A stretch of 64,000 nt of DNA from Zingiber officinale. Its lineage: Eukaryota; Streptophyta; Magnoliopsida; Zingiberales; Zingiberaceae. Position numbers and translations under genes: made by a program. The notes below the pieces were generated by a model. That model was not told the origin of the DNA. It ran no database searches and saw only the letters and a program-made list of their open reading frames with translations. Location: assembly GCF_018446385.1 (NCBI RefSeq), contig NC_056002.1, positions 4,761,474 through 4,825,473 of the forward strand, given 5' to 3'. Of the stretch, positions 1 through 64,000 are shown piece after piece (the first letter of the stretch is position 1; each line of letters begins with the position of its first letter).

Positions 1-303
1 TCCTTAAAATTTTTCTTGAAAATTCGAACTTAGGAAATTTTTACTTAGGAATTTTTTTTTCTAAGATTTAATCTTACTTGAAAATATTTAACTTAAGACC
101 CCATTTTTGCTGTGATCAAAGGGGGAGAGAAAAGTACAAGTTTAGGGGGAGATAGAAAGAGTTAGAAAAAACTTAATTTTTTTTTGCAATTGCAAAAATT
201 ATTCTTAACTTGTTAGTTTAGTAATTTTTCTTTAAAATTACTATTTATGTCTATTTTTACTCTAACTTGAACTTGAGTTGATGCACATAAAAAAGGGGGA
301 GAT
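1..303 (+). mobile_element. 3' internal end of gag-only copia-like element T
   Basis: AT-rich non-coding sequence ending in a polypurine tract (about 290-303, GGGGGAGAT) directly before an LTR start. It resembles by eye the internal non-coding part of element B (about 51572-51800, opposite strand), so T and B look like one family. The gag of T would lie to the left of the window. No coding region is visible here. Confidence 0.7.
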
Positions 304-1148
304 TGTTGGACCCCGTGGTAGTTTTGATGTGATCAACCAAGTTGGTTAGGTCCTGCTATGTTTGATCCCTGTGTCTGAGTGTGTAGGAGCTTATGAACAC
401 AGGAAGTCGAGCGGAAGACGCAGCTAGCAAGAAGGACGACACGGGAAGGGAGCCGACGGGCTCGGTGCGTCCGAAGGACGAGAGAGCTGCGGAAGAGTAC
501 TCCGGTGGGCGTGAAGAGCGTGCGCGGCGTTCGAGGGACGTTAAGTCGGGACGGAAGGCTGCTCGAGGAGAAGGCCGGGAATTGGGTTCGGGTGAGCCCT
601 ATTCCGGTTGGCCGAAATCACCCAAAAGAACGGAGCGTCGGAAGCTGGAAAAACCAAGCTGGAAACTGTGTTGCCAGCTTGGAGGCGCCTCCATCATGAA
701 GGCGCCTTCAACAGGTCACTTTTGACCGTTTGCGTTGCAGATAAAGTTTTATCCGTTGACCGAGCTGGAGGCGCCTTGAACCTTGTTGGAGGCACCTTGG
801 ACCCTCGGGATAGACTTTCTAGGAGCTATATAAAGGCCCCTGGAGCTAGGAATTCAACAACAACTCAAACAATCAATCCATAAGCAATTCCTAGCAGTAG
901 TTCTGAGCAATTAGAGTGTAAAAGGCTTCTCCGCCTTCAGAGAAGGAGAATTTTCTTAGTGCGCTTTTCACTGCCCTGGATTAACAACCCTCTTGGTTGT
1001 AACCAGGTTAAACTTTTGTTTCTGCTTTTTATTTTCTGTCTTTATTATTTTACTACTGCATTTATTCTGAGTTGAAATCCGAGGAGGGTAGTTTCATTTT
1101 TGTTTACAGCAATTCACCCCCCTCTTGCCGGTCTCCGCTGCACCAACA
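304..1148 (+). mobile_element. 3' LTR of element T (TG..CA, 845 bp)
   Basis: The LTR starts TGTTGG right after the polypurine tract and ends CCAACA at 1148. It has a GGCGCC palindrome cluster (681-800) followed by a TATA box (TATATAAA, 827-834). The U5 end (CTTGCCGGTCTCC region) resembles the solo LTR at 39213-40125. The right flank is the antisense-ORF region of Tat element G, so T inserted there. The target duplication cannot be checked because the 5' LTR is outside the window. ORFs crossing it (393-883) are not credible genes. Confidence 0.8.
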
Positions 1149-4100
1149 GCAAACACTACCAGAATGCGAAGAGAAATGCGAAAGAATGAAGAGGCAAAAG
1201 GTGGAGAATCCTTACAGAGAAGAGGATGGTCGAAGGAGAGGAAGAGTTGTCGGAATGCTGAGGAACGGATTCGCCATAGCACTAAATGCAACCGGAAGCC
1301 TCTAGACGTACGAACACAAAGCTGCGGCGGAGGGGGCGGTGAAAGCTTTATAAAGGTTGGGCTTGATTCCTCCGAGCCGTTAGATTCAGGTCACAGGACC
1401 TGAGGACCGGATCCCACCGTATAATTCAAAAAGGCCAAAGGTCACATCAACCTGACGATCTGATCATGCAGTGACGGCGGCGTCGCCACGCGTCGCCCAC
1501 TCATAGGGTGCATTTAATGAGCTCCATTACGCAAGCATGGCCGCGTGCTCAGTCTTAATGTCAAGAATTTGCACGAATTCCGAGGAGATCTTTAAGATGT
1601 CAGCATTACCGCCACCGGGTCGACAAGACAATCAACGACTAGCATAGTGCCTCAATGGTTAGACCGCCGAGCGGCTGTGTGTCATCTTCATAGTGCCCGA
1701 GCAGAGAAGCACTTACGTCAACGGCGGAGCGGCCGCCGGACCACCAAACTAATAGTCCAGTCAGTCAGACTTACGACCTCCTTCGATTAGACTTGAAGGG
1801 AAGGTACGTGATCCGGTGAAAAGAAATGGGGGGCCCGCACGAGTAGGGGTCAACGACACGTGGAGGTCAAAGTCAAGATGGTTAACCTAAGAGTCTGGCC
1901 GAGCGGAGAGACTCGCCTGGCCGATCGGCTGGAATAGTGCCCAGGCCGACACGACGACAACTCGACCTCAGGTACGCTCATGAGTGCTCGTATAAAAGAG
2001 CTGATCCGCCGAGCGGCCTGTCTGCTCGGCTGAGCGACAGATCGACTAAGGCTGCAAGCCCGTCCGAGTTTGTCACCGAGTGACCTTCTCACTCGGTTCA
2101 GTACGCTTGCACTCCCGGACGCCAGGATGCCCGAGCGGTTCTCCCACTCGGTCTAGTAACCAACAAAAGATTCAGAAGAGGACAAAAGGGGCAGCTGATG
2201 ATATCCTTCTCGAGACATGTGTCGCCGACAGACAACATGGTCGGCAACCGGATCGGACAGAGAATCGTACGGTGGAAATTTCCACTGTCATGTCAGAGAT
2301 ATGCTCGGACGATTGCGGTATGACATCAGACACACTTTTCTAACACGTCCATTCCGAGGTATGCTTTGAGGAGCGTGCACGCGTGCATGCCTCGAGAAAC
2401 GTGTGCGCGCCTCCTAGGGATCCTATATAAGGACCCCCAGACTCCGATGGAGATACGTATTCATCTTTACTGTAGTTACAGTCTTCATCCTGTTACTCTG
2501 CTTCACCTTGCCGTTGCCTGATTTGAGCGTCGGAGGTGTTAGGACCTTCGGATAGCGGCTAGAGAGGGGGGGGTGAATAGCCGACCCCAAATTCGCGTTT
2601 CTTCCTACAATTTTAGTTAGCACAGCGGAAATACAATGTAGAAATGAAACAAAGAATAGCAAACCTTAAACTCGACGATGTAACGAGGTTCGGAGATGAA
2701 ACTCCTACTCCTCGGCGTGTCCGTAAGGTGGACGAAGCCTATCAATCCGTCGGTGATGAGACCCCGGAAAATCGGCTAATAGAAACTCCTTCTGGGTGGA
2801 GAAACCTCGCCACAAACTTCTTGCAACAGCAAGATAGGAGTACAAAGATACAGCACAATACAAAGGCAGTAAGAATGTAAAAACACAGCTTGCCTTCTCG
2901 TCGACTGGATGAAGCAGCAACTTCACGAAACACCTACAACAGCAGGAACCAACTGAAGGAAGCTTCCACGAAGCTTCAGGAAAATGAGAGCTCAGCAAAG
3001 CTCTGATTGCAGTAAGATCAGAAAGAAAAAAGGGGCAGCCAGAGACACGAACCCTTCCCTGTAGAAACCCTCTTATATGAACCTGCGAAGAAGACACAGA
3101 GAGAAATCTAGCCGTTGTGTCTCAACGGCTAGACCTGGACCGATCAGGCTATAGCCTGATCGGTCCAAGACATCCCTGATCGGTCTGTGGACCGATCAGG
3201 CCCTAGTCTGATCGGTCCCCAGACCGATCCCACCTCTGTGTGAAGAGAGGTTGCCGATCCCTGATCGGTCTGTGGACCGATCAGGCCCTAGGCTGATCGG
3301 TCCCCAGACCGGTCAGCCACATCTCTCTGTGAGGCTTTAAAGCCTGATCGGTCTGTGGACCGATCAGGCAACGATCAGTAGCTTACTGATTGTTTTCTGA
3401 TCGGTCTATAGACCGATCAGATAACCTATAGCGAACCACTGTTTGGTTACTGATCGGTCACCAGACAGATAAACTCGGATCGGTCACGAGGTCAACTCAA
3501 TGCCTTAAACTCTCGACCCTAAATCCTAAAGCCTAGGGGTCTAACGAGCCGAGCCGAGCCGAACTCTTGGAGTTTGAGTTCGACTCATGTAGAATCGAGC
3601 CGAGCTCGAGCCCTATCTACGAACATAGTCATGGCTCACGAGCCTAGTCGAGCTTTTATCGAGCGTAACGAGCTTTAACTCTCGGTCTGGAGAACGAGTT
3701 CCCGAGCCCTCTCTGACCTAGTCCGGAGAACGAGCTGCCGAGCCCTCTCCGACTTCCCATGCCAAGTTTCCATACTTGGACTTCTCCCGTGCCAAGCTCC
3801 CTGCTTGGACTTTTCCGTGTCAAGTCTCCATACTTGGACTTTTCCCGTGCCAAGTCTCCATACTTGGACTTTACCGAATCAGGTCAACTCAAGTCGGGTC
3901 AACTAGGTCAACCTTGACCGAAGGTTGCACCCACAATCTCCCAAGTTTGTATTCTTGTCAAACATCAAGATACAACTTTTCTATTCTCGTCAAACATCAA
4001 AATACAACTCGAGTCAGGTCAACTCGAGTCGAGTCAACCAGGTCAACCTTAACCTAAGATTGCACCAACAGGAGGGTCGTCGCCGGGAACCCTTTCCCGG

Positions 4101-4222
4101 CTCGGTTTTATTGCAGGTTCGCCGGAGATCCGCGTCATCCGAAGACAACAGCCGTATCATCCGAAGACAACAGAGAACATCACGTCTTTAGTATCCATCG
4201 ACTATACTCTCGGACATGATCA
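1149..4222 (+). mobile_element. 3' part of Ty3/gypsy Tat-type element G, with LTR interrupted by a solo LTR
   Basis: 1149-1679 matches by eye the antisense-ORF promoter zone of element F (about 57240-57600, opposite strand), including a TATAAAG box read on the minus strand near 1350. The LTR probably begins TGTCA at about 1680 and ends GGACATGATCA at 4222; it is split by the solo LTR at 2537-4070. U5 sequence (2420-2536 joined to 4076-4222) parallels 56415-56640 of element F, including CTATATAAGG. Because the antisense-ORF end lies upstream, this is a 3' LTR. No gag follows 4222. The LTR start is uncertain. Confidence 0.6.
2537..4070 (-). mobile_element. Solo LTR related to element A, TSD GGAGG
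   Basis: Read on the minus strand it starts TGTTGGTGCAAT at 4070 and ends CCTAACA at 2537. The 5-bp direct repeat GGAGG flanks it at 2532-2536 and 4071-4075. There is no internal domain, so it is a solo LTR left by LTR-LTR recombination. It has many GATCGGTC/GACCGATC inverted modules (3138-3487) as in element A, and its 3' end (GGGTCGGCTATTCAC) matches that of element A. Confidence 0.88.
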
Positions 4223-6968
4223 ATAATTAACGATTACACTGTCAATTCGAAGACAGTAATATTTTTACAATTTTACTATAGATAATCATCAAAAGGAGCT
4301 AGTAAATGGATGGATTATACCAGAACGGACCCTCGAACCGTCCCGATCACAGACATGGCAGTGGAATCCGGTATCATCTGGTTGTCCGGAAAGCGACGGT
4401 GGGGCCCTGAAGGGGAACTAACATAATAGGGGCCACGCCCACTACCAGTCGGGGATCAAATGCGACCCACAAAGCTAGTACGCTTACCAATGCACCGATT
4501 TCCTACTCACCCTCGTCCGTACCAAAATTCGAAAAATAAAATTGTTAATCGAAAAAATAAAATGATCAAGGCAGTACAACAAAATGCTCAAAATAAAAGG
4601 GCAAAAAAAAAAAAAACAACTCTCGGGACTGTCGTAGCAGAAAACAAATAGGTGTATGGTTGTCCGCATGTCTATGGCCGCTCGTTGAAATACAGTGATG
4701 GCGAGATCAACAATGGAAAAGAGAGCGTAGTTTACCTTGGTAATGGCGTTGGGCACGTGAATGATCCAGCAGATTCCAGTTGCCCTTCGCTCCTTCCCTG
4801 AAGAGAGAGGACGGTGGTCAGCACAAAGCATGACAAGCTCGAGCTGCATTGCCAGGGTTATGCCGTCGAAAGGCAATTATACATCATAATCAAAGGATAC
4901 CGTATATCCAACACGCACACACTTGTCTGGCAAAGTCTTCGCATGAGCATCGCCTCGAAAAGTCCACCCTTGCACCAACTTGCTAGCTAGCTGCTCTCAT
5001 GTTCTGCGCAGCACAGTGGCCATTGAATTCAGGAAATGTCTCAAACAGGAGTTGCAGCGATCTAAATTAATTTCCTCGCGCAGAGATTTACGTTTGTCAC
5101 CGGTACGGTTCTTGCTCAGCCCACCACACTTTGCTATTAGCAGGATCAGTGAGAAATAAAAATCATCTCAGTTACTCCGACAAATCTGTCCTCCACCCAG
5201 GTGACCATACTTGATGATTTAAATGCTGAAGCATGGCGAATGCCTTTCGATCGGTTAGAGTATGTTAATGGACAGGGTCGAAATGGAAGTCTTCATTTTT
5301 ATATTGTCATGAACAATCATGGATCAATCATATTGTCATGAATTAGTAGAAGATATCCTTAAATAAGTACACTTTAAATCGTAAACTGTGATTTGTGTGC
5401 CGGAGGTGCAGATGAACACTCCGGTGATGGGTTTAGGAGGGAATAACATTTTGCGATGCTGATTGGCGAGTCTTTTAGGTAAAGATCACCATTCTGACTT
5501 CTTATTTTCCTTATCTCACGATTGGACCAATTTGGCAGTCCGTTCTTTCGTTTGATGTAAGTTTTTGTTGGCATGAATTTGACACTTTGAGAAAACTTAC
5601 AAAGTAAAGTTGCTTGGAAGAGAACGTGAATGAATTCCTGAGAGGAGTACACCACTGATGGTCTCCACACTAATCCATACTTGTTTGTCGAGTCAGTGAA
5701 ATCAGAAATTTATAATTATAGTAAAAAAAAATGATTATACTTATCTCAAACGTCGAAAATTAACCGCTCATCCTATTATAATAAAACTATCATTCTCCAA
5801 TCAACTGAATATTCTATAAGGATGAGCTATTTATTTACAAGTTTGATAATCAATATGTTGGTAAATAGGTTCATAAAGTTTTGTTTGTGGATTTTATTTA
5901 CTACCATTCACAATTTTTGATGATGACTTAATCCAAACGTATTTATTTAGCTTAATGAATTATTTAAAATTATTTATTTAAGTGGCATGGTGTATTTGGA
6001 GCAACGTAAATAAATTGTTTATCAAGTCAAATGCGCAGCATGCTCATGAGCTTTTTGACAAAATCTTTTGTTTTTTAATTTTCCTCTATATTACTTCCAC
6101 AGTGAAAATTTTACTTTTCCATAAATATAATTCAAACATAAACAACACTTTGTTCATGTCTGAGAATGAACTGAATGAGCATTTCAAACTGCAATCAATT
6201 TTCATATGTAGCACAACCAGATCTGTGCACAAAAAGTAAAGCCAGCATTACAATTGAGTTTTTCATTCATAGATGTATCACACTCACCCAAAAAGTTACA
6301 TCAAATTGCCATTAAAAAGTTTGAGAACCTAACAAAATGCACATTCTAAATTGCAACCAAGTTTTAGACTAGGCGCCAACAGATTTGTTAAGAACAAGAT
6401 CTGCACATCTGTACATAGCATGCCACAAAAAAAACATTATAGTTAGTTTTCCACTTACACCTATCACAATCATCAAAAATAAGTTTAGACATCAATCTGC
6501 CATTTACAATTAATAGAGTTCAAATCTCACAAATTTAAGACTTGAACAAGCGCCACATATAGTGTTGACTTTCACAAGTTGTCTTGGGCAACATTTGATG
6601 ATCCTCCATCCTTATCTTCTGTAAAGGATGAACTTTGTGATCCATGAACCTAGGCCTCCGATTGTTGCTCAAAATAGACTGCTCCCCTTCGTATATCTAG
6701 GCATCAAATCCCAATTTTCAATTTCAAAATATCAATAAACATTCCAGGAGTTCATTTAGAAAGCCGTTCTCCCACTGTACAGAAACATGTATGGTACAGA
6801 AACCGAATATTAGAAGAGAAAAAAGTAGTTCATGATAAAACATAAATAATCAGATAATTCCCAGCAACGGGACCTACTTGAGATGAATGTGATTTAACGC
6901 GTGTTTCATTCAATTTTCAAGAACGCTCTTGTAAGCAAATTGTCTGTGTTGATTGGTGGAATAGGAAA
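4223..6968. other. Intergenic, no supported gene
   Basis: Sequence between the Tat LTR and the SKD1 3' end. 4320-4500 is GC-richer, and 4740-4800 on the minus strand looks like a short exon flanked by AG and GT, but the product is not recognisable. ORFs at 4484-4876 and 5374-5670 (minus) show no known domain. 6577-6700 (minus) holds a short serine-rich open stretch just downstream of SKD1, possibly its 3' UTR. The rest is AT-rich. Confidence 0.4.
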
Positions 6969-15647
<8,679 letters not shown>

Positions 15648-16128
15648 CGGAATCGAAACCCCAACCCAAAATAGGCGAGAAAGAGGAATTCAAACAACCT
15701 CAGAATTGGACGGCAGTCCTAGATCAATTCCATCGATCGCCAATAACGAGAAAACAATCCGAGACGGGAACCCGGCACAAATTTCAGATCTGCAGGGACG
15801 AATTCGAGGGGATACGATCGATGTTGAGATTGGCAGATCAGCTGAGCCTTACGACTTGGCGAATGAGTGGGAAGACGGGGCGAAATAGCAAAATAGGTCA
15901 CGCCCCGGGTCTTCAAATTCGTGGGCGTGGCTTATGTCGTATCTGATCAATCTTTTATCGAACGATGATATCGTTCAGTGTAGAGGGTGCGGTGGTCATT
16001 TCACGAACATGTGAACCCTAATTCCGAATCGATCTCTTTATATATATGCTCGTGCTCTTTTCTCCGCTCCCTCGTGCCTCGCCGCCGCTTCTTCCTCCTC
16101 CCGATTGCCTCCGTCTCCGTCGATCATA
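15648..16128. promoter_or_regulatory. Shared divergent promoter of SKD1 and RPL26
   Basis: 481 bp separate the SKD1 ATG (minus) and the RPL26 ATG (plus). The RPL26 side has a TATA tract (16039-16047) and a telo-box AACCCTAA (16014-16021). Telo-boxes are established elements of plant ribosomal-protein promoters. A TGGGC word (about 15932) resembles a site II element. The SKD1 side shows no obvious TATA box. Bidirectional control is inference from spacing. Confidence 0.6.
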
Positions 16129-16584
16129 ATGAAGTACAATCCCAGAGTGTCGAGCTCCCGCCGGAAGTGCCGGAAGGCGCATTTCACGGCTCCATCGAGC
16201 GTCCGGCGGGTGCTTATGAGCGCGCCGCTTTCCACCGATCTGAGGAACAAGTACAGCGTGCGGTCGGTCCCGGTGCGGAAGGACGACGAGGTGCAGGTGG
16301 TGCGCGGCACTTACAAGGGACGAGAAGGAAAGGTCGTGCAGGTTTACCGTCGGAAGTGGGTCATCCACGTCGAGCGCATCACCAGGGAGAAGGTTAACGG
16401 TTCCACCGTCAACGTAGGCATCAACCCTTCCAAGGTAGTCATCACCAAACTCAAGCTCGACAAGGACCGCAAGGCTCTACTCGATCGCAAGGCTCGTGGT
16501 CGTGCCGCTGACAAGGCCAAGGGCAAATTCACGGCAGATGAGGTTGCTGCTGGAGGAGCTGCTTCTCTTCAGGAGATCGACTGA
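16129..16584 (+). CDS. RPL26: 60S ribosomal protein L26 (uL24)
   Basis: Structural protein of the large cytosolic ribosomal subunit near the exit tunnel. Single exon, 151 residues. I chose the ATG at 16129 ([19 protein letters not shown]), the family-conserved start; eight upstream in-frame codons from 16105 are not conserved. The KOW motif lies at about residues 48-70 ([20 protein letters not shown]). The C-terminal tail is alanine/lysine-rich and ends with an acidic turn (LQEID), a little longer than usual plant copies (about 146). Intronless, as in other plants. Divergent from SKD1. It appears intact and functional. Confidence 0.97.
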
Positions 16585-18068
16585 TCTCATATATCTCAAT
16601 CGGTCTTTCCCTGGTACCTTACAACATTCTGGTTATGGATCATCTCAGTTAATATGTCTGCTTAACTATTGATGATTAGCTGGAGTTTACGTTATCAATG
16701 TTAATGGAGAAAACAAGCTATTTATGCTAAGGTAGTTTGTTGTGGTAAATTGTCATGCCTCACAATCTTTCTATTTATAATTTGCTCCCGATTTCCATTG
16801 TGGCATTATTAGGATAGTTCTTAATAATGCATTGCCTAATTGAATCTTATGTTTAATATACTCTTAGAGCAATTTTGTTGACTTCAATTTGGGAAATCTA
16901 ACCGATGTACTCAAGATAATGATATAGTTAATGTTCTTCCTATCTGTAGAGTAAGATGAGCGCATATTTATTGTTTAAACCTCTGCCGAACCACTAATAA
17001 ATTTCATTTCTTAAAAATCTGATTTGGCTTAAGGAAAGAGCGAAACGCCTGACTCAATGGATAATATTCATACAGTGGCCAGGACAAATCAAGCATTTAT
17101 TAGGTGAGGCCTGTGAGAAGTGGCAACGCAACGTTTCTTTAATTGAAACTTACGCTTAAACTGGAGGAGCATAAGTTTAATTCACCCACCTCGTGGTGCA
17201 CAGTGGATAGGAGCTAGTGCTCGGCATTCGGCAAAGCTTTGAAGATGAGCCAATTTATTAAGTAATGCGTTAGGTATTTGTTGAATGGCACTCCTCAACT
17301 CACACATGCCTTATGTCATCGTTCAATTTTAAAAACCTTGGAGATGCTCTAAATTCACGAGTTTAACCAACGGATGCAAGACAGGATTCCCAGAGAAATC
17401 GATCTGCTTGAGTTTTTACTCATTCAAATTAATTTATAAGAATCAAACTAGATCCGCAGAGGATAAACAGGTGGAAAAAAGATCAAATCTTCCGTCCCAT
17501 GTCCCTCTCGTCGAGTGGGCGGACATGATATTCTCGTGATATGCACTGCATCATTGAAATGTGATTTAATCCGTCCAACAAGAGAACACGGATATTTTGT
17601 GACGGAGGATCTGATCTCGGTGAAAAAACATAAAAAAGGACGCAATTCTCAAAACCAAAATCGGTAAGGATCGAGACACGAATGCAAACCCCAATCAGGT
17701 CAAAGGAAAACAAGAAGATATGCAAATTGGAAACGTATTCGAACAAGCGGCCATTCATATATCGGATAACTTTATTCTAATACATTAACATATAACATAT
17801 GCGCTAGATTATAATGGTCCCTTACCCATGAATGAATCCTGAAACCATAATAGAGTGTATACACAAGCAACGTGTATCCACCTCAATCCTATCACAATAG
17901 ACAATACACAAAGAACAATGCCAACGAGCCAAACATAAGACTACATATCGAATTAGGATTTATAAGTAACGAGACTGGCGAATAATGTTGGAAGGCCTAC
18001 TCGCCTTTTGCAATTGAAAAAGAAAGATCTTTGTTTCCCTCCATTGAATAGTGACAGTGATCATGGAT
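16585..18068. other. Intergenic between RPL26 and the PB1 gene
   Basis: 3' flank of RPL26 and 3' flank of the convergent PB1 gene. 17478-17621 holds an imperfect inverted repeat (see separate entry). Nothing else coding is supported; ORFs at 17448-17758 overlap the repeat. Confidence 0.5.
17478..17621. mobile_element. Candidate small inverted-repeat element
   Basis: Left end GATCAAATCTTCCGTC and right end (reversed) GATCAGATCCTCCGTC match at 14 of 16 positions, about 143 bp apart, as in a small non-autonomous DNA transposon. No clear target duplication was found, so this is tentative. Confidence 0.4.
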
Positions 18069-20067
18069 TCATGGTGATTTTGATGTGTTTGCATCTACTC
18101 CTTCATGAATCACAACTGTGGAGCTGGGTGTCTGATACTGCCGGGGTAACGCTGGTTGGGAGGCCGCCAGAGAGTGGTACAGCTGAGGATGGCCAGTGGC
18201 AGCGGGCATTTCGTAGCTATAATTAGCCATTGTTGCAGGGGTCTGAGATAAGTGAGGATGCTGCACGACATGATACCCTGCTCCAGCATAAGGGTGGGAT
18301 TGATTGCCTGCAACATGGACTAATTGGGGTTGCAGTGCAGAAGGTGCAGATGCAGGGCCAATTGCTGCCGTTCCATATGCAGTCGCTGGAATTCCAGGCC
18401 TTGTTGGAACTCCTTGGACAGGCGCTGATGGCTTTCCTAGAGATGGTAAAGTATTTGGATCTGTTAAATTGGGCTGAACTGCTGCCAAATTGTAAGGTGT
18501 GGTATGGTGAACAGGCATGTAGAACACCGGAATCTGGGGATCAAGTGAATGGACTTGTGGTGCTTGCTGCATTGAGTGGCTGGCAATAGAGTAGTAGGGG
18601 GGCATCGAGAGAACGGTTCCAGTTGCTGTTTGATGCATGTAATGAGTATTCGCCGGCATAAATTGTGGATGCTGTTGATGAATATGGATATGGGGCTGTT
18701 GCTGCTGTAGTTGCTCTGGTTGCATTGAAGGCCTCTCATAAGCTGGTAATTCAGAGACTGGCGGTGATACATAATAGCCAGCGTCATAAGGGATCTTAGG
18801 TTCTGAGTTTGGATTTGAGTTCATGACCCTGGAGTTAGGAATCAAAGTAAGATTTCACAAAATTTTGGTCAATCCACTACTGATCACACATTAGTCAACA
18901 AGAAAGCTGATACCTTGACGCTGGACCACGAGTGAAGTCATTGTTTTGGGTGGGCGTCGGAAGCTGCGTCGGCTTCCTGAAGTCTCCTTGATCAGGCCTA
19001 TCATCGTCGGAGAATTCTCTATTCGGGTTTTCGGTTGGGGAGATCACGGGAGATGAAGCAGAGACGACCGGGAGAGGGATGGACGGAAACTGGCGAGGAG
19101 GAGGAGCATGGCCTGCATCTTTGAAAACCTCTTCGGCCCTTTGCTTGGAGGCGGAGACGGGTGATTGATTCATGCGGGAGGAGTGATCATCCTGGTGCTC
19201 GGTGGCCCGATCGATGGAAGGAACGGGGATGGGTGGAAGATTGGAGAGGGGAGCAGATGAGGTAGATCCGAAGGAAGAAGCCTTATCGAGCATTGGCGAA
19301 CCGGGGACAGATTGGACTTCTTGGCCATGGCGTCCGAGCCTACCAGAGGAGTCGGGACGAGGGAGGATGGGGCGCTCTGGTTCCAGTTGTCTACCGCCCC
19401 CGCGCGAATGGACGGAGGAATCGTCGTCGAGGCCAAGAAGACAATTGATTGAGGCGGAGTCAGTGGAACCCCGAGGGTTTTCCTCCATGCCCATGCTGTG
19501 AATCGCGCTATTGAGAGCATCGACGAACCAACTCTCCGACTTGGACTCGTCGATCAGTGACCCGATAGCAGAAGAAGGCGCCGAATCAAACTTTGAGGGG
19601 AAGAGAAACAGACGAAGGCGGGCGGAGCGCCTCGAGCCGCTGCCGCTGCCGCTTCCAGAAGTGGCCGGGGCGGCGGTGATGCGATCAAGCTCGTCAATCA
19701 TGTTCTCGAGGTCCTCGTCAGTGGAGACGGAGATGAGGGAATCAAGATCCTCGTTGGGGAGCTGGTACTTGAGGGTGAAGGGGGTGCCGCCGAGGAGGTC
19801 GCGTGAAAGCTTGGCGGAAAGGTCAGTGAGGGTGGCGTGACGGTCGATGACGACCATGCGCGTCTCGCCGCCTAGGTAACAGAGGGACTTGTCGGTGGGG
19901 CGGGGGAGGATGCGCCCGCCGTAGCTGCACATGACGCGGATGCGCGACGAGGCCGCGGCGGTGGACGATAACGGCTCGTCCCACGAGTCGCCGCCGCGGG
20001 ATCGAGGCGAGGAGTCGACGGAATCTGGGTATCCAGGTGCGGAGGCGCCCGCCGACGCCGATTCCAT
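18069..20067 (-). CDS. PB1 (octicosapeptide/Phox/Bem1p) domain protein, two exons
   Basis: Exon 1 20067-18914 and exon 2 18828-18069 (minus), joined across a short GT..AG intron with an Arg codon split AG/G; 637 residues. Start MESASAG at 20067 is preferred; an upstream in-frame ATG at 20088 would add seven residues. The PB1 fold spans about residues 42-130, beginning RIRVMCSYGGRILPRP, with an acidic OPCA-type stretch YQLPNEDLDSLISVSTDEDL (about 101-120), which binds basic PB1 partners. The rest is low-complexity: Ser/Pro-rich in the middle, then Gln/His/Pro/Tyr-rich. The layout matches a plant PB1 family of poorly defined function, probably scaffold proteins. The 5' end is GC-rich (CpG-rich first exon), typical of monocot genes. 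It looks intact. Confidence 0.9.
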
Positions 20068-23000
20068 GATCGGAGAAGGGCAGAGCAAGCAAGGGAGGAA
20101 TCCCCGGCTTCGAAGCTATCGAATTGGGGGGTAGGTAAGTTATGTAATGTATGGATGGTTTGTAGAAAGGACCAGAGAAAATTGGTTTTTTCCACGCGAT
20201 TTTTCATTTCCAATTCTTTTTTAATTCTGATTTTATTTCTACAGGATATTTCCTTTTCCCACCCTTTCAATATCAATTATTTTGATTTTTATTTAAAATA
20301 TTTTATTTTTCTTTTGTAAGGGATAGGAGAAATATAATATTTTATAAATTATAAAAAGAAACCAAAAAAAAAAACCATGAACTAATCGAAATGGTATAAT
20401 ATTCGTTGAGATTATTTTTTTTGGATTATCCTAGATCATGACATCAGCTAGACAGAAAATTATTACCCTTTTATTTTATTTTTTATTTTTGCTGTTTTTT
20501 TAACATCACCATAATTAATATTTTAACCATGAATATTTAAGAAATTACTTAAATAGATTCAACTGATTGAAATTATAGAGTTGGTTGTATAATGGAGCAT
20601 TATAGTTGATGTGACTACTGTCATTACAAAAAAAGTATATTTCCTAATTAGTATTTCTTGGCTCCAAATGTATAAAATGTAGCTTTTATATCCCTAATCC
20701 ACTTTTTACCTTCTCACAAGCTCTCTCTTGTGGAGACTCTTCATAATGCAAAACTCGAACTCTTGTAATTTACCCCATTTCAAGAGGAACTGTCAAGGTA
20801 AATCAATGCAAAACTTGAAACTAAAACGGAAGACTAAATCCAACTCTAGATAACTTGCCCCGGCAACCTAAAAAAAAATCAACGTTTGTCATCTAGTTCA
20901 TTAAGGTCTCATTTCATTTTCATCACACCTTGATGAGTCCACTCGTTGACATCATGATTGACTATGTTAGCTGTTCAACTTAGACTTTCATAAGCCCTTT
21001 CTCATTTAACCTTGCACCTCTTTGATTTCTTATGGTCTTCCCAAATAGAAGACCTACTTTAGTGATTTAATTGAAAGATAATCATATGTTAACTTAATCT
21101 TAAGAAAATATATTCTATTGTTAGTAGTTAGGATGTACGAGAGGATAATAATTAATATTTGTTGAAAGAGTGGCTCTCTGTCTGGAGCTGCTCCTTCAAT
21201 TTTTTTATTAAAATAACTTTTTTAGTTTTCGTTAGAAAAAACATAAGCTCGATCTAGTTGTTGTTGAGAAATTTATTTTATAACGGGGAGATATGTGAAG
21301 TTTTTAATTTATGATGTGGCATTGATATGGTAGAGTTTTTAAGATGGTAAATGCAGCGCGCTCCCGCGAATATAGATGTTCTTAGAAGATATTCATTTTT
21401 TAAAAAATATTTAAAATGTCTTTTTTATCTTTTTTATTTTAAAAATATTATTAATTCAGTATTATGGTCATAATTAACTGGATCAAAATTAATCAAATTT
21501 AATAAAAAATAATAATTTTCACTTAACTATAGTAATAATAATAATAATAATAATATAATTTCATCCAACACAATGACTTTTTATATGGAGGGTCAGGCAG
21601 AGTCGTACCTGTATTTGACGGGGTCTGAAGCGCATATTAAAAAACGACCCTTTTACTCCGCTAAATAATGATAAAGTTTAATTTACAAATAATATATATA
21701 CTAAATACATAAATAAATAAAAAATAAAATATTATTATAAACACTATTTGTCTAGTTATTTTAGAGATAAAAAATTTATAAAATCTGAATAATCCAATTG
21801 TCGGACTATTTCTTTCTCAATTTATAACATTGATAGCTCATTTAGTGTATCATGTAACATTGAGACAAATGCGGTGATTACATGTAGTAGCAAGACGACA
21901 AACAGTAACCACCATGCAATTAGGTTGTCATTCGCACAAGCGACCGGGGTAGCGTGCGACAACCACCGCACCGTGCAATTAGGTCACATGAGCAAACGCC
22001 AACCACCAGCCCGTATTGCATGAGATAGTCACTGTGAGAATCGACGTGATTAGGTCGCATAAACAATCGTTGTTGCACGATTAGGATACAGTTGATGTCG
22101 CGTGTTGCAAGATGAAGAAGATGTCAAAGAAGAAAATTAGGATTACCTCTTGTTCAGTGAATCCATGCATTGGTAGAAAATAACGCTGGAGAAGAAATCA
22201 CGTGCAAAGAAGAGCAACATCAGAGAAGAAATTGCATTCAAAGAAGAGTTGTGCATCGGTGTGTGCCTCGAAGCCGTGAGAATAGGTTTAGCGGCCATTT
22301 AGGGTCCATGTCTCTCATTTTGTTTTAGGTATAATTAAAAAAATGGACCTTTCATTGAGCTGGACCCTGAGACGATTGCCTCTCTGACCTTGTGGAAATT
22401 ACGATTCTGGTCAGGTGACCTGCAATGTATTTCATATAAATATCATATATATATATATATATATATATAAAAGTACTAACTATATTAATTCGTAGAGATG
22501 ACATATATGAGTAGATAAATTACAAAATATATTGACCTTTATATGTCAAAGATCAGATATATAATTAAACATTTTGAAAATTACTATATTATGTAAGGTG
22601 AAATTTATCAATCATGATGACTTCTCATAATTATCCTTTATTATTAAGAAGAGTAAATTAGGAAATTAAAATTAACTATAAGATAATTATTATATTATAG
22701 CTAAAGCAAGTTGGTTGTTGTATGTTAAGCAGGTGCCACCATACCAACGTTAAAATAAAGCATTTTTTAAAATAAATCAATTATAATAGGGTGCTTTTTT
22801 AATTTATATATTTTTTTTGTTAAAATGGGCCATTGTATGGTAGTGCTTTCGAGGGCTAGTATTTAAAATGATGGCTTAGAGGTGCTTTATATTAAAATGG
22901 AATGGAATTTGGCTTTATATTACTACGATGCTGTGACTGTTTGGCATATTATAAAAATGTGAAAAGAAATGAATTTTGCCTACTCAATGATGAGACATTT

Positions 23001-24446
23001 TGATACTCAACCTATAGCTAAGCTAGTAGGTTCTTATCTAATATTGGAATAGTCAAATATGAGATATTATAATTAACAGTTGGTCTCCCGTCTAACTTTC
23101 AGAGGCTGAATCACTCAAACATTTCTCTCAAATTGTGCCACTCTAATTTGTTCACCTAGATAGAAATTGGAGAATAATTAAGCTTATAAATTAGACGACT
23201 AAATTGATACTTACAAATTATCTCGAGGTGTAGTTATAGTAAAAAAAACAAGGTGACTATATTCTTTTTATATATGTTTATAATCTATTTTTAAACTATG
23301 AGAAGGAAGATAAATTATGAGATCAGTTTATAGTTAACAGGAGATGGAAAGATTTTTTTTTTCTTTAGAATAAGTGTCCATCAAAAATTAATCCCTTATT
23401 TTATTATATTAAATCTATGATCCTCTAACCAATTGAACATTCCATTAAGTGAGGATACCAACTACCTTATATGATTAATCCTATAACCATATATGAGAAG
23501 GTAAATTGAGAAACTCTAATTGATCACTACGGAGGAGAATTGTTTATTCGACTTTACCAAGAACAAGTTCACAGTAACCAACTCAATAATGCCACTGGTT
23601 AAAATTATCTTCATCGGCGAGACTAATGAAGATGTTCTTGATTGTACAGATGTTCTTGATTAAAGTAATGATATTGCGGCAATTTGATTAAAGTAATGAT
23701 AATCATTTATGAACCCCCAGAATCTTGACTTCAAAGCTCCATCCAGCCTTCACTGATCTTATCTCTACACTCTCCTAGGCAAATTACCTAATTCAAGCAT
23801 TACTATATTCATTGTTTGATGGGGTCTAATTAGGTACAAACTTGCACTCTTCAACTTCTCCCCTTCTTTCCTTCAAGCAAAGACGGCTTGCTTGGGAAGT
23901 CTGCTTAATCTATTACCCGTGATATTATTGTATATTCCCTTTCAATTTCAGAAAAATCAAAAACTATCTGATCTTGATTTCTCCAGGCACTTTCTCCTCC
24001 TCCTTCCCCTGCAGCTCTGGCTTTCTTTCCTTGAGCGTGAGGGCAAATGATGGCGACGTTGCCTGCCCAGGTGGCATCTTAATGCTCTCCCCGTCTGCTA
24101 CGGGCCGACTGCCGCTGCGTGCTAACAAAAGGCAGAGGGATAAAAACGTTGGCGAGGCGTGAGCGGATTGGATAACGACGGGTGGTTCACCAACAAGTGA
24201 CACATGATCGATGCATTTCCCAGTCACTATGAGATTGACCACTCAATAAAATCGGCTAAATCGCATTGGATTCGGATTCAGTTAAGTTAAATGGCAGACA
24301 TACCAAACATATATTATATACACTCACATAACCTAGTCCTATCGTGGCAACAACACAAAGGAATATAATTCTACTGCTGCAGTCGGCAGAGGTGGAACCA
24401 TAAAGAGATTTCTTCTTCTCCTAAAACTTCTGAAGTGCAATAAATC
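20068..24446. other. AT-rich intergenic region
   Basis: No supported gene. It holds simple repeats (AAT run about 21531-21555, AT run about 22445-22469) and A/T-rich sequence. 21591-22397 begins and ends with weakly complementary GGTCAG-type words and may be a decayed DNA transposon. 23964-24242 (minus) is a 92-codon GC-richer open frame with no recognisable domain. Confidence 0.45.
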
Positions 24447-25840
24447 TCAAGTTTTATTTGCTGAACCGCTTCCACCAAGGAACTTAATTAGCTTGAGGAT
24501 GATCTTCTTTCTACCAACTGCTAAGCATGTGTCCGATGAGACTACAGCCGGCTGTGCTTTTGATGAGCCTGCTGATCTCCTAAGCTTTACTCTCCTGGAT
24601 TGATCTGGTACTCGGCTCAGAGTGAAAGATCTCCTTCTCGTTTCTGGAGCAAGTTTCGAATCCAAAGACTGAACTTGTTTCTTATCTGCATCGTGAACAC
24701 TGAGCTTAGTTTTAATTGTCTTCTTGGGCACAAATGGTTTCCTTGAACTGGTTGAAAGTCTTCTTCTCTGAGCATTGTGATCCCCATCTTTGCCAGTTGC
24801 CAAGGCTTCTATCCATGCTTGAGCTGCTTCTACTTTTTGGCCAGCAATCTCCTGAGCTGCCTTAGCTTGCTCGATCAAGTAGTGCTCAAACTTAGATACG
24901 GTTACAGTACTGGATCCATATAGAGACGAGTTCGCTCTGTTTCTACTGTTGCTGTCTGCAATTGCCCTCAGCTTCTGCTCTGCAATTGCCTCAAACGTTA
25001 TTGCTGCTTTCATCTCTTCCATTGCTGCTTGAAGTCTCTCTTCCACATACAAAACACTAGATTCTGTCTTCATCAGTTCCGATCTGAAGGCTTCGATTGC
25101 TTCATGTGTCGACTGTGCATCTCTTTCGGCTGCATCTCTATCTGCCTGTAGCCGTCGCAGATCCGCCGGGAGATCGGAGACTATATCCGAAGCCCTCTTC
25201 TGAGCCGACGAGGCAACCTCCAATTTGGACTTGGAACTTCGGAGCTCGTAGTTTAATTGCTCAACTATGGATTCTAATCTCTTGCTAATGCTGCTCGATC
25301 GCTGCTTCTCCTTAGCAACATGGCGGATTTCTTCCCTTATAGCATCCATGCCATCCATGAGCTTGAAACCTTCTTCCTTAAAGCTTAGCAATTCTTTCTT
25401 CGCCGCCTCCAGTTCTGCGTCGGCGGCCTGCGCTAGAGAAGCCTTCTCGACGCCGCATTTTATCGAGCAACCGTCGTGCGAGTTCTTGCCCATCGATCTA
25501 ATGAGCTTGACCTCGTTTTGCAGGGAATGGATATCCGAAACAGTGAGATTAAGTTGGGACAATAATTGGTCGATCTCACTCTCAGCATCTCGTTTTTTCT
25601 TATCTAATTCTAACCTGTTAATCTGCAGAAATCGAATGCAGAAACTCCTCAGTCTTGAAACAAACAACGAACAGATGAAAACAAAATTAACACAAACAAG
25701 CGGAAACAATGAAGCATTATATATATTACCTGTTGTTTTGTGCAGTTTTCCGATGCCTTTTTTCTATGATTTCTCTCCATGCAGAGGCTAATGGCTTCTA
25801 ACTCAGTGGTTTGCAGTAGAATTGTAGAACATAAACTCAA
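24447..25840 (-). CDS. PMI2/WEB-like coiled-coil protein, 5'-incomplete
   Basis: Two exons (minus): 25840-25730 and 25622-24447, joined at GT..AG; 428 residues if translation starts at 25840. Resembles plant PLASTID MOVEMENT IMPAIRED 2/15 and WEB1 proteins (DUF827), cytosolic coiled-coil factors for blue-light chloroplast movement. Long heptad-rich coiled coil about residues 38-300 (IDQLLSQLNLTVSDIHSLQN, AELEAAKKELLSFKEE, VEERLQAAMEEMKAAITFEA), then a basic Ser/Arg tail. Family members are about 570-610 residues, so about 150 N-terminal residues are missing. No matching upstream exon was seen in 25841-26700. It is either a truncated gene, a pseudogene, or has distant 5' exons. The family call rests on motif memory; the truncation is inferred from length. 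Confidence 0.65.
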
Positions 25841-26719
25841 AATTGAATCAGGAAACAGATGAACAGAAAACGATCTGTTTGGATATCTGTTGGATTTTTG
25901 TAGAATATTTCTGGAAAAGAAAATATCAACAACATGCTTAATTTACTGGTGCATGTGTTGCTTATCAAAGGCGTAAGGCTTGGGCATTCTACCGGATGTG
26001 GAGCTTTTTCCTGCCACATAAAATTCCCTAAATGAGGAATAATTTCATGTCTCATTCGGGACATTCGTTGGTAGATGGTTACGAGTCGTCGAAGTCGGTT
26101 TCAAAGACTCGCTCATTTTCAGCCACCAAATTAACAAGTCCTCGCATGAATGAAGTTTTTTTTTTTTTTTTAAATTATTTTTTTTGTTTTTCCTCCAAAT
26201 TCTAAAATCCTTTGGGGATTTTTCTTGGATAAAATGGACGGTAGATATTTTAACATTGAATAAGTAGAATAAAGACATATAGAGTATTGCAAGTGTCTTA
26301 AAATTCAATTAATGAAAAATTTGCTTATAGTCTCCAATCACAAATAAAATTTTACATGCAATCTCTATTATCAAAAAATTTTATTTCCACTCTTTAACGA
26401 AATATAATAGATATCAATTTATCAAATTATTTCTCATATTTTGTAATATAAAAAGTTTAAAATGAATATAATTTCTCCAAAATTTAGCATATTAAATTAG
26501 AATTTAATATATTTTCTATCAAATTAAGCATTATTCTTTTTCCACCTCAATTGGATAAACAATATAATAGATTCTCTTTAATTGGATGAAAGATATACTA
26601 GATTCTCTTTAAATTATACTCAATTTGATAGAAAATATATTCAATTCTAGTTTAAATGTTGAATTTAGGAGGAGTTATACTCATTTTTGAATTTTTTGTA
26701 TTTAAAAAATATGAGAGAT
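25841..26719. other. AT-rich region upstream of the PMI2-like gene
   Basis: Contains poly-T (26157-26172) and long A/T-rich stretches. No exon completing the PMI2-like protein was recognised. Confidence 0.4.
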
Positions 26720-26816
26720 AATTAGGTAACGATGTTTCAGAGATGACCCTAAGTTGCAATGTTGCAAGTTGCAACATTGCAACTTAGGGTCATCTCTGAA
26801 ACATCGTTACCTAATT
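26720..26816. repeat. Perfect 97-bp palindrome
   Basis: Two 48-base arms (26720-26767 and 26769-26816) are exactly complementary around one central base (26768). It would fold as a long hairpin and contains the inner repeat GTTGCAA. Confidence 0.95.
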
Positions 26817-26846
26817 CTACACTTGATCTTAGCCAAAAGGCCGAGA
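26817..26846 (-). pseudogene. U2 snRNA 5' fragment
   Basis: Read on the minus strand, 30 bases match the highly conserved 5' region of U2 spliceosomal RNA (includes CTCGGCCTTTTGGCTAAGAT). The match begins a few bases inside U2 and stops at the palindrome arm. The Sm site, 3' stem-loops and the plant snRNA promoter element are absent, so it is not a functional gene. Confidence 0.85.
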
Positions 26847-27024
26847 TGACCCTAAGGATATTATGGTGGGGTTGTTGCATAGGGCCCCATCTTTGGCAAG
26901 ACCCATGTTTTTTTTAATACTTTCTTTAAAAAAATATAGTACCATTAAACCTCTGTTTCTTATTTCTCAACCTTATCTGTTATGTTTTTTGTTCGTATTG
27001 CTTCGACACTTCCATTTAATCCAG

Positions 27025-27137
27025 CGCCGCAGTGACAAAGCCTCCGAAGAAGCTGCAAACCAAGAGCGCAACGCTGATCTTCAACGAGATCTCCAAGCTC
27101 TTCTCGCTTCCCATAGTCGAGACCACTTTAATCTTAG
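27025..27137 (+). pseudogene. Orphan exon with half an RWP-RK domain
   Basis: An exon-like stretch bounded by CCAG and GTAATG. It encodes a basic KPPKKLQTKSA lead followed by LIFNEISKLFSLPIVETT, which matches the first half of the RWP-RK DNA-binding domain (RKD/NLP-type nitrogen-response and egg-cell regulators). The second half (the LKK..CR..RWP.RK part) was not found downstream, where hAT sequence follows. Likely a gene fragment, perhaps carried in by transposition. Assignment is from motif resemblance. Confidence 0.6.
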
Positions 27138-27722
27138 GTAATGCCGAAAGAAAACCTCTTGTGATTCCCCTCTTTTGTTTCATAATTGTTTGTTGGGTGT
27201 CTTTGTCGCTTTAACCATTCAAATTGGGGATCTCACTTGTCATCCTCCTACTTTGGCTTTTGTTCATTGTGATATGAAAGACTGAAAGGAATTTATTTTT
27301 TTTCATCTGGCAATTGACTCCTATTGTTTTAATTTGAGTCTTTGACCACTTAGGTAGTGTCTTGATTCTTGAATCAGTTAATGATCTTCATCCAATGATC
27401 ATACATGAAAAGTTGGATCATGAAGATATAGAGAATTTAGAATTACATTATGTTATTAGATTAGATATTTGTTGTGGAGATACTCGAGAGTGTAAAATTC
27501 AGATTAGATAACTAGAAATTTGTGACAAAGAGTTCTTGTTTATCCATACTTCTCCATTGTTGATAAGAGACAATTAGTATCATCCCCTTTAATTCAATTA
27601 TTTTTTTAAAAAAATTAATTTAGTGTTGTTAAAGCTAAAATGGGCATTTTATAATAAGTGCTTGTCTAATATCTATAATAAATAGTTGTTTGATTTATTT
27701 ATTTGTCTTGTAGAAAATTGGA
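27138..27722. other. AT-rich spacer before the hAT remnant
   Basis: No coding signal. It may be an intron remnant of the RWP-RK gene or the 5' non-coding part of the hAT element; no terminal inverted repeat was recognised. Confidence 0.35.
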
Positions 27723-28399
27723 ATGCCTCCTACTAGAAAATATCTATCAGGACATGATAAATGAAAAAAAAAAGAGTTGAAGAATTTATTGAGTATCAAA
27801 GAGGGGCGATAGACAGATTTGTTGTCAAAGAATTGAGAAATTCATCACTTGAAGATTCCGGTAATAAAGAGGAAAAAGAAAATAATCGTAATGACTTACA
27901 CGAAGACTTAGCGATTGAAGATGATGTAGAAGAAGATGTAAATGAGATGAAGGCAATGAAAGTGGTAATGACTTAGACTTTGAAAATAATTATTCTGAAA
28001 ATGATGATAATGCTATTAATGCAATGAATGAAGAGCCAAATTTATCAATTCCACTTGATATTTTTGATCCTAGAAACTGGGAGAATTTAGATCCTAAGTG
28101 GAAGGATCAATTAGTGGAAAAAGGTCTATAAGAGATGTATTAATAGGGAAAGGTCCCAAAGATTAATCAACTACGTGATTCTCTTAGGATTCCTACACTC
28201 AGATTTTGCCAAATGGTCAAAAACACCATAGAGATTGGTTGGTCTATTTGAAAGCACTTGATAAAACATTTTATTTTTGTTGCAAGTTGTTTAAAAGGGG
28301 GACTCAACCAAGTCAACTATCAAATGAGGGATATTGTGATTGGGGGCATCTTAGTAGCAGACTTAAAAAACATGAGACAAGTATTGAACATATCAATTA
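27723..28399 (+). pseudogene. Decayed hAT transposase, TTF/ZMYM1-like N-terminus
   Basis: Begins MPPTRKYLSGHDK at 27723, then a frameshift into a basic segment ending AIDRFVVKE (27761 onward) and an acidic linker. FDPRNWENLDPKWKDQLVEK (about 28061-28120) and, after stops, LPNGQKHHRDWLVYLKALDK with the FCCKLFKRG motif and LKKHETSIEHI (28203-28395). This is the TTF-type zinc-finger part of plant hAT/ZMYM1-like transposases. It is broken by stops and shifts and is cut at 28399 by the LTR of element B, so the catalytic part is absent. Some of the missing C-terminus may once have lain beyond B. Confidence 0.8.
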
Positions 28400-28921
28400 T
28401 GTTGGTGCAGCGGGGCCGACATTAGGGGGTGAATTGCCTGCACAATAAAAATACCCTCCTCGTTTCTTTCAACTCAAAAAATGTAATAATAATAAAGAAA
28501 TAAACTAAGAGAAATAAAGAGGAGACAGAGAATTTAACTTGGTTACAACCCAGGGGGTTGTTAATCCAAGGCGATGAAAAAGCTCAGAAAGATCTCCTTC
28601 TCTGAAGGCGGAGAAGCCTTTTACACACTAAAAGCTCTAAACTATTGCTAGGAATTGAATACTGAGTTCATTCATTATTCCTAGGTCCAGGGGTCCTTTT
28701 ATAACCCCTGAAAACTCTATCTCTAAGGTTGAGGGCGCCTCCGAAGACCATCCGAGGCGCCTCCAATGTGAAAATCGGATAGAGTTTATCCAATTCCAAA
28801 CGACCAGTTTGGCTAAGTCCAAGGCGCCTCCAATCGAGGTTGAGGGCGCCTCAGACGAGTTTGAAGGCGCCGTCAAGGGCGCCTTCAACCAGTGTTGAAG
28901 GCGCCTTCAGCTCCTTCTTCC
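28400..28921 (-). mobile_element. 3' LTR of element B, piece 1 (3' end)
   Basis: On the minus strand this is the R/U5 and TATA-proximal end of the LTR: a GGCGCC cluster (28735-28911), a TATA box (28696-28703, minus) and the end CCAACA at 28400. It resembles the T LTR. It is cut at 28921 by element A. Confidence 0.85.
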
Positions 28922-30553
28922 CGTTGGTGTAATTTCCAGTAGGTCAAGGTTGACCTAGTTGACCAAGCGTAAACCTTGGTCATGGTTTCGATGTTTGACA
29001 ATACAGAAAGACATGTAGACATGGACAATGCAGGTGCAGTTGTCCATGCGGAGAGATACTGATCAGGGTCTGATCAGGTTGGATGAAGAAGAGTCAAGTA
29101 GGTCAAGGTTGACCGGATACTTGACTGGGAAGTCCTAACTGGGATGTTAGGCAGTTCGGAAAGTCCTGGTGAGTGAAGCCAGGCAGTGGGAAAGTCCTGG
29201 TGAGTGAAGCCAGGCAGTGGGAAAGTCCTGGTGAGTAAAGCCAGGCAGTTGGAAAGTCCTGGTGAGTGAAGCTAGGCAGTGGGAAAGTCCTGGTGAGTGA
29301 AGCCAGGCAGTTGGAAAGTCCTGGTGAGTGAAGCCGGGCAGATTGGAAATCCTGGTGAGTGAAGCCAGGTGAAAACCCTAGTGAGTGAAGCTAGGTGAAA
29401 GTCCTGGTGAGTGAAGCCGGGCAAGGGAAAATCCAGATGGATCAAGGGTGATCGGACATCTGGTGTTGAGAAGGTCAAGTAGGTCAAGGGAGTGACCGGA
29501 TACTTGACACGAAGAGAAAAGTCCAAGTGGGTCAAAGGGATTGACCGGACACTTGGTAGGGAGCCTTAGCAGGTCAAGGGAGTGACCAGATGCTAAGCAT
29601 GAGATACCAATAGGTCAAGGTTGACCGGATATTGTTTTGGAAGGTTTGGGACTTGGTTTGGGCAAAAACCAAGCTCTGGATCGATCTGGGGACCGATCCA
29701 GTGATACGGCTGATCGGTCTGGTGACCGATCAGTAATCAAACAGAATGCTTCTGTGGATTATCTGATCGGTCTGAAGACCGATCAGGAAGCAAACAGAAG
29801 AGAAGAAGGAGAAAGGCTGATCGGTCAAAGGGACCGATCAGACCCCTCCTGGACCGATCAAGACATAGCCTGATCGGTCCAGGCTTAGCCTGATCGGTCC
29901 CCAAGACCGATCAGGACCCTTGTGGACCGATCAGGATGAACCCTGATCGGTCCACATCCTAGCCGTTGCCTAGCAATGGCTAGTTTCTTCTGTGTCTTCT
30001 TCGCATGTTATAAAAGGGGTTGAGGAGCTACTGTTCTGGGGTTACTACTTCCTTCTTGCCCTTGCTTCTTGCTGCACTTGAGCTTTGCTGAGCTCTCTGC
30101 TTCGTGAAGCTTCGTGTGAGCTGGTCAGCTGCTGCTGTTCTTCTGTGAAGTTGCTGCTTCATCAACGGAAACCAGTCGAAGGCAAGCGTGTTTGTTTTTA
30201 CATTCATATCGTTGCTTCTTCTTGTATTTCTTGTACACTCTGATCTTGCTGTTGCAAGAAAGTATTGTGGCGAGGTTTCTCCACCCACAAGGAGTATTTA
30301 TTAGCCGATTCTCCGGGGACTCATCCACCGACGGATTGATAGGCTTCGTCCACCTTATGGACACGCCGAGGAGTAGGAGTATCATCTCCGAACCTCGTTA
30401 CATTGTCGAGTTCGAGTTTGAGGTTTGATCTTTCCTTTTTACGTTTCTATTTAGCTATTTCCGCTGCGCTAACCCTAATCGTAGGAAGAAACGGAAGATT
30501 TGGGGTCGGCTATTCACACCCCTCCTCTCTAGCCACGATCATCGATCCTATCA
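28922..30553 (+). mobile_element. 5' LTR of element A (1632 bp)
   Basis: Starts CGTTGGTG (first base C where the 3' LTR has T) and ends CCTATCA. Holds about nine AAGTCCTGGTGAGTGAAGCC units (about 29155-29430), the palindrome cluster GATCGGTC..GACCGATC (29676-29956) and a TATA box (TATAAAAG, 30009-30016). Confidence 0.93.
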
Positions 30554-30555
30554 AG

Positions 30556-30567
30556 TGGTATCAGAGC
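30556..30567 (+). promoter_or_regulatory. Primer binding site of element A
   Basis: TGGTATCAGAGC, two bases after the LTR end; complementary to the 3' end of initiator methionine tRNA, the usual copia primer. Confidence 0.9.
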
Positions 30568-30615
30568 AAGGTTGCTCTTCGTCGGATTAACACCCGGGGG
30601 AGCACAAGCTAGAGA

Positions 30616-32088
30616 ATGGATCGACTCGGAGAAGACATCACGTTTCCACCATTCTACGAGTGCTGCAACTTCGCGTATTGGAAGGTAAGAATGAGGTATT
30701 TTCTTATGACTAACCTTGAAAATTGGAGTTGTGTTCAATTAGGTTTCAAGTCTCCGATGGACAAGAAAGGAGAAACCCTAGAGAAGAAGGAGTGGACCAA
30801 GGAGCAAATCCACCAATCAACCATCAATGATGAGGTAACGAAAATCATTGAATTTTCTTTACCTAATGACATTTTGTGTAGGATAGGTGGTTACAACAAT
30901 GCCAAGGAATTGTGGAACAATTTGGCCAAGTTCCATGAGGGGAGCTCCACTTCAAGTCATGAAGAGGAGTCAAGTGAGCTGAGTAGCTCACTTCATGAAG
31001 ATGTGGATTTAGAAGTTGAGGGCCACTCAACATCTAAAGAAGAAGAGGAGGAGAGTTCTTCTTCAAGTTCGGAGCAAGAAGAAGCTTCTACCTCCGGAAG
31101 GGATGAAGGAGAGAGCGTTCATCCATCCTCACCTCTAGGTAATTCAAGTCATTTAGTTTCTAGCAAATTACACATAATGTGCTTTGAGTATAGGGAATTT
31201 GGGCACTACAAGAGTAAGTGTCCAAAGAGGATTAGAAAGACTCCACCGACGCCAAAGATCAAGGAAGTCGGAGTCCCGATACGCAAGAGCAAGGAGCACG
31301 TGGTGTGCTTCCAATGCAAGCGAAGGGGACACTATAGGAGCCAATGTCCGAGGGGGAGGCAATCTCACAAGGACAAGAGATCGAGCACACGTATAAGGGG
31401 AGCTAGGGCAAACCCTAAGGTAATATCTAAGGCACATTCTTGCAATTCTAGTAGGATGCATGCTAGTAGCCTTATTGCTATTGTCAAGAATGATAAGCAT
31501 GTTAATTATAGGAATCAATATACATGCTTAGGTGCCAAACATGTGAGCCTAGATGAGGATAACACTAGGAAAGCCAACCCTAGGACTAACTCATCTAAGG
31601 CTAAGGAGAACCTAGGTAGAAATCCCAAATCAACTAGACACATGCCTAGGAATACCTCCAAGAAAAATGAAAAATTAAAAATTGAGGTATTAGAGCAGGA
31701 GAATCAAGTCTTGAGGTCAAGACTTGATACTTTGGAAAAGGCTCTTAAGAACTTGGAGAAGTCATCTCTAGGGTTTAAGGGTCAAAAACCAATGTCCAAG
31801 GACAAGAAAGGTTTGGGTCACAAACCTAAGTCTCAAGTGGTCAAGCCCACTTATCACAATGTTCCATTTGATTATGGAACAAGACCTAGGGCTAGAAAGA
31901 CCATCACCAAGGTCACAAGGGGAGTCACCCCTAGAGTGGATCTTGATGAGTCCCAAATGACCAAGGCTTCAAAGCCTAGGAGGGTCATTAGGAGGGTTGC
32001 TAGGGAAGTTATCCCTAGTGAATATTTAGTGAACCCAATGAGCTCTAATAGGTATTGGGTTCCTAGGAGCATCTTCTCTACCCCATAG
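30616..32088 (+). CDS. Gag protein of element A (490 residues)
   Basis: Copia-type capsid/nucleocapsid polyprotein. The N-terminal gag domain (DUF4219/UBN2-like, about residues 1-115, with FPPFYECCNFAYWKVRMRYF) is followed by an acidic Ser/Glu tract (about 115-175) and two zinc knuckles. The first (CFEYREFGHYKSKC) has Tyr for the second Cys; the second (CFQCKRRGHYRSQC) is intact. Then come a basic linker, a coiled coil (QENQVLRSRLDTLEKALKNL) and a C-terminal segment ending RYWVPRSIFSTP. Copia polyproteins carry a similar WVPKS segment just before protease; here a stop follows. The frame is fully open. It presumably forms particles using enzymes from another element. The degenerate first knuckle may weaken RNA binding. 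Confidence 0.9.
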   Translation: MDRLGEDITFPPFYECCNFAYWKVRMRYFLMTNLENWSCVQLGFKSPMDKKGETLEKKEWTKEQIHQSTINDEVTKIIEFSLPNDILCRIGGYNNAKELWNNLAKFHEGSSTSSHEEESSELSSSLHEDVDLEVEGHSTSKEEEEESSSSSSEQEEASTSGRDEGESVHPSSPLGNSSHLVSSKLHIMCFEYREFGHYKSKCPKRIRKTPPTPKIKEVGVPIRKSKEHVVCFQCKRRGHYRSQCPRGRQSHKDKRSSTRIRGARANPKVISKAHSCNSSRMHASSLIAIVKNDKHVNYRNQYTCLGAKHVSLDEDNTRKANPRTNSSKAKENLGRNPKSTRHMPRNTSKKNEKLKIEVLEQENQVLRSRLDTLEKALKNLEKSSLGFKGQKPMSKDKKGLGHKPKSQVVKPTYHNVPFDYGTRPRARKTITKVTRGVTPRVDLDESQMTKASKPRRVIRRVAREVIPSEYLVNPMSSNRYWVPRSIFSTP

Positions 32089-33367
32089 ATGGGTTAGAGA
32101 GTGTCAACTCCGATTAGAAGGGTAGTTAACCCAACTTTGAGGAAATTGACACTCAAGGAACATTTTCAAGGTTTTGTGAATCTTTGAAAATGAAATGAAT
32201 CTATCATTTACTCCTTGAAGAGTAAATTGTGCCATATTTGAAAAAAAAAAATATATCAACTTTAATCTTTATTGGCACAAGTTAGGAAAACCTAGAGAAA
32301 TACCAAGTTGGGGTCTTGGTACTCTCTTAGGAATTTAAGACAGTCTAGGCCCTGATTAAAAAGGTGTTATTCTTGAGGAAATATGAAATATGCCAATATT
32401 TGAGGATATACTTAATGTTAAGTGGCATAAATTAATCAAGAAAAATAGGAATGCCAACTTAGGTTTGGGCATTTTCTTGAAGCACTTTGAGCAATCTAGG
32501 TTTAGATTTTAAGTTAGCTAAGGTGTTAAGGATACTTAGATAGGTAATCTAGGTATTTTATTTGTGCTAACTTACCATGGTTGTTTTCCATATACCATGC
32601 CATGACATCATGTTTAACTTATTATCATTCGAAATGTCATGATAATGCTTAGGCTAATTATATGTCATGCTTATTTTAAGTTTTATACTTTATGCCATGA
32701 CATCATGAAATTGGAACATGCTTCTATTTATGACATCATTTTATGCCATGTCATAATCTCTTGCATTAATAATCAATGAAATTGATTTAAGGATAAAAAC
32801 ACAATTTGATATTGAGATCAAATTGGTGTTTAGAAAATGCATGAGAACTTAGCCTAAGATAACCTAAACCTATATCTCACATCAAAATTGACTTGGATGT
32901 GTTTGATACACTTTAGATGTGTGTGAGATTTTAGAATCATGAGTTAGGATCAAGGTACATAGTTCTTGTACCTAGATGAACCTAATTCAAGAGATTGGGG
33001 ATCATAGGGAAAGCTTATGTACAAGTCATGTACATATAGCCCAAAGATTGTGGTTCCAAATTAAAGGGTTTAAAATCATTTCAAAATTGATTTGAAAAAC
33101 CTTGATGAAGCTTTTCTGGTGATAGCATTCATCATTGAGCAAATTGATACACAGTTGAGGTAAACTTGAACTATTTCAAAGTTTTTGAACTTTGTATCAA
33201 GATTTGAAAATGGAAGTTATTTTCATAGAAAACTATTTTTCCTTGATAGTATATGTTATGAGGAATGTATCCTCAAATTTTCATAATTTTTCGAATTTTC
33301 TGTGATTTTCTAGAGGTTTCTGAATTTCGGAAGGAGAAAAATCAGAAACTTCTGATATCATAGTTGT

Positions 33368-33473
33368 GGACCGATCAGAAGGGAGTCTGATCGGTCCAGG
33401 TCTGTGTGGATCGGTCACTGTGACCGATCCAGGGGAGTCCTGATCGGTCTGGTGACCGATCAGCGCGTGCCAA
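33368..33473 (+). repeat. Internal palindrome cluster of element A
   Basis: Repeats of GACCGATCAG and CTGATCGGTC in opposite orientation, the same words that fill the element A LTR at 29676-29956, here in the non-coding part between gag and the 3' LTR. Confidence 0.9.
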
Positions 33474-34099
33474 CTTGCTGATTTTCGACTGTTTTGTCTG
33501 AAATTTTAGCTAGGAGTTGGTGTTTTGGATTTCTAAAGGTTTGAAACTCTCCAAGATATTGTTGGTGCAATGGTCAAGGGGGAGTTGACCTTTAGGGGGA
33601 GTTTTACCTATTAGTCAAGGGGGAGTTGACTTTTAGGGGGAGTTTTTACTCCTAAAGACTTGAGTGATATAGGATTATCACTAAGTTGATTGTTGACTTT
33701 AGTATCAAGGGGGAAATTAAGGGTTTCAATGAAAGGTATGGGACTTTCATTAGGAAGAAACTCTTGAACTTGATTCACTCCTTTTTTTTTTGATGTGTGT
33801 CAAAAAGGGGAAGAATGTCTAGAGAATGTTCAAGGAAGAACATTGGAGTTAGTGGGAGAGTTTGTTGATCACGACGAGTGAAGTTGTGAACAACGATAAC
33901 TTACTCTTCAGGGGGAGAGTTTGTTGATCTGTGCCAATAGGGGGAGAATGAAGGGTTTAAGTTAGGCCTTCATTATCTAAGAAGGAGGTTGCCTTCTTAG
34001 AAGGAGAATGTAAGGTTGTAACTTATGTTTCATTACCTAGTGGCGTGAGGAAAGTTGAGGCTATTGAATTAGCCTAACTTAAAGGTATTGTCAAACATC

Positions 34100-34113
34100 A
34101 AAAAGGGGGAGAT
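34100..34113 (+). promoter_or_regulatory. Polypurine tract of element A
   Basis: AAAAAGGGGGAGAT immediately before the 3' LTR; plus-strand DNA primer site. Confidence 0.85.
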
Positions 34114-35662
34114 TGTTGGTGCAATTTCTAGTAGGTCAAGGTTGACCTAGTTGACCAAGCGTAAACCTTGGTCATGGTTTCGATGTTTGACAATACAGAA
34201 AGACATGTAGACATGGACAATGCAGGTGCAGTTGTCCATGCGGAGAGATACTGATCAGGGTCTGATCAGGTTGGATGAAGAAGAGTTAAGTAGGTCAAGG
34301 TTGACCGGATACTTGACTGGGAAGTCCTAACTGGGATGTTAGGCAGTTCGGAAAGTCCTGGTGAGTGAAGCCAGGCAGTGGGAAAGTCCTGGTGAGTGAA
34401 GCCAGACAGTTGGAAAGTCCTGGTGAGTGAAGCCGGACAGATTGGAAATCCTGGTGAGTGAAGCCAGATGAAAACTCTAGTGAGTGAAGATAGGTGAAAG
34501 TCCTGGTGAGTGAAGCCGGGCAAGGGAAAATCCAGATGGATCAAGGGTGATCGGACATCTGGTGTTGAGAAGGTCAAGTAGGTCAAGGGAGTGACCGGAT
34601 ACTTGACACGAAGAGAAAAGTCCAAGTGGGTCAAAGGGATTGACCGGACATTTGGTAGGGAGCCTTAGCAGGTCAAGAGAGTGACCAGATGCTAAGCATG
34701 AGATACCAATAGGTCAAGGTTGACCGGATATTGTTTTGGAAGGTTTGAGACTTGGTTTGGGCAAAAACCAAGCTCTGGATCGATCTGGGGACCGATCCAG
34801 TGATACGGCTGATCGGTCTGGTGACCGATCAGTAATCAAACAGAATGCTTCTGTGGATTATCTGATCGGTCTGAAGACCGATCAGGAAGCAAACAGAAGA
34901 GAAGAAGGAGAAAGGCTGATCGGTCAAAGGGACCGATCAGACCCCTCCTGGACCGATCAAGACATAGCCTGATCGGTCCAGGCTTAGCCTGATCGGTCCC
35001 CAAGACCGATCAGGACCCTTGTGGACCGATCAGGATGAACCCTGATCGGTCCACATCCTAGCCGTTGCCTAGCAACGGTTAGTTTCTTCTGTGTCTTCTT
35101 CGCAGGTTATAAAAGGGGTTGAGGAGCTACTGTTCTGGGGTTACTACTTCCTTCTTGCCCTTGCTTCTTGCTGCACTTGAGCTTTAATTGAGCTCTCTGC
35201 TTCGTGAAGCTTCGTGTGAGCTTCCCCGGTTGGTCAGCTGCTGCTGTTCTTCTGTGAAGTTGCTGCTTCATCAACGGAAACCAGTCGAAGGCAAGCGTGT
35301 TTGTTTTTACATTCATATCGTTGCTTCTTCTTGTATTTCTTGTACACTCTGATCTTGCTGTTGCAAGAAAGTATTGTGGTGAGGTTTCTCCACCCACAAG
35401 GAGTATTTATTAGCCGGTTCTCCGGGGACTCATCCACCGACGGATTGATAGGCTTCGTCCACCTTACGGACACGCCGAGGAGTAGGAGTATCATCTCTGA
35501 ACCTCGTTACATTGTCGAGTTCGAGTTTGAGGTTTGATCTTTCCTTTTTACGTTTCTATTTAGCTATTTCCGCTGCGCTAACCCTAATCGTAGGAAGAAA
35601 CGGAAGATTTGGGGTCGGCTATTCACACCCCCCCTCTCTAGCCGCGATCATCGATCCTATCA
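34114..35662 (+). mobile_element. 3' LTR of element A (1549 bp)
   Basis: Starts TGTTGGTG and ends CCTATCA. Very similar to the 5' LTR, but with six instead of about nine tandem units and about 10 bp inserted near 35224. TATA box at 35108-35115. Confidence 0.93.
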
Positions 35663-35820
35663 CTTCCAGCTTGTCTTTGTCTTCATTTTGGCTTTCGAAG
35701 TTCCAATCGCTTGGGTGATTCCGGCCAATCGAAATAGGACTCACCCGAACCCAATTTCCGATCTTCTCCTCGAGCAGACTTCCGACCCGGCTTCTCGTCC
35801 CTTGAACGCCGCGCACATTC
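35663..35820 (-). mobile_element. 3' LTR of element B, piece 2
   Basis: Middle of the B LTR between the insertions of A and C; the first five bases (CTTCC) are the target duplication of A and the last five (CATTC) that of C. Confidence 0.85.
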
Positions 35821-36790
35821 TGTTGGAGCAATCCCAATGGTCCGTGTGATCATGTGTTTTGGTGTTTGGGCAAAAGGTTTAAGTTAGGTTTACCCTTGTT
35901 ATTTGATATATGTATGTGAGTATACAGATTTGCAGGATACATATATGACTCAGCTTGATGGCTTCGGGTCTGGTGAAGGATGGAGCATCTGAGGGACCGT
36001 GGACAAGGCAGCAAGGACAAGGGCCGAGGGAAGCGACTTCGAGGCATACGCGAAGGAGGGCATTGGGGACAAGTCACGGGCTTGGATGCATCCTAGGGAC
36101 GAGAGCCAAAGGAAGTAGGCTTGAAGGCAAGAGGTCAAGGCTGCAAAGAAGAGTCAAGTGAATCATGAGGGTACGAGTGCATGAGAGATTGTACTTGGAA
36201 AAAAATCTTGATGGGTGTTGTAGCAGTCAACGGGGTATTGTAGCAGGCAACGACACTGTAGCAATATTGTAGTAGTCGACTTGTAGAGAGCCGTTGGGCT
36301 GGCACCAGTCGACTGGTGCAAGGACCAGTCGACTGGTAACGGTAAAACAGCAGGGTTGTTTTCTTCTAAACTCTATAAGAAGGAGATTGGGATAGCTGGC
36401 CAAGGTGACGAAATTTGATTTGGTTAAAGCCTTATTAGTAGTCACCAAAGTGCTCAAGATTCTCTTGTGTCCAAGTGTTCTTGGTTGGTGTTGTGGTGAG
36501 GTTTCTCCACCCACAAGGAGTTGCTTGAGTAGCTGGAGTTTGTCGGGGGCTAATCCACCGAAGGATTGAGATAGTCCACCTTATAGACAGCCGTGAAGTA
36601 GGAGCAAGTTATCTCCGAACCACGTTACATTGGCGTGTATTGGTTTGCATTTCCTTTCTTTGTCTTTAGCTTTTGTATTCGTATTTAGTTTTGTATTATT
36701 CCTCTGTGCAACTAACGAATACATAGGAAGTGATCAATTTGGAGGTGTCGTTCATTCAACCCCCTTCTAACCGGCCACTGATCTCCTACA
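35821..36790 (+). mobile_element. 5' LTR of element C (970 bp)
   Basis: Starts TGTTGGAGC and ends TCCTACA. The palindrome ACCAGTCGACTGGT occurs at 36303-36337, then a TATA box (36374-36380). Differs by eye from the 3' copy far more than the LTRs of A do, so C is older. Confidence 0.9.
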
Positions 36791-36844
36791 AGTGGTATCA
36801 GAGTGGGGCCGCTCTCCTTCGAACTAACCGCCGAGGAAGCAAAG

Positions 36845-38425
36845 ATGACCGGCTTGATAGATCTGCCAAAGTTTGAAGGAGGAAGCTTATGGGACATCAC
36901 CTTTTAGATGGTGAAGATGAAGAACTTCTTCGAAACGGATTGAGACACAATGATGATGGTGGAAGAGTCATTTGAAGTCCCGAAGGACAAGAAAGGGAAG
37001 AAGTTTCAACCACGACATTGGACGGACGAGCAAACCACACGATCGGAGGTAAATTCAAAGGTAATATCAATTTTAATTGATATATTACCTAATGACGTTG
37101 TGAGTCATGTAAGTAAATATGAGAATGCTCACGAATTGTGGAGCAAAGTGAAGAAAGTTCTAGGAGAAGAACTTTTGCCTACACATGAAGAGGTAGAGCC
37201 CAAGGAGATGAGTTCAATTGCTCAAGTTGAGGAGAAGCAACCGGAAGTTGAGTCATGCTCAACATCCGAGGAGGAGAAGGAAGATGAGGCATCATCTACA
37301 TCCTCAAGAATTGAAGAAGATTCCAAGATGGATGAAGAAGAGGTCTTGGAGGTCAACTTAGTGAGTGTGTTCACCAAAGTCAAATCTAAGAACCATATTG
37401 TGTGCTTCGGTTGCAATGAGAAGGAACATTACAAGAGTAGATGTCCTTTGCTCAAGAAGATAAAACCTAAATCCACTCAAATTATTTTAGATACTAATGT
37501 GGGTTGTAGAAATGATGGTGTCAAGAAGAAGAAGGAGAAGAAACACATTAGATGCTTCACGTGTGGTGAAATGGGGCACTACCACACAAAATGCCCAAGG
37601 AATGGAGAGTTCAAGAAGTTGGAGCAATTAAAGAAATGAGAGAAGAAGAAGAAGAAGAGCTCGAGTCTAGGGGGAGCTTCAAGGGTAAGGGAGGTATACC
37701 CTAATTTGAATCATAATTCAAATATTTATACTCCCATGCATGCTAGAAATAATTTTCATTATTTGCCCGTGCATAACTTCAGTTTTAGATATCATGATAG
37801 AAGTAGGGTTAATGTAGATCAAAACCCTAAGGTACTTACTCATGATAAAATTGGTAATGGTAGACCTAAGGAGACCCAAGGCATTAATCCCAAGAAGGAG
37901 AGACATATGCCTAGAAAAATGGATAGGTCTAGAAATGTCCATGGTGGATATGTTGACTCTAGGTTTAGGAACCTAGAAAGGGAAAATCAAGCTTTGAAGT
38001 CAAAGCTTGATAATTTGGAGAAATTCCTTAAGAGATTCACTATTGGATCTAAGGGTTTAGATATGGTGTTGGGTAGCCAAAAATCCAACAACAATAGATC
38101 AGGTTTGGGATACCGATCTAATGTCTTTGATGCTAAGGAAAAGTCTTATGCTAGGGTTGCATATGATTATAGCAAGGAGAAGTCAATAAATGGCAAGGGA
38201 AAACCATTTAAAGGTAAGACTAAATTAACCAAGGACAAGGTGTCCAAGGTTAAGAAGGTTAGGTTTGTAGGCCAAGTGTCACCGGAGGTGCACCAATGTG
38301 TCCTAGTGATTGTAGATGAGTCACTTAGGGAGGTGGCTAAGGCTAAGGGCTCTAGGGGGAGCTCAAAGAGTCAATTTGGGACCCATGACAAATGGATCTC
38401 AGGTGGGTACTACTTGGGAGTCTAG
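36845..38425 (+). pseudogene. Gag of element C, single frame with three stops
   Basis: One frame from ATG 36845 to 38425, broken by TAG (about 36908), TGA (about 36944) and TGA (37637-37639). It opens MTGLIDLPKFEGGSLWDITF, has two intact zinc knuckles (CFGCNEKEHYKSRC and CFTCGEMGHYHTKC), a basic linker, a coiled coil (LERENQALKSKLDNLEKFL) and ends near HDKWISGGYYLGV. Its order matches the gag of element A. Stops without frameshifts suggest gradual decay. Confidence 0.85.
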
Positions 38426-38854
38426 AGGAGCCATGGAGTGTGCCAAATGGTTTGGAGACGGACTTGAGTCTCAAACCTAGGGATTTGGCACACATGGTTT
38501 GTGTTTCATGCAAGAAATATGACATTTGGGGTCATATACCATGATAATTAGTTTTGGATGTATATATGTTATATAAACCAATGTTAGAGATGTATTATGG
38601 GTTGGTATGGGCAAATACATCAAGAAGAAGCCAAAACTAGCACTTTAAGTCAAGGTTCAATTGAATCATTTAGTTAGTTTTGGATTTTATGTCAATATTG
38701 GGATTGGTGATAGATACATTTTGTAATGTATTTTTCCCAAGTAGACACTAGTAAAACAGACCTCTCCACAAAATTTGGGAATTTTTGGAAGTCTGTAAAA
38801 TTTTTGGTGCATTTCTGAAATTGGTCAGAAAAGATTATTTTTTTCAGAAATAGG

Positions 38855-39042
38855 ATACCAGTCGACTGGTACAGATACCAGTCGATTGGTAATAATATTT
38901 TTGAGCACAGAATATCTCTGTAAGCTCATTTCGTCGATACCAGTCGACTGGTAACAGTAGATTTCGAACACAGAATGCTTATGTGTGTTGATTTCAATAG
39001 GGGCAGTCCACTGGTACCAAGGGGCAGTCCACTGATACCAGT
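38855..39042 (+). repeat. Internal palindrome cluster of element C
   Basis: Repeats of ACCAGTCGACTGGT and variants, the same palindrome as in the C LTRs (36303-36337 and 50834-50900), in the non-coding part between gag and the 3' LTR. Confidence 0.9.
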
Positions 39043-39212
39043 CTAAACTTATTTTTCAGTGCTGTTTTTGACCATGTCAACTTGTTTAGATGTATGAGAT
39101 CTATGAGGGATAAATACATGAGTTTAGGGTCAGTTTGGACGACAAGTGTTCAACAATTGAGATATTGTTGGAGAGCTTTTTGAATGTTAGGAAAAGGGGG
39201 AGCAGTAAGGTA

Positions 39213-40125
39213 TGTTGGAACCCCAAGGTGTTTTGATGTGATCAAACAAGCTAAGTTAGGTCCTGTGTTTGTTTAACCCTTGTGTCTAAGTGTGCAGGAG
39301 CTTATGAACACAGGAAGTCGAGCGGAAGACGCGGCTAGCGAGAAGGACGGCACGGGAGAGAGCCGACGGGCTCGGTGCGTCTGAGGGATGAGGTGACCGC
39401 GGAAGAGTACACTGGTGGACGAGAAGAGCGTGCGCAGCGCTCGAGGGACGAGAAACCGGGAAGGAAGGCTGCTCGAGGAGAAGGCCGGAACATGGGTTCG
39501 GGTGAGCCCTATTCCGGAAGGCCGAGATCACCCAAGCTAGTGGAGCCAGAGCGAACAAACCCGGACCAAAGACAAGCCGAACTGAGACGAGCTGAACCGG
39601 AGCAGAGAGCCTGGACCAGAGTCAACTTTGTTGACTTGACAGGTCCGGGCGCCTGAATCAATTCCAAGCGCCCGGACCTCCGGGCGCCCGGGGGTTCATA
39701 TTTGACCAGATCGAAGCTGATCGCGAGCTGACCGTTGGGGGATAAAATTTATCCCCCCGGGGGCGCCCGGAACCCCTTCCAGGCACCCGGACCAGTACTA
39801 TAAATAAAGTACTGATCTGTACATTCAAGTACAACTACTTGTAATCCAGTGCTTTCATTTGTGTTATTTCTTTCTGTGCTTTCAACGTTGTAAGAGGCTA
39901 CTCCGCCCAGAGGAGAATCAATTAGTGCGCCTTCTTTGCCTTGGATTAGCAATCCTCTGATTGCAAACCAAGTAATTCCTCTGTGTCTACTTTCTGTCTT
40001 AATTAGTCTCTGCCTTTTTAATTACAAGTTCTTTTAAGTTAGTTGAATATCCGAGAAGGGTTTTTGGTTTTATTTTGCAGGGCAATTCACCCCTCCCCTC
40101 TTGCCGGCCTCCAAAGGGACCTACA
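39213..40125 (+). mobile_element. Solo LTR inside element C, TSD AGGTA
   Basis: 913 bp, TGTTGGAACC to ACCTACA, with AGGTA at 39208-39212 and 40126-40130. Related to the T/B LTR (shared GAGCTTATGAACACAGG region), but its palindrome is CCGGGCGCCCGG (39640-39791) rather than the GGCGCC words of T. TATA box 39799-39806. Confidence 0.92.
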
Positions 40126-40499
40126 AGGTATAGCTGGAAAAACCTTAAGTGTCTTTGCGTAGAAGGAGCCTTATGATAGGTTCTTAAATATCCCAGTAGG
40201 AAAATCCTAAAATCCTAGCCTATTGGGGAGCTTAGGTGTAGGGGGAGCCTTTTGATAGGTTCCAATGCATGTTGCATTTTGTTTCGGCAGTGTAAGTCCA
40301 AGTGTGTAGCCTTGGCAACGTAAGTCCATTCGGTAGTGTAAATCCAAGTGTATAGCCTTGGCAACGTAAGTTCATTCGGCGATGTAAGTCCAAGTGTGTA
40401 GCCTTGGCAAAGTAAATTCATTGTTTCTTTTTAGCATGTTTATTTGCTATATGTTTTCCCTAACTTAAACGTATTGTCAAACATAAAAAAGGGGGAGAT

Positions 40500-40942
40500 T
40501 GTTGGAGCAATCCCAATGGTCCGTGTTATTATGTGTTTTGGTGTTTGGGCAAAGGGTTTAAGTTATGTTTACCCTTGTTATTTGATCTGTATATGTGAGT
40601 GTACAGGTTTGCAGGATATACATATCACTCAGCTTGATGGCTTCGGGTCCGGTGAAGGATGGAGCATCCGAGGGACCGTGGACATGGCAACAAGGACAAG
40701 GGTCGAGGGAAGCAACTTAGAGGCATACGCGAAGGATGGCATTGGGGACGAGCCGCGAGCTTGGATGCATCCGAGGGACGAGAGCCAAAGGAAATAGGCT
40801 TGAAGGCAAGAGGTCAAGGCTGCAAAGAAGAGTTAAGTGAGTCGTGAGGGTATGAGTGCATGAGAGATTGCACTCGGGAAAAAATCTCGATGGGTACTGT
40901 AGTAGTTAACGATACTGTAGCAGCCAACGACATTGTAGTAGT
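40500..40942 (+). mobile_element. 3' LTR of element C, piece 1
   Basis: Begins TGTTGGAGC after the polypurine tract and is interrupted at 40942 by element E; bases 40938-40942 (GTAGT) are E's target duplication. Confidence 0.9.
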
Positions 40943-43624
40943 TGTTAGAGTGTATACTAAAAGCCTAGCTTTTGGTATAAATATTTATCTAGAAATAAAA
41001 ATCACATTGGTCAAATGTCTACATTTATGATAAATGAAGTTGTTCAATTAATTTATATTGTAGATAACATGGTGTGTGGTGTCACACACAGAGGATCATG
41101 TTATCAGTACCTTATAAATTATAAACAGTAGCTCACGACCATAATGGAAAGGAACAAACCATTGGAAGGTCGTAGTGTAATTAGGTATTAGTTTATCTTA
41201 ACTATATAATTACACTAGTACACTTAGAGTGTATTGAGTAGGACCATTAGAGGTCATTTCTTTTATACTGACTTTATAAAGAAATAAAGACCTCAGTTAT
41301 TATGGAAGTGTGTGCTCTTAATCCTAATATAATAACAAGCACATATATTTGATATTTATTTCTTTAATTTATCAATGGGTGAGATTTAGTTCGATGAATC
41401 AATAAGCCCGATAAGTTGGGAAATGATATCACTTATAGTGTGTGTTGTTGATTATAGAAGGAAACTGTGTCCTAGTGATCTAGGTTGAGAATGTCCCCAA
41501 GAGGAGCTCATAAGGATTATCATGTTAAACCCTGCAGGTGGACATAGTCCGACATGACGATGAAGTTGAGTGGTACTACTCTTGGAGCTAGATATTAATT
41601 AAGTGAGTTGTCAGTAACTTACTTAATTAGTGGACATTTGTTATCTTAAACACAGGGAGACTAACACACTCATAATAAGAAGGAGCCCAAAATGTAATTT
41701 GGGATTGGTGCGGTAGTTCAATAATAGTTCTTTAGTGGAATGAATTATTATTGATGAAATTAAGTTGTGTGTTCGGGGCGAACACGGGATGCTTAATTTC
41801 ATCGGGAGACCAAAACCAATTCCTCCTCTCGGTCCCTATCGTAGCCTCTAGTATATAGAGATTTATACCCACCGCATACCCACCTTCTTACCCATCCAAT
41901 GGGGCCAGCCAAGCTAGCTTGGAACCCAAGCTAGGGCCGGCCAAGACCAAGTGGATGAGTAATGTAGGTGGTCGGCCAAAGCTTGGGTCCCAAGCTTAGG
42001 TGGCCGGCCACTAGAATATTAAAAGGATTTTTATTAAAATTATTTCTTATGTGGATATCATGATTTTAAAAGAGAGTTTAAAAATTAAAAATTTTCCTTT
42101 TATAACTTTCTACAAAAGATTAAGAGAAGAGATTAATCTCTTTCCTTATTTGTAGATTAAAAGGATGATTTTAATTTTTGGTAAAAACTTTCCTTATTTG
42201 TAAATCATCTACATGTTTAAAAGAGAGTTTAAAATTTGAAATCTTTCCTTATTTGTTGATTAAAGGAGGATTTTAAATTTTAAGAAAACTTTCCTTTTTA
42301 ACCATGTTTATGATTTAAAAGAAAGTTTAAAAATTAATAATTCTCTTTTATTAGTTTCTACAAAAGATTGAGAAAAGATTTGATATCTTTCCTTATTTGT
42401 AGATTAAAAGAGATTTTAATTTTTAGAGATAACTTTCTTTTTATCTAAATGTTTAAAAGAAAGATTTTAATTTATTAAATTTCTTTTTTATAAACCAATC
42501 ATGAAGGGATTAAATTATTGAAGAAATTTTATAAATTTCTGGAGACAAATTAGGAAGTTTTAATTAATTAAAACTCTCCTTGTTTGTAGCTTTGGTGTGG
42601 CCGGCCATGTAAATTGAGAAAAGGAAAATTGTTTTAATTAAATAAATTTTTCCTTTTCATGGCAAAAGAATTAAGGAAGGTTTTAATTAAATTTCCTTAT
42701 TTGCCAAGACCAAGGATTATAAAAGAGGGGGTAGAGAAGGCTTCATGAAAAAGAACCTCTATTATTTCTCTCTCTCTTTTCCTTGGTGTTGTGGTCGGCC
42801 AACCTCTCTTCCTCTCTTCCTCTTGGTGGTGGCCGAACCTTCTCTATTGGCTTGGAGCTCTTGTGGTGGCCGGATACTACTTGGAGAAGAAGAAGAAGGA
42901 GGAGAGAAAGCTTGTATCCCTTGGAGCTTGGTTGGTGTTTTGTTCTTCGTCCTCGGTGAAGCTTCTTTGTGTTGGCCGAACCTAGCTAGGAGGAGAAGAA
43001 GGTGCTTGGTGGTTTCTCATCTCGGAAGATCGTTGCCCACACAACGTCCGAGGTTAGAAGAGGAATACGGTAGAAGATCAAGAGGTCTTTCTAAAAGGTA
43101 TAACTAGTAATTTTTCTTTCTGCATCATGCTAGTTATTTATGGAAATAATACCAAATACAAGAGGCTTACGATTCTAGAATTTCGAATATGTTTTTCGAT
43201 GTTGTGTTCTTTTATTTTTCTTTTCCTTGTGATTTGATTGTTCTTTTCGGTTAACCTAAAGTTATTTTAGGAAATTAAATATTAGATTTCTATAAAAGGT
43301 TTTGTCTAGTCGGTGGTGGTTGCTCCCATATCCAAGAAGGCCGTGTGCCTCGCCACGTCAGTACTGGGAACCGATTATGGAAATTAATATTTAATGGAAT
43401 TAATAACTTAAGGTGATTTGGGTCGAACGTGTTAAGTTCCGCAGGAGATCCAAGTCAAAACCTAAAAGAACAAATAGATTAAGTTTTGGATCAAACGTGT
43501 TAAGTTCCGCAGGCGATCCAAAATTTAATTTAAAAGAACACATGGTAGCTAGGAAAAGGTTCAGACCTTTTGTACAAAATTTTTGTACAGTGGAACCTCT
43601 AGGCTTTCCGAGTAGCAACCAACA
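40943..43624 (+). mobile_element. 5' LTR of element E (2682 bp)
   Basis: TGTTAGAGTG to CCAACA. GGCCGGCC/AAGCTAGCTT-type palindromes at about 41905-42015, a TATA box near 42717 (TATAAAAGAGGG), and an open frame 42745-43107 shared with the other LTR. Confidence 0.93.
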
Positions 43625-45939
43625 ATTAGTATCAGAGCGAGGGATTTGCCTCTGTGTATTTGGTATTAGTTTAATTATGCACATGTCATACATAATTTAG
43701 GCAGGATAATAGTAGGATGTGCTAACTTTGTGGATGCAGGATCCAACTATTATGGCTTATAGTTATTATGTGTGTGATTGGACCCTTGGACATGTCAAGG
43801 GCATTTTATTGTGTGTGCATGATTGTATTATAAAATACAGCAGGAGCTGTATTTAGTTTTATTAGGATTTTATTTTTTGATCTAGATACATGTACATTCC
43901 TTTTATGGAATATAGGATCAAAATGTAAAATTCTATTTATGTCGCGGATCGAATCTTGCAAAGCGTGGAACCTTCTGAGGACCAGAGGCGCAGCGGAACT
44001 AGGAGCAAGATGGATGCGACAGCTAGACCCGGTGGCGATGGCCAAATATGGCAGCAGCTTGGGATGACAACACACGGAGGACAACTAGAGATAAAAGCCA
44101 TAATAGTTGAAAATTAGATTTTCTATTTATTGCTTTTATATTATCCTGTGTGTGCATGTTAGTTTACATATTTAGTAGGCTAACATAGTTAAAAATTCCT
44201 CGTTTATAAATAACTAAGTGGGAGAGGGATTTTTAAATAAATCCCATGGTCTCCATTACTGGTTTGTAAGTGATGCAAACAAGCTTGCGCGTTGGCTCTG
44301 AGTGCCTTCCCCCATAACGGATGAGCTTGTTTGTGGATCACTAGAACAGACTTCCAATTTTGGATGACTATAGGAAGTTAATTAAGAGCGTGCGATCTTC
44401 CCCAACGGAAGGGGCATAATCTTATTAATGGACTTAGTGTCAAGTAATGGTATATACTTAGGCATGTCTAATAGTATCCTCCTCATCGGAGTCACTGCTA
44501 TTATTTGTGTGACCGAAGAAAACCAACTATTAATTTGTCAAATAAAAAGGTTGACAAGATAATAAAATTAAAAACCCCTCTTACAAATGTTTGATTTTGT
44601 ATACGTCCACACTAACGTGGCATACAAAATTCACGGTGTTTGAGGTAATTTTATTTGTCATAAAGATTTATTAACAAGATAATTAATGGGTAAAACCCTC
44701 CTCTTACAAATGTTTAAATTTTGTATTCGTCCACACTAACGTGACATGCAAAATTCACGGTGTTTTAGGTGTTGGTAAATTTAAATAATATTGTTTGAGG
44801 AATCAATGTTATTTTAAATTCAAAGAGTTTTGACCAAATATTTGATCAAAGACAGATCAACTATTAATTTTATTCGTCATAAAGTAAAGTTGACGAGATA
44901 ATAAAATTAATGAATAAAATCTCCTCTTCGATTTTGTATATACAAAATTCATGGAGATTTTAAGGAGTTGATCTTGACCAAATATTTTTGTGTTTCTTAG
45001 GATGTTTGTCAATCCCTAGTAGTCATACTATAGAAAAAGACTTAGTAGTCCCAATTGTAATGATTGGAAATAGGACTTGGACATTAAGGTAGACTGTCTT
45101 CTTAGAACTAAGAACAATTTAGGTGTATTTAATTCATTAGTTGAAACATGTCTAGTGGTGTTATCTACCAGAACCTGGAGTGTAGATACAAGATTCCATT
45201 AATCATGTCTGCAATTCAGGGTTCCAGGAAACCCGACAACTAAATGAAAGGTAAATCACCGTCCACATGAGCACTACTGTAAAAGTGGTAGTTGTTACAG
45301 TGGGAGATGTTTATCCTTTGATAAGAATAAAATATGGATTTTAAGTAATTGTCTTTACGTACCAAGTTTAGAAAGAACCTGATTTCAGTTTCTAAACTAT
45401 TATAGATATTGTGTCTATTTTGATAACAAAGATGTTATCAAGAAAAATAAGGAAATTATCTATTCTGGTATGATGGTTGACAATTTATAATCCAATAACT
45501 CCCACGATGCAACAAATGGAAATTAGTAACACATCTTCTAATTTTAAGAGAAAACAACCTTCAGAAAAGAACCAATTATATCTTTGGCGTCTAAAAGCTA
45601 GGTTATACTTGAGTAGGATTCATTGGTAGCTGATGAACTTTTGGGTTCATTGGTAATGGAAATCTTTCCAACCTGCGAGTCTTACTTAGAAAGAAAATAA
45701 CCAAGAAGCTTTTAAGGGGTATGGAGTCAAATATATGTTGAAATTGGTTCATTCTAATTTGTGTGATTCTATGACTATCCAGACAAGAGGTAGTATTGAA
45801 TATTTTGTCTATTTTATAGACAACTATTTAAGATACAAATAAATTTACTTAATGTGCCGCAAGACTAAGTACTTTGATTAGTTCAAAGAGTACAAGGCTG
45901 ATGCGGAGAAATGTTAAAGTAAAAGTCACTATGGTAAGA

Positions 45940-47660
45940 TCGTAGTGGCAAGTACCTCTTGGGAGAATTTAGGAGTCACTTATCAGAAGTTGGATTTCAA
46001 TCCCAACTAACTGCATCTGGTACACCCCAACAGAATGATGTAGTAGAAAGAAGGTATAGGACTCTTATGGAATAATTAGATAGGTGATGAGTTATTCAGA
46101 AAATTACCAAATTTGTTTTAAGGATATGCTCTGGAAACGGAAGTGAACGTAGTACCTTCCAAAGTCATAACTCTCTACTCATATAGAGTTGCTAAATAGG
46201 CGTAAGCCTATTTTGAAGCATATTCGGATTCGGGTTATCCAGCACATATGAGAGATAATGATAAGTTGGATAGGAGTTCACTTGTTTGTAAGTTATCCTA
46301 GATAAACAAAAGTAGGTTTATAGTCTTAAAAATCAGAAGGTCATTGTTAGCATCAATGACTGTTTTTTAGAAAAAGACTATATAATGAACCACGTGCTCA
46401 TAAGTAAATTTGTTCTTAAGGAAATAATAAAAGACATGTCTAATCTAGTACCAAACTGTACAAGATGAGATACCACAAGGAAAACTGCAACACGTATCAC
46501 AAATGATACACAATTTAAAAAATGTCTTGTCGTAGTGGGAGGGTTGTTAAGCAACCTTAAAAGATTCATGTTTTGGGAGAGTTTTTGGACTCGATCCCTG
46601 AAGGACATGAACCTGATCTCCGGACATGTGACGAAGTACTCCAAGATAAATATGCAGCATCTTGGCAAAGAGTAATGAATAATAGAATTAGAATATATGT
46701 ATTCTAATAAAACCTGGAAGCTTGTAAAACCACCAAGTGGTGTAAAAGCCTTTGGGTGTAAAAGGTCTATAATAGGAAAAGAAGGATAGACAGGAAGGTA
46801 GAAACTTTCAAGGCAAGGCTTGATGAAAAAGGAAACTTTTTCACTGGTAGCCATGCTTAAGTCTATCCGGATTCTTTTATCTATTTGGCAAGTGGATGTC
46901 AAGACAACATTCCTTAATGGAAGTCTTGAAGAAAGCATCCATATAAAGCAACCAGAAGGGTTCATTGCAAAGGGCTAAGAGCATCTTGTGTGCAAGCTCA
47001 ATCAGTCTATGGACTGAAGCAAAGCTTCAAGGTCTTAGAACATCCGGTCTATGGATTTATTTAGTAACCGGATAAGTCTTGTGTATACAAAAGGCGTGAT
47101 AGAAACGTGGTGGTATTTCTTGTACTATACGTAGATAACATTTTTGGTAGTTGGAAACAATATCAAAATGTTGTCAGAAGTAAGGGTATGGTTGTCCAAA
47201 CAATTCGATATGAAGGACTTGGGAGAATGTATATATTCTTGAGATCAAAGTAATAAGGGATCGCAAGGAAAGAATATTTTACTTATCCCAAGCTTCATAC
47301 ATCGGAAAAATCCTTGCTCGTTTTAAAGCATGCAAAACTCCAAGAAAGGTTTCTTACCTTTTCAGCATGGATTAACTTTATCTAAAGATATGTCTCTATA
47401 GACATCAAAGGAGATAAAGGAAATAAAGGTAGTTCTTTATGCTTCGGCTGTCGGAAGCCTAATGTATGCTATGCACGAGATCAGAAATCTGTTTTGCCAA
47501 GGGCATAGTTAGCAGATATCAAAGTAACCCAGGACAAGGACAGTGGACTGCAGTAAAGCATATATTGAAGTACCTTAGAGGCACTAGAGATTATATGCTA
47601 GCTTACAAGGCAGTTAATTTGGTCCTTGTGAGTTGCATGGATTTTGACTTCTAATCGGAT
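45940..47660 (+). pseudogene. Degenerate copia pol of element E
   Basis: Readable pieces in changing frames: integrase-like LTASGTPQQNDVVERR near 46010; reverse transcriptase DVKTTFLNGSLEESIHIKQP (about 46894-46955) and a YVDN-type remnant of the YVDD active site near 47125; and RNase H/RT connection ICFAKGIVSRYQSNPGQGQW, ending with VKHILKYLRGTRDYML (47490-47600). Many stops and shifts. The ordering (integrase before RT) is Ty1/copia. A minus-strand open frame at 46378-46965 is an artefact over this. Confidence 0.75.
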
Positions 47661-48146
47661 AGGGACAATAATAAAGTCAACCTCGGGGTTTTGTGTTTAC
47701 TTTAGGAGGTAAAGTCATAACTATGGAAGAGTGATAAGCATATGTGTTTTTCTAGACTCCACCATAGAAGTTTAGTATATGGCAAGCCTCTGAGGTAGCC
47801 ATAAAAGCTGAATGACTCAATAACCTCAAGATAGACTTATATATGATTTCTGGTTTGTCCAAAGATTATTACAATTTATTGTAATAATATTGGTGCAGTA
47901 GCAAACTCGAAGAAACCATAAGTCTATAAAGGCAAGTAAACACAATAGAGCGCAAGTACCACCCAATACGAGAAATCGTATAAACGAGGAGAAGTTGTTG
48001 CTGCCTAGAATGCAGCAGATGATGACCTATAGATCTTTTCACTAAGGTCCTTAAGGCGAGAGATTTTGATGGACATGTTGAAGGGTTGGGAATCAGATGT
48101 ATGACAGCAGATATGGCAGCTTAGTCTTTTAGTATAAGTGGGAGAT

Positions 48147-50820
48147 TGTTAGAGTGTATACTAAAAGCCTAGCTTTTGGTATAAACATTTATCTAGAAAT
48201 AAGAATCACATTGGTCAAATGTCTACATTTATGATAAATGAAGTTGTTCACTTAATTTATATTGTAGATAACATGGTGTGTGATATCACACACAGAGGAT
48301 CATGTTATCAGTACCTTATAAATTATAAACAGTAGCTCACGACCATAATGGAAAGGAACAAACCATTGGAAGGTCGTAGTGTAATTAGGTATTAGTTTAT
48401 CTTAACTATATAATTACACTAGTACACTTAGAGTGTATTGAGTAGGACCATTAGAGGTCATTTCTTTTATACTGACTTTATAAAAAAACAAAAACCTCAG
48501 TTATTATGGAAGTGTGTGCTCTTAATCCTAATATAATAACAAGCACATATATTTGATATTTATTTCTTTAATTTATCAATGGGTGAGATTTAGTTCGATG
48601 AATCAATAAGCCCGATAAGTTGGGAAATGATATCACTTATAGTGTGTGTTGTTGATTATAGAAGGAAACTATGTCCTAGTGATCTAGGTTGAGAATGTCC
48701 CCAAGAGGAGCTCATAAGGATTGTCATGTTAAACCCTGCAGGTGGACTTAGTCCGACATGACGATGAAGTTGAGTGGTACTACTCTTGGAGCTAGATATT
48801 AATTAAGTGAGTTGTCAGTAACTTACTTAATTAGTGGACATTTGTTATCTTAAACACAGGGAGACTAACACACTCATAATAAGAAGGAGCCCAAAATGTA
48901 ATTTGGGATTGGTGCGGTAGTTCAATAATAGTTCTTTAGTGGAATGAATTATTATTGATGAAATTAAGTTGTGTGTTCGGGGCGAACACGGGATGCTTAA
49001 TTTCATCGGGAGACCAAAACCAATTCCTCCTCTCGGTCCCTATCGTAGCCTCTTATATATAGAAATTTATACCCGCAACATACCCACCTTCTTACCCATC
49101 CAATGGGGCCGGCCAAGCTAGCTTGGAACCCAAGCTAGGGCCGGCCAAGACCAAGTGGATGAGCCAAGTTGGTGGCCGGCCAAAGATTGGGTCCCAAGCT
49201 TAGGTGGCCGGCCACTAGAATATTAAAAAGGATTTTTATTAAAATTATTTCTTATGTGGATATCATGATTTTAAAAGAGAGTTTTAAAATTAAAATTTTC
49301 CTTTTATAACTTTCTACAAAAGATTAAGAGAAGAGATTAATCTCTTTCCTTATTTGTAGATTAAAAAGGATGGTTTTAATTTTTGGTAAAAACTTTCCTT
49401 ATTTGTAAATCATCTACATGTTTAAAAGAGAGTTTAAAATTTGAAATCTTTCCTTATTTGTTGATTAAAAGGTGGATTTTAAATTTTAAGAAAATTTTCC
49501 TTTTTAACCATGTTCATGATTTAAAAGCAAGTTTAAAAATTAATAATTCTCTTTTATTAGTTTCTACAAAAGATTGAGAAAAGATTTGATATCTTTCCTT
49601 ATTTGTAGATTAAAAGAGATTTTAATTTTTAGAGATAACTTTCTTTTTATCTAGATGTTTAAAAGAAAGATTTTAATTAAAATTTCTTTTTATAAACCAA
49701 TCATGAAGGATTAAATTATTGAAGAAATTTTATAAATTTCTGGAGACAAATTAGGAAGTTTTAATTAATTAAAACTCTCCTTGTTTGTAACTTTAAGGTG
49801 GCCATGTAAATTGAGAAAAGGAAAATTGTTTTAATTAAATAAATTTTTCCTTTTCATGGCAAAAGAATTAAGGAAGGTTTTAATTAAATTTCCTTATTTG
49901 CCAAGACCAAGGATTATAAAAGAGGGGGTAGAGAAGGCTTCATGAAAAAGAACCTCTATTATTTCTCTCTCTCTTTTCCTTGGTGTTGTGGTCGGCCAAC
50001 CTCTCTTCCTCTCTTTCTCTTGGTGGTGGCCGAACCTTCTCTATTGGCTTGGAGCTCTTGTGGTGGCCGGATACTACTTGGAGAAGAAGAAGAAGAAGGA
50101 GAGAAAGCTTGTATCCCTTGGAGCTTGGTTGGTGTTTTGTTCTTCGTCCTTGGTGAAGCTTCTTTGTGTTGGCCGAACCTAGCTAGGAGGAGAAGAAGGT
50201 GCTTGGTGGTTTCTCATCTCGGAAGATCATTGCCCACACAACGTCCGAGGTTAGAAGAGGAATACGGTAGAAGATCAAGAGGTCTTTCTAAAAGGTATAA
50301 CTAGTAATTTTTCTTTCCGCATCATGCTAGTTATTTATGGAAATAATACCAAATACAAGAGGATTACGATTCTAGAATTTCGAATATGTTTTTCGATGTT
50401 GTGTTCTTTTGTTTTTCTTTTCCTTGTGATTTGATTGTTCTTTTCGGTTAACCTAAAGTTATTTTAGGAAATTAAATATTAGATTTCTATAAAAGGTTTT
50501 GTCTAGTCGGTGGTGGTTGCTCCCATATCCAAGAAGGCCGTGTGCCTCGCCACGTCAGTACTGGGAACCGATTATGGAAATTAATATTTAATGGAATTAA
50601 TAACTTAAGGTGATTTGGGTCGAACGTGTTAAGTTCCGCAGGAGATCCAAGTCAAAACCTAAAAGAACAAATAGATTAAGTTTTGGATCAAACGTGTTAA
50701 GTTCCGCAGGCGATCCAAAATTTAATTTAAAAGAACACATGGTAGCTAGGAAAAGGTTCAGACCTTTGTACAAAATTTTTGTACAGTGGAACCTCTAGGT
50801 TTTCCGAGTAGCAACCAACA
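48147..50820 (+). mobile_element. 3' LTR of element E (2674 bp)
   Basis: Near-identical to the 5' copy; TGTTAGAGTG to CCAACA. Confidence 0.93.
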
Positions 50821-51351
50821 GTAGTTACTGTAGCAGTCGACTGGTAGAGAGTTGTTGGGCTGGTACTAGTCGACTGGTGCAAGGACAAGTCGATTGGTAA
50901 TGGTAAAACAATAGGGTTGTTTTCTTCCAAGCTCTATAAGAAGGAGCTTGGGATGACTGGTCAAGGTGATGAAATTAGACTTGGTTAAAGGCTAATTAGT
51001 AGTCACCAAAGTGCTCAAGGTTCTCTTGTACCCAAGTATTCTTGGTTGGTGTTGTGGTGAGGTTTCTCCACCCACAAGGAGTTGCTTGAGTAGCTGGAGT
51101 TTGCCGGGGGCTAATCCACCAAAGGATCGGGATCACCCACCTTATGGACAGCCGTGGAGTAGGAACAAGTTATCTCCGAACCACGTTACATTGACGTATA
51201 TTGGTTTGCATTTCCTTTCTTTGTCTTTAGCTTTTGTATTCGTATTTAGTTTTGTATTATTTCGCTGTGCAACTAACGAATACATAGGAAGCGATCGATT
51301 TGGGGGCGCCGTCCATTCAACACCCTTCTAGCCGGCCACCGATCCCCTACA
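50821..51351 (+). mobile_element. 3' LTR of element C, piece 2
   Basis: Resumes after E's duplication GTAGT (50821-50825) and ends CCCTACA at 51351. Holds the ACCAGTCGACTGGT cluster (50834-50900). Confidence 0.9.
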
Positions 51352-51571
51352 CATTCTTCTCGTCCACCGGTGTACTCTTCCGCAGCTCTTTCGTCCTTCG
51401 GACGCACCGAGCCCGTCGGCTCCCTTCCCGTGTCGTCCTTCTCACTAGCTGCGTCTTCCGCTCAACTTCCTACACTCCTAAGTTCTTGCACACTTAGACA
51501 CATGGATCAAATAACAAGCAGGACCTAACCTAACTTGGTTGATCATATCAAAACACTCACGGGGTCCAACA
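51352..51571 (-). mobile_element. 3' LTR of element B, piece 3 (5' start)
   Basis: On the minus strand it begins TGTTGGACCCCGTGAG at 51571, just after the polypurine tract of element B (plus-strand CTCCCCCTTTTT at 51574-51585). Pieces 1-3 sum to about 890 bp, matching the T LTR. Confidence 0.85.
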
Positions 51572-53718
51572 ATCTCCCCCTTTTTGATGTGCATCAACCC
51601 AAGTTCAAGTTAGGGAAACAAAATAGACAAACGGTAATTTATAGAAATTACTAAACTAACAGTTCAAGCATAAGGATTGCAATAGAATTTGCAACACAAG
51701 TTAAAAATAAAATTTCATGTAAAAACATTAAAATTTCCTCTTAAACTTGTGCCTATTTTTCTCCCCTTTTAATCACAGCAAAAAGAATGGGTAATAATTA
51801 TCAAGTAAAAAAATTCAAGTAAAAAAAATAATTTTTAAAATCCAAGTGCAGCATTTTCAAAATGATTTCTAAGAAAAAAAATCTTTTTTAAAAATTTTCT
51901 AAAAATAATTTTTTGAGAAAAGGATAAATACACATTTCTAACTTCAGAACAAATTTTAAGTAACAAACATTTTTCTTAAGACGAAAAAAATATTTTTGAA
52001 GAATTTTAAAAAAGATGTTTGAAAAACTTTTTAAAATATTATTTAATTCTAATTTTAATGCTTTTTAACAGAAAGTTAATTAAACATTTTATTTCGATAT
52101 TTTGACTTCCAAGTCGTGGCGAGACACTAGGTTTTCTTGTTATTGGAGCAACAACCACTTCCTTAGACAAAGCCTCATAAAAAAATTTTAACGTTTAATT
52201 TTCTCACTATAAGCTTTAACTTAAAAAAAATTAAACTAGCAAAGATTTTGGAATCCAGTATAGGTTCCTTCCTACTGGATTTTTTAAGAACTCAGGGGGT
52301 ACATAACTTTTGAGAACTTTTCTAAGTTGACCCTGGTGTTTTCTAATATACCAATTCAATTTTCCATAAATTGTAAGATCATTTTTCAATTTTTCAATTT
52401 CAATTTTCAATTTCAATTTTTAATTTTTCATATTCTAATTTCAAATTATCATACATTTCTAGAAGGCATGCTTTTACTAAGTTTAATTTTAATTCAGCAT
52501 TATCTTTTTCTAATTTTGCTAGATCTTTCGTAAGCACTTTGATAAATTAAAAGGACTGAGTAGGAGTTAGAGCACGTACCTTACTTACCTCACTTGGTGA
52601 TGCTCCCCTTCATCATAGCTTTCTTCTTCTGATGTTCCTCCCCCTTCATCTATGCTCATCTCCGAGCTGCTTTCTTCAAAAAGATGGTTGACCATCAGTG
52701 CTAATCCCGAGAAGGCTTCGACTTCAGATTCCGAGGATGAAGATTCATCCCATGTAGCCTTCAGACTCTTGCGTTTGGAGGACGTCGGTCTTCGAGACTT
52801 CTCCTTGTCCCTTTTCTTTAATTTGGGGCAGTCATCTTTGATGTGTCATTCTTCGTTGCAGTTGTAGCATCAGACCGTCCTTTTGTTGCGTTGATGCTTC
52901 TTCGACTGCGATATAAATTTATTAGTTTTAACAAATTTATTCAACTTCCTTACCAATAATGCCGCTTCAGTTTTGTCGATTGACGCTTCAGAGTCGGGAT
53001 CGTCCATCTCGGCTTGTAGGGCAATATTGAGACTTGACTTCTCTTTAGGTTCTGCAATTCTTGATTCGTGAAGTTCAAATGTAGAGAATAAACTTTCTAA
53101 AGTACTTACCTCAAAATCCTTAGAGATATAGTAAGCATCTACTAAGGAAGCCCACTCTGGAGTTCTTGGGAAGACGTTGAGCGCATACCGGATAGAATCT
53201 CGGTTCGTTACCGGTTCTCCAAAATTGGTCAGTTGAAATTATCAACTCCTTAATTCTCGCCTGGAGTTGCGCTACCTTCTCGCCGTTGTTCATCCAAAGA
53301 TTCGTCAGCTGAGTTCGGAGGATGTCGCGCCTTGCTAACTTTGCTTCTGAGGTGCCTTCGTGGAGCTCTAGGAATTTTTCCCAGAGGTCTTTAGCGGAGT
53401 CGTAGCTTCCGATCTGACTTACCTCCTGGGGTGGCAAGATGCTGAGTAGGTGGAACTTTGCCTTTCCGTCGGCCACGAAATCGGCTTGCTCCTTCTTCGT
53501 CCAATTGTATTCTTCCTTGTCTTTGGGGGCTATAAAACTATATTTCATAATAAGAAGAATATCAAACTCAGTCTTAAAAAATACCTCCATTCTTCGCTTC
53601 TATGTAGCGAAGTCTCCGTCAAATTTCAGAGGATGAATGCTTATTCCGGCCATTGTCTTGATCTTCGTGCTTCAGTCGGCGGTTAGTCCTTCTGAGGTTG
53701 TCGAACTCTGATACCACT
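51572..53718 (-). mobile_element. Internal part of element B (gag-only, minus)
   Basis: The primer binding site TGGTATCAGAG (53706-53716, minus) is followed by a decayed gag and AT-rich non-coding sequence up to the polypurine tract. The 5' LTR is missing except for six bases (53719-53724). No pol domain. Confidence 0.8.
52231..53653 (-). pseudogene. Decayed gag of element B
   Basis: Starts MAGISIHPLKFDGDFAT at 53653, stops early (TAG), then MEVFFKTEFDILLIMKYSFI with LLSILPPQEVSQIGSYDSAK and DLWEKFLELHEGTSEAKLAR (53120-53590), the UBN2/DUF4219 gag fold. After a frameshift come an acidic linker, a zinc knuckle with a stop in place of Trp (YNCNEE-stop-HIKDDCPKLK, about 52826-52870), and an end VGRNLYWIPKSLLV at 52231. 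That C-terminal motif parallels those of elements A and C. Confidence 0.8.
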
Positions 53719-53724
53719 TGTTGG

Positions 53725-56414
53725 AATATAACTTTCAGTTTATCAAAAACTTCTGCATATAACTTGAGTCGATCACTGCTAATCTCGAAATTGCCCGATA
53801 ATTGTTGTGCTACCAGCTGAGAATCAGAATAAATCCATACTCGAGCAGCCCCCAAATGTCGAGCTGCTTGTAAACTAGCTATCAATGCTTCATATTCTGT
53901 TTCATTGTTGGTGGCTCTGTAACTTAGCCGAACGGAGAGTTGAACCCGGTCATCTCTTGGGGATATAAGAAAAATACCGATACCACTACCTTGTCTGGTA
54001 GCAGACCCATCTACATAAATTTTCCAAGTCTCTTCTTCTTTGGGACCTTGAACTTCTATTATAAAATCTGCCACAGCTTGTGCTTTAATTATCGAACGAG
54101 GCTGATACTGTATATCGTATTCACTAAGCTCGGTTGTCCACTTGATCAGTCGCTCGGATGCTTTTGGATTAAGGAGCACTCGACCGAGAGTGCTATTAGT
54201 TAGTACTATGATTGCGTGTGATAAGAAGTAAGGGCGTATTCTTCTAGCGTTCAAGACCAACGCATAAACTAATTTTTCGAATGTAGTATACCTACACTCA
54301 GCTCCTTTTAATAAATGACTGGAAAAATATGTTGGTTGTTGTTCCTTACCCTCCTGCCTCACCAGTGCTGAGCCTATAACATACTCATTTGCTGAAAGAT
54401 AGACCCATAAGATTTTTCCTACTACAGGCTTAGCTAACACAGGTAGGGTTGATAAATAATTTTTCAATTCTTGAAATATGTTATTGTATTCTTCATCCCA
54501 CTAAAATTTATTGGCCTTCCGAAATATCTTGAAGAAGTGAAAACTTCGGTCGGCTGATCGAGAGATGAAGCGGGATAGCGCAGTAATTCACCCAGTCAAT
54601 CTTTGAGCTTCTTTCATATTGCGTGGGGGCTCTATATCCTGGATTGCTCGAACCTTGTTAGGATTTGCTTCTATCTCTCACTCTGTCACCATATAGCCCA
54701 GGAATTTACCACTTCTGACTCAAAACAAGCACTTGCTAAGATTGAGCTTGAGTCCATATTGTCTTAAGGTTCGGCATGTTTCCTCTATATCTCTGCACAA
54801 ATCAACATCCTGAGGAGATTTAATCAAGATGTCATCCACATATATCTTCATATTTCTTCCTATCTGTTTCCGGAAGACTTTGTTCATAAGCCTCTGATAG
54901 GTTGCCCCTGCATTCTTTAGTCCAAAAGGCATAACCCTATAACAATAGGTACCTTCAGCTATAATAAAACTAATCTTTTCCTGGTCGTCCTTAGCAAGGG
55001 GTACTTGATGATAGCCCTAGTAGGCATCCAACATACAAATGTACTCGCATACGGCGGTAGAGTCCACCACTTGGTCAATGCGCGGCAGAAGATAGTAATC
55101 CTTTGGGCAAGCTTTATTGAGGTCTTGTAAGTCAATACACACTCTCCACTTATTTCCTGGTTTAGGTACCAGGACTACGTTGGCTAACTAGCTAGGAAAT
55201 TGTACCTTCCGAATATATCCCGCCTCCAGTAGCTTATCCACTTCTTCCTTGATGATCTGGTTCTGGTCGGCACCGAAGTCTCTTTTCTTTTGCTTGACAG
55301 GTCTAGCATCGGGATAAACATGTAATGAATGTTCCATTACTAGAGGAGAAATACCTGTGACCTCCTTGGGAGTCCATGCAAACACATCGCTATTCCGGCT
55401 CAAACACTGTATCAACTCAGTCTTGAGTGGGAGGTCTAAGTCGGCCGCCACATAAGTTACAGCTTCTGATTGCCCGGCCTGTATTTGTACCTCATCCTTT
55501 TCTTCGTATATCAAACTGGATGGTTTCTCCTGGATAGCATTAACTTCCATCCTTTGAGCTTTGCGGGCGACATTAGCCTCCGTTCGGATGATCTCCACAT
55601 AGCATTTCTGTGCGAGTAATTGATCTCTACGGACTTCTCCCACTTGGTCATCCACGGGGAACTTCACCTTCTGGCAGAAAGTAGAAACGACCGCTCGAAA
55701 CTCGTTGAAGGCCGGTCGACCCAGTATAACATTATATACAGAAGGTGCATCCGCCACCATGAAATAGGATATCCTGGTTCTCATTAAGGGCTCCTCCCCT
55801 AAAGAAATGACCAGTTTTATCTGGCTGAGTGGTTGCACTTCATTGCCCGTGAAACCATGGGTTGGAGCTCACACGGATCTATCTGCAACTGGTCAAAAGT
55901 TTTTTTGAAAATGATATTGACGGAACTACCAGTGTCAATGAAAGTATGGGAAATATTATAGTTAGCTATGACAACTTTTATTATCAGAGCGTCGTCATGG
56001 GGTACTTCTACTCCCTCCAAATTTTTAGGACCAAAACTAATCTCTGGCCCACTACTTTTTCTGTGTTGCATCCTACCGCATGGATCAGCAATCGCCGAGC
56101 ATGTGCCTTCCTTGCCCGATTAGAATCACCATCAGTAGGTCCGCCCGTTATCATATTAATATTTCCTCGGGTGGCATTGCTCCGGTTTTCTTCCTGTCGA
56201 GCAATCGCTATCTCGGGCTGTGCTGGTTCATGCACCCGGGATGACCCACCCGACAATTGCAATGCCCCCTGTTGTGTCTCAGTTGCCTGATATTCTCGCT
56301 TAGGCGGACTATTCTGCCTTTGGTAGGGTTGTCGGATGGGAGATCGCCGACGATAACGATTGTTATTTGTCCTATGGTTCCTCAAGGTAAAACAATCTTC
56401 AGTGTAATGAGTAC
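53725..56414 (-). pseudogene. Truncated Ty3/gypsy Tat element D: gag end, protease, RT, RNase H
   Basis: On the minus strand: the gag C-terminus (HYTEDCFTLRNH from about 56410); protease with TFIDTGSSVNIIF near 55930; a linker (NVILGRPAFNEFRAVVSTFC); reverse transcriptase with MPFGLKNAGATYQRLMNKVF (about 54870-54932) and YVDDILIKSP (about 54835); and RNase H with WKIYVDGSATRQGSGIGIFL (54030-53970) and IYSDSQLVAQQLSGNFE. Several stops and frameshifts. The second, YVDGSA-type RNase H domain is characteristic of the Tat lineage. Cut at 53725 by the deletion joint with element B and at 56414 by the insertion of element F. Integrase is missing. Confidence 0.85.
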
Positions 56415-57226
56415 TGATCCTGTCCGAACCAGGAGTCAACGGACGCTGGGGATGTGGCGCTCTCTGCTGGATCCTCGAATGCTCCGACGAACCTGCACAG
56501 AAGTCGGGCCGGGGAGATCCCGGCGACGACCCTGCGACGTTCAAGTCAGGCAAGGGAATAGGCGAAGAAGGTGGCTGCAGGATGAAGACTCACGTACCTT
56601 CGGTTGAAGAAGTGGAGGCCTTATATAGACCTCTCGAAGGAGCCTGGGCACACCAATCGAAGCAATCACCTGCTTTCGACCATGCCCAGGTGTAGGCCTG
56701 TCAGAAGGGCATCCATAAGACCATACTGTTGATACAATCACCTGCTCTCGACCATGCCTAGGTGTGGGCCTGTCAGAAGGGCATCCATAAGGCCATACCA
56801 CTACTGTATCAACCTTTCCGTGACGTGATGGTGGGGCCTTTAATAGTGCCATCTTGCGTACAGTCTAATCATCATGCCTTTGCTGACATACCATATCCCG
56901 AGCCGAGCGAATAGGCCGCTCGGCTAACCACTGTTCCCTTGCCACGATTCCGGCCGAGCGGACACCTCCGTTCGGCCATTCTGTCCTCGGCCGAGCGGAC
57001 ACCTCCCCTCGGCCACTCGGCTCCGGTTCTCCTTTGGCGTCGGAAACCCAAACCTTTGGCTGGGTAATCTCGGTTTCCGCTCGGACGGGACCCCATCTGT
57101 GGGTCCCCCATTCTTACCGCTGGATCACTTGCCTCCCCTTCAAGTCTAGTCGAAGGAGGCAGTGAGTCCGACTGACTGGACTATGTGTCTGAGCGGGCGG
57201 TCGTCGCCTTATCGATGCTGCTGACA
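56415..57226 (-). mobile_element. 3' LTR of Tat element F (approximate start)
   Basis: Ends GGACAGGATCA at 56415 (minus), joined to gag of element D. The start is placed at TGTCAG (57226) by comparison with element G and is uncertain. Contains CCGCTCGG/CCGAGCGG pairs (56898-57015) and a TATATAAGG box near 56620-56630 (minus). AGTAC at 56410-56414 may be the target duplication; its partner is outside the window. Confidence 0.6.
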
Positions 57227-57536
57227 TCCCGTGAGCCGTTCGGCCCTCATGCCAAATTTAGCCGCTCGGCTCTTCGCTTTATATGCCTTGGCGCCCAACG
57301 TGGCTGTTTGCTTGTCTAAATCCTCTTGAAAATCGCGCAAGTCTTTTTCATTAAGCCGAAGCATGCGTGGTATGGGCGCATTAATTGTGCTCGGTGACAG
57401 AGCGCCACGTGGCTCGTCTCTATTGGCGGTGACGTTCCGTACGATGGGACGCCCTTTGTTTTGAAATGAACGGCTAGATGATGAGCTCGTCTCTTGTGCC
57501 CTACATCCGACGGTGGAGGCCGATCGACTTCGGCCG

Positions 57537-57543
57537 TATAAAG
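57537..57543 (+). promoter_or_regulatory. TATA box of the antisense ORF of element F
   Basis: TATAAAG, about 240 bp before the ATG at 57781; the matching zone in element G (near 1350, minus) keeps the same box. Confidence 0.6.
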
Positions 57544-57780
57544 CCTCAGTCCTCCTCTGCCGCACCTTTGCTCGTGCTTTGTCCTTCTAACTCTTCTACT
57601 GCTACGGCCTCCGGCGATCCAGTTCTTGTTTCTCGGCGGCTACCATCTCACCGGTGATCTCTTCCGCCCGTCTCCTTCTCAGTGAGCCTTCTTTCTTCGC
57701 TTACTAGGTCTTCCTTACTCATTTTGCCTCTCTTTCGTTCCCATTCCTCCGATTTCTTGCTGTCCTTTTGTCTCTTCGAG

Positions 57781-59882
57781 ATGGCGAGCTCTTCCGAACC
57801 CGCTGCCCAGGCTCACGGTCCGTGGTATATGAGTATGGAGAGTAGGTTCGATGAGGAGCGCGCCCGGCGCGTTGTTAGGACCTATGGGATCCCGAACGAC
57901 CATGAAATAGTTGTAGCCGGCCCGACCGACCGGCCCCATAACCCGCCGATCGGTACTATTTGTTTTTTTCTAGACCAATTCCAGGGCGGCCTTAGATTTC
58001 CTACCCATCCATTTATTTTGGAAGTTTGTAATTATTTCCGCATCACGCTCGGCCAACTTGTGCCGAATTCCTTTAGGTTTCTGAGCGGGATGGTCGTCCT
58101 CTTTAGGCTGCACAGTATCCCACTTGACCCCAAAATATTCCACTACTTCTTCTATCCCAAACAATCCGAGTTGGGTACTTTTATTTTCCAAAGTAGAATA
58201 GGCTTTAAATTTTTTGAGAACATGACCTCCAACAAGCATTGGAAGGAATTCTTCTTCTATATCGACTTCCGGCGCATTCAGACCAAATGGCGGACCATTG
58301 TCGAAGCCAGTAGGAGCTCGGCAAATTCGAAACAATCCGGCCTACCTTCATGCGGCAAATTGCTTGTCCGGCAGTACAAGATCGACCAGTTGCTTCTCAA
58401 GGGTGTGTATATTTTTGGATTATCTCCCGTTCGGGCCAATCTCCCCTACCGCATGGGTAAGGACTTTACTCCTTCGCCTTTTTGTCTAACTGATTTTAAT
58501 TTCTGCAGCTGAAGTCATGTGGCGCTCAAGGCTACCGATCATCTGAAATTGAAGGCCGTGGAGATTGGCGGCTACCAAAAGAACTTCGTGGCGGGTCTTA
58601 TCCCGCCGCCGGGCAGATGCGGAGAGGCGCGATCCGCCTGAAAGCAGTTACCCAATCCGCTTCAGCGGAGGTTGAGGCGGATCCTATTCCTGCCGAGTTG
58701 GGAGTCCCCCAGGCCGGGGATTCACCACTGGAAGTTCGGCGGAAACGTCGAAGAGACCCCAGCCTTCCGCCGACCCAAGAGGGCGAACCACAGGCGCCGA
58801 TCGAGGTCGCTTCGCCAGATCGCACGCCGTCGCAGATCGGGACCCCAGTGGCCTCGCCCACCGCACAGCCCTCTGGCTCTCCTCCACGGACTCGTCGTCG
58901 CTTACGACGGTTGGGCGAAACTTCAACCATAGGGGAGTCCTCGGGCCAGGCGACGGCGGCTGAGGAAGTGCCGATCGGCCACCCGACCATCAAGACTACC
59001 CTTCGATTCCCATCGGAGGAATATTTATTGTCTGCCGATCGGCCATCCAGCCCCGTTCATGAAATAACCTTGACGGGTCCGCTCGCCAAACTTTTCGAGG
59101 ACGCCCAGATTCGGGTGGCCCTCATGACGCCTAAGCAGCTTGGCGATAACCACATGCAGCAGGCCACTCAGGTAAGTTCATTTTTCTTCCTGTGCCATGC
59201 TACTGTTCGGTTCCTGATTTTATTATTTCCCTTACAGCATTGGGCCGAGCAAATCGCCACTAGCCATCGGCTAGCCGAGCTGGAGGATCTCATGGAAAAA
59301 CTCCAAGTCTCGGGGGGTCCATCGGCCGAGCGGGGGAAACAAGCCCTCGAGGCCGAACAGAAGAAGGCTGCCGACCTGGCTACAGAGGTGGCTCGACTTG
59401 AAGGCTTGGTGAAGAAGCGCGACGAAGACGTGAAGCGCGCCAGTAACCGGAAGAAGCGGGCGATCGCTGATCTGCACAAGATGAAAGTTGAAGTCCGAGC
59501 CCTAGATCAGCGATCTAAGGAGCTGGAAGCCCAACTAGCTACCGAACGGGATGAGCGCTCAGCTGAACGCACTAAAGCGGAGGTGGACCAGAAAGTTCTC
59601 CAAGATTCACTGATTGCCTCCCGTGCGGCGCTCAGAAAGTACAAGGAGGGAGAACCGAGTCGCCTAGCAGCAGCGCGCCAAGAATACCTCCGCTCAGAGC
59701 GGTTCGGCGCAAAATTCGGTGGCAACGTCTCCTCAACTTTCGCCGAGGCGGTCAAGGTCACCATGGCGTACTTGAAGAAGGGGGGGCACCTTCCTGCTGA
59801 CCTGACCATTCCCTCTTCGGATCTGGCGGCTATGATTGACGATATCCCGGACGCTTTCTTCAACTTCGAAGACCCCGAGTGA
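57781..59882 (+). pseudogene. Extra antisense ORF of Tat element F (gypsy-type transposon domain)
   Basis: Start MASSSEPAAQAHGPWY at 57781; the open frame from 57682 is longer but the upstream part is not typical. The N-terminal part (about 57880-58330) resembles the plant 'putative gypsy type transposon' domain (PF04195-like), with LEVCNYFRITLGQLVPNSFR and FHYFFYPK. Probable introns at 58457-58508 (52 bp) and 59172-59237 (66 bp), both GT..AG. After the first splice the frame is interrupted before 58617. The C-terminal part is a Pro/Arg-rich linker and a long coiled coil (59240-59650), ending FFNFEDPE. Function in the element is unknown. It may be a decayed copy because the middle is frameshifted. 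Confidence 0.7.
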
Positions 59883-60269
59883 AGAGTGTTCCTCGTCTCT
59901 ATCTTGTTTTTGCGTTTCTTACGCCCAGCGCAACTTTTTGTACTTGCCGTCCGGCATGCTTTCTCTTTAATGCAATTATGTCTTTGCTTGCGTCTTCCTG
60001 ATCATTACCCATAATATTCTTCTGTTTGCTTAACATTTATGCTTAGAGTCAGTCATGCTCTAAGTGTTCTCCGTCACGCGGCCGATCAGTTTAACCCATT
60101 AAGCAAAGTCCGAGCGGGAGGGCCTACTCGCTCTACACGTATCTAGCCTGTGCCAAGTATCGAAGGACCAACGCCCGAGCGGGCCTAAATGTTTTAATAC
60201 TTATGGTTTCCGCGGTTTCTTATTCTCTAATATTCGTTCGTACGCCCGGGGTATTTATAGTCGCCGGAC
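59883..60269. other. Spacer after the antisense ORF
   Basis: Non-coding part of element F with scattered CCGAGCGG words; possible poly(A) region of the antisense gene. No ORF is supported. Confidence 0.5.
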
Positions 60270-61690
60270 CGACTGTCGATTTTTAACGATGGTGCTCGTC
60301 GGTTTTCCGCTCGGTTTTTATAGCCGGTCGGCGCGGCTCTCGATCTTTAACGACGGAGCTCATCGGCGCGGATATTTATAGCCGGTCGGCGCGGCTCTCG
60401 ATCTTTAACGACGGAGCTCATCGGCGCGGATATTTATAGCCGGTCGGCGCGGCTCTCGATCTTTAACGACGGAGCTCGTCGGTAGCGGAATAGCGTCCGA
60501 GCGGCTCTCGATCTTTAACGATGGAGCTCGTCGGAGCGGATATTTATAGCGGTCGGCGCGTCTCGATCTTTAGCAGCGGGCTCGTCGGTAGCGGATATTT
60601 ATAGCGGTCGGCGCGGCTCGATCTTTAACGACGGAGCTCGTCGGCGCGGATATTTATAGCCGGTCGGCGTGGCTCTCGATCTATAACGACGGAGCTCGTC
60701 GGCGCGGATATTCATAGCCGGTCGGCGGCTCTCATTTAACGGCGGAGCTCGTCGGCGCGGATATTTATAGCGGTCGGCGCGCCTCTCGATCTTTAACGCG
60801 GAGCTCGTCGGCGCGGATATTCATAGCCGGTCGGCGCGGCTCTCGATCTTTAACGTCGGAGCTCGTCGGCGCGGATATTCATAGCCGGTCGGCGCGGCTC
60901 TCGATCTTTAACGACGGAGCTCGTCGGCGCGGATATTTATAGCCGGTCGGGCGCGGCTTTCGATCTTTAACGCCGGAGCTCGTCGGTAGCGGATATTTAT
61001 AGCGGTCGGCGCGGCTCTCTTTAACGACGGAGCTCGTCGGCGGATATTTATAGCGGTCGGCCGGCTCTCGATCTTTAACGACGGGGCTCGTCGGTAGCGG
61101 ATATTTATAGTCGGTCGGCGCGGCTCTCGATCTTTAACGGGAGCTCGTCGGCGCGGATATTTATAGCGGTCGGCGGCTCTCGATCTTTAACGACGGAGCT
61201 CGTCGGCGCGGATATTTATAGCCGGTCGGCGTCGCTCTCGATCTTTAACGACGGAGCTCGTCGGCGCGGATATTTATAGTCGGTCGGCGCAGCTCTCGAT
61301 CTTTAACGACGGAGCTCGTCGGCGCGGATATTTATAGCCGGTCGGCGCGGCTCTCGATCTTTAACGACGGAGCTCGTCAGCGCGGATATTTATAGTCGGT
61401 CGGTGCGGCTCTCGATCTTTAACGATGGAGCTCGTCGGCACGGATATTTATAGCCGGTCGGCGCGGCTCTCGATCTTTAATGACGGAGCTCGTCGGCGCG
61501 AATATTTATAGCCAGTCGACGCGGCTCTCGATCTTTAACGACGGAGCTCGTCGGCTCGGATATTCATAGCCGGTCGGCGCGGCTCTCGATCTTTAACGAC
61601 GGAGCTCGTCGGCGCGGATATTTATAGCCGGTCGGCGCGGCTCTTGATCTTTAACGACGGAGCTCGTCGGTTTTCCGCTCGGAGGGTTTA
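60270..61690. repeat. 58-bp minisatellite inside element F
   Basis: About 24 copies of a 58-bp unit containing GAGCTCGTCGG, GATATTTATAG and TCTCGATCTTTAACG; the word GAGCT recurs 58 bp apart (60356, 60414). Both ends carry GTCGGTTTTCCGCTCGG. Tandem arrays in this position are known in Tat-lineage elements. Confidence 0.93.
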
Positions 61691-61964
61691 TAGACGCCGG
61701 CTCGTCTCTACGGTTTAACATCTGGGCTAGACGGTTTTTAAGGCTAATTTTGACGCTTCCGTTCGGCGAAGCTTTTTGCCATCCTTTTTATCAGTTTTGG
61801 TTCCTGCATTATGAGGATACAGGCTAACAGAAAATATGCAAAGAATTAGCGCCATATTACACCACTTTGCTTCCTGCACGTGGCCTTCGGTCCTCGAGCG
61901 CTTGGCTCGACCAATTTACCTTCGGCCGACCGGCTCTGGTCCTTCGTTCCTTGTTGACGATGCC
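61691..61964. other. Spacer between the minisatellite and pol of element F
   Basis: Non-coding sequence between the array and the pol 3' end; no feature was recognised. Confidence 0.4.
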
Positions 61965-64000
61965 TTATATTTGTTCTCTTTCACCCCGTCCGGTAAGGTT
62001 GGAGGTAGTTCGCGCTCCACGGCCTATCCAGCTGCCGACCGTCCTCATCCTTGAGGTAATAAGCGCCCGAACGGAGCTTTTCGATGATTTTGAAGGGACC
62101 TGCCCAGCCTGAGCTTTCTCCTTTTGCTGCGCCACTGTCTTGGCTGCCCTCGCCTCGACTATAGCGTAAAACTCTTTTTGTGAGAGTGCCATCGGTATGT
62201 AGCCTTCCAGCCTCGTCCATTGACTCTGCTCGGATGTAGGTGCCTTCATCGTAACATTGGACCCGGACGGACTCGACGCCGACTTCAACCGGAATGAGCG
62301 CTTCGCCGCCGTACACCAGATGAAAAGGTGTGACGCCCGTTCCTTCCTTATGAGTCGTTCGGATGGCTCATAAAACGTCCGGCTCTTCATCCGGCCAACT
62401 TCCTCCCAAGTGGTCGAGCCGAGCGCGAGAATCGGAGAATTTCCCGATTGGCTACTTGGATTGACCGTTGCTTTGGGGTAAGCCACGGACGTGAAGTGTT
62501 GCTCGATGCCGTAGCTTTTGCACCAATCTTCTAGCACCTTCCATGTGAATTGCCGCCCATTGTCGGAAACCAATCGGCGAGGATCAGAACCTCAGATGAT
62601 GTGTTGCGGATGAATTTTTGACCATATGTTCGGTGATCTGGCTGGTGGCTCGGCCTCCACCCACTTGGAAAAATAATCGACCGCCACCGGTAAAAATGGT
62701 CGCCATCGGAAATGGACCCACAATATCCATTCCCCATTGATCGAACGGACATGAAACGGTTGATGCCTTCATCCCCTCTGCCGGTCGGTGGGAGAAGTTG
62801 TGATACTTCTGGCACGAAAGGCACGTAGATACTGTCCGAGCGGCATCTATTTGTAAGGTCGGCCAAAAGTATCCAGCTAGCATGATCTTCTTAGCTAGTG
62901 ACCGTCCGCCCGGATGCCCTCCGCACGATCCTTGATGTACTTCTTGGAGAATGTAAGCTGAGTCTTCCGAGCTAACGCATTTCAACAGCAGACGTGAGAA
63001 AGCCTTTTTGTAAAGTTGATCGCCGATGAGTGTGAACCGACCGGCTCTTCTTCTCAGCAACTGAGCTTCATTCCGGTCGGCTGATGTAGCTCCCGAGCGG
63101 AGGTACTCTATGATGGGTGTCCTCCAGTCGCTTGGAAACGTGAGGCCTTCCATCCGGTCGACGTACGCCACCAGCAGTACTTTTTCAATTGGTTGCTGAA
63201 TGGCGACCGGCGTTATAGAACTTGCTAGTTTGGCCAACTCATCGGCGGCCTGGTTCTCCGTTCGGGGGATCTTCTGAATAAGAACCTCTCGGAAAGTAGC
63301 TTTGAGTTTTTCAAAGGCCTCAGCGTAGAGTTTAAGCCGAATGCTGTTGATTTCAAAGGTGCCAGAAAGTTGCTGAGCGGCCAACTGTGAATCCGAATAA
63401 AGTGTCACCCGACCGGCTCCCACATGTCGTGCTGCCTGCAATCCGGCTATGAGGGCCTCATACTCTGCTTCATTGTTGGTAGCTTTGTAATCCATCCGGA
63501 CGGATAGGTGCATTTTTTCTTCTTGAGGTGAGAGAAGCAATATTCCAATCACACTTCCGAGCCGAGTGGAAGACCCATCCACATATATTCTCCACATAGC
63601 TTCCGGCTCAGGTCTTTGCACTTTGGTCACAAAATCAGCCAAGGATTGCACTTTGATCGCCGAGCGGGGCTGGTATTGGATGTCAAATTTACTTAGTTCT
63701 GTCGTCCACTTGATGAGTCGTCCGGACGCTTCTGGATTCAACAGTACTCTTCCTAGTGGACTGTTCGTCCGGACAATGATGGTGTGAGCCAAAAAATATG
63801 GTCGAAGGCGCCGAGCGGCTAGGACCAAAGCAAAGGCCAACTTCTCGAGCCCAGTGTAACGAGATTCGACATCTTTTAAAATGTGGCTCAGAAAATACAC
63901 CGGCTGCTCCTCGTCGCTGGACCTTACAAGTGCCGAGCCTACAGCATGCTCGGTTGAAGACAGATAAATATAAAGTGACTCACCCCCGATCGGCTTGGCT
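61965..64000 (-). pseudogene. RNase H and integrase of Tat element F (partial)
   Basis: Minus strand, continuing beyond the window. RT connection/RNase H part LEKLAFALVLAARRLRPYFL, then the second RNase H with MWRIYVDGSSTRLGSVIGIL and LYSDSQLAAQQLSGTFEIN, and DELAKLAS. Then the H2C2 zinc finger (HQGSCGGHPGG, CLSCQKYHN; about 62810-62940), the integrase core start QWGMDIVGPFPMAT (about 62725), VSDNGRQFTW (about 62545-62573) and the C-terminal GPFKIIEKLRSGAYYLKDED region (about 62040-62100). Frameshifts near 62700 and 62400 make it non-functional. Confidence 0.85.

Follow-up and report, generated by a model that had tools for sequence, protein, structure and literature searches.

What are the palindrome clusters that recur in the LTRs of this part of the ginger genome, and do they belong to a system that is already described? 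The window, meaning the whole 64-kb stretch of Zingiber officinale DNA that was analysed, led to an original prediction that every LTR family carries such a cluster, that the sequences differ entirely among families, and that no described system is of this type. The last point was wrong, as the elements bear Sirevirus hallmarks and the palindromic repeated-motif (RM) boxes of Sireviruses were published in 2010 (PMC2829016). Judged by sequence, the ginger boxes belong to this class of plant Sirevirus RM boxes, and a pattern that looked undescribed can now be placed within it. What looks new is the tight match of each family's box at a second internal site.

Palindrome clusters in the window

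With a dyad defined by a stem of at least 8, a loop of 0-8 and an arm GC of at least 0.3, the whole window holds 62 dyads, compared with a mean of 6.4 (sd 2.4, maximum 14) in 100 dinucleotide shuffles of 500-bp blocks. Chance is ruled out as their source by this comparison. The clusters are real, and the palindrome strings first quoted were found at their predicted positions. The arrays and associated features are the following.

680..799, plus strand: T LTR, its U3 holding class T boxes (GGCGCC flanked by symmetric arms)
3136..3485, minus strand: A-like antisense LTR spanning about 2532-4067, with class A boxes
11505..11995, minus strand: AATCGATT boxes of the intron LTR, built on the half-site ATCGATT, of which several have a spacer of 4 nt; minus-strand TATA at 11483-11488
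28734..28905, minus strand: LTR B, T-related and antisense, which carries class T boxes and is split by element A
29676..29956, plus strand: 5' LTR of element A, with class A boxes in U3 that pair ATCGGTC with GACCGAT in inverted orientation; TATA at 30009
33367..33463, plus strand: linker of element A, its 3' noncoding part, with class A boxes
33577..34111, plus strand: seven AGGGGGAG octamers in the element A linker (multiple PPT), a Sirevirus hallmark
34775..35055, plus strand: 3' LTR of element A, with class A boxes in U3
36274..36337, plus strand: 5' LTR of element C, with class C boxes (CCAGTCGACTGG) in U3; TATAAG at about 36374
38856..39045, plus strand: class C boxes in the element C linker, some decayed
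39645..39791, plus strand: GGCGCC boxes with CCG..CGG arms in a T-related solo LTR inside element C
41905..42015, plus strand: marginal cluster of the E LTR, made up of short dyads plus two GGCCGGCC; the closest TATAAA detected on this strand is at 42489
56898..57015, strand unassigned: imperfect dyads of Tat F (CCGAGCGG / CCGCTCGG), significant, in a different superfamily and not beside a TATA

The linker clusters of A (33367-33463) and C (38856-39045) are absent from the list first drawn up for this DNA.

Each region was also scored by the number of 200 shuffles that reached the observed value. None did so for the U3 and linker of A, the antisense A-like LTR, the U3 of C, LTR B, the solo LTR, the intron LTR or Tat F, the last with gypsy-type domains near its dyads. 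The T region was reached by one shuffle and the C linker by two. The E dyads are marginal (0/200 within the borders first proposed, 2/200 within wider ones), and the dyad excess of Tat G is not significant (38/200). Since Tat G fails and E is marginal, a cluster in every LTR family is too strong a claim; it stands for A, C, T/B and the solo and intron LTRs, and the Tat F dyads are significant. Control stretches gave a divided answer. Three of the six (A R-U5, the PB1 gene and the inner E LTR) scored 0 and the Tat internal stretch was at chance level (39/200), but two stretches of A, one in gag and one in the 5' part of its LTR, each exceeded every one of the 200 shuffles. Dyads are thus not restricted to U3.

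The boxes are indeed family-private, dyad-symmetric and changing between relatives. To say that their sequences differ entirely is an overstatement, since the half-sites of A, D and the intron LTR are about one base apart and the cores of A, C, D and T all have a central CG.

A location mostly just 5' of TATA was confirmed for A, C, B, T and both the solo and the intron LTR, but not for Tat F, which has no adjoining TATA. Read from the sequence, the distance from cluster to TATA is about 52 bp in A, 36 in C and 30 in B; it is 51 bp or less in T, 31 bp or less in the solo LTR, and 16 bp in the intron LTR as measured from the border first proposed. A TATA-like hexamer lies within 250 bp of the cluster, at 9-92 bp, in 21 of 46 scored rows. 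Canonical TATA is mostly absent from the D-main rows, and two of the three printed have TTTATAG or TTTAAAG about 20-30 bp beyond. Across 50 sampled junctions, dyads peak at +400..+1200 in the LTR and -1100..-400 in the linker, with smaller peaks near the junction.

Sirevirus identity

By their PPT, PBS and LTR-end hallmarks, the elements are classified as Sireviruses (Ty1/copia). The PPT octamer AGGGGGAG is repeated near the 3' LTR and followed by AT/TG, with seven copies in the A linker, three in C and three within 303 bp in T. Because the 50 junctions were picked by a pattern that holds the terminal octamer and AT/TG, only extra copies are informative; the 600 bp upstream contain a mean of 4.02 octamers, with at least two in 48/50, and downstream the mean is 0.00. 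At the end of the 5' LTR, CA is followed by ATTGG or AGTGG and then by TATCAGAGC, as in CA-AGTGG-TATCAGAGC of A and CA-AGTGG-TATCAGAGT of C, the latter one base off TATCAGAGC. The C-rich integrase signal read from the LTR ends is CACCCCCCC in A, CAACCCCC in C and CACCCCCC in T, and an inverted repeat surrounds the terminal PPT of A (TTGTCAAACATC upstream, GATGTTTGACAA inside the LTR). A Pfam search with three frames of A and C returned a zinc knuckle in two and nothing in one.

The 2010 account, in the parts cited here, describes RM boxes as palindromic repeated motifs upstream of TATA with an element-specific consensus (PMC2829016). Ginger boxes share with these a large number of palindromic copies placed in the upper LTR, a short way ahead of TATA, and their hosts share the multiple AGGGGGAG, the AT/TG junction, the TATCAGAGC PBS and the C-rich LTR end. 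Three of the published motifs, Tnd-1 ACAATCGATTGT, Vitis CGGTCGACCG and Osr8 CGGTCAGACCG, are near those of ginger. Classes A and D have at least eight palindromic copies in U3 shortly before TATA, and copies of C and T often have fewer than eight perfect cores. The CGG-CCG signature reported for 12 of 13 RM boxes, from which only Tnd-1 departs, is present in class A (ATCGGTC..GACCGAT) but not in the D, C and T cores (ATCGAT, GTCGAC, GGCGCC). Linker boxes are reported there for some Sireviruses and for 0/4 ENV-less elements, whereas ginger has them in elements that showed no frame of ENV size, namely in A and C of the window and in 13 of 20 long loci inspected, old copies being broken. These elements may perhaps come from ENV-bearing ancestors. 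Compared with the features covered in that account (PMC2829016), ginger adds the presence of several box classes within a single genome, a 4-nt spacer that is nearly fixed, linker boxes with no ENV frame seen, and a linker/U3 class match that bears no sign of recent copying.

Orientation, spacing and class match

Genome-wide, the inverted class A dyad ATCGGTC-N4-GACCGAT occurs 160,091 times, versus 285+333 for the same half-sites in direct orientation with N4; with a 5-nt spacer the inverted pair occurs 19,596 times. The class D dyad ATCGATC-N4-GATCGAT occurs 239,928 times (control 117), and 618 times with N5 (control 18). The spacer of 4 nt is near-fixed; D and A loops mostly measure 4 nt, and class C boxes are loopless. 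With two classes together supplying about 400,000 core dyads, this single genome offers a direct test of the role of Sirevirus palindromes, one that would separate promoter sites, silencing triggers, or both.

Elements of classes A, C and D carry a further array in the 3' noncoding linker, and its class is that of the U3 array. The two classes agree in 36/36 sampled elements scorable at both places, a count that leaves out L031, whose linker boxes lie inside a nested antisense LTR. Linker and U3 have identical cores and different arms. Recent gene conversion between them was rejected as the source of the match, there being no sign of recent copying. The T elements show no linker array in three copies of 1.3 kb each, and the window T LTR has no boxes within 303 bp of visible linker; L084 is not a clean T copy. 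Relatives of T have one core with differing symmetric arms. Several further loci are disturbed: L044 has a nested antisense LTR with GGCGCC, L034 has Tat sequence in its linker and a U3 of another type (ATCGGTCGACCGAAC), the U3 of L058 and L068 is interrupted by another LTR, and the linkers of L051 and L077 hold an E-type and a T-type LTR, respectively. Class C linker boxes are decayed in L052 and L075. In L036, L038, L040, L072 and L079, boxes are one-sided or empty, with no full explanation.

Possible roles of the boxes

Somewhat probable, in our judgement, is that these are Sirevirus RM boxes in U3 and linker whose dyads are putative DNA sites of a dimeric, promoter-controlling factor. Arrays of dyad sites just upstream of TATA in the U3 of these Ty1/copia elements would each offer double-stranded DNA sites to a putative dimeric DNA-binding factor controlling the LTR promoter. 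The U3 array would act as a promoter-proximal enhancer, the linker would provide a second regulatory site, and the two arrays would switch class together because both must match one factor, presumably under selection. Protein-binding sites are also the best fit among the three mechanisms first suggested. The shuffle excess, the two-peak profile in 50 junctions, the inverted orientation, the spacer and the class match without recent copying all argue for dimer sites, as do the Sirevirus hallmarks with the 2010 RM-box description (PMC2829016). Further support comes from the outer arms of D hairpins, which co-vary at 0.83/0.78/0.76/0.66 versus 0.49/0.49/0.55/0.50 when permuted, together with imperfect motif dyads in which wobble pairs are not in excess (G.T 80, A.C 107) and a sense strand that is not favoured. 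A single ATCGAT was rejected as the symmetric unit, its flank complementarity being 0.44 versus 0.49 permuted at the first position (0.46 versus 0.34 at the second).

Several observations count against dimer sites. Outer-arm co-variation exceeds what a dimer needs and could stem from hairpin-templated copying. The variant counts do not establish purifying selection: the shared-to-private ratio differs in 2/16 comparisons, and arms, which were partly defined by intactness, are less variable in 4/16. Loops are directional (AGTG 49, CACT 1), which a symmetric site does not predict and descent would. The T elements lack a linker array in the three copies noted above, and few independent class switches are visible because the sampled elements are related.

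Alternatively, the boxes may act mainly as RNA hairpins, with read-through or genomic RNA folding at U3 and linker for the packaging or pairing of like RNAs, or as a small-RNA source, as proposed for maize Sireviruses. This is unlikely, although it would accommodate the directional loops, mostly of 4 nt in D and A, a predicted folding z of about -8 to -9 on both strands, and the mismatches recurring in at least three elements (G.T 6, A.C 2, other 2). In raw energy, before composition control, U3 sense RNA is stabler than antisense in 30/43, a point that also weighs against dimer sites. After shuffle control the U3 sense strand is not favoured (excess +2.25 kcal, 13/43 in the RNA direction, p=0.003), and the linker shows no strand difference (p=0.83). 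Motif dyads have no wobble excess, and the lean of non-motif dyads to G.T (47 versus A.C 13) is without composition control; the loopless class C boxes also speak against hairpins. The dyads stay symmetric with no RNA signature on the sense strand, and the fold-back RNA first proposed is unsupported by these strand-symmetry tests, while published maize work ties such palindromes to small RNAs. That work of 2016 is cited as finding small-RNA hotspots at the palindromes (PMC10760457). As far as the citing texts describe them, maize Sireviruses share LTR palindrome clusters, variable sequence and strong predicted folding with ginger, and differ in the motif (CACCGGACNNNGTCCGGTG) and in the evidence, which is small-RNA mapping there and sequence here (PMC10760457, PMC5311732).

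The arrays might also be a functionless by-product of copying, in which inverted repeats arise, become perfect and spread through template switches made in reverse transcription or repair. Arms that are symmetric beyond permutation with no RNA or clear constraint signal are in keeping with this, as are the T relatives with different symmetric arms around one core. Copying alone does not predict two fixed locations (TATA-adjoining and linker), the preference of D for a spacer of 4 over 5, or a common linker/U3 core with different arms, which leaves it improbable.

By analogy with VANC and VANDAL, the boxes might be anti-silencing targets recruiting an element- or family-specific mark-removing protein, which would suit private, dense noncoding motifs that change together (PMC5735166, PMC10398659) and the class match at two places, but it is very improbable given the inverted class A pairs of ginger versus the single-orientation VANC motifs (PMC5735166), the zinc knuckle as the only Pfam hit in the A and C frames searched, and private CpG changes per site of 0.35-0.50 in U3 arms versus 0.37-0.49 elsewhere in four groups, so that no protection from decay is seen.

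Relation to other systems

In the cited texts, the motifs of VANC and VANDAL resemble the ginger boxes in being family-private, dense, short, noncoding and turning over together, and differ in belonging to DNA transposons, in forming single-orientation tandem repeats and in having a known element-encoded protein (PMC5735166, PMC10398659). A bolder and rather unlikely reading would make the boxes a family-specific code that a trans-acting factor, co-evolving with it, recognises in both U3 and linker, with a lineage switching some 15-25 half-sites of both arrays together. If true, such a two-place code would give copia elements an equivalent of the VANC target system. The Tnt1 superfamily, also copia, is likewise described as having a U3 that diverges between subfamilies while the remainder stays alike; U3/linker-matched palindrome arrays are not among the features described in the texts cited, and its BII boxes bind defence-induced factors (PMC1838419, PMC3316501).

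Nested elements and palindrome enrichment

The window (C17:4761474-4825473) is a nest of LTR retrotransposons, in which the following insertions are set:

about 28922-30553 and 34114-35662: the LTRs of element A, with CTTCC flanking both sides
35821-51351: element C, broken by element E (40942-50820)
about 39213-40125: a T-related solo LTR within element C

Element A is inserted in B, an antisense T-related LTR. With internal regions of about 3.6-3.7 kb and a frame in each (30613-32085 in A, 36944-38422 in C) whose sole Pfam match is a zinc knuckle, A and C resemble elements coding for gag alone, which would depend on pol supplied in trans. The A LTR also contains a 31-bp tandem repeat whose length varies inside one insertion, since the 5' LTR has 9.5 units (29149-29434) and the 3' LTR 3.8 (34350-34468).

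According to the original prediction, each LTR family carries private palindromes 5' of the TATA box. The strings quoted there are found in the window. Its dyads number 62, whereas shuffled sequence gives 6.4 (sd 2.4). Tested by region with 200 shuffles each, A, the A linker (the 3' noncoding part of the element), B, the solo LTR, the intron LTR, an antisense A-like LTR, the U3 of C and the Tat element F scored above every shuffle. The observed score was matched by 1 of 200 shuffles for T, by 2 of 200 for the C linker and by 0 or 2 of 200 for E, according to the borders chosen, while 38 of 200 reached it for the Tat element G. Because two of six control stretches (the 5' part of the A LTR and A gag) also beat all 200 shuffles, the dyad enrichment is not confined to U3. 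With Tat G not significant and E marginal, the prediction for each LTR family is too broad. Outside the LTR elements, AT-rich DNA at 26720-26816 contains a MITE-like palindrome whose 48-bp stem pairs perfectly around a 1-nt loop.

Matching box classes in linker and U3

An exact 25-mer spanning the PPT and LTR start occurs 4,439+4,484 times genome-wide. The sample comprises 50 of the first 51 places listed, all on one contig (one close neighbour skipped), with flanks of 1.5 kb for 30 places and 2.5 kb for 20; the pattern picks elements like A, C and D whose junction is intact and is not representative of all LTR families. Dyads peak mainly in the linker (-1100 to -400) and in U3 (+400 to +1200), whereas shuffled sequence never exceeds 1.2 per 100-bp bin when all elements are summed. 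The LTR start has an additional peak, which agrees with the PPT-flanking inverted repeat described in 2010 (PMC2829016). The three main classes are A (ATCGGTC..GACCGAT), D (ATCGATC..GATCGAT) and C (CCAGTCGACTGG). Three T copies (L081-L083) have U3 GGCGCC boxes with symmetric arms that differ among copies, and no boxes in the last 1.3 kb upstream of the LTR.

Among 52 loci (the 50 sampled plus window A and C) scored for classes A, D and C only, a class was assignable at both places in 38, and it matched in all 38; 12 were one-sided and two unclassed. The match of L031 was dropped, as a nested antisense LTR accounts for the boxes in its linker; the tally is then 36 of 36 sampled loci plus the window's A. 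Counting GGCGCC and CCGAGCGG as classes too would turn L044 and L034 into mismatches; on inspection, their linkers hold a nested LTR and Tat sequence, respectively. L034 carries an array related, at 68-83% identity, to a tandem array at 60217-61752 (58-bp unit, about 24 units) within the window's gypsy-type Tat element. L034 also has an extra box type, ATCGGTCGACCGAAC, at LTR +830 to +1210, effectively A half-sites with the spacer absent and much like CGGTCGACCG, the motif of the grape Sirevirus.

Since the loci are related on the 52-row tree, only one or two independent class switches are visible. A four-row A clade (98/100) lies inside a 33-row group (93/99) that is otherwise D except for L077, and the A loci L031 and L051 branch beside that group. 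L077 is an apparent LTR recombinant, whose D-type LTR start resembles the D-GGGG group and whose C-type U3 is very similar to that of L074, a class C element.

One base separates A and D half-sites, so a class switch implies that some 15-25 half-sites, spread over both places, changed alike. A putative shared reader of both arrays would be the easiest account, but a rare duplication that carried one array to the second place when the class switched may explain it instead. Recent copying between linker and U3 is rejected as the cause of the match, because linker arrays aligned no better to their own U3 than to those of other elements (D main, 18 elements: 70.2 vs 64.5, p=0.20; D-GGGG, 5: 50.2 vs 54.0, p=0.63; C, 7: 42.0 vs 43.8, p=0.84). 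In D main, core and spacer are the same in linker and U3 although each place has its own outer arms (linker GA/TC 24, GG/CC 12; U3 GG/CC 47, GA/TC 0; p=1.7e-10, from sequences related to one another). That the boxes are simply a by-product of copying seems improbable.

Spacer and orientation

A 4-nt spacer separates 202 of 244 D pairs and 15 of 19 A pairs in the sample (pairs within 0-14 nt; L031 and L034 omitted). Genome-wide, D occurs 239,928 times with N4 (control 117) and 618 times with N5 (control 18), counts somewhat inflated by runs of GATCGATC. A occurs 160,091 times with N4 and 19,596 times with N5 (control 0 for both). Spacer length is thus almost invariant in D, with more latitude in A. 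These inverted patterns are self-reverse-complementary, and forward and reverse counts are one set of sites. A half-sites in direct orientation with N4 number 285+333 (control 2+2). Chance expectation for 14 fixed bases is about 12 matches per 3.09 Gb.

Relation to Sireviruses

The elements bear Sirevirus hallmarks. AGGGGGAG octamers number seven in A and three in C, with a sample mean of 4.02 in the 600 bp upstream and 0 downstream. The AT/TG junction is present, CA-AGTGG is followed by TATCAGAGC (one base off in C), the LTR ends are C-rich, and A has a 12-bp inverted repeat around the PPT. The boxes had been thought to belong to no described system, but palindromes of this kind appear in PMC2829016 and PMC10760457. 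The former (Bousios et al. 2010) suggested regulation, found no single common factor site and tabulated one consensus per element covering linker and LTR; linker/LTR matching was thus already implicit there for nine elements. The latter cites a 2016 maize study for a small-RNA excess at these palindromes and proposes that their cis function and their targeting by small RNAs are in a tug of war. Compared with the 2010 boxes, the D, C and T cores here lack CGG, and linker arrays occur, apparently contrary to the published rule, despite no ENV-sized frame being seen in window A and C or in 13 of 20 long loci. These elements may be derivatives of ENV-bearing ones. Beyond the parts of PMC2829016 compared here, the present analysis adds class matching counted over 36 elements, strand-symmetry tests, and whole-genome counts of spacer and orientation. 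A literature search on Zingiber retrotransposons, inverted repeats and LTRs listed four papers, none of them on such boxes by title.

DNA site or RNA hairpin

Our preferred reading, with moderate confidence, is that the boxes are DNA sites which a dimeric factor would bind close to the LTR promoter. That they act as hairpin RNA is unlikely, though it is the foremost alternative. In D hairpins (177 unique), co-variation of the outer arms exceeds that in permutations. The effect is weaker around class-C palindromes (122 unique), with a similar tendency in A pairs (36) and, at the second position only, in T (39), all counted from related sequences rather than independent events. Hairpin RNA would suit the directional loops (AGTG 49 vs CACT 1; CGTG 41 vs CACG 1), but descent by duplication would also give these. 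Mismatches recurring in at least three elements lean the same way (G.T 6, A.C 2, other 2). Imperfect motif dyads have no wobble excess (G.T 36+44 vs A.C 42+65); non-motif dyads have G.T 25+22 vs A.C 9+4, with composition uncontrolled. Both strands have a predicted folding z of about -8 to -9. Raw U3 folding energy favoured the sense strand in 30 of 43 loci (p=0.001), an advantage that shuffle control removed in U3 (mean +2.25 kcal, RNA direction in 13 of 43, p=0.003); the linker gave p=0.83 over 33 loci. The strand comparison thus lends the RNA reading no support. A VANC-like system is the least probable alternative.

Constraint and neighbouring sites

Of 16 comparisons of shared/private variant ratios between arms and non-arms, two differed: non-CpG sites in the U3 of D main (p=0.032) and CpG sites in its linker (p=0.017). 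Variable sites were fewer in arms than outside them in four of the 16 (p 1e-5 to 0.04), a comparison biased by arms being defined partly as intact. Per-site private CpG changes in U3 arms were similar to those elsewhere, with a mixed picture in the linker. These results thus demonstrate neither purifying selection nor any shielding from methylation.

Near the TATA box, CCGTTG occurs in classes A, C and D: at 29970-29990 in A, at 36290-36297 in C, and in the U3 of L037, L064 and L074. It presumably resembles the MYB3R/MSA core and may be a constant site beside changing boxes. The A LTR also has inverted TTGACC pairs (GGTCAAGGTTGACC) near its start, at 28938-28957 and further sites, which we take to be like W-boxes.
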